Assembly: GCA_914767715.1 (NCBI GenBank) | Contig: OU612073.1 | Coordinates: forward strand, 20,398,001-20,462,000 | Direction: 5' to 3' | DNA: 64,000 bases | Source: Membranipora membranacea | Lineage: Eukaryota; Bryozoa; Gymnolaemata; Cheilostomatida; Membraniporidae | Shown: in pieces, positions 1-64,000 of the stretch | Layout: every line of letters starts with the position of its first letter | How positions within the stretch are numbered: the stretch's first letter is position 1 | Made by a program: the position numbers and the translations under genes | The notes under the pieces: model-generated | What the model saw: the letters and a program-made list of their open reading frames with translations, nothing else | What the model was told of the DNA's origin: nothing | Databases searched by the model: none

Positions 1-3
1 TAT

Positions 4-2579
4 CTATGGAGTGGGTTCTGAAAAGCTCATAATCCTTTTATATTTTCAGCATGCATAATCTTAAACTTTTAAATGTGTGGTTAGAAGGAATTGATAAAGT
101 AATCAGAGTTACTCACCCCTGATTTTTCCGTGCCTGGACCTATCTCCAGATTCTTTGCTTCCCTCTGAGCTCATCTCCTCTGAACTCATGTATTCAGTTT
201 CGTCTTCTGCAAAAAAAAAAGATCCAGTTATAATATGAGATGATCAAACCACAAGTTTTATTACTTGTTTGAATCAAAACAACTGCACTTTGGTAACAAC
301 AACCCTGCCTGCATGAACAGAGGTGTTTCCAGTCTACAAAAAGTTTACAACAAACTACAACTTGAGTTAGGCATATTACCTTCTGTAGATTCCGATTCAG
401 TCTGATTCCTCATCAACTCATCAGTGAAGTCCATGATACTCAAAACCATCTCCTGAGAAGAGAAATCAACTTAATAAACCATTTATATATATACTAGATT
501 ATAAGAAGCTTTACAGGGTGGGACTTAAATTGTCTTATGACAAAAGAATTTGGCAGCTCAGCAATAATCATTAATGAGTACAGAATGTGAAGGAGCTCCA
601 AATGGGGCCATTCTACATTACTGGAGCACCAAATGGGGCCATTCTACATTACTGGTGCATTGATGCAGACATTTTCACTACACATCTGTAGGGAACCCCA
701 ACATTTGTTTGGCATTGACAATTACCCTGCGTTTCGAAGAGAAGAAAAATGAAAAGCACAATATTTTATCAGCAATTTCAATAAAACCAAAACCTCCCAC
801 CACAAAATTGATTTTTTGTAACAGTCTGATACACATTTGTGGTTTTTTGAGACGTTAGATTGGAATGATTAGATAAACATTTTTTTCAAATGCGGACATT
901 TTATCAAAACACTCAGCTCAGGCTATAGATTTGATAAACATATCACATTGCATGTACAAAAACATTCTCACCGGGATGTTTGCTCCAGCTGTACCCGTGC
1001 AAAAAGATATAAAACTCACATCAAGGCACTCCTACTTTCACAATTTTTATGTTTTTATATTTTCAAAGCCACAAAGTTTTATTGTTTTACCAGATCCTGT
1101 TTTGATATCATACCACAGCGGGGAGAAAGTCGTATGAGTCAGCAATGTTATGAATAACAACAGGCAAAATAACAGCATTGCCAACAGGGTTGGCTGCCTA
1201 ACCAAATCAAATATCACAGTGGGCAGGGTATTTGTATATCGTGAGTCAGCACTATTACAGTAGTGAGGTCACATGGGGTCTTCTGTGAAACTGATAGTTT
1301 TGGCAGCAGCTTTATATCCCTTCTGTAACTTGTCAAACTCTGACAGGCAGCTGCCGAACAACAATCTCAATTGTAGTCTACTTCGTTCATTATGTGGTAT
1401 TTTTCACATTAAAATGATCATCCATGGATTTGGTTTTATAAGCTCGGCCTACGGTGCATCAAGAATTGAAGGGGTGACTAGGTTATTTTTAAGTTCAAGA
1501 ATAAAAATCGCGATGCTACCAACAGAGTTGTATCGAAGTTAGCACAGATGGTGATTTATTAGAAACATCAAAATTTTACAGATTCCGACTCCCGGAGTTG
1601 GCTGGAAATATCTATGATGTAAACAACTCATTCAGAAATTTTGACACTCTGATCTGATAATGCCACTTGCAAAACTCAGGATTAAATGGTCGATTGAAAG
1701 GGGATTAAAGGGTAAAAGTAAAACAAAGAAAGGTGATGAATAAAGAAGTTTTGCTAATCCATTAAAATTTTCACTGTCTGGATTTAAACTCTATTCAATC
1801 GAGCTAGTTTCTAAGAATGTCAAGCTGAGAAATAACCGAGAATAATAACAGCTCATCAGGTCTAACCCGGCAGGAAGATGGTAGATGTAGAGCCTGACCA
1901 ATCTTAATTTCTAAGCTACAGATGGAGAGTGGAAATAAAGATCACAATCACTGGATATTGCCCCCCCCCCCCCCCTGCTCATCTGATTATTGAATGTTGT
2001 GTTGCCGCTGAAGGTGATCATATTTCTGACAGATAATAATACTTACAGTTTCCTCATCAAAGTCAGCAGGTAGAATCTCGTTATCTTCTCCATCCCATTG
2101 ACCTGGATTCTTCATTGTATCTTCTACCTTCTGTTTCAGAGCGGTCATAATATCATTGTTATCAAACTCTAAATTCATTGGAAAAAACCAGTTTGTATAC
2201 AATGATGCGATTATGATGCCATACCATATTCCCTCTGAGGTTGGTTTCAAAATAATATTAAGAATGATGGCCACATCAAAACGTTTACCATTTCCCCCTC
2301 GATAGTAGGCAGCCCCTGAGCGTGTGTTGTCTCACAATAGATGGCAATGAACTCATCTTCAAAAGCCCGATGTCTTCCCATACCTGGGCGCTTAAACCAT
2401 ACTCTATTATGAGTGATGACTTGCATGGCCATCGTACAGATCACAAAAAAACAACCCTCATTGCTTAATATGAGCGTCTTACCTTCCTTAAATGCCGACA
2501 ATGCTGGATCTTCTGTGTCCATAGACACACAAATGTTGAACAAGGCAGCAATGGAAATTGCTGCAACTAAAACCTTCAT
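4..2579 (-). CDS. Small secreted acidic protein (orphan), 5 exons
   Basis: Exons on the minus strand are 2483-2579, 2047-2168, 380-452, 117-206 and probably 4-17, giving 396 nt and 131 residues with consistent phase. The start MKVLVAAISIAALFNICVS is a typical signal peptide. The mature part is rich in Glu, Asp, Ser and Met (GEDNEILPADFDEET, EYMSSEEMSSEGS) and has no cysteine pairs or domain I recognise. The upstream TATA box at 2688-2695 supports the start. The last exon (14 nt, ending TAG at 4-6) rests only on an acceptor and correct phase and is the weakest part; the gene could continue outside the window. It is probably exported, and function is unknown. Acidic Ser/Glu-rich secreted proteins may bind calcium or mineral, but nothing here proves that. 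Confidence 0.6.
598..659. repeat. Tandem duplication, 31 bp unit, two copies
   Basis: CCAAATGGGGCCATTC begins at 598 and again at 629, and the units are almost identical. It lies in an intron of the acidic protein gene. Confidence 0.8.
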
Positions 2580-2687
2580 TGTGCAGCTCTCTGCAACAAT
2601 ATTGTAGTGTTTTTGCAAATTATTTCAGTCAGTAGTTGAGTTCAGAAAAGCGCGCAGTGTAAGTGATCAGCAAAGCCTGGCTGTCAG

Positions 2688-2695
2688 TATTTATA
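2688..2695 (-). promoter_or_regulatory. TATA box of the secreted acidic protein gene
   Basis: TATAAATA on the minus strand, 109 bp upstream of the ATG. With initiation about 30 bp downstream the 5' UTR would be about 80 nt. The same arrangement is seen at the secreted protein gene at 50077. Confidence 0.55.
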
Positions 2696-3959
2696 AGCAA
2701 AAGCATCCCTGCCAAACAGGATTATGCATCATAAAACAAAACTAATGGGATTCTATACTCAGTAACCCTAAATAACCTGTTTTGCTTATCATGAGTGTTG
2801 TGTGGTTTTGATCCAGGCATCTGGATTTGATCACAAACTAATTATATGGGGTCAGCATATGGCATCAAATGTCAACAGGGGCGTCAACACAAGCTTCCAC
2901 AGAGCAAGTTCGTAGCAAAGCTTTTATAAACAAGGTGTCAATCATGTGTTACCACCCCTGATGTGCAGCAACCACTCGCTCTGACGTCTTGTGACTACTT
3001 CGATGTGAAAAAAAACATTGCAAAATATTTTGATATAGATGATTCACTTTCTCCTAAAAGTCAGCAGATCCGACATGTGAGGTGACTGTTAGCTGCCAAT
3101 GTAATCAAAGAAGGAATTCATATCCTAAAATGACTCCATTAATTAGGTGTGCTGGGCATGGTCATGACTTGCAAATTATTCGGTTGTTTTTCTTGTTCCG
3201 GGATGAATAGACAGTCACATGCCTCAAGGTGACTACTCCCCTGATTCATTACTATCATGAATGTCTCTACCTCAGGTACTTTGCTACATGATGTATAGGA
3301 GTAGGATGACAAAATTAACAATCCTAGAATATTTTGTTAGTCTTATTACTTATATACTATTTCAACATAACAGGTATAAGTTCAATCTTTTTTTATTCTA
3401 TATGAGATGCCTTTAGAATTTAATTTTATGCGACTGCTTTTCATCGGCAGCATTTCTCACAGATGAGTTCAAATTTATACACAGCCAGAGCAAAAAATTG
3501 GAGTTGTGATTTTTATCCAACGTGTCCATTTATGAGAGATATTTATGAAGCATGGAAAAAGTCAGGCAATAATGGTGTGATTTTTACTGTCATCGGTTCT
3601 AGTGCACTCTGTGGCCTGCGTATGTGCAAATTGTTGATACATACGTTTGTCTCTGCAGCATAGACTGAATAACTAAATAGGGAAAATAGTGAAAACCCAT
3701 AATTTGGAAATATTTTGATCATTACTGGTGCCTATCGCTGGTTTCATTACCTTGACTTTCCTTGCCTTTTCTTGATGGAAAGCAGCATAATAATGAGTTT
3801 ATTTTCCACCGTAAGAAGTGTTGAAAAACATTTGTATAATACGATTGGCTTTAAAAAATGCTCTCAGATGAATTTTTGAACTACAAAATTGAAATATGTA
3901 TTTTGGCACTTGGTGGTCCTGGCTATGGTAATAAGGGAATCCTTGCAGCAAGCAGAATG

Positions 3960-4290
3960 TCAGCGATTCAAAGACTGTCTCTCAGGTATAAAAGGGTGTA
4001 AAAAGTGTTTAGGGTTACTAAAAATCTTCAGAAAGTGGCAGCGATATTGTTCACGAGCAAAAACAATAAGCTTGGGAATAGCTAAAACTTGCAATCGTTC
4101 AGTATAGCACTCTATATCTGGTAAAATGGTTTTACTGCATAAGCTTTGAATTCTCTCAAGGTGGTCTTTTTGGGTATTGCTAAGCTGACTAAAAAATGCG
4201 GCTATGCAATATACTAAAACCGAACATATTACAGAAATATAAAAAAGCACAAATTTATCCGTGGCATCACCATTGCTGCGCCTCAGAGAT
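3960..4290 (-). mobile_element. Relic of a CR1/L2-type LINE reverse transcriptase C-terminus
   Basis: The minus strand reads FYISVICSVLVYC, then a Gln/Lys linker, LERIQSLCSKTILPDIECY, and further on HPFIPERQS. This order matches the region after the reverse transcriptase thumb in CR1/L2-type non-LTR retrotransposons, where an LERIQ...R.I.P...SY block is followed by an LP.R block. No catalytic motifs are present and both ends are broken, so it is a fossil fragment. The open frame on the plus strand across it is a shadow. Confidence 0.7.
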
Positions 4291-6049
4291 AGTCTTTGTC
4301 GCAAGACTATCATGCAGTAGTAAGAATGGCGATAGGGTGGCAATAGTTTGATTTTGATGTGCACATCCCTATAACTTCTTGATCATATCACAGAGTAATG
4401 ATATATCCTTACTCTTAATCCTTAATCTGGTATTGACTTCATGTGTATTGGTATTGAAGAATGTGCTTCTCAAATTTGGTTAGGAATCACTATTTGACGA
4501 AGGGCATCACCACCACCATACTACTATTACAAATACACGTCAGTCAATGTGTTGCCTAGAGCTTCCAGAATAACGGCAACCATAGCTGGTAGTTATAGGG
4601 CACTTGCAATTTAAAATTACTCATCTTCTTGATGGGCTCATCGGCTTCTGACTTTAAAATCGATCGATTGATTCATCTCAATACAATTATTTTATTTGAT
4701 AGTATTTTTACTTCAATGCAGGCAGGCATCGTACAGTGAAATGTGGTGCAGGGCTGAGATTTTTTTAATGCACCAAAGTTTTAAATTGCTAATTAATTTT
4801 TATTGTAAATCACTCAAATTAAAAACAAACCTGCAACAACATACATGACTCTCTCCACTCCCTGACCACATCAAATCAAGAATGAAAATGAGTGATTTTC
4901 GTTTTAGGCCTCTGTGCTTGTTTGTTCCGCTTAAATAAGCAATGGTTTCTTTCTGCAGAAACGGCCTTGCTGATTTGAGATTTTACCCAATAAATGTTTA
5001 CGAATTCCTGTTGATTTTCTTCACATGTGTTACAAGAAGATATTGGCTACAGTCTAGGCATTTACTTGAGCAGTCAGTCGGTGAATTTTGATTACGATTT
5101 TGATTTGATTACGTGGCTAACATCTCTGTTTGAGACGATTAAAACTAGCTACACACACACTAAGAGCAAGCCCTTATATCAAATTAATGTTTTATGTGAC
5201 CAACAGTCATCATAGGCGTGGAGGGTGAAAGAGTTATAAAAATTGTCATACAAAAGCTGGGAACTACATAAAAACAGCTAAAAATCAGCCTTCTCCCCAT
5301 ACAAAATCTTCTCGTGAACAACTAAAAAAGTATAAAAAAAAATTATTTACAGATCGCTTCAATAATGATAATTGCATGAGAAGATAATATATGGTCTGGA
5401 GAGACAGTACAAAAAGTGACCAATTCAGACTCAGAGCAAAACTGAGACAAGTCTCGTCTATGCAGATGCTAAGCAAAAGTTGCAACACCAACTGCATGAA
5501 TGATAAAGACATTTATTATCATTTGATCTTAGAATTATCGCATGTTAAATCAAACCTGTCCACACAAGCTTCCCTCTGATACCTTGTTACATCACCTTCT
5601 GGATACACTCAGTAATATTTATTCAAGTTTAAGGAAAAAATAATAGAAAGTTTCTCAAAGTCTCCCACTGATAAGACATATCCATACTCCTCTTGAGCAG
5701 GCTGTCAAATTTCTTTGGTTTTTACATCACTCGGAAGGCGAAATAAATAGATAGCTAATTTATAAAATTACTTGATACTTGATATTTATGTTTGGTGTAT
5801 AAAGATCAGGTTGAGTAATTCTTGCTTGTTCCAACATCAGAAAATTTACGAAAAATTGCTTAAATGTTCTTAAAACTCAAATTCACTATAATGTTTCCAT
5901 ACGTCAATGTGATATCGGTTTTAGGGCTAATTGATAGATGGGATTAGTATTAAGGTTGACTTCTGTACCATTGGTACGCATTTATTCATTCAAACTCAGG
6001 AACCATATTGATCCGGATTGGTGGCATAAGTCAGTGTAGATGATTGGTG

Positions 6050-6120
6050 GTGTAGATGAATGAATAGCGCGCATTGCAGACAATGACTTCAATGCAGGAG
6101 GCTCGGGTTCAAATGCTGTC
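6050..6120 (+). mobile_element. tRNA-derived SINE head or tRNA pseudogene
   Basis: A tRNA-like A-box region (GTGTAGATGAATGAATAGCGC, near 6049-6069) is followed about 40 nt later by a B-box-like GGGTTCAAATGC ending at 6116. This spacing is typical of a pol III internal promoter. The cloverleaf is degraded, so it is a relic. Confidence 0.4.
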
Positions 6121-6583
6121 GACGTCCAGATATCTTTCATGTTTTTCCATCATGGAAATCGTAAGCATTCATCATTCAATATGGGAGTGAACCTCTCATT
6201 CAAAGCATGGGACCAAAGTGATTCACTCTTTAAAAATCACCACATTCATATATGATCTTCACATCATTCTAATGCCTAATAAAATTAGTTCTTAAATTTG
6301 ACGTCCCTACTGCGTTATAATGAAATGGAGTTTGATTGGAGTGTCACATTTTAGTGTTCAGTATTTTTGCCTGCAATGCTTTATGCGAGGGTTTTATCTA
6401 CTGATATATATATATATATTCATGGACAAGGGTCTTACCCTCCAAAATCACATGGCAATATATGAAAGGCTTTTGCATTTCGTATTTTCATTTGCTTGGT
6501 TTAAAAGTTCAGTAATGCTACAGTGCACTTGTAAAACTTGCAAGCCCGCCAATGTTTTAGATGCTTTTTAATATTACTGGGAC

Positions 6584-6607
6584 CAATGAACTCCCTTCAG
6601 TTCATTG
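6584..6607. mobile_element. Short palindromic insertion, CAATGAACT type
   Basis: 24 bp with arms CAATGAACT and AGTTCATTG. It is flanked by a perfect 7-bp direct repeat CTGGGAC (6577-6583 and 6608-6614). Confidence 0.7.
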
Positions 6608-6710
6608 CTGGGACGTCAATCACTGTGTTATGTTAAAGCTGTCAGATCTTTTAGCTAGATTCAATTACTGATGCACAGGCTCCACTCTACCCCTCCCACC
6701 CTCCTGATAG

Positions 6711-6782
6711 CAGGGAGAGTGGGTATTCCATTCCCCCTCCCTGCTGCAGGGAGGGTGGGATATACTCCACTCTCCCTGCCTG
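6711..6782. mobile_element. Short palindromic insertion, CAGGGAG type, compound
   Basis: 72 bp beginning CAGGGAGAGTGG and ending CCACTCTCCCTGCCTG, with a second CTCCCTG/CAGGGAG pair in the centre. A perfect 7-bp direct repeat CTGATAG flanks it (6704-6710 and 6783-6789). It may be one copy inserted into another. Confidence 0.55.
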
Positions 6783-7304
6783 CTGATAGCGCGTTAAAAT
6801 TGTGTTTGAACAATGTAGTTGCCCCACCATGTTAAGAGGCAACACAACTCTATTTGCGTCATAATATTTTTTGATTGGTTAGTGTTGCTCCATAATTGGC
6901 CAGTCAATGTAACTGTAGTTTATTAGAAAATAATCTTACTTGAGCCGACACTAAAATTATGATAAATCATATCTGATTGGTTGGCAACAAAAGTTTTCTT
7001 ACACAAGAATTACTTTGCACCTCTGAAGTTAGAAAGTTTGGTTCACTTTTACCAGGAACAAAGTTTTAGATTCCCCTCTTTTAAAAATCAGTGTAACTAA
7101 AGAGTAGAACCAGTACTTGGACTAGGTGATTGGACTGGTAAAGCCTCTCTACTAAGTAGCTTGACCTACCTACCTACTCCTTGGACCTACAGGTGTCCTC
7201 CCAGATTCACAACAAGTGACAAACCCTCTACCTAGCTAGTGGCTAGTCCCTGTCTTTCTGAGCATTTCAAACATGGTTAACCAATGAGTATCTTTATATT
7301 TAAC

Positions 7305-7330
7305 CAAGGAGTAACTTTTGTTCCTCCTTG
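7305..7330. mobile_element. Short palindromic insertion, CAAGGAG type
   Basis: 26 bp with arms CAAGGAG and CTCCTTG. It is flanked by a perfect 7-bp direct repeat ATTTAAC (7298-7304 and 7331-7337). Confidence 0.7.
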
Positions 7331-7566
7331 ATTTAACCTTTTGGGTGAACTAATATGCCCATTGCCAAACATAACATTGGACTGAGCATCGGTGGTTGGT
7401 GTTTTGTTATAACAATATATATCCAGCCACCTCGCTTGCCGAATGCAATAATAGAAATGCAGTGTCATTTGCCTTAAAATTAGTACGTATGTTGCAATCT
7501 CAAGTATGGGTGGTCACCGATCAAGCTCATCGTACTTGTGATTTTATGTAGGAACTTCGACAAGAC

Positions 7567-10500
7567 ATGGCAGAGAAGCCTTCACCGTCCTCATTGACCC
7601 CAGGTGCAATGTTTCCTGCAATGAACTCACCTCAGCGTAGTGGTAACGCAACAGGCTCGCTGAGGAACAAAGTGGCTCTCCCTAAAGGAAGATCTCTCAT
7701 GGACTGGATCAGACTGGGTAAGTGATACTTTGATGATCAGCGCGAAGTTAAAATTTGCAGCATTCTCCTTTTTGATACCTCAGCAGCTTTGGAGTCAGAT
7801 TAGTTACCGTGGTTCAATTCCTTTGTATCAATATGTCTATTTGATCCTTGATTCGATATCTTATTAACTCTCTTTGAATGGTGATAACAAATAATAAAAT
7901 CTGCTGGAGTTTTGAATGTCCCAGATTAATTTCTATTTTCAAGGTAACAGCGGTGTTGATCTCACTGGTGTGGGAGGCAGGTTAATAAGAGTTACTCCAG
8001 AAGACCTTAAGAAACACAACACTAGAGATGACTGCTGGATGGCCATCAATGGTGTGTAAAATATCTTTAAAAAGGTTTGCAAACCTAGGCCCTACTTCAT
8101 CATGAGGAAATATGTGTCATTCCTCATAGATCACAAAATGTTCTTCTTTGTAGTCCGATAGCAGCCGATGCAAAATATGGTTGGAAATGCAACTTCGTTT
8201 ACAAATTCCATGGATAAGGTTTGACTATTGTGGTTAACTGATGGCAATTTTAACAACCCATCATTTTTTGCCAAGACAAATTTGATAAATTATTTATTTT
8301 TGTTATCCTCTAGGTATGGTATATAACATTACTCAGTACTGTGAGTTTCATCCTGGTGGAATCGCTGAACTAATGAAAGGTGCTGGAAAAGATGGCACAC
8401 AGCTATTCAATGAGGTAATACAGATCAAACGCCATGAAGGGATATAACTTTTGTTAATACTTTGAAATAACTTTACATATTAATGCTTGTGGTGTCTAAA
8501 CTATATCCTCACAGCCACTGTAAATTCTTTTATTCAGCTCAAAGTTTTTGTTTGCTGACCTGCTATCGTGATTATACTGGCCACAGCAGTAGGAGGTAGC
8601 TCAGTTGGTTAGAGCACCTGCCCTCAAATTCGAAAATGTTGGAGGTTCTGGTCTCGAGTCCTGCTGCAGTCTACTGGGCACTGTGCTACTGGTTTGCTCC
8701 GACCTGCCTACAAACTGAGAGCAACTTGGCCCCAAATATTGCAGCCGCGCCCTTAAGGTACCTCTTTTTCTTAGTCTTCGGACAGAGACCAATATTTACG
8801 ATTTTGACCAACATATTTTTTAACCAATAAACTTGATCACATTTTTAGGTTTTTTCTGAGTCAGCACTTGTGGCCTGCAAATTATTTTTGTTTTAGTATG
8901 TTTTTATCAATTTCCTAAAAAGGTGCACAGATGGGTGAATTACGAGTCAATGTTACGGAAATGTCTGGTTGGGAAACTAGTCACTGACAGTATATTTAAC
9001 AGAGCTCCTCAATATGGAAACAGCCTGGCGCCACCCAGAGGTTTGAAATTTGTTTCATTGTAATAGGAATAAATGAATTCAAATTAGGTACTAGAGTACA
9101 ATGTAAGTTATTAGATATACACAGCCACAGTCCATAACTTATATGATAAGAATATGTTATACAGCTTTATATTATAAACACATTGCATAAAAATCAGGTA
9201 TCAACCCGATAGATTCTCTGTCTTCTTTCCCGAAGATTTTGAGAAATATTTAGCAGCTTACATAAACTTTTTTATACACTTTGTACATATTGTGTTGATT
9301 AGAAACTGACTTACTGAGGTGTTGAATAATCATATTTATTAGCTGCTATAGATAAAGAAGCGTAACAAAATCTTGATTAATCTTAATCATATTCTCGGGA
9401 ATTGAAGCCCCAATTTCTAATCCCATTCAGCCTAGTCTATATTAAAAAATCCTGTATATTTATTCAGCAATGGGTACACAACTCCAAACAGTGAACAAGC
9501 CTCAGAGCGCGTTACCCGCTGATAGCGTGGATAGCAGTAGAACTAAACCCTTACTACCATTCTCTAAACCTCTGGCTCCAGTCGATAAACCAAGGTACTG
9601 TATAAAGTGTCAATATATTATGAATGGATGACAGCTGTATTTATAAGTAGTATGAATTTTTAAATCTGCTTATAGATGCAAAGCGTTTCTATAAAGCCTA
9701 AATCCTATATGACACCTGAACAATTTTTTCTTGGGACATATATAGTCTGAGTTGCAAAAATAATTTGCACTGTAGTTGGATATTGACAGGTATGACTACT
9801 ATCAGAATGACACCCATGTCAAGGTGTCTATCTACACTCGTACTCCAGGTGTCACAGCCGATAACATGATCATAGAACGTCCTGACTATGGGAACATTAG
9901 AATATCTGTATACCTTGCTTCGGATAAAATCTACCGGCTCCATTTTGGTGAGTCGATTGTTTCTATACATGATGTGAATTAATAGGGTGAATGATGTTAT
10001 CAGTTCATATATCTCAGCCAATCATAGCAAACCGTGCTATGGAGTGGAATAAATCAAGCACCATGCTCAGTTTAATCAAGGAGACTCCTAAGTTTAAATG
10101 AGAATTGAAGATCGTTCATAATAAATATTTGTGTGTTGCTTATCCCAACGGTTTGCATATAACTCATACTATTATTCATGGTCTGTTATATTTCCAGCCC
10201 CATCTCATCCTCTTGGAACGGATTACAAGATTAAATCAGCAGCGGGACTCGGAAAAATAGAGATCGACTTCAACAAACTAGAAAGCTCGGTTAAATGGAC
10301 ACGTCTAGGGGAATTTTTATCTGAGCACAATACGATTAGTTTAAAATCTACCGCAACTTCATTTAATATGGATTGCCAAATAATCAGTATTGACCAATTA
10401 ACTCATGACACAAAGCTCTACACTGTGGGGCTACCACAGGGATATCGTATGCTGGTACCTATCGGTCATCATGTCTCCATTACCGCTGCGTTAGAAGGTA

Positions 10501-12676
10501 TTATAAATACATCACCATGTTGCCCTATTATATTCAAAGATTCCTATTCTCAATGCATTGTAAGTTAACTGGAACATGTGTTTGTGAATATTAGTTGTTC
10601 AGGAGGTTCACAATGGTCTGAACCTAAACCATTATATGCGGAGGCCAAGGCTGGGTGGGCTAGGCTGACTAAGCTGCCAACAATATAAAGCTTAGTTAAA
10701 TGATTATCATCTGACTTCATAGCTTTCTCCCAACTGTTTTATCATTTTTTCCTCCATTCCATCTCTTGTTATTTTTAATCTGACGGTTTGTTGTTATACT
10801 TTAAGGTATGGAGATAAGTAGAAGCTATACACCAGTCTGTAGATTAAAGTCCCTCACTATACCCTCCACTACATCACTAGAGTTTATAATCAAAATCTAC
10901 ACTGACGGTGCTCTCACTCAACATATCAACTCATTATCACTAGGTAAGTATTAGCATACGTCAGTAAGTCTCTATCGGATCAGTTGGTAAGTCCTTAAAA
11001 TATCAATCAGTAGGTTGCAGTTGTGTCACACTGTAATTCTCACATGAATGAATGACAAAACAAGATGGGCGACTAGGAAATCATTAACTCATGTAAAAAA
11101 AAAGAGATGACTTCAATAATAAAAATACATGCTAACAATAGCATGAATTTTGAAATATGCCTTTCATATTTCATTATCTTTCACATTTTATTTAACTTGT
11201 TTTGATTGAGTTGGTAAACTAGCTTCCTCAACTGGAAAACTTCATGAAGTGCATGGAATGCTATTCAGACATTATTTTATTTCCGGCTTTTTTGTCCTAT
11301 GTTTTAAATTTTTCATTTTAATTTGTTCCACAGGAGATTCTCTAAAATTAAGTCACCACACCGGGAGTTTCTCTATATCAGAGTTAGAAGGTTACAGTAG
11401 TGTACTGTTACTGGCGGCCGGGACTGGCTTTACACCGATGACTAAACTAATCACTCATTGTACAGCAGCTGGTAAACAATCACATCTAGTCTTCTTCAAT
11501 AAAACTCAGGCTGACATTACATGGAGAGAAGACATAGAAAACTTCAGGGAAAACTCAAATGGGTAAAAATATAAATATCTCTTTATTCATTCTTAGAATC
11601 CTAGATAACATGAATGGGAAGAAGAAAAACTGTTGGAAGAGAAGATATGGCATTTCATCTACCTTATCCTTCTTGTAATCAGGGAGGGTGGGATCCTGCC
11701 TTCCCTGATGTTATTCATGATGATAAATCTGATCAATTTGTAGTTGTTTCCTTCTTGCTACTCTAAGCCATGTAAGTGTTACTCGTAACTTTACATGATA
11801 GGCTATATCTTTTTTTATCAGGTTATTGACAGTGACACATGTCTTATCACAGCCTGATAGTGAATGGCAGGGATCAACAGGCAGACTATCCATTGATATG
11901 CTTCAAACTTTCCTTCCCCCTGAGAGAAGATCAAATACATTCATAGCTGCCTGTGGACCGATTCCATTCATGAAACTAGTGCGCAGGTAAGTGATCTTCT
12001 ATACAAGGGATCGACACTTTATAAGTCTCAGTGTTCAGACAGTCTATAGGTATCTCTGTTATCTCTGTTGAATGAGGAAGTTTATCTTAGTAAACTTCCT
12101 CACCATTTTTCAATTTGTATCTGACTTTTCCAGAAACATAGCTTACTCCCTGTTCCTTGTCAGCTCATAATGAAATAATACATTATCACTGGGAAGGCGT
12201 AGTCCGTCCAATGGTAGTCATGAACTTGTAAATAACCTAATAATTGCTTAGTTCATTCAAGGAGTTACTCCTTGTTTCGTTTATTATTGTTAAGTCTATG
12301 AGTCCGCCAGTTTTACTCTTTCATCAGGATAATAGATGAGATTGCTTTGATAGCTCTATGTAAGTTTTATCGCAGAGAAAGGATAATATGTCAAAGCCGA
12401 ACAACTTGATATACCCAATTGATTTGTCCAATCTTAATTTAACATGGCATCAAATGGAGTAGTCTGAGCCCCCAAGACTCTTGCCCCCCTCCTGACGGCC
12501 CTTATCTCAAAAGCCCATTCTTGATTTTGTCAATAACGAAACAAAGCAGGGCCTTTGAGATAAGGCTAAAACAGAGGGTTTTATGTGCCATTTTAAAGTT
12601 TCATCTAATTTTTTGTTTTAGTCTTCTCAGTGATATAAGTCTGGAGAACAAGCAGGTTCATTTATTCCAAGAGTGA
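7567..12676 (+). CDS. CYB5R4: Cytochrome b5 reductase 4 (Ncb5or), 11 exons
   Basis: A soluble fusion flavohaemoprotein that passes electrons from NAD(P)H through FAD to a b5 haem; in mammals it is linked to ER redox and lipid desaturation. Exons: 7567-7717, 7944-8051, 8314-8414, 8923-9040, 9468-9594, 9790-9947, 10198-10497, 10806-10943, 11334-11562, 11822-11986, 12622-12676, giving 1650 nt and 549 residues (human about 520). Domains in order: the family N-terminal motif [10 protein letters not shown], cytochrome b5 with HPGG (haem His near 99) and [11 protein letters not shown] (second His near 122), a variable linker, a CS domain (about 202-290), an FAD domain with RSYTPV (near 360), and an NAD domain with AAGTGFTPM (near 430) and CGPIPF (near 521). 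No catalytic motif is missing. Exon 1 continues upstream to an acceptor near 7551, so a 5' UTR exon probably exists. Confidence 0.95.
8586..8667 (+). mobile_element. tRNA-like SINE head (or tRNA pseudogene) in a CYB5R4 intron
   Basis: TAGCTCAGTTGGTTAGAGC is a near-consensus tRNA A box and D arm. GGTCTCGAGTCC resembles a B box with one inserted base. GCAGTAGG at the start pairs with CCTGCTGC at the end like an acceptor stem, but the anticodon region is too long for a working tRNA. Unrelated sequence continues to about 8830 and may be the SINE body. The orientation is the same as the host gene. Confidence 0.6.
11680..11707. mobile_element. Short palindromic insertion, CAGGGAG type (diverged)
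   Basis: 28 bp beginning CAGGGAGGGTGGG and ending CTTCCCTG. The 7-bp flanks TTGTAAT and ATGTTAT match at 5 of 7. It lies in a CYB5R4 intron. Confidence 0.4.
12258..12274. mobile_element. Short palindromic insertion, CAAGGAG type (minimal)
   Basis: 17 bp, CAAGGAGTTACTCCTTG, palindromic around one central base. The flanks GTTCATT and TTTCGTT match at 5 of 7. It lies in the last CYB5R4 intron. Confidence 0.4.
12462..12486 (+). repeat. Dispersed repeat fragment, copy 1
   Basis: A 25-bp block beginning GTCTGAGCCCCCAAGACTC is repeated exactly in reverse complement at 24599-24623. Similarity beyond the core is slight. It is in a CYB5R4 intron, next to an inverted repeat CCCTTATCTCAAA / TTTGAGATAAGG. 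Confidence 0.6.
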
Positions 12677-12970
12677 GGGGCGCAGAAGATCATTTTCTTC
12701 TACTGTCACAAACAATACATCAAATGATCAACAGCAGGAATCATCAGGTCCGGGCATCCCAAACATTGGGAATTGGGATAGGCTTATCTGGAGCAAAAGA
12801 GCTTGATTATTCTGCTAATTGTCCAATCTGTGCGCCAAAATACTTTCATCACCAGACTTTCAATTCAACTTTTTTTGCTTTTTTTATTTTTATTTTATTA
12901 CAGAAATATTGCACTAAGAGATTGTCAAATATAAAATGAATAGTACTGTCAATTCTCCTTTGGTTTTTTT

Positions 12971-14791
12971 CTAATTATCTTTTGGCTGACAGATTCTGGC
13001 TTCAAAGCATCTCAAGCTCCTCAGGAGGTGTGACCATTTTGGGCCTGGGTCCACCTCTGTCAGAGCGGACTCATATTCTACCCTCCTGAAATGAGAAAAA
13101 TACAACAATCACCAGGTGGTGAAAGGAGATTTTGCAGAGCAGTCACTGTTTCCTGAGCAATTGATGGTTGCAAGGTAAACCCGCAAAAGTTCTTTGTGGT
13201 TTGCTGTCTCACCCAAATAATGTGGGAATTATTATTATTTCCTACAGTATTAACCAGTAATCTGCATGTGGGGTACTAATTGACTTAATTGTACTTAATT
13301 TGATTAGGAACTGAAAGGTCAAAATACTATGTTGCTTCATACAGTACGGTTAAGAATAATAGATCTGTGTTGACGGAATTGGGTTCTGTTCTCATCTCAA
13401 TCTTGTTACCGGTAGATCGTATCGACAAGCAATGTCTATTAAGTAATGTAAATTAATGTAAGTTAGGATTTTGGCTACTTATAATATCTTGATGATGGCC
13501 AGACTCGTAATGTACTGCGTTACCTTCAAAGAAATACGTTCATAGTGCTGTGGATGATGGAGAGCTTGCACCATAGATATAAAAACTCCCTTTTTATATC
13601 CATGGTTTGCACGCAACGCAGTTTTCGGGAATTCAATGGTTGCTCAGATTGCAGTGTTTGTTAGTTTGGGATTGACAGGGATTTGCAGTCATTGGTTACA
13701 CACTAGATGACAAAATTAATATTAATGTCATTGATTTCTATCTAGTAAACATCTCAACTAATTCTGCATATATGCCAACTCCTGTTTCGATGGATCTTAG
13801 AATTAATTAATTTCTCTACCAGCTATCAGCGAATATTTAGGACCACTGAAAATATTAGATCAAGCGTGATCCAATTTGCCTGCATTTGGGTTTGTGTTGG
13901 CGGCTCACCAGTAGAATGGGAATGACCGGACTGCTGGCAATTTGGATCAAACTTGTTCTATGGAGACATGAAGTCAGCAAAGTTGATTCTCCTCGTAAGT
14001 CTAGCGTCAGCCCAGCATCAGCAAGGATGCGCACGCCAAAAATATATTAGCAATGTTTATGCTACATGATAAGTTATGCTGGGCTGGCGTTTATCCTACC
14101 ATCAATACAAAAAGCTAATAGATAATCCTACCTGTCTGTCCTAGGAGGGCGAGGCCCTGTCCCAGCACCATGGCCATTTGACCCACCAAGGGAACTCTCT
14201 GATCGGCTGTCAAAGAAACAATATAAACTCACAACAAAACCAGAGAAAGCCGGCTGAACAGCCATAATTGCACATAAATAAGCTGTGAATTATATTGCCT
14301 TCGTCACCTAAGCAAAATCAACACAATTCTGTATTCTTCTCTACCCTTGCATTACCCGCTCAGATATGTAAAGATAATTATCCATTGGTATTTGGTTTAT
14401 TTTTGTGGCCTTACCTGTTAACAGTCAGATCATTGACCCTCGAGGTACTAGAACTACTCTGTTGCTCTGTTGCTTGCTGGGATACATTAGTGATGGTGTT
14501 ACCTAGATGATAAATATGAAACAGAAATTGAAAGATGCATCATTATCTTTATTGATGGTGAACGTTATGTACGTTATGCACTCTAACTCTAGTATGACAA
14601 GCGTTCCAGAAGACCAGTAAAGACAAGTCATTTATCTTTCACACAAACTGGTTAGGAATTTAGACCATCACAGCAATTGTTTCTTGCATATGATCATTTG
14701 ATACCATCAATGAAGACTGACAGAGATTTAAAGTTATCTAATCTAAATCCAAAAATGTTTGAAGAATAATATACCAACCTCCTGTAGCCAT
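12971..14791 (-). CDS. Small orphan protein, 96 residues, 4 exons
   Basis: Exons on the minus strand are 14779-14791, 14415-14502, 14132-14206 and 12971-13085, giving 291 nt with matching phases and a TAG stop. The N-terminal 60 residues are low-complexity Ser/Thr/Gly/Gln/Pro (MATGGNTITNVSQQATEQQ, then SSLGGSNGHGAGTGPRPP). The C-terminus looks folded: RRVEYESALTEVDPGPKW, then a short Leu/Cys helix (SHLLRSLRCFEARIC). There is no signal peptide or membrane segment. It converges on CYB5R4 with 294 bp between stops. The first donor (GTTGGT) is weak, so the start exon is less sure than the rest. I do not recognise the family; the C-terminal block is where conservation should show. Confidence 0.5.
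13572..13604. mobile_element. Short palindromic insertion, CATAGA type
   Basis: 33 bp with arms CATAGATATAAAAA and TTTTTATATCCATG. The 8-bp flanks GCTTGCAC and GTTTGCAC match at 7 of 8. It lies in an intron of the 96-residue orphan gene. Confidence 0.6.
13858..13958. mobile_element. MITE family 2, copy 1 (about 101 bp)
   Basis: Terminal inverted repeats of about 23 bp: the left end starts GATCAAGCGTGATCCAATTT and the right end reversed starts GAACAAGTTTGATCCAAATT. TA stands directly outside each end, as expected of a Tc1/mariner-like TA target. A related copy in the opposite orientation is at about 23859-23957. Confidence 0.65.
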
Positions 14792-15629
14792 AGTTGGTGA
14801 AGGAAAGATAAATTGATCTCTTTTTTTATTATTTTATTTTATCTGACCTTTTAGCCTATCGGATTTTTAAAGCTTTGTTCCGAATCGATTCTAGTCGAGT
14901 ATCACTCGAGGAATTTCATACAATGAGATCCAATAATACGTACAATATTTAGGGTTCAATTCTCTTGCTTGACGGTGCAATGGAAATATGCCCAGCATTC
15001 ATTTTCATGAATTGATCACACTTGCTGATATGGGTTTTCACAACGATATTGTTTGGTCAAAAAGCATGAACTCTTTATCTTCTCGGTCTCATATCAAGTA
15101 TCAAGTATGATTGTTAATACTTATGTAACAAGATTCTTCCGAATACCCAATATTGTGTTTTGGTTTTTGTTTTTTGTTCAGGTTAGTCGGTCAACTGGAA
15201 TGTACTTCACTTAGTGGACCTACTGTGATGTAATGAGCAGTATACGATTATTTTAATTTTCAAATGCTTCTACTTAACATAGCATCTGGAATGTATCAGA
15301 CAAGACATCGCAACAGAGCTATAAGGGTTTCACTCAGAGTCAGAAGTCTTACAAATTAAGGAGCTAGTATTCCATATAGCTATTATATCCCATCATCAGG
15401 CTAGACTAATGGTATCTGTTACATGGACTAGAAAGGGGAGCCATAGTATTTTATATTTTCAAGTTTAAAACTTCTTAAGCTCATAGCCCGGGACCTTCCT
15501 AGGTATGATTAGCTGGTAGGAAACCCTTCTTCAAGACTGAGGTTGTATAGTAAGTCAAAGAGAAGCAATTACACAGGAATGCGTGTTATGAGAGTGACAG
15601 GGTTTGGATAAAGTCCTCTTACACTTAGC

Positions 15630-15655
15630 CATAGATTTAATATACTAAGTCTATG
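15630..15655. mobile_element. Short palindromic insertion, CATAGA type (diverged)
   Basis: 26 bp with arms CATAGATTTA and TAAGTCTATG. The 8-bp flanks CACTTAGC and TACTTAAC match at 6 of 8. Confidence 0.45.
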
Positions 15656-18149
15656 TACTTAACATATACCTCAAACTGCAAGAACTGACATGATCACACC
15701 ATTGCTGACAATTATGCTGTGTGGAACCCTCTCATCCCACTGACATCAAAGATGTGTCCTATCAGTGATAATATAGCACTTCAGACAAGACCCATTACCC
15801 TCTCTGCCACTAATCACAGGATTGCAAAAAATGATCAAAAGGCAGTTTCGTTCGTTTTTTCCTGACATGAGAATGGAGTATTGGAGGAAGAAATTTGATG
15901 GTGAGCAGAGGTTTTGGGAAGAAACATTTCCGAAGTGAGCACCAAACCATCATAAGTCAACTATGGTGGTCTGGTGTTCACGTTGAAAGGCGTGCGGCTA
16001 ATTAAATGTCCAAAGTTATTGAAACCTCTTAGATGTATTACCTCCCGCGACTAATTTGAGCATTAAACCGAAAAGAATTAACTCATACCTTATTTAATAT
16101 AAACTTTATTGAAAAGTAGGAGAAATAGAAGATGTACTCACTGTTTGTATCGGTTTAGTGTTGATGGTGGTTGACGTTAGTAACATTTTCACTTTTTACC
16201 TGCCTTTGAGTAGTTACTGCCAAATAAAAGGTGTATAATAATCCTTGGCCATTGAAGCTGCCGCTAGATATGATCATCAACAAGCCGTGCGACCATGAGA
16301 ATAATGATTGCTCATGGATAGGTAATAAATCACTGAATATAATGGTTTCTCATTTCAGTTTTTTATTTCATAATTGGTTGCATTCCTGGTCTCATGGGAG
16401 CAATATAATATCACTATTGAAAATCAATGGGATACATGACACATGAGTTGATATTCTGAAACCCGATTTCCTTAGCTTTTGTTGCTCGACTGACTGGGAT
16501 TTAGTTTTTTATAGCAAACAAGGACATTACTATATACTTGGTTAAACAGCCCACGTAAAGCTGTGTTAACTCTAATAGCTGCTCCAAAGGCAGCTCTCAT
16601 ACAAAGAGTCAATCAATAAGAAATGTCAACAGAAGTTTTAAAGTATTTTCGCTATTTCAGCAGGAGAGGGAGAACTCTCCTAGATTGTAGGTATAGAACA
16701 CTGCAGGTATGGTACATGGTCGGTGTTAGCAGCCGTCATAGTACGAAGCTTGGATGATCTTAGTTCGGGCTCTGAATGATTTATAGGTTTCCTGGGTGGG
16801 CAAAGGTGCGGTGGGCGAAAAATATTAGTACCTTAACAAGTTTACACAAGGATATAGGGATCTTAACACCTGAAAACTGCTGTCAGGATTTTCACATTCA
16901 AATGCTGGTGGTTGCCACTTCATGATATGGATAGGGAAGTAGTTATTTATCCATGTCACATATCTAGGCTTATATTGTCCCACAAATTGGTCGCAACTGC
17001 CACCCAGAAAAAAAGTGGTAAATGTACCATATATTATGATTTAGAATGCCTCCTAAAGAAAGAACTTAAAGGGTATATGATACATGAAATGGAGTCATAT
17101 ATCATAATGTTCATAGGCATGACTAAATGAAATGCTGCAGCTATCCGAGCAAAGCCAAAACTTCGCCATCTACATGCTCCTATGGTGTAACCCTGTTGAA
17201 AATTTCTTCACGTGCATGGTACAAAACATTCGAAGACTATCGAAGAGTGCTAATTCCAAATTTTAGCTCAATCAAAATGTCGTAGTAGTTCTAACATATA
17301 TTCCAGAAGTCAAGAAGTGTGTGCTGTATTCATATTAAATAATCAAAAAAATGGACATTATAGTGTATGGTAGAATTATTTACAACAATGAGGGATCTTA
17401 TGGGAAAACAATGAGGGAGTTATTGCCTCCTAGAGAAAGATGGCATTACTCCCATCCAACTTTCAGCAGACACTAATATCACAGATTTTTTTTCTTTTTG
17501 TCTTATCACTACAGTACCATTTACTTTTTTTTTCTTTGAAGGAAACTTACTGCATTAGGTGGTCTGGTGTATTGATATGTTTTTTCAAACTTTTTCCAGG
17601 TTCAAACAAAGCTGTGAAAATAACTCATTGTACATTGCAATGTGCCATCAATTTAAGGAAGTACTGATTTAATGGTTGTGGAAATAATTTGTTTTGTTTT
17701 GAAACCTCTCTCCACAGGCATAGGGAAGACATTGTATAAACGCATGAATTAATTTTGCAGGATTCATTGACTGTAAAACTATATGTTTGGCCTAAAGTAA
17801 GAAGGTTTCAATTTAAACAACTATTCAATGAGTCAATAAGTTTGAAAATTTATAAACAAAGTATATTATACAGTGGTTCCAATATTTCGCTTAATTAGTA
17901 GATTGCTACCTAATATGCAAGGTTGAATGCAGCAAAAATGAAAAAAAAAACATGAATTACTACAATATACGAGATGCCTGCATCTGCATATAAAATGAAT
18001 AAAAGTATGTTGATGAAAAATGAATCATTATTACTATAATTAATTATGTTACTAATTTAACCCAGGGAGTATAAACCCTGAACAACGGTGCAGGATATAA
18101 TAGTATAATTTCATGTACTTGCCCTCTCTTGATAAATGTGAGCATAAAC

Positions 18150-18181
18150 CATAGATTTAAAAAACTGTTTTTAAATCTATG
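18150..18181. mobile_element. Short palindromic insertion, CATAGA type
   Basis: 32 bp with arms CATAGATTTAAAAA and TTTTTAAATCTATG. It is flanked by a perfect 8-bp direct repeat GCATAAAC (18142-18149 and 18182-18189). Confidence 0.75.
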
Positions 18182-18383
18182 GCATAAACCCTGGGAAATC
18201 CGTATTGGAAATGCAATGTAATATTTCAATATTCATGCTTTTAACCATCCCTACAGCGCAATGAGTATCGAAAGAGTTCCATCAAACAAAAGGGGGTAGA
18301 GATCATCTGCATTTAAAAATTTAAAACAACAGTGATAATCAGTGAAGGAAAATCTTTTGTTGGATGTAAAAATGGAAGACATT

Positions 18384-20365
18384 TCAGACATGCCATATGC
18401 AGGTACAGCAGTTGACAGGTTCATAGCACAGACCTGTCCTAAACTCCTCATCAAGTACGCTATTCTTCCATACCTTATTCGCTATCCAGAAAGGTACAGT
18501 CAGTAGGAAAAAGGCTGAAAAAAACCCCAAAAAATGGTAGTTACAGCAGATCAGTTTAGTGTGTCTCCTTAGCAAATTGCAAAATTTGTCCCAGCAATAG
18601 TTGTTGCTGTTGCATGCAAAACAATCACTGAAAGTTATAATACAAAAACAAAGCATGAATGTCAGATATTCATGTGGCATACAATTCAAGATTCAGCCCA
18701 GTTGTAATAATCAGTCACTGGGAGAGCCCCCTCACTGCTGGCCAAGTTTGTGTTATATTTTTCATACTTACATATGCATAGAATACAAAGGATCCCTTCT
18801 GCTAGCTCAAACCAATAAAGCTCCTCTGAGTAAATACCCTGATATAGATAAATAAATGGTGTAAGGAAAAATGCATAAACGCTTGCATAAAGGATTGGTA
18901 GCATAAAAGAAGAACACACCCTAGTTTTTGGCGTGACTAAGGAATGAGCAGTCCAGCTACAAGAATTCAACCCCCCCCCCCAATAGACTGGCTCTGATTT
19001 AGGCCTCAATTGGAAGTTGTCCTCTCTCCAGTTTGGTACTTTTAACCCACGCCGCATAGGAAAAACGTGCTGAAAAGAGGGTTATCTTGAAAACCGCTTA
19101 TAATAGGATAAAAATTATTTTTGATTCAGAATCTGCAACATTAAAAACTCATATGGACATAGTTTAGGAAATAATTGTAGTATTTGGCTAGTCAATTATA
19201 GCATTTTCTGTCTGTTTTGAGGACAATTTGGCAGAATCTTCTTGAGTTTCGTCACTAAAATTTAAGATTTATCAACATTCAAGCCTCCAATGATTTGGAA
19301 ACCCTGTCTCACAGGGTTTTCAATGGTGCAGACTCTGAATCAAAAATCATTTTTATCCCAACATAAGCGGTTTTCAATATAACCCTCTTTCAGCAGGTTT
19401 TTCCTATGCGGCGTGGGTTAAAAGGACCAAACTGAAGAGAGGACAACTCCGAATTCTGGCATAAATAAGAACTCAGAAATCTGTCTATACACAAAGTCAC
19501 AACCAATCGTGCTGAATGTTTGTCAGAGAACTTACACATTCTTGAGCTTGTAATCCATAGGCGGCTTGTATGATGCTGTATAGAAATGTACATCCACCAA
19601 ACACATGGAAAGTCATCTTCAGTTGATAAGGAACAGGATCCATCAGAGCAAACAGTATGGAGAACCCTGAAAAGGAGGAAATTCAATATGCATGTTAAAT
19701 AATAAGGCAATATCTACTCACATATTTATGTATATTTTTCATATATCAATTGACAGGAGTGTCATGACTCATTAAATTATTTTTGCAGACAGTATATAAA
19801 CTCATCAACACGATGAAATATTCACAGAATTGTATCGGACCCTGAATAGCTTGAAATACTATCAGATCAAATGGATTGGTAATTTAGCAAATATCTGACC
19901 AGTGAAATAACATGATTGATAATCTAACATAAATTTGGAGCTGAAATTTGTGTAATGTGATATACCCATAGACTTAGTAATAATAATAATAATAAATAAT
20001 AATAATAATATTATTAAGTCTATGGATATACCGCAATAACAATTTTAAAAAGGAGGAGAGAGGAAGGCTCTGACTAGAGATCTAAGGTTATGTTGAGATT
20101 TCCCATGAAATCACATAGACTAGTCAGTTTTATGGTGGGTGGTCCCTTTTTGAATCGGTCAGAACTATTCTGATCAAAGTTTTAAGAAGGAAAGTGGTCT
20201 GTTTGAGTAGCTGTTTTCTTACCGATCATAAAAAATGTGAAGCAGATACCAGTAGCCAGCATATTAAAGAGTGGGAAGGCACAGAATCGAGTACTCCGAG
20301 GGTTGACTAGAACATAGATCTCTGGTATCAGCACACACAGAACACATAGTATCAGTAATACTCGT
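18384..20365 (-). CDS. Multi-pass membrane protein, 5' incomplete
   Basis: Phase-compatible exons on the minus strand: 20223-20365, 19536-19666, 18772-18838, and 18474-18514 either reading through to a TGA at 18384 or spliced onward. The part seen holds about four hydrophobic segments: RVLLILCVLCVLIPEIYVLV, then NMLATGICFTFFMIGGFSIL, FHVFGGCTFLYSIIQAAYGL, and FELAEGILCILCISFFLLTV. The order, including an H..GG segment followed by a WFELAE segment, recalls the Frag1/DRAM/Sfk1 (TMEM150) membrane family, but this is a weak resemblance. The first exon begins in phase 2 and no upstream exon with an ATG was found. Its second intron carries a 504-bp MITE. The C-terminus is uncertain. Confidence 0.45.
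18984..19487. mobile_element. MITE family 1, copy A (about 504 bp)
   Basis: A long terminal-inverted-repeat element. The left end starts TAGACTGGCTCTGATTTAGG and the right end closes CTCAGAAATCTGTCTA. Inside, both arms carry GAGAGGACAAC, GTACCAAACT-like and ACCCACGCCGCATAGG blocks in inverted orientation. It has no open frame. A 12-bp poly-C run precedes it. It lies in an intron of the multi-pass membrane protein gene. Confidence 0.85.
19967..20024. mobile_element. Short palindromic insertion, CATAGA type, with a TAA microsatellite inside
   Basis: 58 bp with ends CATAGACTTA and TAAGTCTATG around (TAA)n. It is flanked by a perfect 8-bp direct repeat GATATACC (19959-19966 and 20025-20032). Confidence 0.7.
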
Positions 20366-22608
20366 CTGTAAAACCGATGCAAATAGAGAATGTATACTAG
20401 CCATCAGATCACAGTGTCACAGCTTTGTGTGCATCGAGACCAAAGTGCTATCAGTTCTATACTGAACGCATAGGAGGGTGCTATTTTCATAAACCAGACT
20501 ACCCCAGAAACCAAACAGGTGTTATCACCAGCAGGTTTTGTTACCCATGAAAGAACATCTATTATACGGTGGCATCAGCACTCATGGTGGCATTTTGACA
20601 TTCATGCAAAACCTAGTTTATCAAAACTGAAAATCCGAAAAACTTGAACTGTCAATACATTTTTACTAGTCAAATTTATTTATTTATAGAGGTTGGCTTG
20701 AAAGTTTACAATTAACAGATAGTTAAAGGCAACTAATAAGGGTAGTGACTCAGGCAAAGGTTAAGTACTAACACTTTCTAAGAGAATTCTCATCATAATG
20801 TTAGGTTAAGTACAAGAACTACATTATGCTATCTTGCATCTGCATCGTTGAAAAATTGCAGCTCTTACATACATTTTTATCCTGTTGTTCTTTGGGAACC
20901 ATCTCATAAGATGAAAAACAGCATGAGGTATGAAGTAGTGCCACATTATGCCGGATGTCGTCGATGGTGGAGGTCAGGTCACTTCATGGATCATGTCAGT
21001 CTTGTGGGATTCTGGAACAACTCTGCCAACATCAATATAACCAGGTCAACACTCAATTAAAATTTTAAGTTTGCAGCTGTTTGCTGATGTACTGTCTAAC
21101 AACAATCCAGTTCGCCTTTATCAGTAGCAAGCAAAGCTAGAAAAATGCTGGATCAACATCATAGCCAGGATATATTGAAAACTTGCAGTTAAAACTTTTT
21201 ATCACCATAAAATTCTTGTAAACAAAGGGGAATCAATTCTCCAAACACTCTTTTACTTTGATGTTTTTTTCTGCAACATAAAATAATGTTAACAATTATG
21301 GACTGCAGTAGCCTGTCTTGACTGGCTAGGACTGCAGGTGTACTCAAGCACCACCTTCCTACTTTGTTTCCTAAAGTAGCCGTCTGATGAGTGTAGATGA
21401 GACCACAGATGTCTTCTGCTCACAGATCAATGTAAGAAACATAAGAAGTTTGGTTACCAAAACTCATCAAGAAAGGATCCAGTGAGGAAAACAGTGGACA
21501 AAAATGATAGGATAATATGCAAATGTGAGTCATTAGATAGTTTGCTGACAGTTAGTAAAGAGAAGAGAGGAAAGGGAGATTTGTATAACATACCTTTTAT
21601 TTCTCTATGAAAGTCACAGGAGGTGTGATGGGGTGTGTTACTTATTCATTACACTGAAAGAGCACCTGTTCCTGATCATACAGGAAACCATGTCAACATG
21701 TAAACAATAGTCATTATAACAAGGTCAAGGTCAGAGCTTTAGCTGTCTCAATGTGTAGATAACTCTTAACAATATGTCCAATTACATTTTTATTGATAAA
21801 GTGTGATGACAAGAGTGCTATTGAATATACAAATAAGTTGCTCATGTTTCTTGATGAGAGTAAAGAAACTAGATATAGTGTAGGCAGACAAAGTTGTTCC
21901 GTCAGTGGACACGGAGGAATATTTTGAAAGCCGTGGATCAAAACGGTGCCTCACTATACAATTTTTGCAATATCGCTCAGACATCATAGAGCAAACAAAC
22001 TTGTTCCACGCCAACACATTATTTTGTTATTGGTGATGTTGCAGCTTCGTGAGGTATCAAGTTATTTCAGAAGCTCATAATATTTTGCTTAATAACTTTT
22101 CCTTCGAAGCTCAATAGAGCTTTGAAAAGTGGGAAGAAAAACAGATTACTTTTTTCTTTGCTTTTGTCTTTTATCATGACATCGATAGCCATATAGAATA
22201 AATAAACATTGCCATAACTATAAAACGAAAATGATGAGAAAACGCTGGCACAATGCACCATGAAGTATAGTCAGCGTAATCAGTTTACCATCTGTGATTA
22301 TTACGCACCATTCCACAGTAGTATTGATGAGGCGCAATCATCTCTTTCAAGTGAAATAAAAGATAGCCAAACAATTCAAAAACCCTGCCCTGAATGGTTT
22401 GTTTGTTATGAATGCTACACCCATGCTCACTGATCCACAGTTTGAAAGCTGGAATGAGAGAAAGTCTTTAGTATAATGTCACAAGTTTAGATCAGTCTAT
22501 GAGCACTAGTATAGAGATGAATCAACACAGCGGCTAATATAGAGAGATCGGTGACTTACACTGATAGTATCACACTTCAGATAATCAGATTACCTGCAGA
22601 CGCTTGGC

Positions 22609-25107
22609 TCAAGGAGACTTACTGAAGTGTAAGGCAAATGACACTGTTACAATAGCACCGACCATGAGGAAAAATGGCAACCATGTCTTTAAGAACCCGC
22701 AGCAACTACAAAGGAAAGAATAAAATACTTATAAATTTTTGTGAAACTCAACACACGTTATTTTATGTATTTATTATCATGCAATATGTGAGAGAGAGAT
22801 GGCTTATTTGATACAACAGATTGTCAGCCGAATTCATATGTTACTTTTGTAGTGAGCAGCTAGAAAATTTACAGTCGGAGAAGGAATCATGGGTGGGTTA
22901 GGACTGTTGGATAAGTCCTTTTTCTGTCCGGACTAATGTGATTACTGAAGTTGTTCTCCTCTAGATGATGTAGTGAGGCAACTCGTAAAAATAATCTTAA
23001 GACTCAGCATTAGGCAACGAACACAATCAACACATAATGGTACTAAGGACAGTTCAGAGTTTAAATCTAAATCATCTTACCTGACATGTTTACCATAAAA
23101 GAGCATAAGAAAGCAGAGTTTTACCATATTCCAGCTGTCATTAAAGTCGTAGTTCATTTTATTCAGAGCCATAGCCACGTGCGAGTGACAGTTATCACAA
23201 CATAAGTTGTGCTGAAATGTATCATTGAATAAGATAGTTAATCTGCAATGTGGTAAGCAGTGAGTGCTACCCGGCCGTAGGTCCATACAATTAATTAATT
23301 TTTGACAGGGTCATGAGAAGATAACTACACATATTAGCGCGCAAAGACAAACTAATGTTTCGATACAAATGTCAGCATTTGTCCTATTTATCATTAGGTA
23401 TTGAGCAAATGTCGCACAAAATTATTACTGTACAGACAAACTTGCACCTACCATTCTGCCTTTGTATACTTCTGAGGCTTCATAGACGGATCGATCCCAG
23501 AGCTCAGCTCCGACTTTGTCTATATCAAGTTGCCAATATCTACAACCATATATTTAGACAACATAACAAACTATGAAAATACGAAGAAAACACATTGTGT
23601 GATATTAGTTATCAGGCTAGTAATGCTTCCATAACAGGTGGGCCTTATGACCAATAAATTCTCTCTTCAGTGATGTTTTGAAAAGGTTAGGTTATATAAT
23701 AAACTTACTTTCAACAGAAATTTTTTTCGTATTTGGACACCCTTTTTTGCATTGTAAATTATGTCATCATTTAGGTCATTAACTCATACTTCCCTAAGAA
23801 AGAGCGGATAGTATGGGAGCCCAGGTCATATTACAAGGTAAGACTTAGTGTTGATGTAAATCAAGTTTGATCCATTTTGCCAGCACTCTAGTTGGCCAGA
23901 TTCTACTCGTGAGCTAGTGTCGGCTCAAAACTCAGGCAAATCAGATAATAATTGATCTAGTGTTGATGTTGTGTTATTCCCATGGTACAAACTCACTTTG
24001 TCGGTTGTCCAAAAGCCATATCATCCTCCTGAAAAATCAAAGTCAAATATTCATCGTAGTAATAATTTCTAGTTTACAATTCACAATCACAAATATATGC
24101 AATTTATCATTATATCTCAATATATGCCATATATTATTATCCATGTCTCTGACCATGTACAAAAAGGAATATGTCGCTGCCATTTTATTGCATTCTAGTG
24201 TTATTTTTTACAATAGGCCTACAATAATTTATGTTTCGTAGCATGAAAAGATCAAAATACGGATCTTTTTACTTACCGACACATAATATGGTCCAGCAAA
24301 GTCTCTGATGATACCCTGACTGGTGCAGATACCCATATGCCCAATGAAAGGAATAATCCATCTGTAAAAACAAATATTTTAATCTATTCAAATCACTGCC
24401 AGTTGTATTGCTGGATGGTTGAGGTGGCTGATAGTGACGCCAATCCTTCTGATCAATGATTCGAAAACCATACTCTGTTTTGATGCCCTACAAATCACAG
24501 GGCGGGTGCTCTAGTCTTTAAGATATGTATCCATGAACAGTCATGACAAAAATGCTAATGGCCAAGTTCCACTGGCCCCCGGGGGCTTGTCGGACGGTGG
24601 GCAAGAGTCTTGGGGGCTCAGACAACTGGCTCTCAGAACCCAATCTCTACATGAGTAGTTCTACCAAGAGCAAGATTATAAGATAGAAACCAAAATATAA
24701 CACTTAACCAGTTCAAGCCACAAGTCATTCAGCAGCAAAGTACATAGTGTAGATAACAGTTACACCATACAAGCATTTTCAAACCCAATGCACAGTAGTA
24801 ATTATAGTTAACAGACAAACCTCCAAATTTATGGCCTGAATTGTAAGCCGTAATGGACCTGTCCACTCCAGCCAAGTCCAACAGCAAACTGTCAACTCAG
24901 CTCAGAGAGAAAAAGTTCAGCAAGCAATATCATTTGATTTAAAATGAGGCGAGTTTGTTAACTGCATCAGACTTACGTAATGATAGGCAATGGAGTCCAG
25001 ACAATACAGTGTGGAAATCTGGCTGCTTTGGCATTGATTGATGGCTCAAACACCATGTTTCTAGATGACATAGACTCTGAATCCTTGTTTTCCAAATTTT
25101 TGTCCAT
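22609..25107 (-). CDS. TMEM222: TMEM222 homologue, 6 exons
   Basis: A small membrane protein of the RTE1/TMEM222 family; the biochemical role is not settled. Exons on the minus strand: 24977-25107, 24277-24361, 23997-24028, 23452-23539, 23081-23211, 22609-22705, giving 564 nt and 187 residues (human 208). Family hallmarks in order: RFPHCIVWTPLPIIT, then FIGHMGICTSQGIIRDFAGP, EDDMAFGQPTKYWQLD, HNLCCDNCHSHVAMALN and NMVKLCFLMLFYGKHV. The last segment (TWLPFFLMVGAIVTVSFAL) is a membrane helix next to the C-terminus. The Cys/His cluster CCDNCHSH is intact. The N-terminal 25 residues are variable, as usual in this family. MITE family 2 copy 2 lies in the intron between exons 3 and 4. Confidence 0.95.
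23859..23957. mobile_element. MITE family 2, copy 2 (about 99 bp)
   Basis: Related to 13858-13958 in reverse orientation, sharing CAAGTTTGATCC, TTGCCAGCA, ATTCTACT, GTGAGC and GGCAAAT in the same order. The ends are more diverged. It sits in a TMEM222 intron. Confidence 0.55.
24599..24623 (-). repeat. Dispersed repeat fragment, copy 2
   Basis: Reverse complement of the block at 12462-12486, 25 of 25 bases. It is in the first part of the TMEM222 gene, between exons 1 and 2. Confidence 0.6.
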
Positions 25108-26194
25108 TGCTAGTATACTAGACCTTCAGCAACCTGATTTGATAAAGTAAAGTATTAATTTCATTTACGCTATAATATTTCCGATGTTTGGGCATTTGTT
25201 GAAGTTCTATAGATCTTTTTCCTGTTTACATTTATTGGATCACAAACTAATTATTATGGCTTGAGCCGATTCTACTATTACCCACTTTTTGATGAGGCTC
25301 CAGGCTAAGTCAAGGGTGAATCAGGTCAGTTTTATTTTTTCCAAAAAGGATTGGAGTGGTAGGTAAGCTAAGCAGTCATATATACTTCATTATATACATA
25401 TATATATCCAATCAGCAACCATTATTAACAGTAAATCCCAATAAGCTTGAGAATATACATGCTAGTTACTACTAATTTGATTTTGTTTAGGTAAATAGAT
25501 AAGTTTTCCATGCATGTCTAAAAAAAAGTGTGTTAGCTTAGTCAACCTCAATGTCATGTATTGTATGTTAGCACAACAAACAGCGACTGTAAGTGTTGTT
25601 TAGCTGTCCATAACTCAGGAAGTATCTGTTGTTGGAGTTCATCCAAAACTTGTTTTATTTTCTATTTACTTCATTCAATATTATAGTCTCTCTTTCTCCT
25701 ATATTACTCCTTGACCTCCCTCATTTTTGGTGGGGACCTGAGAGATAACTTACTAACACAATATGTCAGTGTGCATTTCCATCAAGCAGATTTGCTATTT
25801 GACCATCTGCTATATTGGTTGGAGGTGTATAGTGGTCTGAAGACGCGTTGCTAGGCAAGTTGTTCGATTGTTAGGCCAGTCATAATATACAAATAATGGT
25901 TGCTTGAGAAGGAAAGTGTTGAACTGTGAGCAGTTGTGGAAATTGGCCTATACGGGCCTATATGGTGTATAGGAAGTTCACATCAATGCCTACACTCCTT
26001 CAATAAGTGTACTTATTGCCTATCACTGTTGTGCACTTTGTATGCTTGGATAAGTTTGTTTTATGTTGTATTGTAGGGTTTGTTTACTTTTGCTTTACTG
26101 TTTGCTTCAGTCAAAACATGCTCTTAGATTTAGGCACAACAAGTCAAAAAGATACACCAGAAACACTTTTTAGGGCACGAATATCAAAAAACTT

Positions 26195-26290
26195 CACGGG
26201 GGAAAACCCCTGCGCCTCTCCCGGACCCACCCCGCAGCAGGCTGCGCCCGCTGCTCGACCGGCCGGCCGGCCAACGCTACGCGTTGGATG
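26195..26290. other. Isolated GC-rich island
   Basis: About 95 bp with strikingly higher GC than its AT-rich surroundings. It contains GACCGGCCGGCCGGCC, repeated CAGCAGGCTGCGCCCGCTGC-type motifs and AACGCTACGCGTT. No tRNA or rRNA signature is recognised. Confidence 0.4.
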
Positions 26291-26583
26291 GATCTCAATG
26301 TTTGGCGTATCGGCACTTTTTTATTTCCATTTCCACCACTGACTGTGAGATGACGGAAGTATAGATTGAGCTGAATGCTTAACTTACGAGAACAGATTTG
26401 CAAGGTGACTGATAGAATACGAGAAGATCTTATGATGCAGGCTAATGTTTTGGTGTGTGTCTTGATGGTGGTTTTTAGATGGTGGTTGTAGCAAGGAGTC
26501 CTTGGTTGTAGTGACACATCTCAAACGGCAGATGTGTATCCAAACACCGGGCATACAAGGTGTCTGTTTATGGTTACATTGAC

Positions 26584-26606
26584 CAGGGAGAATGCCATTC
26601 TCCCTG
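26584..26606. mobile_element. Short palindromic insertion, CAGGGAG type
   Basis: 23 bp with arms CAGGGAGAATG and CATTCTCCCTG around one central base. It is flanked by a perfect 7-bp direct repeat CATTGAC (26577-26583 and 26607-26613). Confidence 0.75.
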
Positions 26607-29338
26607 CATTGACTGGCTATGAGGAAGGAGTTAGTTGTATTTTGTTTAATGGAGCAAAGAACGAGTTTCCTTTCTTCTGAGGCTCATTTTTGAGATTGAC
26701 TTTGTTGGTAATCATTCTTGGAACAAAGATGTTTTTGTCTGCCAATAAGAAGTCTGCTCAACACTTCAGAAAACCTAAAGAGAGAAACAATATTATCAGT
26801 TAGCAGCGTTATCTCATTATGAACAAAACACCACCAGTTTTCATGTAATCACAAATCATCATGGGATGTGGATGGAAACTAAGACAGCAGAAGGTTGGGT
26901 AACAAAGTGTTTAGCAATCCACATGAGCCATAAGCTATCAAGCTCATTTGTTGCTGGACTGTTTAGTAGAAGGATCAAGCAACTCATTTCTGCGGAATTT
27001 CTGTTCTAAAACAAGGTAACTCCGGTCTTGGGCAATGTGTTTTTAATCTAAATAATGTCCTCGCTTGTAAGGGCCCACAAGCTGGCTGGTCAATTGAGTC
27101 TTTTTTTTGTCAGTACATATCGTCTTTCAACTATATTAAGGCACATCCTCATCCAAGAGCTGACAATGCTTTGCCTGTTATAATCTAAACTTAAACTGAA
27201 TCTAAACTTCCTACACTACAGTGATGATATTTGCTCTCTCACTTCCTGATAGGCCTAATCTCATCGGACAAAAATATTTCATGGTCTTAAATAATACCCC
27301 CCAATAATCCAGTGATTGTAATCTCTGATTGCTGTGTTAGGATATTTTGTGGCACTAATGTGCTGAAAAACTTGACACTACTTGGTGATTCATGCAGTTC
27401 ACAAGCGAATTAAGCTGAGGGAATAAACACCCGCCTTTTATTCTGCAGACTGTAGTCAAGGGAGTTACCATCCACATTAAGAGCTTTGGTTTAAGTGATA
27501 TTATATAAAACAGTCTAAGCTCAGCGCTCACCTACTTGTGTGTAGGTGTGTTGAGTTATATGGTTTTTCTGATCTATATTATAGATTAAAGCCATTTTCT
27601 AACTTTTTATATCACAACGAAAATGATGAGAGAACATTTGGCATGACCAAAAATTAACATGTCATTAATTTCCAAAGAATGAGTCATGGATCGACTGGCA
27701 TATTATCATGTATTCAGTTACACAGAATCTGATGCGGTTTCTGAAAAGTTCATATGCTATTTTCAAAATACCAAATCATATAGCAGTATTCTGTTTTGTG
27801 GTTTGATGTGCTCTGGCAACGATATTTGAATTGAGGGTCGCAGATGAATGAAATTAAGTAGTTGTTTTGAGGGAGAACCTGCATACCTTAGTCTCAGCCC
27901 TGACACTGTCATGAGAAATGCTACATTCATAATATCGGAAAATCCCTTCTTAATATGTTTGCTTGAGCTTTGAGTTATTTATCTTCACAATCTTTTTTTG
28001 AGGTCTCGTATTTTGGTTTTGAGTCTGGTCCTAAAGCGCCTACTATTACTAACTGGCCATTAGTGCTGCCTGTTAAAGCTAATCTAAACTTTGCATGCCA
28101 GGCCTGGCAAACTTAAATCTTTTTCTGCTGCACACAGTATAGTGCACGGGTACTAGTTAAACAGCTCTTTATGACCATTTCTGTGAATATTGCCCTCAGG
28201 TAGGTTTAAACTACACGGAGAGATTGATTTATTGTATAAAACCCCCTGGTTATATTAGCACTGTGAAGCTATCACTACACTGCTCAGCTCTTTCACAGTA
28301 TTTGTTTGTATTGTATAAAGTTAATACAGCTTAGTGCTGTCCTAGAGGTTGTGTATTATTATTGTCTCATTCTTGTTCCAGCTCAGATATTGATGCGGGC
28401 TTTGTATGGGCCATTTTCCAATCAATATGACTATTATTTGATGTCGTCAGACAAATCAACGTATGACCGAGGCTTGTGAGAGATCTGAACTCGGACATTG
28501 ATGTCAATGGGTCATTGCTTTGGTCTCAATGACTCATTTTGTTAGCAAGCTATGCCAGCACCAGTTTCATGCTCCACTTGTTGGTAGAATCAGCTATTAA
28601 TAGCTTGTTAGATAGTGTGGATGGTTGTAGGAGGCACATGTGCGAAGGTTTGTAATGCTCATTAGTATGGATTACTAAGCTGTGACATGACGCTCGTATT
28701 TCATAATTTCGTTATTTAGTTCATTAAACAACATTTGCTCTGTCATAGAGACCCCTTACAGTTTACTCCGCTGGCTCTAACTGGTTTTGCTCATATAAAC
28801 CCCACCAGGTATAAAACGACTCTTTTCATGTCCTGACTCATCCATTTGTGCTTTTATGACATGAAGCCTACAAACGAGATGGTCCTTGATTTATCGGTAG
28901 GAATATTTTGTGGCTGTCTGTGAGAGTGGTAGGCAGCATTTTTGACCATCGTGGAGTCACAATAATTTAGTTTGTACGTCAGCAGTTGAAAATTGCTGTG
29001 CTGCGTTTAATCATATATTATTCTCCTTTGTGAGAAGGACTCCAATTTGCTGCGTTTAATTTGCTTCATCACTTCAACGCTGCTACAACGTGTCTCATAC
29101 AGCACACACTTGAGATATCGAGTCACAGTGTTTATATGGAATATTCCTGCATCTAACAAACTAACACCTTCACCTAGACCAACCCTCCCTCTTCTGATCT
29201 CCATTCACTAATATCTAGATTTGGAGGAAACTGGTTTCATGGGAAAATGTGTTTTATTTTCAGTGCGAGTTCAATTGGAGCATGACCACGGCATGACTTC
29301 ATGCATTTCATGAAGTGCTGTCACTAACCACAGCGAGT

Positions 29339-32300
29339 ATGTTTGGGAGCGCCTTCAGGCGGGGAGGGGGTGGCCCTCCCTCTGGGGGTATTGGCAGTGG
29401 ATATTCTACACCACAAACTCCGGACTATGAGAAGATCGGACCTACCAGAATACTGCCACACCTGTACATTGGATGTGCAAAGGATGCTCTGTCATCAGAG
29501 ACCAGAGAGGTTAGTATGGTACTGTGTTATAGGACTTGCTGCCTTGTGAGTTTGTAATTTTTTGATGCTGAATGTAATGGACACATAATTTAGTGAATGG
29601 CATGCTTCTGTAACCTAGAATTGAAATTCAGTTTTAAAGTTTTATGTAACATTTAACTCAATTAAGGAGTACTCTTATTACTTGGAACAATTATTCTGGC
29701 ACATGCATCAAACTTAAAATGATGAAAAACGGACTGATGATGGCCGGGGCAAGGAGTTAAAGACTTTAACTCCTTGGACGGGGACACCAATTTTTATTTA
29801 TGCCTGATGTTTGCAAGCCTGATTTCCCTTGGCCATTACACTGCTGAATATTTGATTGGTGATTGCGGAAAGACAAGCTAGCTCTCTAATCCTCAGCTGT
29901 CTACTTTGCCAATCATTTTGATGTTTGCTTGAGAAATATCATGAATGATGACCAGTCCATATTGTTGCATTTGACAAGAGAGAAAGTTATTCATTGTCTT
30001 TTTAACCTGCGCCTTTTGTTAAAAAACTCCAAAATCCGAGCAAATATATACAGATAACTGGAATTAACATAGGTTTTGATGACACCTAACTAAGGCTTCA
30101 TCATGATGGTGTGTGGTGGGGAATTTTACCCTCACAATGGTCTTACCCAGCCTGTCTTGTCATGAAATGGAAAAGTTTCAATCAAACTATTTTCCTGTTT
30201 ATTACACCCTTTATATGAATTCTTCACGGCCTTACATCTGGGAGTGTATTGTCTTAGGGTACCCCTCCTCGGTACTGGATATCTGTATGATTTCCCAAGC
30301 AGTGTACGTGACACATTAAACTGCTCCATAATTTTCAGAAAAGCAATGATGTCATATTTCCTTAGACTTTGTCCGATATATCGTCATGTGTTATATATAT
30401 ATTTTTTTTTTAGAAGCATGGTATCACCTACATTGTGAATGTCAGCGGTAATATTGACCAACCGGACGACGTGGACGACGATCACTTTTTGAGGTGTTCT
30501 GTGAATGATGGATACATCGATAAACTACAACCTTTTTTTGCTGAAGCTCACAAGTTTATCGGTAAAGCTCATATATAAAACATTGAAAAAATGTGAAGAC
30601 ATTTATTTATGCAGATTAATTTTTGGTGTAGACCTTAACCAAGGAGCAACAGCAGCCTGTTAATCCTTGATTTAACCTGCACAGTGGCTCAAAGAGCGCT
30701 ATGCTGCCAGTATTTCTGTAGTGTTAGCAGTGTGAGGTTTAGTGTTGAATTCTCCTCCTCCGTTAATCACACTACACACTATAATATCAATCTTTTTGGG
30801 CTCCCGCCTCTAATAGCATCTCATCTTATTGATTCATCGACTAATGATGAAATAATACATCAAAACCAAATCATTTTAAAACTATGAGCCAATGCATGGC
30901 TAAATAAAAGTAAATCACACATTATATTATGCTTTCTTCGTCCTTTTTATAAATTAATGACTTTTATTAAAGATAAAGTACAGCTGGAGAGGAGTAAGGT
31001 TCTGGTTCACTGTCAGGCAGGAGTCTCTCGGTCCGCAGCTCTGACTATATCTTATATAATGAATACAAGACGTATCACATGTGAACAAGCTTACAGGTAT
31101 AGTAAGATAGCTGCCTCGTATCACAAAAAATAAGATAGCTGCCTCGTATCACATATGATCGAGCGTATAGGCAAAAATAAAATATCTGCACAAAATGAGA
31201 AAATATAAGACATATGTCAGAAAGGGTTTTACATGGGATAGCCTGGTTGAAAAACAACTTTTACTGTTACTGTAATTGATAATGAACTCTTCACAAACAT
31301 TTTTTTCACATTTTTCAGATTTGTGAAAGTTATGCGACCGGTGGTGTCGCCAAACTTTAATTTTCTTGGTCAGCTACTGGAGTATGAGAAAGAGTTAAAA
31401 CTGTGCACCTCACCATCCAGCAGTGGAGCTGGCACCAAACGAAAACACATGAGTAAGTGTCAGTATTACTCACAAGCCTTACTCATCAATACCTGCTTAC
31501 ATCACGTACACACTGATGACCGGCTGGGATAACTCCTGGGGGCCGACTGCTGCTAATTATATCAGCATAATAAACAGGTTTTTTCTCATGTAGTCAGCAT
31601 GCACTGGAGCCATATCTATGACTGGGATATAGCTCCTTATCTCTCACAGCCATTATATCACTGGTATAAATACGTCAGAAAGTTGTTATATATATTAGTA
31701 GGAAGACTTAACGACATGACCTTTTACAACTTTTGATACTTTTTGTTTGTAGAAGTTGTGGCCTCTAATCATAATGGTACTACAAGTGGAAAGACAACTC
31801 TTCACTGTTTTATTTTTGTATGCTTTTAGTTTGTTTTTATTTTGTTTGAGTGTCTGAGTCACTGATGGATTACGACACATTATAACTCTGTGGTCTTAGT
31901 TAACACACCTCACTTAGTCTTGGTACACAATCACAAAAGTTTCATTAACAATAAAGAAGCTTACCAAGATCGATGGCTATTTCAGAGTTTTAAATTGGTT
32001 TACATGGCCTTTCCATTTTTACTCAATCCAATATTTTGATCATATTCTCTTTTTCTTTTGTAGATTTGAGTCTGTCAGGACTTGGACAAAGACCTTCCGA
32101 AGGGACAAGCAGCAAGCGACTCAATGTACCCACCAAATCAGATAACAACAATAGTATAACATCACTATCACCTGCTAGTGCCTTAGCTGGGCTAACATTT
32201 GAGAACTCTATCCAGTCCATGGCCCAATCTGAGGTTAGTGAATTATGCTGAATAATAATCTTCTTAGGTTGTTTATCATCATGTTGTTCGCATAAATCTG

Positions 32301-33741
32301 TAAGGAGTAGATTATTTCTGTGCAGTAGTTCCATAACAAGCCAGCCATGGCGAAGTTGTTAGTCACACGTGAGTCATTACTATTAGCCATCAGGCATTTT
32401 CCATTATTTAACTGTAATAGTGTAACACGTGCGCGCAGCATTCCTATTCTGCTGTCCTCAAACATACCCCATGAGTCAGCATTGCTTGCAGTAATTGCTC
32501 TGCCATTTATATATGATTATTGGAATGATGAGTTCATCTTATTTCAGCGTTGTCCACTACCTGGACCAACTACCATGGTTGGCTCCACTGTAGTACCGCT
32601 ACGTCATCACCACACTTCAGTTAGAGCTTGTGAGTTGCCTCCTCCTAAGCGCTGCCACAGCTGGAATGGACTCGCTGATTTGGCGTCCCCAGGATTGGTT
32701 CGAACACAAAGTGGTAATGCAACAACGATCTCACCAAAACTCAGGAAACCGATGGGAAATCTGAGGCCGCGTAGTCTCAACCTCAGTATGTCACACCTAG
32801 CAGTGCCTGAAGCTGTGCTTGAGCTTAACGCCAAAGTGGACAGTGAGCTAAGCAGACACTCTGTAAGGGGCGGCTATAGGGCAAACTCAGCAGATAACAT
32901 ATTAGATGTAGTAGAGGAGAGCGAGGGGGGTATGAGCTCCTCCACCTCTGCCGGTAGTCTATCCGTGACTGATCTTAGTAACACCATCACAATGGGTACA
33001 AGTGAACTGCCGACAATGATTGGTACGATGTCACATGACACACCTGATAGCAGCTTAACCCCACACAGCGCTACTTTCACTCTATCGAGCAGCAGCACTA
33101 ATACCCCTGTAGATATTAGAGATCATGATGTTGCTGCCTCTCCTCAGGTCAGCTCACGTAAAAGTATGACTTTATCACTGACTCCCTCAATTGGCTCTGA
33201 TAATGATGCATCATCAAGTAAAATGCCGGCACCTCCAGACAAACTTCTCCTGGTTTCTGAGAAAAACATTGCGCACTCTTCCATATCTAAACCTACGCAT
33301 GAGGAGACAAAAACAACACCTATCATCAACAAAGAACTCTCATCTAGTAATCCTTCACTACCTGTACATAGTGATATAAAAGACAAACAGCGCTCTAAGA
33401 TGAGAAATATTGCAACAATTGGTCAGCTTTCATTTAGCCAGCCTCTACTAAGGCATTTTTGTAGCTCACTAGAACAGCTAAGGAACTTAGGCTCTGGCCA
33501 CACCAAGCCCTCAGATCTCAGCAGTATTGTAATATTAGGAGGTAGGGGTCGTCGTGATGACATGTCCCTACCACTATCACCCCATCGTAGATCCCACAGT
33601 CTAGGGAACATTGTCTCTCCCACATCAGATGATGAGGATATGGTGACATCTCCGTCTATCAGAAGTGACTCTAGAACCTTATGTGATCACACAACTCCCA
33701 AACCACTTCATGATAGTCTGGAGATGATTCAAGTTACATGA
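29339..33741 (+). CDS. Dual-specificity (MAP kinase) phosphatase, 6 exons
   Basis: Removes phosphate from Tyr and Ser/Thr, most likely on a MAP kinase. Exons: 29339-29509, 30414-30561, 30973-31096, 31319-31452, 32064-32233, 32548-33741, giving 1941 nt and 646 residues. An in-frame TGA at 29294 supports the ATG at 29339. Features: Gly-rich N-terminus; TRILPHLYIG (about 39-48); a VNDGYIDKL block that should hold the general-acid Asp; the P-loop HCQAGVSRS with catalytic Cys near 120 and Arg near 126; and RPVVSPNFNFLGQLLEYEKE, the family end motif. The last 400 residues are Ser/Thr/Pro-rich and unstructured, with many SP/TP sites. Catalytic sequence and length resemble DUSP8/DUSP16, but the N-terminal rhodanese/MAPK-docking domain of those enzymes is absent. 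Either it was lost or a 5' exon was missed, though the upstream stop argues against a simple extension. Confidence 0.9.
29750..29776. mobile_element. Short palindromic insertion, CAAGGAG type
   Basis: 27 bp with arms CAAGGAGTTAAAG and CTTTAACTCCTTG. The 7-bp flanks GCCGGGG and GACGGGG match at 6 of 7. It lies in intron 1 of the phosphatase gene. Confidence 0.65.
30640..30669. mobile_element. Short palindromic insertion, CAAGGAG type (diverged)
   Basis: 30 bp beginning CAAGGAGCAACAG and ending TTAATCCTTG. The flanks CCTTAAC and ATTTAAC match at 5 of 7. It lies in intron 2 of the phosphatase gene. Confidence 0.4.
31103..31153. repeat. Tandem duplication, 28 bp period
   Basis: TAAGATAGCTGCCTCGTATC begins at 31103 and again at 31131. 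It lies in an intron of the phosphatase gene. Confidence 0.8.
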
Positions 33742-35480
33742 TGTTATTTGAGGATGATGCGATTTTGCTCTTGTATATAGCAATGTATCAAAAATATTAT
33801 CACCCACTCACTACAAATTACACCAATAAGCCATCAGTATTTGATGGTTATTAAATGTTTGAACTCGTAAACAGATCAGTATGATTTGTACAGTGTAATC
33901 CTAACTTATTGTGTTTGAATGTGCCGGATGTTGGATTGGTAGGTCACTTTTACATATGCCTGATTTACTGTACACAAACACACACACATATATATTAAAG
34001 TTGCACCCAGTCCCATTAGGTTGGAAATACCTTATATGATTTTTGATATACATAATTATTGTTATCGCTGACATACAAATTTGCAAACATGGATTACCTA
34101 CAAAATAATATTATTCCAGCAAAAGATTTCAGGAACAAAATAATTGTATTTTTTAGAATGAGCTTTCTTACTGTTTTATCCAATATGATCATGTAAGCAT
34201 CAGCCAATGGTTTGGCTGACACTGTACTTGGAGTGAGCAGGTAGCGCCAAAGTATTGGCTTACACTTTTACCTTGTGGTACTGAGAGTGCTATTTCTTGA
34301 GCACCTTTTTATGTAACAAAGAATTTCACAAGTAGTTAGATGTTTGCAATAAAGCTGAATGACTACATGTGAAGATTTGTTATCTTGAATATTAAAGTCA
34401 ATCGCTTGATTAGCAAGCACATCAATGAACTCCCTCTTCATTGAGCACATCATCTCAAAAATACGTAACAGTTATTGAGACCTGGATTTTATATTTTCAA
34501 ACTTTGCTCTGACCAAATAATGAACTATCTTCGCATTTGAATAAAATGTGTATGTTCGGGGAGGGGGCACCAGGGAGTTTGGGGGCACAAGCGTAGTAAT
34601 TCTCTAAAAAAATGAGTTGTCCCCTCGCAAGAAATGCAGAGAACTCTTCGGTTTTTGGATAATAACAGATATGGAATACTGAAATCTTAAGATTGCAGAG
34701 TGGGTAGGGAGTTATGCGCTCAAAAAACTCCCTAGGTTGAGGCACCAAGAAGTTTGTAACCTGGAGCCACTTACATATTGTGACCATTGTGCTCATGTTA
34801 AAAGTTGTCTTTTCTTCGTCACCATTATGCATTTTCATTGGATAATAGAGAGAGTAGAGACATGGCTTTTAACCTTTGTTAAGTGTATCCGGTGGGAAAC
34901 CCAAAAATTAAAAATACATTGAATAATGAGAGATTAAGTACCTTTTGGCAAGGGTTGTTATATACATTACAAAATAAAGTACAGTTGTGAAATACCCTTT
35001 CCCAGTGGTTCCTACATATCGTAGCAGCGGGTGGATTGTGTATACCCACAAATGAGTGTAGCAAAAGTAGAGAGCTGAGCCTAGCATACACGCGCCCCAG
35101 CATGCAATCACAAGAATCCAACATGCACACAGACAAGCACACTATGCCTGCCATTGTACTCCTTTGTTCACCAAACAAAAGGCATTTTGTTACACAACTC
35201 TCATAGGTGCATTGGGGCATGTCTCCCTGACATCGGCCCCCAGGGCCTACCCAACATACTACAGCATAGGTGTACTTTATTTTGTAATGTAGGACCCTTG
35301 CTTTTGGCAATAAGCTTTCTAAAAAGTGTTGAGTTGAAGTTATAGACAGAATAGGAACTGTATGACTTAGACTATGACTATGACTTGGTGTTTTTTGGGT
35401 GGTTGAAAGTGGACATTGGCAAAGTAAAGACATGCAAGTCCCAGGGGCCCATGCATATATAGTCACATCCATAGTTTTCT
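33742..35480. other. 3' flank of the phosphatase gene, no further gene seen
   Basis: AT-rich, with several possible poly(A) signals near 33850-34370. It includes an imperfect long inverted repeat: CCAGGGAGTTTG near 34570 against AAAACTCCCTAGG near 34725, both next to GGCACC. Confidence 0.4.
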
Positions 35481-35489
35481 TGGAGCTCA

Positions 35490-36925
35490 TAACATTTTAT
35501 ACACTCATCAACATGTATTTCGCTCAGCTCATGGCTGTGATACACAACTACTAAACACTGTAAATGATTTTATTGAGATGTATGATCAAAACATCCCAGT
35601 TGATGTCGCTGTACTGGATTTTTCAAAGGCTTTTGAATTAGTGTCACATCCTAAACTACATAAACTAAACAATATTGGTATAAATAACACTTCAATTCTC
35701 TGGATAAAAGCATGGCTTACAAATCGAAGACTGACTGTACTTGTTAATAACACTAAATCCTCCTGTCGCCATGTCAGCTCTGGGGTACCCCAGGGCAGTG
35801 TACTTGGCCCTCTCCTATTTAATATAGATTAGATATAAATGACATGCCTGACGCAATTAAATCAAGCCGGCTCAAACTTTATGCAGATGATTCTCTCCTT
35901 TACCGTCGTATCAAGAGCGACAGTGATAAAGAGCTCCTACAAGAGGACCTCAATAATATACAAAGTTGGGCTGTTAACTCCCAGATGAAATTTAATGTCT
36001 CCAAGTGCGAACATCTGAGGATATCACGTAAATCAAAGCTTCCAATTTCAGTACCTACGTACACTTTAAATAACATCGGTCTGAGAACTGTCGACCAAGC
36101 CAAATACTTGGGAGTGGTAATTGACAATCATCTTTCTTTTAAAACACACATTGTCGAAACATGTAAAAAAGCCAACAGATCACTGTACATGTTGATGTGC
36201 TCATTAAAAAAGGCTAAAACTCGGACTAGAACTGTTGCGTACAAGACAATCTGTAGACCCATCCTAGAATATGCTTGCCACATCTTGTCACCTTATCAAA
36301 AAAAATATATTGCTCAGCTTGAAAATGTAAACAGGAAAGCCTTTAGATGGGCCTATCGCCTCAGAAAGAGAGATCATATCACACAACTCATGATAGATAA
36401 AAATTGGTGCACCCTCCTAGAACGGCGTTGTCAAATTGACACAAACCTACATAATCGCATCTTGACTGGCAAGGCTACTGTTGATGCAGAGTCATTTAAT
36501 ACAACTGTTAACTCCAAATATAGCACCAGAAAAGGTGTGATTAAAAATGCTGTAAATACCGACGTGGCAAAGTACTCGTTTAAAAACAGAATAAATAAAT
36601 AAACCCTCACCACTGTAACACACTTTTTTTCTTTTTTTTTTCTTTTCTTCTTTTTTTCTTTTCCCATTACATATAAAGCTCCCGTTGTCATGTTTACAAA
36701 TTACAATATTTGCATTATAACATCTGAATCGCTCTTACACCCACACTGTCTGTTGCATCATTGTTACATCTAATTGCTGTCTAAATTACTTTATATCTCG
36801 ATAGTGGGGCCTAACGCTCTGAGTGAGATTATTTGGATCAGATCAGATTAATTAATGAATCATTGTAAGCATATTCGCATTGGCCCCGAAAGGAGCAATG
36901 AATAGCAATAAAGCCTGTATTACAC
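35490..36925 (+). mobile_element. 5'-truncated non-LTR retrotransposon (LINE) with reverse transcriptase
   Basis: Reverse transcriptase blocks in order: QHVFRSAHGCDTQLL, motif A region VAVLDFSKAFELVSH (the usual Asp of AFD is Glu), motif B SGVPQGSVLGPLLFNI, motif C YADDSLLYR, then a thumb region with YLGVVIDNHLSF and ILEYACHILSP. A TAG and a frameshift separate motifs B and C (35830-35844), so the copy is dead. No endonuclease domain precedes it, which indicates 5' truncation. After the stop at 36601 come a pyrimidine run and a 3' tail ending GCAATGAATAGCAATAAAG near 36915, shared with 41453-41510. Confidence 0.9.
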
Positions 36926-36977
36926 CTTTCCATCCATGGTATGTGTCTATCTACCATTCCTTGCATGTACTGACTAA

Positions 36978-37040
36978 GCTAAGCTTGTCAAGTTACCAAA
37001 GACTATAGTATCTATCTATAGCTTGTCTTGACAAGCTTGA
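36978..37040. repeat. Inverted repeat (hairpin)
   Basis: AAGCTTGTCAAG and CTTGACAAGCTT form 12-bp arms. The loop holds a second weak palindrome resembling the CAGAGACTATAG group (AAGACTATAG ... CTATAGCTTGTCTT). No clean flanking direct repeat is visible. Confidence 0.5.
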
Positions 37041-37381
37041 TTCTTTTTGGGAATGTGTATCATTGTATGTATGTCAACCAAACGTGAGTGGAGAGGATCA
37101 ACCAATAAGACTGAGAATGTAGAGGATGCAACAATACTATAAATCATATCTTTATCCCTGAGTGTCAGTCCAAGAAGTATGGTCTAGTTGGTCCAAGGAG
37201 TCCTTAGTTGGTCAGTCCACAGATCAAAATGTCTATTTTTATTGTTATTGTCAAGTCAACTATTACTATTGTCCCCACTAATATACAACTTGTTCTATTT
37301 CTCAGTATTTAGGTAGTTGGATACTGCAGTGCCGGTGGTGTGATAGAATGAATTAACCCGGCAATTAAAACAAACAAAGCA

Positions 37382-40300
37382 ATGAATTCTCAAGGTGAAC
37401 AAAGTGTGATCCTATCAGAGTTACAACTGGAGTCAATCAGATTATTGGTAAGAGGATAAGGTTTTTTTTGGTGCTAAAAATGGGTCCGGTAAATGGCCAT
37501 CCGCCACACTTCTCTCTAAAAGGGCCAACCGATTGTGCCTAATACCCATCCGGCAGTGCTAACTGGCCATCTACTTCGCCTGGTATCAATCTTGAAGTGT
37601 GACTGTCATAAACCCATCCGGATGGCCATTTTGCAAACTCTTTGATTGCCAAATACCCATCCGGATGGCCGTTTCGCAACTCTTGATTGCCAAATACCCA
37701 TCCGGATGGGCTTGGAGCAGTAATAATATTTGCTGCAACAAACCCATCTGGATGGCCTTTTAGCAACTCTTGATTGCCAAATACCCATCCGGAAGGGTTT
37801 GGAGCAGTGATATTTGCTGTAACCACCCCATCCGGATGGGTCTTTTGCTTGGATGATGAGTGTCCACAACCCATCCTTCTCTGTTACGAACTCATCTGCC
37901 TCTGTCAAATTTGTGTCCGGATGCAATTTATGCAACCGGATGCCTATTTGGCATCCGGCGGTTGTCCCAGTGCCAACCGGATGCTTATCGGCATCCACCG
38001 TATGCCGCGCGGACAACTGGAGGTTGTCCAATAGGCATCCGGATGGGTTCTTAGCGCAGCAAGGTTATGGTACAGTTTACTGACCTTCATACCTACCATA
38101 CCTATACCTTATTAATATTTTATCTACAAATTGATTGGTGTTGAATCAATAGTGACTGACAGTGTACCAAAATCCTCATTGGGTGCGTATAAGGATGTTT
38201 GATGAGTCAAATAAAAAGGCTACTGAAGTACAGTATGCTACAAGTTTCTGAAATAGAATACAATAAATGGAATTCTGTACATAACCAATTAGCTTGTTAG
38301 AAACAGTATTTTATTGTTTCCAGACATGTAGCAGAGATAGTGATATCAAGCTAGATACATTTACTCAGTTAGTACAGAGATGTGCACAGATAAGGCTGAG
38401 TCTTCAGCATGTCAGAGATATCGACCTGTCATTCTCCGCATACAGGAACTGTGTGCTACAGTCGGTAAGGTTATATTCTGTGTGTGTATTCTTATGTGCT
38501 AACGGTGCTGCATATCAGTAGTCAGTTGTGACAGGTATCCGTGCTCATCATATTTATAGAAGGGTATATCATCTCCTTGGTATGTTTGGCTGGCATCTCT
38601 ATAATTGTGTATATTCATATAATCTTAAATTATCAGTTATTGTGATTATCTAACCTGTTTCTTTAACAACCTGGGATGATTCATGGTTCTCACCATACAT
38701 AATGGTATTTGCTGCCGAACATCTAAAATTTGTATTTGATTAACTTTGCAGGTAACAGCGGAGTTCGAAATATGTTCTATCGAGGTAAGTTGGATAATAC
38801 ATACTACTAGTCAGGTGCCTAAACTTTGCCTGGTCGCTGGTAGTCACATTCCGTTATCAGCCTTTCCAATGTAATTTTAGGGTGGTTTAAAAATTGAATG
38901 CCACTTCTGGCTGTCCGGGCAAAGTTCATTGTCAGACCGTCATCAGCTTCATCGGATTATTATTTTCTACTATTTCAACTTGCAGTCTTGGATTGTTCTA
39001 AATTCAAAGTTTGGAGAGACCCTACATAGAGAAACCTTTTATTGAATCTTTTATTTGCGAAAATTGTTAATGATGGCTTACACTGCTGAATTTCAAAACA
39101 TAAAACTTGGTGTAGTCAGTCATTCTCAATGGGAATGTTTGAATTCTGCAGATTCTCAGTATTGTAGGCGATGATGCTGGTAAAATAATGATGATGATGT
39201 AAAGTTCGATGCATGTGAATAATAGTTTTGTTACTAGACTAATAACATGGAAACAGCAAGGTGTCACTTTGCTTGCGTCATCATTACTGGTCTGTTCGTC
39301 TCTTTGAAGACTATACCAGATTTGCTCAGAGCACTGTTCGCCTACCATGAGCTCATCGTCAGTGGAAATGCGGAGTTATCTTCCATCAATCTATGTGATA
39401 TAATGGGCTATGTGGTCTTATTGATACATGTGTTAGAGAAGGTTATATGGTATGTCAAACAGAGCACGATGAAACAGACAGCACACCCACCTGAAAAACT
39501 GAAGTCTTTGTGGAAATCTGCCACTGAACTCACCCTGGTAGGTCTGAGGTGATGAGGATGAGGATGGTGATTGTATTTTTTATCCATCCTCATCTCGAGG
39601 ATGTACATATACTTTGCTTTGATATCATTTAGTCTATCTACCATAGATAAATTGTAGTTTGGATACTTCTTGCTACACAGGCAGCCAGTGAGCTATTAGG
39701 AAACATCCCTATTTTCATGAAAACCTTGATATGAATATATATTTAGCCCTATAGACAGTTTTCTGAGCTTTAATTTGAGACTCTATTCGGAGTTGCCCTC
39801 TCTCTAGTTTGGTACTTCAACTCACGCTGCACATGAAAAAGGAGCTAAAAAGATGGTTTTCTTGAAAACTGCTTCAAATGTGTCTTGATTCAGCATCAGC
39901 ATCATTGAAAAGCCTGCGGAACAGGGTTTAAAAATCATGATTTGAAACGTTCTCCTCTTCACATCAATGTGAGAGCTGAGAGAAAACTGATTTCCTTATT
40001 TGAATTGTGCTCCCAGGCACTTGTGTATCCTCATCTGAGGCTCTAAGTCAACATTAATGGAAGCGTGATGAACAATGAATGATACAAGCATACATAAAGA
40101 AGTACACCTATATTAGGTTTCATGTTCAATCTCAACCAGGTGATAGGGTATCTCTTTTCATTGCTATTATAGAAACTTGTTGGCCTTCTGGAGAAATATC
40201 AGCACTGTGAGCAGAGCGAACTACTGCCAACATTGTCAGGAATTCTTGAGACTTTAGCAAACATAGGCAGAGCTATAGCTGATGTGGAAACTAAGACTAT

Positions 40301-43300
40301 GATACTCATCTATAAATGTGTGCTCAGGTAAAGGCTTTGTCATTAATAGTGTGCATCCAAATAGGAAATAAACTAGCTGATATAGTAGGGGCTTTGACCT
40401 TGTTGTTATAACAACTTACCATACCACATTAATGATTAAATTGATATGGCGATCTATACCATCTTACAGGCTAAGTTTTTCAGGATGGTTGATCATCAAC
40501 ATGCAATATTGGAAAGCTTAGATTCTGTATATTGCGCCTTGTTTCTGTTACAGACTAATAACTAAGAATGTGTCACACTACGCGGAAGATAAGGTATTGG
40601 AGAGAGTTACTGAGTGTATAAGTCACAGCTTACATCATAATCTCACTCAATATACTGCAGTGCAGGTGTGTCTTAAATTTCCACTAACATATCAATTGAG
40701 ATACTCTTAATGATGATACTAAGCTTTGAATGTAATAAAAGAGGCAATTAAGTCATCTTTTTCCATTTTTTGTATATCATGTGAAGTTGTGTTCTCTCGG
40801 CAAAACAAATGACAACCCCATAGGCTACATTTATCTAATATGCCACCAGGGAGTTTTGGACATACGTCTCAAAATCCATCATGCCACAGAAGAGTATAAC
40901 ATAGCTGTCAGACTTCTGTATAGCAACAAATCTCATATACTATGTCTCCCTCTGTAAATACTCATCATGCTAACATAGATCTATCAAATAGGGCACATCC
41001 AATATTATATGTATTATATGTAAACACTATGAACACGGATTCGTATCGGCTGTAGTTGATGGTTACCCATGTTGTTCATGGTGGGAGGTTCACTACTGAC
41101 ATTAATAATGTACTACAATTTATTATAGAATATGGCAGCTGTAGTGAAAGTATTAGTGTTTCTCATCAGACTTATAGCTAAGTTATTATCGTTAGATACA
41201 ACAGGTTCAGTGGTCTCATCTGATACAATCATTGAGGTTATACTCTCTATATCCATCAGGTAAGAAGCACATGTGACCTCATACACTCTGAATGTGAATC
41301 GTTATTGTATTTTTCATATTAGCGTTATTTTCATATTGCTCATATTAGATTCATTTTCATACTGTTCACATTAAAATAAACGTTTGCAGTAATGACTGCA
41401 AAATGCAGGCAGCCATATCCATACATGAATATAGAACAATAATAATAATAATTAGACTTTATTGCTTATATATTCAGTGCCCCTTTCGGTCCCAATGAGA
41501 ATATGCTTCCATTAGTTAATAGACAGTTTTCTGAGTTCTTATATATGCCTCAATTCGGAGTTGTCCTCTCTCCAGTTTGGTACTTTTAACCCATGCCGCA
41601 TAGGAAAAACCCGCTGAAAGAGGGTTATCTTGAAAACTGCTTATGTTAGGATAAAAATGAGTTTTGATTCAGAGTCTGCACCATTGAAAACCCAGTGAGA
41701 CAGAGCCAAATGGTCCGCAAAACAGGCAGAAAATACTATAAATGACTATCCAAATACTAAAATTATTTCCCAAACTATGTCCATATTAGTTTTCAATGCC
41801 GCAGATTCTGTATCAAAAATCATTTTTATCATATTATAACCGGTTATCAAGATAACCCTCTTTTCAGCACGTTTTTCCTATGCGGCGTGGGTTAAAAGTA
41901 CCAAACTGGAGAGAGGACAACTCCGAATTGAGGCCTAAATCAGAGCTCAGAAAACTGTCTATTAAGATCAACTCATCTAATTAGCGCACCCTTGTACAAG
42001 GTAAGGTTAAGAATGTCATAAATCGTTATAAGTTGACAATAAAAATTTATGTGTACATGCATGTACATGGACATCAGGTTTTTTTTCAGCGTTTTTTACT
42101 TTTGATTTTTATTATTGGAGGGTTTACCTGCCGTTTGTTACCTATCTTTTATCTACTTTTATCACATATCTGATTACACATATTACAGACTCTGTAATGC
42201 TGTGTACGGATATGGTGTAGATGTCGGTCTGGAATCAGCTCTGAAATCTCTCTTATCATCCTGCCTGAAATATGCTGCTTTCTCTTCTACATTTCTACCT
42301 GCAGGTAAATATCTGCTGATAATGATCAAATTCAAGACCTCGGATGCTGAGATATTTCACTAGAACTGTTTCTTTTCATTTATTGTAGACATGTTTTGAG
42401 CTGCAAAAATACAGAAAAATGAGATATTGTTGTGGGAAAAAAAGGCACTCATTAATCTCTTTTGTAATGGAGGTCGTACTGAGTTAGGGAATGATGTTTT
42501 AACTTTTGATCCAAGCAATGATGGTCATTATTAGTCAGATAACCGGTGTTAAAAGTTCTGTAAAAAGATTACTCAAATCTTTGTTCAATGAACATATTTC
42601 CTCCGTTTTATAGTATCACAGACAGAGAACAAGCTTAGTGGATTGTACAGTATCTGTTTGGTGCTTGAGTGCCTGGCTTCTTCAGGAGGAGATAATACGC
42701 ACTGGTTATCTGATGATAGTCTCAGATCTATTATATCTGCTCTGGCTTCCTGTAAGTATGGATGTGTTCTAAGAAATAGTACACATGATAACTTACCTGG
42801 TATAAAGACCACATTGTCACCATGCTAGTTCCTTTTGATGACTTCATCATGCAAAAATTTTCTTTTTTCAATGCATTATTTATGTATTCCTTTTCTATTC
42901 TTCAAATGGTCTTTATTTACTTTGCAAAGCTTAGTGCATTAACGTATTTATCAATCAACATCAATAACATCATTTATATCATAATGCACTGATGGCTCCG
43001 TTCAGTCACATCATGCAAATCTTAGGAGACATTCTTAGTAGAGCATTACATGGTTAAGCTGTTTTCACTGACAATTAATCATACTTGAACATTAGTTTCA
43101 TGTATTGCATACTATCTAACACAGTATGTATTCTACATTTTCAGGCGGGAATGAGATATGCTGCCCCCTATCTCATAACTCCTCTTCTGGTAATCAGTGA
43201 GTATTTTCAATGTCTAAGTGGATCAATTAAAACTCTGATAACAATAAATACACTGTTTTTTTATAATGTGGATAGTATTCTCAAATTGTGATTTTACAGT

Positions 43301-46300
43301 AACATGTTATCATACTTGGAAATAAGGTAACAATTATTCTATGAGAACAGCATTTTTATTGAACATCTCAAAGAAGAGCAACTGCGAAATCCTTTGTTCT
43401 CAGTCCCTCTTAAATTGAATACTGTTTCACGCCTTGTAGAGTAACGACTGGATATGAGTTTACACTGAGTCGACTTTGTTCAGTCATAGCGACAACCCCA
43501 GCAGGCCATCTCTTCAAACAAGTTGTAAGTAGAGATGTGACGTGTATTTGTAATCTGCCCCAAAATATGGGTGGGGGATGGGGCGGGTTGATGATAGAAG
43601 TATTTACTCCTTACCACAAAAGTTCAAATGATAAAATCTATTGATGAAAATGAGGATGTTGAATACTCAACCAGCATGTTCACATAAGCTCTACACATTA
43701 GAAAATGTGATCGATTTTTTACAGTTATTGAAGATGTAACCTTGATTATGCGATCTCTGAAATAGGACTTGAGTTTGTGCACCATGGATATAGTGACAGA
43801 ATTAATGTTTCAGGAGAAGCTGTTGTTTAGTATGCTGCTATCACAGTATGTACATCTCAATCTGATGGCTGTAGACTGCTGGCACTTTGTGGCTAGGTAA
43901 GTATAGACCTGATCTAATCATTAAAAATACCAACCAGGGCAAAAAACCTGGCAGCGGAAAGTCAGCTTGGCCGACGATCAGCAAAATATATCTGTCATAC
44001 CCTGTACCAATGAGTACCAATGGACAACGCTGTGTACATTCTTATATTTATTTTGAGATAACTTGGCACCTTACTATCTCACTACTGCAGACCAATCACT
44101 TTTTCTTTCAGCATATTGCCTTCATAACATGAGCTAGTTAGGTAATAGTGATCCAAGAAGGTATAATATGATCTTTCGCATCTTTCGCTTATTTTATTGT
44201 AGATATAGTCCAGATCGTCTGCCCTTGTCTCATAGCCTATCATTATTAGATTTACAGAATACTGGGAGACTTACAGATAAACAACAGCAATCTATACAAT
44301 GTATGCTATCCAGGCTCATACCTCTACTGTCAGTACAACAACAGGTGTGTGTACATAGAGGATGACATGACTGGACATGTGCCCATCATGTACATTCCCG
44401 TTTTTGAGATCATGTGATCAGGGTCACCGAAGTGATCAAAGGTTCGATTGAAGATATATTTTTGTGTTTAGTATTGGAAGGTGGGACAGGTTTTGTATCG
44501 AAGCTACAAGATATCGCTTATAGCAGTATGTAGAGGTTCGCTTATGTCTTTTCGCCCTTAACAACAAATTGATAATCAAAAGGATTGTTATAATTACCAA
44601 TGGAAATCATTCTATACATGTCACAGAATTTACATTGGGTTTGGCCAGTTGCTCTTGAAGATTCTTCTACTGATGTTTCTTATACATAGTCTCCTAAAAA
44701 CAATAACTTTGTACTTTCAATGGAGTGGTCTCACTTTGGTCAAAGGAGAAGATGATTCTATAATGTCATATTTCCCATACATTACCATATTGTTGTTTCA
44801 TTACTGCTTTTTTATATAATTCTTTGTTTTAATTCACCGGATATAACTCTCATGTTATACAGCAAAGAGTTGTTCGTCATCCGTCTGCCTTCGACTCCGG
44901 GGTGTTGTCTAAGTCTTGGTTTGAGCAGAACCTACACACTGATATTGAGTTACTGATCACACAGTCTATACAGCGACATATCACAAAGCTGGAGAGTGAC
45001 GAGGCTAATCAAAATCAGAGAGGTGTACTGTTTTATATGGTAAGTTAACGTGATACATATCGCCTTTTCAGTTTCTCAGGAAGTACTTATCCAATCTCAA
45101 CAATTCCCTCACTGTCACGTCGATATTAGTCTGACAAAAGTTTCGTACTGCAAATTTTTCAAACTGCAAGTTTCTAACTCAATTATTCATTAAACTGAAA
45201 TACATTGACAACATATTGGCAGCGATGGGCAAAATGATGCAGTAAATTACGTTATGCAAAAGCGTGATGAAAAACTATGAAGTATTACATGCAAAGCACA
45301 TTGTGCACAACAATGGATCACCTATTTTGCAGTTTTAAGCCTCAAAGACAGGAGGCCTCAAAACATAAAGTTTTACTAAAATGTCACTCCTCCAGTTAGT
45401 GACATGCCTCCTCTATATGGTAAAAGCATAAACGCATAAACCAAATACCTCAATAACAACGCACAGAGGGCTCAATTTAAAAAAGGCACTTTTTGCCCCA
45501 AAATGAACTTTCAGAGGTCACTGCGACACAACGTCAAATGTTTGGGAGGTATCAAATGTGGAGATAACTATGTTATGAATGCTGCACTTATTGTTGGTCT
45601 TTACAGTTCTTTTCTTTCGCATTTGCTTGGAGACCAAGATCATAGACAAAACACACATGACCAAGATTATCACAAAATAAAGAAATATGTGAGGAAATTG
45701 CCTGGGTGGAAATGAATACAGAGTACACCCTATTCTTTTTTTTTGGGTACTCAGTTGATGCTCACTCACAGTTTTTGAAAAACATTATAAACGCCTGCTG
45801 AATATGATCATATCGCCAGCTGAATAAATATGTTACTATGGTCCCAAACATTTAATTTTATGATTGCTAATAAGGTTTGTTCTCTCATTTTAAGAAAGCT
45901 ACAATCAGACTACTGAACACAAAATTCAATGAAAACTCTAGACAGACGGAGGAGATTATCACTGAAGCATCAACACTTATAGCTGATATGCTCACGGATA
46001 ATATAGATAATCCTGGTATATATAACTGTCTCTGTTTGGCTCTTCAGTCATTCACAAGTAGAAGATACCACACACAGTTACTCAGGGTATGCCCATATAT
46101 GGAGTTATTGTGGAGACACTCATCAACTTTAGTGCTTGTTTTGTGAATGTGATGTATTTTTTCACTCCATTTTACCAAAAAAGGGAGGGTACTGTCTTGT
46201 GATCTGTGAGGTCCAGATTTAATTCCCTGTACCTGCATTTTTTTATGATTTTGGTACTGACATGCCATTTATCCTAGCCATATCCTTGCAGAACGGGACA

Positions 46301-48451
46301 TAAAAAGAGGCTGGAATTCAGAAAAAATATCCCCCTCTGCTTCTTGCATAAAATTGCAAACAGCCGAATTTCCAGCAGGCAAGGGTAACGGGTGGGGCTT
46401 GTGTACCACATGGGGATAATCCATTCTGTCCCAAAGATCTGAGGATACCTTGAGATGTTATACCACCTCCCTTCTATTTTCATCACATTAGACTTTCAGC
46501 CAATAATTATGATCATCTTAACTTCTGTTACAGGTTTTGCACTCTCTGACTGGACGATTTGATCAGATAGATTTAGGTGTTCAGAGATGTATGATAGAAT
46601 CACTAAGTTGTCTGACAACTCTACCTTCTACTCAGGTCAGTCCAGTCATACAATATAAACGTGTCCCCGCTATATAAAATATGTTATCTCCCTGGTCTGC
46701 AAGACCATGCTTTGAATTGTACGTTGCATGTCTGGCTTGTTTCTAATTTTGCCAAAATTAACCTCTCTTAGCCGATCTCTTGGATCAACAATATTGCTTA
46801 CAAGTGAGCTAATCTAACAATTCAGTGGTATTGAGACACATGAGCAACAAATGGTCCCAGCTGTTTACATGAAAGATATCACAACCATAGTGATGTTTTG
46901 TTATAAAAAATCAACCAATTTTCACTTCCAAACCAAACGTACTCACAATAAAATTTATCTCACAATGTCAAAACTGCTTATTTATAACACTGCTCTTATT
47001 CTGACCTAAATATTTTCTTGGCATTTTGTGACATAGAAGATACTCAGATACCTATTCAACGGAATAATAAATTTGTATGGATTTCATTAGCAAATGTGTT
47101 TTTGATGCTATGGCTGCCCATTCTTGCTCGTAGAAAAAAAAGGTATTGTTGAACCTCTGATTTTCTTTAACTTCAGGATAAGGAGCTGGTTGTATCACTC
47201 TACTCTAAGGGAATCTCATCGTCACATGTGATTCTGAAGCTGATCTCTCTAGAGAGCTTCAGGAGGTTCGCCAAAGTCACTCCATATCAGGAACTGATCA
47301 ATCACATAGCCAATCAGAGCGATCAAATCAACAAAAGCATTGTGAGATACTGTAAAGGTGTTGAGGTATGTTAACATAGTTTTATTTGTTGTTAAAGGCT
47401 TCATCATGTTGTGAAATGTCATTCATCTACGCTGGTTTTCATGGTCGGTCAATTAATATTTCTGTTATCACTGGAATGCCTTTGAAAGCACTGGAGTAGC
47501 GATCACATCTTTACTTTTAAGCATTGATTTCATTTATGTCAGTTATTATCTTGTACGGTCAACTTATGGGTTTATAAAGTGCTATAGACTATCTAGTCAA
47601 AAATATGTTTCAATTTTAAATTCGGAATTTTTGATGACATATTTACTATAAAGTGTTAAAAAGATCTGTGAGATTCTAGTTAGGTTTTCTGGATAAAGAC
47701 ATTTTCTGCATACATTGATTCATTGAGTATGTATTATTTTTGTTGACAGTTATCAGACATGGCAGCTCGTTGGTCGGCTGATGAGGATCGCAGTATAAGG
47801 TGGAATATGAGTACGATAGTGAGACATACTCAGACTGACACAGTCACCGATCAGCATTCTCATATCATATCAGCATATCAAACCAATGAGGTAAAGCAGT
47901 CACAAATAACAATTTGTACCGGTCAACCAACCGCATTCAGAAATAAACACATATTCTTGTTGCCCTACTTTGATGCCTATATATGGATATGGCTTTTCCT
48001 CTGTCCGATTCCTCTCAGGTCATAAACCAGACCTTCAATATTCCCCCCCCCCCCTTCAATAACAATGTGTTTTCATAGGGATGATACACAGCACACAGAT
48101 AACGTCTTGTTGCATAGCATGTAGGTCTATATATATCGCTAGGAGCTAAGGAGCTAGCCGCTCAATTTATGTCACCATATAATTATGAACCATCTACTAG
48201 AATACACTGATATATATTCATATCAATGACTAGAATATATCACACTGTATGTCACTTAGTTATCTATTGTAATCCAGGAGCCAGTAGATAAGAGGCCCAG
48301 ACTCAATGCTGACACAACACTAGATGAGTTGGAGGGTATGATAGCTTCCCTACACTCACAGACTGGTAGTCTGACCTCCTACCATATCTCAAGGTTAGAA
48401 AATCTACAGGATAAAATAAGTCATATTATATCAGCTAATGCAAACAGGTGA
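37382..48451 (+). CDS. FIRRM: FIRRM/C1orf112-like protein, 19 exons
   Basis: FIRRM (FLIP in plants) partners the AAA ATPase FIGNL1 and controls RAD51 in recombination and chromosome stability. Exons: 37382-37447, 38324-38464, 38752-38784, 39238-39537, 40173-40327, 40554-40665, 41129-41259, 42189-42304, 42614-42751, 43145-43189, 43442-43524, 43814-43896, 44203-44344, 44863-45039, 45895-46086, 46534-46635, 47177-47365, 47750-47890, 48278-48451. They sum to 2520 nt and 839 residues, close to human FIRRM (about 853). It is all-helical and HEAT-like. Supporting matches from memory: LMAVDCWHFVARY (human LAMDAWCFLARY), a late DKRPRLN stretch like the human basic KRAR region, and a C-terminal helix pair SLHSQTG...LENLQDKISHII. 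The identity is a recognition by eye, not an alignment. Exon 10 and the TAGAG acceptor of exon 11 are the weakest joins. Confidence 0.65.
37480..38050. repeat. Minisatellite of palindromic CCATCCGGATGG units
   Basis: In the first intron of the FIRRM-like gene. Cores centred on CCATCCGGATGG or close variants lie near 37613, 37656, 37697, 37743, 37783 and 37827, a period of about 40-46 bp, joined by GCAACTCTTGATTGCCAAATA-like spacers. Downstream (37915-38050) the core changes to CCGGATGC/GCATCCGG in both orientations, including the hairpin CCGGATGCC-tattt-GGCATCCGG. It is CpG-containing and much more GC-rich than the flanks. Confidence 0.85.
39752..39960 (+). mobile_element. MITE family 1, partial copy C
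   Basis: Starts TAGACAGTTTTCTGAGC and follows the left arm of copies A and B (GAGTTGCCCTCTCTCTAGTT, then GGTTTTCTTGAAAACTGCTT and TTGATTCAGCAT). The right arm is missing. It lies in an intron of the FIRRM-like gene. Confidence 0.75.
41453..41510 (-). mobile_element. LINE/SINE 3' tail, same family as the LINE at 35490
   Basis: On the minus strand it reads GCATATTCTCATTGGGACCG, then GAAAGGGGCACTGAATATAT and AGCAATAAAGTCTAATTATT. The plus-strand LINE end reads GCATATTCGCATTGGCCCCG, then AAAGGAGCAATGAATAGCAA and TAAAGCC. Only about 60 bp remain, ending in an ATT/AAT microsatellite, so this is an extremely 5'-truncated insertion or a SINE sharing the LINE tail. Confidence 0.75.
41520..41961. mobile_element. 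MITE family 1, copy B (442 bp, best preserved)
   Basis: Begins TAGACAGTTTTCTGAG and ends CTCAGAAAACTGTCTA, an exact inverted repeat; the inverted arms extend over 100 bp with few mismatches. TTAA lies directly outside both ends (41516-41519, 41962-41965). This fits a TTAA target (piggyBac-like) or, if TA is counted outside, a TA target. It is in an intron of the FIRRM-like gene, next to the LINE tail at 41453-41510. Confidence 0.9.
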
Positions 48452-48658
48452 CAATTATGACATTGGTTATAGTATATTTTCTGTTTGTTGGCTTATCCTT
48501 ATCGTTTTCTGGGATATTACCCATGATTGTCTTCCCTTTTCATTTTCTTTTAATATTTTTGTTATTTTATTTGAAAGACATCGATTATTGCTTTACTTGT
48601 TCTTCTCTACTGAGTCAGACTAACAAGACCAAAGTTAAGTTCTCTGGTCTCATGTGAT

Positions 48659-48688
48659 CAGAGACGGTATATAGTCGATTTGTCTCTG
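48659..48688. mobile_element. Short palindromic insertion, CAGAGAC type
   Basis: 30 bp beginning CAGAGACGGTATATAG and ending TTTGTCTCTG. The 7-bp flanks ATGTGAT and ATGTAAT match at 6 of 7. Confidence 0.6.
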
Positions 48689-48700
48689 ATGTAATGTGAT

Positions 48701-48729
48701 CAGAGACGGTATATAGTCTAGTATTCCTG
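48701..48729. mobile_element. Short palindromic insertion, CAGAGAC type, adjacent copy
   Basis: 29 bp starting CAGAGACGGTATATAGTC as in the neighbour at 48659, but with a degraded right end (TATTCCTG). The flanks ATGTGAT and ATGTCAT match at 6 of 7. Together the two look like a tandem duplication or repeated insertion at one target. Confidence 0.45.
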
Positions 48730-49321
48730 ATGTCATGTCAAGTGGTTCCCCAATACTCTCTCAACGGGCTAGCTCAATAGCTTTATAAAATAAATTGTAT
48801 TTTCAGATAGTTATGTTATTTAATTTTTATCCAAGACGCTACTCAATCATTTTATTAATGGTTAACAGTTTTTCACTTACATGTACATAGTATATCAGAC
48901 CAGGATAAAAACCTACATTTTCGAGAGCGTTTTTTACCACAATTCGCACTAAATACAATTTGCTGTTAAGACAAAATCATTATCCCTTTCATTTCGAGAT
49001 CTCAACCGTTGCCTGGGATTTTAGTTGTAGCGTGTCACTATCAATCGCATTACCGTCAAATTTTGGTGGGATGTGGGCGATAGTGAAATGCCAATACCAT
49101 CAGCCCGTGCAACAGTTGAGTATTTATCTACCGCAGTGTAAGAATGAATATGAGGGGCTTAACAAATGAACATCTGGAGCTGCTTCTCTGCTGTCAATGA
49201 CTATTATTTATAATCTTTGCTGCTGTGGTGGCTTCAGTGATTTTGATTATGCCACAACAGCTAATGTTCGAATATGACTCGTAATATTTTTGAAAAAATC
49301 AGTACAGATTGAAAATTGGGC

Positions 49322-49351
49322 CAGATACTATAGATATATCCATAGTCTCTT
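49322..49351. mobile_element. Short palindromic insertion, CAGAGAC type
   Basis: 30 bp beginning CAGATACTATAGATATATC and ending CATAGTCTCTT. It is flanked by a perfect 7-bp direct repeat ATTGGGC (49315-49321 and 49352-49358). It has the same 30-bp length and core as 55184-55213. Confidence 0.75.
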
Positions 49352-49974
49352 ATTGGGCGTTATTTGTTTTGACCTTAAAATAAGTACTGTGACTCTTTGC
49401 TGGGTACTACTTGTCCGCAATTGTTTTACATTGATTACCATAAAGATAATTTCTGAATCACTGCCAAATCCATACCTGCTTGACACCAAACATAATCATT
49501 AAAAGTAAATGTCTGTTATGAATATGAGGAATGTTGGTATAAACTCAGCACGCTTTGATCTGGCAGATGAGTGACATCAAACACTCTCAAAATACACAAA
49601 AACAAACACTCTGATCAGAAACGGAAGTTAGATTATAGTACTATTTTGGTAATGTTATGACCATGCTATGACAGACCAAATAGAAGTAGTAAGATTTGTA
49701 AACAAAGAATTTACACTGCTGTAGTAACAGTAAACAAGAGTTCACCTGACTCATTGAATATGCTATCGTAATCGGATGAGTAATCGCCATTCCATCCTGC
49801 CCACAATGGACTATTAATCCAGGCCAAAGAATGGTAGATCCATCAAACTAAACATTCTCACCACAAAAATAAAGCATGACCTTATTGCCCCACAGTCTGA
49901 TTAGCAAACAATCCCAAAACAGTTTTTTTATGAGCATGACATTGCTGCATCGATGTGGAAAACATATAAAACCA

Positions 49975-49981
49975 GCGTCTA
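49975..49981 (+). promoter_or_regulatory. TATA box of the Gly/Asn-rich secreted protein gene
   Basis: TATAAAA, 96 bp upstream of the ATG at 50077, giving an expected 5' UTR of about 70 nt. Confidence 0.55.
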
Positions 49982-50076
49982 AGCTGTTTGATGCTATCAG
50001 ATCATCACAGGCTTTCAAGAAGAGTTCTTCATATGCAAATACAGAGTAAAAGATTAAAGTCTATAGCAAAAATAAT

Positions 50077-51056
50077 ATGTCTTGGCAAGTAAAAACACTT
50101 ATCATTTCAATGGTTAGCATTGCCATTGTGAACTCACAGATGCAAGGTAAGATTTTACTTAATTTTAAATAATGTTCGTCCTTTGCTAATGTTTCTGCAA
50201 CCACAGTTTAATTCAATCACCTAAGCAATGGAAAGTGCAGAGAATCTGTACTAATTTCACTGAAATTATTTTTAAACAACTCTTACATGAGGAAAATATG
50301 TCGGTAAATCTGTAATTGGCTTTTTGCATGTCAAAACTAAATGCGCACAAACATTACTCTGAGATGGAAATTATAATGTCTCGTAATGATTTTGAGTAAA
50401 TTTGTGAAGGTATCTTCTCTCTTCTCTTCTCTTTGTGCTTTCCAATTTGTGGACAAACTTATTCTTTATTCTGCATTGTAGACGTAACATGGTCAAACAT
50501 TGACCTTCCACCAGATGTTGATGTAATCAGCACAGACAATACAAATGGTCAGGACAACACAGGAGGTCTCAGTGGGCTCAATAACGGAGGGAAATATAAC
50601 GGAAATGCAAACATTGGCGGATTCAATGGAAATGGAAATGGCGGGTCACACAATGGAAATGAAAACATTGGCGGATTCAACGGGAACGGTAACGGTGGAA
50701 CCAGCGATGGAGATGGAAATCTGGGTTGGTTAAATGGAATAATTGGTGGCAGACCTATAAAAAGTACCAGAACCTTTAGCGGATTCAGTCAGTACAGCGG
50801 AACACACCATGGACTGGACAGTATCAGCAGAGGTACAGCAACTGGAATCACTAGATCAGGCTACAGTGACAAAGTTAGTCAACCGACCATTAGTTGGGCA
50901 GGATATGAAGATGGAAATTCAGTCGATACTGATTACAAATACAACGAGGAATCCACAGCCTCAAATATAGATGTATCTCCGCAAATTCCAATAAGATCTA
51001 ATTTTTTGAGAAGACAGGGGCTACTTTTTACATTGTTGAACAGATGGTTGCAGTAA
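50077..51056 (+). CDS. Secreted Gly/Asn-rich repeat protein (orphan), 2 exons
   Basis: Exon 1 is 50077-50146 and encodes a signal peptide (MSWQVKTLIISMVSIAIVNS); exon 2 is 50482-51056. The join is phase 1 and the product is about 214 residues. Residues of about 50-105 are degenerate repeats of NIGGFNGNGNGG with Asn/Asp/Gly spacers; the rest is Ser/Thr/Gly/Tyr-rich and ends in a basic, Leu-rich tail (FLRRQGLLFTLLNRWLQ). No cysteines or known domain are seen. The layout (short signal exon, phase-1 intron, TATA box) is like the secreted acidic gene at the start of the window. Gly/Asn-rich repeats suggest a structural, adhesive or matrix protein, which is inference only. Confidence 0.75.
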
Positions 51057-51059
51057 CTA

Positions 51060-52650
51060 ACAGTTACCCAAATGTATACACCGACTGAAGTTTATAACTT
51101 GCCCTTGTCACTGCTATTGTACGATCAATGAACAGGTCATTGGTTATATGTTAGTAGCCGCTCAATATCCCTCCAACTTATCCTTCCATCTATCACAACT
51201 AAAAACTGTTCATTATATTTTATCTACAAGTAGTTGTTTTATTACAATTTTATTTAATACCCTAATAAAATCCAAATGTTACATTCCAGTGTGATTTCTG
51301 TTTCACTAGTTGTACCAAACATTTTTTTAGGCTGATAATTATGGCACAAGCAATGCCAAAAACAATCAAGAAAATTTTTTCAACAGTGGCATCAAGCGTA
51401 GTATGATTAACCTAACAGAAAGCTCATGTTTTGAATATATGTACCATTGTGTCCGCTGTAGGCATCATTCAGCAACCAACTCTCAGTAACCAGCAGATTA
51501 CTATTTTATGATTGCTCCATTGACATGCGATGGGTATAGATATAGGATCAATTTGTTTACAGCAAATCGTCTTCTCTCCCCCCCAACCATTCTATAAAAA
51601 ATATTGCAAAAGTATAGACTCATCTGCAAATTATCATGGGAAAGAACTCCAAAATACATGGAAGCAATATATCAAGGTTTGACAGGATGCAGTAATCCTT
51701 AGCACTCTTGCACTGCCCAATACACATACCTGCGTTCTAACAGAGTCTACTTTATATTGGTGAGGTAGATGTGAACTTACAACAGCATATTAGGTGATCA
51801 TAACTATGGTTACTCTTGTTATATCTGAAACTAGGGGTTTTAGAATAACCGGTACAACTAAACTCAATGCAATCGATAGAACAGGCTCACCTCAAATCAC
51901 TGTTACAAATGTCTGACTTGCTCAAGCAAGATCTTCTCAGTACAGAGCTATCAGTGTATTGTCCTCTCTACTAGCCGGCAGCCTTCTGGGTCACTCTACA
52001 AGTAATATAATCCTCATATGAGTAATCTAGCTGTCCTCATAAGTATACATGTTGTACAGTAAACAGTCATAAGTAGAGTCCCTCTCCCAATCTTGCCTTC
52101 TTCTCTTTTTCCATTTCTTTTTTAGCTTTTGTCTGTTTTTATTGTAGTTTTTTGTAGTTTTTGTTTGGATCCATAATATGTAATAATAATATATATACGT
52201 AGTTGGTACAAAGGTATAATATGCCTTCATTTATGTGTGGTGGGGCAACTCCAAAGTAATATGATGGCTATTAGAGTTTGACTAATATTCAATATAGCAC
52301 ACTGTTCCGGCTAAGATTGATGGTGTATCAGTACCAAATCAGTTACAATACTGACATCAGGTAATAAGTCTGGATTTTATGATCACAGGACAGTTACCTT
52401 TAGCTATTAAACCACTCCCACATTGAATCCAGCGGCATGATCGTGGGTGTCAAATATCTTGTCTATATAGATTCTGATCTCACTATGCTCCACTCCGTCT
52501 TTGCTGGTCTGATAAAATTATGTTTTAGAAATAAAATTATGCAATGATGATTGTGTTTCAATAACAAAATACTGCAGACTTCATAATTAAGTCTAATGTA
52601 ACTATATTACTCTTATGAATTTATCTTCTCATTGATTAAAGGTAGATAAC
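51060..52650. other. Intergenic, no gene seen
   Basis: AT-rich with possible poly(A) signals for the secreted protein gene near 51260. No exon or repeat is recognised. Confidence 0.4.
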
Positions 52651-52655
52651 TCTCG

Positions 52656-52923
52656 TTAAAAGTGTCTGGAGCCTCCCTGACAACTCCAAAGGCTCGGTAC
52701 GTCTGGAGCCTTTGGAGCTGTCCAGGAGTGGAGTCGGCACTGAAGACGATTCAGACCCTGCAAAAAAGTATGATATTATTAATTTATTTAATTAGGGCAC
52801 TTCTGATGTTTGTTTGCTTACCTGTGTATGCTTCAGATCGCTTGGTGCAATGTCGTCATGTAGATGTATAGTTAGGTGTGGTACAGCAATTTCTAAGAAC
52901 CGCCTGAGGGACACCCCGAGCAT
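52656..52923 (-). CDS. Possible small two-exon gene, divergent partner of 53075
   Basis: On the minus strand an exon 52822-52923 starting MLGVSLRRFLEIAVPHLTIH ends at a consensus donor (ACACAG/GTAAGC). An acceptor at 52757 (TTTTTTTGCAG) leads to a second exon. In phase it reads GLNRLQCRLHSWTAPKAPDV and stops at 52656. Another frame of exon 2 (SESSSVPTPLLDSSKG) looks more natural, so the join or the first exon may be wrong. No family is recognised. Confidence 0.25.
52684..52717. repeat. Perfect 12-bp inverted repeat, arms extend to about 20 bp
   Basis: CTCCAAAGGCTC (52684-52695) and GAGCCTTTGGAG (52706-52717) are separated by 10 nt. Pairing extends outward through CTGACA/CTGGACAG with few mismatches. 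Confidence 0.7.
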
Positions 52924-53074
52924 GTTTTGCTATCTTGCCAGTGGCAACATAGATCCTTCGAGTACTCAGCAGCAGCGGTATCCTGACGGCCCTTCTCAGC
53001 GCAGTCAGGAGCTTCGGCGGATCGGGACACACTCTGGGTAGCAGCATCGCAACGCTGTGGACGCAGGGCTCGCC

Positions 53075-54490
53075 ATGTCACCTACAAACTACACTCCACT
53101 GATCACATTTCTGGCTGGTCTCGGTAATTACTTAGGTGATTGTGGATGTAGCATGTTAATTGTGTTCTTGTTAGACCGTGACAGCGCTGTTTAAAGTTGA
53201 CACTCGGCTTGGGCTTTAGTGTAGTGTAGGGTAGGTTTGTCAAACTTGTTTGCTATTAAATGATCGTTTGAAAAGTTGCTCGGCGTGAGCTGTAGTGTAG
53301 GGTAGTTTAGGGTAGGGTCTCCTTTCATGTCATATTTCATATCACACTTGAATTTATGTCCATCTTTCCTCTTATCGCTCTCCCATGCTCGCTCTCATTC
53401 ATTCTTATTTTAATTTTTTGATTAATTGGAATTTAAATTTTAATTTGAGTTTTTGAGATGGATTTGTGGAGGTACAGCTGTGTCATGCTTGTGTTTTCCA
53501 GTTATACGTACTGACTGACAGACTCACCGGTACCGACTTTGGGGTTTTATTTAGTTATTTAAGGTTTCATTATTATAGGGATTAGTTTATTAGGTTAGTA
53601 TGACTGGGGAAGACAAGTACTGATTCAGCTGTATCCGCATTTGGTCATTGCTTTTTTTTTTAACTTTTTATAAACTTGTTATTGAAAGTTTCAGTTTAGG
53701 ACTTCGCCCTCCTTCATTCTACTCACTCAATTTTCCCTGCCTTCCCTCTTCCTTCCATCTTCCATCCCCTTCATTCTCCCTTCCTTCTCCACTTCCTTCC
53801 TCATTGCTTACCTTCACCATTTGTAAGCTTGTTGTAGGTCGTTTTACCTTGTTGTAGGTATAATTGCCCATATTAAAGTTATATATTGCAGATCTTCTCT
53901 CCATCTGCAGATCACCACCAACTACTTATTAATTGAACAGCTCAGTCACTTACCTTTTTTTTTTTTTTTTTGCAAGCTAAATTTTTTTTGGAGATTAGGA
54001 GCTTTTGCTGCTTATTGCTACAGCTTCTTGTTTTGACCCCATTGTTGTTTATCCATTTGTATTCTGTCGATGAATGATTACTACTAACTAGTCCATTCCC
54101 ATTCTGTATCCGACAGGTCTAGAACAACAAACCCTACAAAATCCTTTTCGAAGGGGCCTTTGGGTTCTTACTCTGGATCAGGAGATCCAGAGATTCTTCA
54201 GGCCCAGGACAGCTGCTATAACTGGTTGTTTTATATCATGTCAGTTTGCGCTGGTTGATCTGTACTTGAATGACAAAACCAACAGAAACTTCAATCACTC
54301 TGCTCTGAATCAACTATGCGTCTATTGGATGTATGAACAACTGCTGGAAACTAAAGTACAAGGTACTGTGAAGATTTTAAGCTATGTCTGTTTGTGCATT
54401 TCATTGCCATTTTGGAAAAACCATGCCACTCTTTGTGATTCTGCACTCAGTTTGGCGGTATTGGTCAATCTCAGCTTGTTGTTGTTGTAG
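53075..54490 (+). CDS. Orphan gene, first two exons (3' end uncertain)
   Basis: Exon 1, 53075-53123, encodes MSPTNYTPLITFLAGL and ends G/GTAATT in phase 1. Exon 2, 54117-54362, continues in frame with LEQQTLQNPFRRGLWVLTLD, then QEIQRFFRPRTAAITGCFIS and ALVDLYLNDKTNRNFNH. It is open for all of its 82 codons and ends at AAG/GTACTG. Reading through instead gives a stop at 54490 and a hydrophobic C-terminus. No downstream exon could be chosen with confidence. I do not recognise the family. The start lies about 150 bp from the divergent minus-strand candidate in a GC-rich patch (52860-53100), which suggests a shared promoter. Confidence 0.45.
53203..53325. repeat. Diverged direct repeat with TAGGGTA runs
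   Basis: Two copies of a CTCGGC(T/G)TG..CT...AGTGTAGGGTAG block about 75 bp apart, followed by TTTAGGGTAGGG. It lies in the intron of the plus-strand orphan gene. Confidence 0.5.
53697..53815 (+). repeat. Pyrimidine-rich tract
   Basis: About 120 nt almost wholly C and T on the plus strand (CCTTCC-type runs). It lies in the intron of the plus-strand orphan gene. Confidence 0.7.
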
Positions 54491-54639
54491 CTTGTTTAGT
54501 TTATCGTTGTTTTTAATGCACCAGTATAGTGGATAGTGTAGTTGTTATGAGTCTTATCATTTGCATTTAGTGTAGGTCTTCTTACCTATCATGTTTCATA
54601 TCATGCTTACATTTATGTACATGTTTCTTCTTGCGGTGT

Positions 54640-54800
54640 GGTGTGGCGTGGCGTGGCGTGGCGTGGCGTGGCGTGGCGTGGCGTGGCGTGGCGTGGCGTG
54701 GCGTGGCGTGGCGTGGCGTGGCGTGGCGTGGCGTGGTGTGTTGAGGTATGGTTTGGTGTGGTGTGGTGAGGTGTTGTGTGGTATGGTAATTTCACTACAC
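54640..54800. repeat. (GGCGT)n satellite with degenerate GGTGT flank
   Basis: About 19 near-identical GGCGT pentamers run from about 54645 to 54737, then degrade into GGTGT/GGTAT. A second low-complexity stretch of GAGAC units follows at 54870-54930. All open frames here are artefacts of the repeat. Confidence 0.9.
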
Positions 54801-55183
54801 TGTGTTGACTGTAGATATATGTCATCATAACAAATGTTTGAAGAAGTCTTGAGATGTATCGAGAGTGTCTGTCTCGATGAGACGAGACGAGACAAGACAG
54901 TGTCTCGATGAGACAAGTGTCACGAGACCGGGAAATGTCTGATCTCGTTGCCATCCCTATAAATTAGGCAGGTAGAACTGAGAGGTGACCAATTTTATGC
55001 TCGAGAATCTATCAAAATTAAAGCTTTTCGATGATCCGCTCATTGAAATATATATAGCATGTTCATTTTGTCATCCAAAATACTAGCATTCATACAGAGA
55101 CCATAGAAAATTACATGTTTTACTAGCCTTCATAGCATAAATAAACAGATCATAAAGTCATAAAAATCTGAGTGAAGTAAAAC

Positions 55184-55213
55184 CAGAGACTATAGATATA
55201 TCTATTGTCTCTG
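55184..55213. mobile_element. Short palindromic insertion, CAGAGAC type
   Basis: 30 bp beginning CAGAGACTATAGATAT and ending ATCTATTGTCTCTG, palindromic except for one pair. It is flanked by a perfect 7-bp direct repeat GTAAAAC (55177-55183 and 55214-55220). Confidence 0.75.
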
Positions 55214-55773
55214 GTAAAACGTATGGGATGATTAAATGACACAGTGATAACATAGAGATAAAAGAAGAAAATAGAACAAACGTTCTATTAACTCAGCATT
55301 AACCGATATAAATACAATAAAGATACGAAGGTTCAGGAAAATGATGGAAGAACTTTTGCAATGTAGGGCGGTCGTCGATTTCTCAGGTATAAAGCACCCA
55401 CTCCTGTATGATGTAATCTCCCTGTGCTGTTTCGCTGATGCAGTGGGGGGGGGGGGAGGGGGTCTTTGTTATCCTCGATGCGATGGGTGAAGATGATACA
55501 TTGGGGAGAGTTCTGTCTCGATAAAATATACTAAATGTCCCTGGTATCTCCTAAACTTCTCAGTTTTGTAACGTGACAAGCAGATGGGTAGACAATTATG
55601 GCTATCTAAAACCCTGCCTATTACGGTGATCGTTCTTTTAGCAGAGCACCTATCTGTCTGGAAAGTTTAATATACAGAGTGGATGGGAAGTAGTTGGGTT
55701 ATAGCGATGATTTGGCATGTTAAAAAAATTTCCTCTGTCAGAAATAAACTCATAAAACTTTAAAACATTAGAA

Positions 55774-56334
55774 ATGTTTTTATGTAATATAGCCTGCTCA
55801 TCATCCAACTCGAAGAGCAGGCTATCAATCGCCTGTCTAACAGACCTCAAGTCAATCTGTGGCAGAGAGGTCACCATGACAACAGCAACAGCTGGATGTT
55901 TAAAACGGTCAAGAAAAGCAGCAGTAATAGTGAAGGAATCACATCGTCGATGGTACAGCTATATAAACAGGAGCGATGTCACCTCAGCGGGGAGCTTGCT
56001 CGGCATCTGGAACGATAGCTTACATAAATATGACATTCTAAAGTTTTCAAGTGAAGCTGCTGCTCCAATCAAAGTCATCGGACAGATGTTATCACTGTTC
56101 TCAGGACAGTGTGATCTCCAGCTTTTTAGATACAAGATAGGATTATCCTACACACCTACTTGTGCGTGTCTAGAAGATGATGAAACACCTTGGCACTTCA
56201 TGTTCGAGTGCCCGATCTATAAGGTGAGTAGAGCCTACCACCGAGTACGGCCTGATATGCATATCACTGAATTTGAAAACGCTATTGCATACCTTCATTC
56301 AACAAGACGACTTTGCAGCCATATGGTTACATGA
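55774..56334 (+). mobile_element. Non-LTR retrotransposon ORF2 C-terminal fragment
   Basis: An open frame of about 186 codons. Its C-terminal part, LFRYKIGLSYTPTCACLEDD followed by ETPWHFMFECPIYKVSR, is the zinc-binding-like C.C...E...H...C block that follows the reverse transcriptase/RNase H region in Jockey/I/R1-type elements. No reverse transcriptase motifs are present upstream, so it is truncated, yet the frame itself is unbroken. Confidence 0.65.
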
Positions 56335-56524
56335 ATTTAAAACATTACGGATACATTCTCTAAATTCTTTCATCTTTTTGTCATAAACGACTTTTTGCAT
56401 TTGCCATAACCCATGCTATTATCTGGTGACCTCTGGCCACAATCATGGCCAGGGGCCACAATCTCATTACAGATGCTGCTCATTGCATGTTTAAACCAAA
56501 TGTGTTCATGGATTAGTCTGCTAT

Positions 56525-56846
56525 GCAGACAGGGCCGGGGCATTATTGTCCGTTGGGCTCCCGGGTTTACAAACCCTATGCCTACCCTGGCGTCAGCCTC
56601 GGTGTGGCAGCTCACTCACTCTATTGTGACACATATAGATGAGCACTGTAACGACCATGTCTCAAAAAATACCTGGCAACTTCCGAACTCTCATCAACCG
56701 CAATTACTACTCAACACCGAAGGTGTAGAATTGGATCAGTCTGCTCCGCAGACAGGGCCGGGGCATTTTGTCCGTCGGGCTCCCGGGTTCACAAACCCTA
56801 TGCCTACCCTGGCGCAAGCCGAGGTGTGGTATCTCGCATACTTCAA
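56525..56846 (+). repeat. Direct duplication of an about 95-bp GC-rich block, 226 bp apart
   Basis: CAGACAGGGCCGGGGCATT starts at 56525 and again at 56751, each followed by GGGCTCCCGGGTT(T/C)ACAAAC and CCTATGCCTACCCTGGCG. It lies just downstream of the LINE fragment and may be its 3' region. An open frame spans both copies, but they are read in different frames. Confidence 0.7.
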
Positions 56847-57650
56847 CACTATCGAGCTTGTCAGATCTTCAAATCCGTAACTTGAACATTTCAATAATAG
56901 GCAGTAGCCCTCATCTTTTCCGAGTTATTTTATTTAATATTCAGTGTAACGTCTTTTCTGTTATACCTGTATATATGTTTATTTTATTAACCAGTCATTC
57001 ATTCATGTAACATGTAAGACGCCATTGCCCTACCATATACATGCCACACTGTACGCCTGGCTTACTCACAAAAGTGTATAATATAAATGCAGTCAAAACT
57101 AGTCAAGGTACACAACAAAATATTAATCCATTGAAGTTATTCATAAATTTTGCAATTCAGTGATTGAACCCATAACTGATCTTTCTGTACTTCATACGAC
57201 TTAAACAAGGTGACGAATGATATCACACATATCCGCGTCATACAAGCATAGTCTTGTCGGAGTGCCGACGTAGGGTACTGCTACTCAGGAGCTAAGTAGC
57301 ATCGACACGGAGTCTTTGAAAATGGTGCAAGCCTACCGGTAAAAACCTCCAATAGCGATATATGTTAAATCTTAAAGTCATAATCTAAAATATATTCCCA
57401 CTAAGCGTAAGGAACCGCCATAAGGAACTTGTACAAATTCTAGCGATTGCGAGAGTAATATGCCTTTAATTGAGGAACAAAAATTAATCTAGTGTGAAAA
57501 AAGAGGAACTTTTTCACAAAATTATAAATGCAGTAGTGCTATTTATATCTTGATTGAAAACGTCACTAAACTACAGCTTTAAATATCAGGACAAGCTTTA
57601 ATTGGTTTCATTTTGTAAACATAGTTCAGACTGCAGACATCAGAATTATC

Positions 57651-60600
57651 ATGTGCCTCGAGATTTCCATCATCCGCTCCATGGTATGTAGTTAACACCT
57701 TTGTGAGCAGTCACATGTTTGTTTAGTGACTAAGTTGGTTAGAATTGAAGATTGCTTGTAGTTATGAACTGTGTGGATGAGTAGAGTACACCAAGGCTTG
57801 CTGTTACTTTACAAACTCTGTTATTTCAGCAGGTGATGGTGATATGCAGACTTATTCTGATTCCAGCGGTGATTGCTGAGAAAGACATTGAGTAAGTTAT
57901 GTTGATTGAGCTGTAGTTTGATTTAAGGGCTCAGGCGGCTGCAATGCGAGTAAGTGGCATTACTCACGTTGCAGCTGTCTGCACACTTAGACTACATGCC
58001 AACTTCCTGCTGTTTTATGCGTTTGTTAGAACAACAGGTATTTTGTTAAGTGCATGAAACAGAGCTCATCATGTTTTAGCACTGTCATGTGATGAGTGAA
58101 TCAAGTTTTACATTCCCTCGTAACTGAGCTTACAATATTTATAGCATGTAAGATGTAAGAATTGTTTTGGCTGTTTTCACTGAATCTCATAAATCTGTTT
58201 AATTCCTCTTAGTTGAATAAAAGCTAATAAACTGGATAATAACGATGAAGTTCTAAACAGTTCCTCTTCTTTTCATCATTGACATTATTACACTGTTTTT
58301 TTATTATTGTTGAGCTAGTGATTTAGGATCAAAGCTGTCCCAGAGGAGTTATTTTTCTAAACAAACTTAGGTTATATGAGTATATGAATTAGAAAATGCT
58401 TACATTGTAATTTGAAAATTTCTTAACTTATCCAGAATACCTGACGGAGCTCGGTTAGGTACATATATTTCTACAGAACACAATACACATCATATAGAAC
58501 TGGATAAGTTTGTATCTGGTAACCTATTACTCGCCGAGGGAACTAAGCTAAAAACAACCGATGGGGAGACCTCGCAATTGGTTTCTGGTAAGGCATGAGT
58601 AGGCACTCTAGGGTTTAAGTTAGTTTACCATCTATTCTGTTGATTGTTTTTGCTAGGCTATAGGTCAGGTTTATTCTTATTAAAACTAAAATAATAGTTA
58701 ATTGAAAATAATATATCTCTTCGTTCAGTGCATTCATATATTAGCTGAAAACTTGAATAAAAATAACTGAACAAAAAATTTGACCAAGATCTAAACTAAC
58801 TCATTCTGACCAGAATCTACTTGACTCATTAGTCTAGTCACAGGAAATATGATTGAGCTGTTTATGACAAGACCAAGAAAAACAATAAACATTACTTGTG
58901 AAGACAGGGAGACCCCCAATTTGTACTGAAAGTGAAACCATTTCTTCTTCTTGTTCTAGGTTCTGAGTTTATCGAAAACAACACATATGTAGAGGGGATA
59001 GGATCAGCTGCAAAGTACAGTCACATGATCAGCTTCATCCAACTTAGCACTACCCATGTGCTCGTAATTGACCGCTGGAATCATTGTCTAAGGCTAGTAG
59101 ATCGTTTCAGTCAGCAATCTTCCCATTTTGCCGGCAACTGTACCAGAGGACCAGGCTACAGAAATGGTGTAAGCCCGTTGTTCTACCAACCATGGTCAGC
59201 AATCAGAGACAATCGGGACGGTAATAAGTTGCTTCTGACTGAAAGTGGAGCTGTAAGAACAATAAATATCAAGACTGTCAGAGTCGAAACTCTAATCAAA
59301 GATGATGGTCTTTCTCGACTAAGAGAATTAACACAAGAAAAGATATCTGGGGATCTCTATATAGTCATCTTACACGGTGTTATGAAGTATACAAACAGTG
59401 ACGGGTCACTGCGTCTTTTGGCTGGGTCATTAGTGCAAGGTTTGATGGATGGTCCATTGCTTGAAGCTCGATTTAATCACCCTAATTCCATTGAGATGCT
59501 GTCACCAGGAAAACTTCTGCTGACTGATTATGATAACAATATGCTGAGAACTATTGACTTAGATGGAGACACTACTGGCTCAATTTGTTCGGGTGGTAGA
59601 GAAAGCATCAATGGAGGTCTTGAAACATGTCAGATTGATGGGCCGACAACATTATTAAGAGTCAATGACACCGTGGTCTTAATTGGTACAAAACGGATGA
59701 TTCGAACACTGCAAGGTAAGATATACATCACGTACTTCATTTTGGTGAGGGGGAACCGGGTGAGCGGGTCATGTCATAATCAGATATTATATGACAACTC
59801 TCTGGTTCGCATGTACTGTTGCTGAGACTGTCAGTTTCTATATACTACAATATGTACCCGGATATTGACGGAAGATGTTGCCGATTTTTCATGTAATTAA
59901 CCAAGAAACCCTAGACTGAAAACTGTTTGCTTTCAAATCTCACACTAACGGGTCACTCTGCATAAAAGTGCAATCCGAATTATTACATTAAATTTTTTAT
60001 TGTCATGGGTTTTTTCAACAGCGAGGCTGACAGGGGAGTAGTCAGATGTGCTTGTAACAGCTCAACCACGGCAGCTTTGGTCAAATCATCAAAAATACAG
60101 AGAGAATTGCTGTCTACGCAACAATTCTCTCTGCTTTTTAGTGTAAACTACAAATTAACACTAAACAAGTTTAGGTTGTGAGCAATTTATCATTTTCAAG
60201 TTTTTTCATTATTTTCCTATGGGAAGAGAGACACAACTCTGAGTAGTAAATAGCGGGCACGCTAATTAGCGCCATCGACCCATTCTTTTTTGGGGATGGT
60301 GAGATAGCGCAATCAGAATCGTAATCGTTAATGCGCTTGCTATTCACTGCCAGGCGATTAGTGCCGTAAGAGTTGTGGGTTCGAATCCCATTGGGGGAGC
60401 TTTCAAGGTTGATTGTCCCAGCCCCCAGAACCTTCGGGTGTATTCCTCTTCAGGTTTTTTTTATTATTTTCCAGTTTCGCTGATTGAAGACCATCAGATG
60501 TCCCTAAATACAACTCTGATGACTGACTTAACGGTGGTAACAACCACAGGTAAGAACAACCCTAACACTCCAAGCTATACTCTAAACAAATCAATCGGTA

Positions 60601-61447
60601 TAATAACACTATTTATTTATATATAATAAACTTCTATCTGCAGATCAAGCTTTAGATAAGTATATGATCATAATATTTAACTATGGTTAGGTGTAAGAAT
60701 CAAATTTGGGCAATCATATCAATTTTCACATCCATTCACATCCATTCTAGTCATTTGAAATAGATGTGCTATATATCTTATGTTTCAGAGAGCCACGATA
60801 ACATGCTTGTCGTTATATCGCTGTCAGTAACTGCAGGAGTTCTAGTTCTTCTCTTTATCATCGTTTTGATCATCGTGTCCATCAAGTGGAAACAAAGGAG
60901 AGCAGTAATGGGAAAAATTCTTGCGCCAGAACTAAGGTAAATCAGTTACTTAATGACTGTTAAATCACAACACCCGTCTTTGTCCAACGACTGTGAATAA
61001 AGGCGGACGAGGCATGGTTATAATAATGGTTGATGAATGTGTTAGAAGTTTCCAATCTGACTTTTCTAACTCTATAGACTACCGATAAAAGCCAACTATG
61101 TACTACATTCATTGTGGTGAATCACGATCATGATGAAAAAATATATGTATGACTGTGAATTATTTTGTTTCAGAGCCTTTCCTGCTGCCACGCAAGAAAG
61201 GCAAGCGACCAGCTGTGAAACCACCTTGACTCCATCTCAAATTATTCAACCATGTCCAGTGCCAGCTCCCAGACAAGAATCAAATACTAATGGTATTTAT
61301 TTGGAGAGTAGTGAAAGCAAATCAGGTGATGATGATGCTGATTGCATTGATCCATATTATACAGACATAGTGGACGAGGAAAGTATCACATATGAAGCAC
61401 CAATAAATAATTATGTTGAAAACTCATATTATACTAGGTTAGCATAG
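57651..61447 (+). CDS. NHL-repeat type I membrane protein with tyrosine-rich cytoplasmic tail, 7 exons
   Basis: Exons: 57651-57683, 57830-57891, 58436-58587, 58960-59715, 60475-60549, 60789-60936, 61174-61447, giving 1500 nt and 499 residues. A hydrophobic start (MVICRLILIPAVIA) serves as signal peptide. The ectodomain (about 33-358) holds NHL-type blades: VLVIDRWNHCLRLVD, NKLLLTESGAVRTINI, and LLAGSLVQGLMDGPLLEARF running on to LLLTDYDNNMLRTIDL. N-glycosylation sites (NNT, NCT, NDT, NTT) fit an outside location. One transmembrane helix lies near 365-389, followed by basic KWKQRR. The 110-residue tail has a proline stretch (PCPVPAPR), an acidic run (GDDDAD) and seven tyrosines in its last 49 residues, including YTDI and YTRL. 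It is likely a surface receptor or adhesion protein with phosphotyrosine-type signalling. Ligand and family name are unknown. Confidence 0.8.
57942..57971. mobile_element. Short palindromic insertion, CAATG type
   Basis: 30 bp with arms CAATGCGAGTAA and TTACTCACGTTG. The flanks CGGCTG and CAGCTG match at 5 of 6. It lies in intron 2 of the NHL protein gene. Confidence 0.5.
60295..60400 (+). mobile_element. tRNA-derived SINE head
   Basis: A perfect pol III B box (GGTTCGAATCC, 60378-60388) is preceded by an A-box-like GATAGCGCAATCAGAATCG near 60303. The spacing is too long for a working tRNA. It ends about 75 bp before exon 5 of the NHL protein gene. Confidence 0.55.
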
Positions 61448-64000
61448 TTATTTACACACAACATGTGTATCAAGGAGCTATAAGCACTTTCTTTCTATAT
61501 CTAATGGCACAACGTATGTTATCAATAACCTACAATATTTGAGTATTTTTTCATCGCCTGAGGGCCATAAAAAGACTGATCTTTTAAATTGCTACATTCC
61601 TGGCCAGGAAATTTGCATCTTGTAGATTGCTGTGATGCTTATAATATAATGACCCATTCTACAAGTGGTCGTATTTATTTTGAGACAATCAATTTTTATT
61701 TTCATTCTAATATTAACATTTTCATATTTATTATGTAACATACATACAAATATCCTATCATTTTTTATAAAACTGCCATGTTAGAGTTTTATTTCCTGAA
61801 TATTAACTGAAACAAAGACCACAAAAAGTAAGATCCTCTAAAAATAAAACAATGTAAATGACCTTTGCTTGTTTCATCTCACATATAATATAGATAAAGT
61901 GCTGCCACCAAGACTGTAGTTTCCCGCTTGTTCCACTACCATCATGTAATAACCAGAAGAAGTAAAGTTTGATGAGACTTTCACAATGGCAATCTCTCCG
62001 GAAGTTTGTTCAAGCTACTCCGATTACACTGAGTAAACTTATAACGGAATACTTGCCAATAATATGAGGTGACAGTTTCTCCTTTTAGAGAACCACTACT
62101 ATTTAGCTAAGGTTTTTTGCCATCAATTCAGATTTTATTTTTGTTTGAAAATGTGGTAAATCTGGTCATTTTCCCTCTGAAAAATCAAGCATAACAGTAT
62201 CATTTAGAGCGAACGTACATAAATTTTAGCTTTAGGTGCCAATATGAGGAAGTTGTACGCAATAACTGTTGCAGATCCAATCCATAAAAAAATCCTATTT
62301 GAATCAGTATTTTTTATCCGGAACTAAAATTTCTTAATTTACAAAAGTGAGTACCAAGTGCAATAAATAACTGTGTGTAACATATTTACACACACAAATT
62401 ACATACCTGTGTATCATACCTAAACATTGAAAACAACAAATTACAAGAACAAAAGAGGTGAAAAAATGGAACATTCATAAATGAAGCACTATCAAATAAA
62501 ACTGACCACCAGACTATCATGTCCATGACAATAGAACGACGATTAAGTTAGCCTAATGTTTGAGGTTCAACCAGGGTCCTACTCTAGTCTGAGGTTTGAT
62601 GCTACAACAAATAACCATGAGAGTGCTGCTCACTCTTTTTCCATCTGTGGTAACAGTCACCTACCACTACCAACCATTGATGTCCACTCTTCTTCACCCA
62701 ACCACCAAAGTTCAGTAGAGGAAAGACATCTGTGACTGTTGTGGTGCGTTAAGGAGTGGCGGTACTATCACCCCTCGGTTGTGGTGAACATTGACATCAT
62801 TTATTTAGCTTACAAAAACCTATGACAAAACCCTACAAAGACATAGTAGTAAGTAATGTGTTGTATTGAACAATGGCCAAGTACTCACAGTTCGACAAGT
62901 TCTCAGTTATCACAATAATCTCTTTGGAGTTGCCCAGCATGATAGAAAGGGAAGGCAATCCCTTTTTACATAATTATAGTTGGAATACAATACGAGCTCA
63001 TTTAGTCTCTCTTTAAGCACCATATGCCATACCCAACATCTACATCACAGTTCTGGACTATTGGTCGGGGAAGTCAATTCGCCTGATAGTGTTGAAACGA
63101 GAGGAAAGCTTAGGTCATGGTTGTTTCCATATTTCCCATTTTTCAGTTTAGGTGGCTGGTCTCAACGTAACCTATTTACCACAAGAAAAAAAATTGTGAG
63201 AGCGATGAGATATAAAAAAAATGAACTCTGGACAACTACTTACAATAAATATGCTGTAACTATCATATAGGTATAAATTCTTATATTTTTGGACTCAACC
63301 CTCGAATGGTTGTGAGTAATATTAAGTGAACCAAGGTTATATAAATATCCCATTTCCATATTATTATCTAGTTCATGCATAGACTAAGAATTAGTTTTTC
63401 GTTTTTTTTATTCATGCAACTTAGTTATTCTTCTAGTCGGTTACTATCGATGAATTTTCTATGCTGTGGAGGCCTGCTTAGGTGCTCAGTTCGGTGGGAA
63501 TTGTGGTTCAATAGTCATTGTAATGAGTCAAATTTCTATGACCCTCAAACAACAATCAAATTAGATAGCACTGTTCACAAAAACCAGAATTTAAAAAAAA
63601 TTAATAAGCTATTAGCATTTTTTCTCTCACATAATGTAATTATGTGATAATAATAAGTCTATCGACTCACAATTGACTCAGTGTCATCAAATATCACAGT
63701 GGTAAGATGTGGACGGAACAATAGAAAACCTTCAAAAAAATTACAAATGATCATTGATGTGAATTATCTCAACAATAATTATGGTTAAGAGCCCAATATA
63801 ATACATTTCAAACTTTTCATTCTCTGTCATTAAACAGGAAGTTGAACAGCTTTATAGAAAAAAAAGTTGTCATACACAGCTATATACTTCCTATTCTAGC
63901 CAAAAGTAATGGCCTTGTTTTTAAAATAATGTTCATTACTCATTTCATGTTTGAGTTGATTGAAGTCTCTCTCCGGCAGACATGGGTATGTTATTATCAG
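61448..64000. other. 3' flank of the NHL gene, nothing recognised
   Basis: Very AT-rich with many AATAAA-like signals. The open frames at 62980 and 63375 have no splice context or similarity I can recognise. No repeat family from the rest of the window was seen here. Confidence 0.4.

Follow-up and report, generated by a model that had tools for sequence, protein, structure and literature searches.

Short CA..TG palindromes with flanking target repeats in Membranipora membranacea: probable excision footprints of P-superfamily transposons

Main Finding

A 64-kb window of the genome of the bryozoan Membranipora membranacea, by which we mean the whole stretch of 64,000 nucleotides of contig OU612073.1 analysed here, contains a series of tiny palindromes that are probably excision footprints, left by P-superfamily DNA transposons of several families. 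Under the proposed mechanism, a normal-sized element would insert with a target duplication of 7 bp (elements with CAAGG, CAGGG, CAGAG or CAATG ends) or 8 bp (CATAG ends), and its transposase would later make a staggered cut, with one strand opened at the element tip and the other as much as about 17 nt further in, so that the donor site keeps up to that length of each inverted end. End joining would then fuse the tails, involving trimming, microhomology or filler, and the product would read target repeat, at most 17 nt, filler where present, at most 17 nt, target repeat. In this scheme we infer the P-type transposase, the size of its stagger in this organism and the route of repair; what is observed is the anatomy with its statistics, the shortness of the cores, the one-ended remnants and a 352-bp element built in the same way.

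Flanking Repeats Exceed Chance

Palindromic cores bounded by CA..TG and by flanking target repeats are confirmed as an above-chance signal. Perfect 7- or 8-bp flanks surround 9 of the 152 CA..TG palindromes in the 64-kb window vs. 0.12 at offset flanks, whereas palindromes without CA..TG ends have them in 1 of 1,764 cases vs. 1.02 at offset flanks. This comparison had been suggested as a check by the first-pass annotation, whose view that the sites are places of transposon insertion, with CA..TG ends and target duplications of 7-8 bp, and not random hairpins, is upheld. A scan for exact 7-bp repeats with inverted ends (at least 6/7) around cores of 10-34 bp returned seven sites, all of them CA..TG, where about 0.3 would be expected from 50 first-order Markov resamples. 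Six remnants have only one clear end, where the null mean is 0.56; of 300 null sets, one reaches four and none reaches six. These resample, offset-flank and one-ended null statistics rule out a chance origin. The sites match no described RNA family at the gathering threshold, and no tRNA was detected. Direct repeats of 7-9 bp at short spacing show a broad excess in the window, an observation that we kept out of the argument.

Anatomy of the Cores

The cores carry the end words CAAGGAGT, CAGGGAG, CAGAGAC, CAATGAACT and CATAGA, and repeat length follows the ends: 7 bp with CAAGG, CAGGG, CAGAG and CAATG, 8 bp with CATAG. Within each family core lengths and centres differ. In the CAATGAACT family, a 24-bp core (6584-6607; site 6577..6614) lies between perfect 7-bp copies of CTGGGAC and a 21-bp core (34423-34443; site 34416..34450) between copies of AGCACAT. 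These two have non-palindromic left-end letters in common and yet different junctions, a combination that favours footprints. The CAAGGAG family comprises a 26-bp core between copies of ATTTAAC (7305-7330; site 7298..7337) together with cores of 17 bp (12258-12274; site 12251..12281; repeat decayed to 5/7), 27 bp (29750-29776; site 29743..29783; 6/7) and 30 bp (30640-30669; site 30633..30676; 5/7). The CAGGGAG family is represented by a 23-bp core between copies of CATTGAC (26584-26606; site 26577..26613) and by a 28-bp core whose 7-bp repeat has decayed to 5/7 (11680-11707; site 11673..11714). CATAGA cores include one of 32 bp between copies of GCATAAAC (18150-18181; site 18142..18189), one of 58 bp with an AAT-rich middle between copies of GATATACC (19967-20024; site 19959..20032), and cores of 33 bp (13572-13604; site 13564..13612) and 26 bp (15630-15655; site 15622..15663) with 8-bp repeats matching at 7/8 and 6/8.

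Among CAGAGAC cores, one of 30 bp is enclosed by copies of GTAAAAC (55184-55213; site 55177..55220), and two adjacent ones (48659-48688 and 48701-48729; site 48652..48736) have repeats matching at 6/7. The adjacent pair has the left flank and the first 18 nt in common and may be the product of a templated repair duplication. Further perfect repeats enclose a 30-bp core between copies of ATTGGGC (49322-49351; site 49315..49358), a 25-bp core with decayed ends between copies of CTGCTGT (49195-49219; site 49188..49226), a 13-bp core between copies of GTTGTAG (26492-26504; site 26485..26511), which may alternatively be parsed as a 12-bp core with an 8-bp repeat, and a 13-bp core between copies of GTTGGTC whose final base is A, not G (37194-37206; site 37187..37213). 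At 6704..6789 two cores are nested, both with perfect repeats: the repeat CTGATAG of the older 33-bp core (6711-6743) stands at 6704-6710 and 6783-6789 and thus spans both, and the younger 32-bp core (6747-6778), with target repeat CCTGCTG, sits in the right edge of the older one.

The one-ended remnants comprise a 34-bp core with repeat ATGCCAC (40847-40880; site 40840..40887), cores at 7170-7183 (right end only; repeat GACCTAC; site 7163..7190) and 37380-37397 (repeat AACAAAG; site 37373..37404), a 19-bp core of CATAGA type with the 8-bp repeat ACCAAGAT (45641-45659; site 45633..45667), and two weak members. The latter are the core at 34571-34581, whose repeat GGGGCAC lies in a G-rich flank (site 34564..34588), and the weakest candidate of all at 2089-2117, with a right end only and repeat TATCTTC (site 2082..2124).

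These features agree with what footprints should look like. Target repeats of 7-8 bp lie on both sides, joins are asymmetric or one-ended, and 20 of the 21 two-ended cores are no longer than 34 bp (longest 33), as retention of at most about 17 nt per end would predict; the exception is the AAT-filled 58-bp core, in which filler would account for the excess.

Sixteen of the 17 palindromic sites listed in the first-pass annotation hold a core starting with CA and flanks repeated in at least 5/7 or 6/8 positions, with imperfections in the decayed last base of the core at 49322 and the weak inverted ends of that at 48701. The seventeenth (57942; site 57935..57977) we dropped and do not count, as its repeat reaches 6/7 in one register only, when the core is taken as 29 bp, lacking its last base. 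All eight perfect repeats reported there were recovered, that at 6711 being the outer repeat, and to the list we add five two-ended sites with perfect 7-bp repeats (6747, 26492, 34423, 37194 and 49195) and the six one-ended sites. A preference for targets ending in C, evident in 7 of those eight repeats, weakens to 8 of 13 two-ended perfect repeats once the added sites are included. Two other candidates were set aside: that at 50624 has a perfect repeat inside a repetitive open frame, and that at 48176 (72 bp) has a perfect 8-bp repeat around ends that are not inverted.

Longer Elements and the Search for Parents

One intact non-autonomous element of 352 bp (34949-35300; site 34942..35307) has the ends CAAGGGT..ACCCTTG, an exact inner inverted repeat of 21 bp and the 7-bp target repeat CTTTTGG. 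It was the sole match of its scan, scoring 42 vs. 26 for the best of 20 resamples. CA..TG pairs with a 7-bp repeat more than 90 bp apart number six vs. about 2.7 per resample overall, and only the 352-bp element among them has strong inverted ends. With 8-bp repeats there are three CA..TG pairs vs. about 0.5 per resample: two are footprints and the third is a 411-bp candidate (25931-26341) with the repeat ACTGTGAG and 12 of 13 end bases inverted. The 64-kb window contains no parent elements with the cores' own end words, that of the 352-bp element (CAAGGGT) being different, and no P or THAP domain occurs in its 105 open frames of at least 75 aa, though introns could hide one. Both negatives count against the footprint reading.

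Comparison with Known Systems

The P transposase of Drosophila leaves 17-nt 3' tails, a stagger termed atypically long (PMC7776569), and it is for this reason that fly P junctions share the anatomy seen here (PMC7776569; PMC2895639). Our comparison set consists of P{wa} excision junctions from spn-A (Rad51-deficient) mutants, 63 cores of which we tallied from Table 1 of PMC2895639. Like the window sites, these junctions consist of two target repeats enclosing no more than 17 nt from either inverted end and a short microhomology or insert, with asymmetric joins, common cores of 30 and 32 bp and AAT/ATT-rich inserts (PMC2895639, Tables 1-3); 49 of the 63 cores are at most 34 bp long. Unlike the window sites, they are laboratory events from one engineered element with an 8-bp repeat in a Rad51-deficient background, whereas ours arose naturally, come from at least five end families and mostly have 7-bp repeats. 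Moreover, long cores are rarer here: among those of at least 12 bp, the size range of this comparison, 34 bp is exceeded by 1 of 21 in the window and by 14 of 43 in the fly set (Fisher p = 0.014). Cores below 12 bp make up about a third of the fly tally (20 of 63; PMC2895639). Stagger or repair may therefore differ from that of flies, with less frequent filler, a shorter cut or a different mode of repair.

Elsewhere in the P superfamily, Drosophila Galileo has 7-bp target repeats, with 8 bp in three copies (PMC4168063; PMC2775673), a mixture also found here, but its terminal repeats are long and its targets follow the consensus GTANTAC, which the window repeats lack. Zebrafish Pdre2/THAP9 (PMC10983969) resembles the window sites in joining short (13-bp) inverted ends to target repeats outside insects; it differs in that the repeats described are 8 bp and that excision in fly cells produced larger flanking deletions, the latter being a point against the footprint reading.

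Alternative Explanations

The first-pass annotation had named P-superfamily or hAT-like transposases as candidates; the former we favour, and the latter is disfavoured. The 8-bp target duplication of hAT elements has a counterpart only at CATAGA sites, the other families parsing best as 7 bp, and CATAG ends are at odds with the hAT end consensus. For the hAT element TcBuster, the available part of the account describes minor changes at the junction where the element had left its target, as here, but consisting of a few extra bases or deletions and ascribed to hairpinned flanks, and retention of both element ends is absent from that description (PMC3499496).

Superfamilies with 6-9 bp duplications also include Dada, KDZ and Merlin. 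Footprints of one of these or of a mixture, made by a transposase that likewise leaves element ends, would accommodate the lack of an identified transposase in the window, end families that differ in sequence and repeat length, and a core-length distribution that is not that of fly P. We nevertheless consider such a source unlikely: a ceiling close to 2 x 17 bp agrees with the atypically long P stagger (PMC7776569), and both 7- and 8-bp repeats are known within the P superfamily (PMC4168063). That the palindromes of 13-33 bp transpose by themselves as ultra-short MITEs, as the first-pass annotation proposed, is probably wrong, and we give this reading little credence. Perfect target repeats do bound the cores, and two of the cores are found again, almost unaltered, at a second target (26492/37194 and 49322/55184), as a mobile micro-element would also lead one to expect. 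These are, however, the only near-identical pairs, where copies should share one core sequence and length, and the recurrence of one junction is normal in excision repair as well, a count of 14 isolates standing twice in the fly data (PMC2895639, Table 1). The ceiling near 34 bp, the variable and one-ended junctions and the 352-bp element fit footprints of normal-sized elements better. For fly P, end sequences of at least 138 and 216 bp are described as necessary (PMC1562414), a requirement tempered there by Anopheles P-MITEs with less than 100 bp.

Interrupted gap repair after excision could have left two element tips as extreme internal deletions, and incomplete templated synthesis followed by end joining, not simple rejoining, does account for most products in wild-type flies (PMC2895639), a point that also weighs against the footprint reading. 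This would predict a continuum of retained lengths, but between 34 and 352 bp the only CA..TG sites with perfect repeats and inverted ends are the 58-bp core and the nested 72-bp composite. One-mismatch repeats around 77- and 82-bp cores (35770 and 46886), which we rejected, occur at about the background rate of 0.65 per resample, and an origin by internal deletion seems very improbable. Chance hairpins, terminators or regulatory palindromes have a negligible probability. Viral contigs do carry nine palindromes that have these end words, two of them identical in sequence and hence eight distinct, but their flanks match at best at 4/7 or 4/8 and so lack flanking repeats, whereas the window sites exceed their controls.

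Significance

The 64-kb window has about 27 footprints to a single clear intact element, and the genome may preserve a dense, natural archive of how P-type excisions were repaired, a reading to which we give somewhat less than an even chance. Joined to it, at the same tentative level, is the suggestion that excision and then end joining, not templated restoration, is how these elements usually end in this genome and that the long stagger is common to several P lineages with 7- and 8-bp duplications. The literature that we searched held no published natural archive of P-type footprints, though one may exist. If the footprint interpretation is true, the window records many past excisions and their repair, and each site documents a natural case of end joining in the germline, with its trimming, microhomology and filler. 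The ratio of footprints to intact copies would then measure rejoining against templated restoration of excision sites, and the ceiling on core length would reveal the cutting stagger of a transposase from genome sequence alone, without biochemistry in the lineage.

Direct Repeats Around CA..TG Cores

The window holds about 27 sites in 64 kb at which a core with CA.. and ..TG ends, or one clear end of the pair, lies between short direct repeats, with a chance expectation of about 0.6 among the one-ended members. Named by the first base of the core, 13 sites are two-ended with perfect repeats (6584, 6711 with its outer repeat, 6747, 7305, 18150, 19967, 26492, 26584, 34423, 37194, 49195, 49322 and 55184), eight are two-ended with decayed repeats (11680, 12258, 13572, 15630, 29750, 30640, 48659 and 48701, the last with weak ends) and six are one-ended (7170, 37380, 40847, 45641 and the weak 2089 and 34571). 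Site 57942 is uncounted, as its repeat matches at 6/7 positions only when the core loses its last base. Repeats of 7 bp are the best parse for families with the end words CAAGGAG, CAGGGAG, CAGAGAC and CAATGAA, and 8 bp for the CATAGA sites (13572, 15630, 18150, 19967 and one-ended 45641); the junctions at 26492, 37194 and 34571 can be read with either length. Within the P superfamily, the target repeat of P is given as 8 bp (PMC7776569), and that of Galileo as 7 bp, or 8 bp in three copies (PMC2775673, PMC4168063).

A rescan made independently of the sites in the first-pass annotation recovered seven cores of 10–34 bp, all CA..TG, against about 0.3 expected (exact 7-bp repeats, inverted ends matching at 6/7 or better, 50 first-order Markov resamples). 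With 5-base exact ends, eight cores were found at repeat length 7, all starting with CA, against 0.8 in 10 resamples; one of these, at 50624, falls within a repetitive open frame and was excluded from the count. The offset-flank control which that annotation had proposed was run in the window and confirms its palindromic cores with flanking repeats: 9 of 152 CA..TG palindromes carry a perfect 7- or 8-bp repeat versus 0.12 at offset flanks, and other palindromes do so once in 1,764 versus 1.02. Nine viral-contig palindromes sharing the end words (eight distinct) have flanks matching at no more than 4/7 or 4/8 positions. Direct repeats of 7–9 bp at spacings below about 40 bp are in general excess over resamples window-wide, beyond the CA..TG sites.

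Longer Inverted Repeats and Window Content

An element of 352 bp at 34949–35300 has the ends CAAGGGT..ACCCTTG and is flanked by the 7-bp repeat CTTTTGG; immediately internal to the ends is an exact inverted repeat of 21 bp. It was the sole match of its scan (score 42, versus 26 for the best of 20 resamples). As the footprint families carry other end words, we regard it as a relative rather than a proven parent. A 411-bp candidate element at 25931–26341 (25923–26349 with repeats) has ends CAGTTGTGGAAAT..ATTTCCACCACTG and the perfect 8-bp repeat ACTGTGAG. At 20760–20812, a 37-bp core, CTAACA..TGTTAG, lies within perfect 8-bp repeats (GTTAAGTA), against a chance background that is not negligible; it may represent a footprint, or a micro-element, from another superfamily. 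A long inverted repeat at 41597–41885, MITE- or foldback-like, has 75-nt arms that are 85% complementary and outer ends CCGCATAGGAAAAA.

The window, presumably part of a eukaryotic nuclear genome, is 37.6% G+C and its open frames are short. Pfam matches among the 105 frames of at least 75 aa include a dual-specificity phosphatase, an oxidoreductase NAD-binding domain, an RTE1-like protein, two reverse-transcriptase pieces and weaker ones; a retroelement reverse-transcriptase fragment (RVT_1) lies at 35823–36599. Tandem repeats of 5 bp (GTGGC/GGTGT) span about 150 bp at 54635–54787, and imperfect ones of 41 and 87 bp occur within an open frame at 37606–38064.

Excision Footprints or Mobile Micro-Elements

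The first-pass annotation was right that these are insertion sites, but its further proposal, that the palindromes themselves transpose as an ultra-short family, is probably wrong. A mobile micro-element requires both ends and a common core, whereas length and centre vary among cores within one end family. The left ends of cores 6584 and 34423 both carry CAATGAACTCCCT, letters that do not belong to the palindrome, yet the right end joins at different places. Six cores, moreover, have one end word and an exact repeat without a clear second end, versus a null mean of 0.56 across 300 sets of other CA-words of similar occurrence (111.8 versus 113); none of these sets reaches six and one reaches four, the number left after removing weak 2089 and 34571. 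Two cores do recur nearly unchanged, at two sites each, which counts against footprints; recurring single junctions are also seen in flies (14 isolates, PMC2895639 Table 1).

P-type excision footprints are the best-supported reading of the CA..TG cores, and we consider it likely to be correct. P transposase is described as making a staggered cut, with one strand cleaved at the element tip and the other 17 bp further in, which leaves 3′ tails of 17 nt (PMC7776569). In Rad51-deficient flies, the repair junctions of an excised P element begin and end with the 8-bp target copy; between the copies lie up to 17 nt from each element end, joined by a microhomology or an insert (PMC2895639). The window cores would likewise hold retained tips between target copies. 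The 21 two-ended cores measure 13–33 bp, the sole exception being a 58-bp AAT-filled core; a 49-nt ATT-rich insert appears in Table 2 of PMC2895639 (mus308 allele). Between 34 and 352 bp, perfect repeats combined with inverted ends occur only at that core and at a nested 72-bp composite, and allowing one mismatch adds cores of 77 and 82 bp, at background level. Of 63 fly cores tallied from Table 1 of PMC2895639, with three isolates omitted whose deletions extend beyond the target, 20 are shorter than 12 bp, 29 measure 12–34 bp and 14 measure 35–44 bp. Unlike the flies, with 14 of 43 cores above 34 bp, the window has 1 of 21 (cores of at least 12 bp; p = 0.014), so its ceiling near 34 bp is consistent with 17-nt tails without fixing them at 17; the stagger may be shorter here, filler rarer or repair different. 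Counting against footprints, no P or THAP domain was found in the 105 open frames scanned, most products in wild-type flies come from incomplete templated synthesis (PMC2895639), and zebrafish THAP9 in fly cells left larger flanking deletions (PMC10983969).

At 6704–6789 two events are nested: a second core, of 32 bp, sits in the right edge of an older 33-bp core flanked by CTGATAG, and its own repeat, CCTGCTG, takes in the last four bases of the first. The first end sequence predated insertion of the second element. Drosophila genetics has already described scars of this type; the novelty, if the reading is true, would lie in a dense natural archive of them in a different genome, spanning several end families and both target-repeat lengths.
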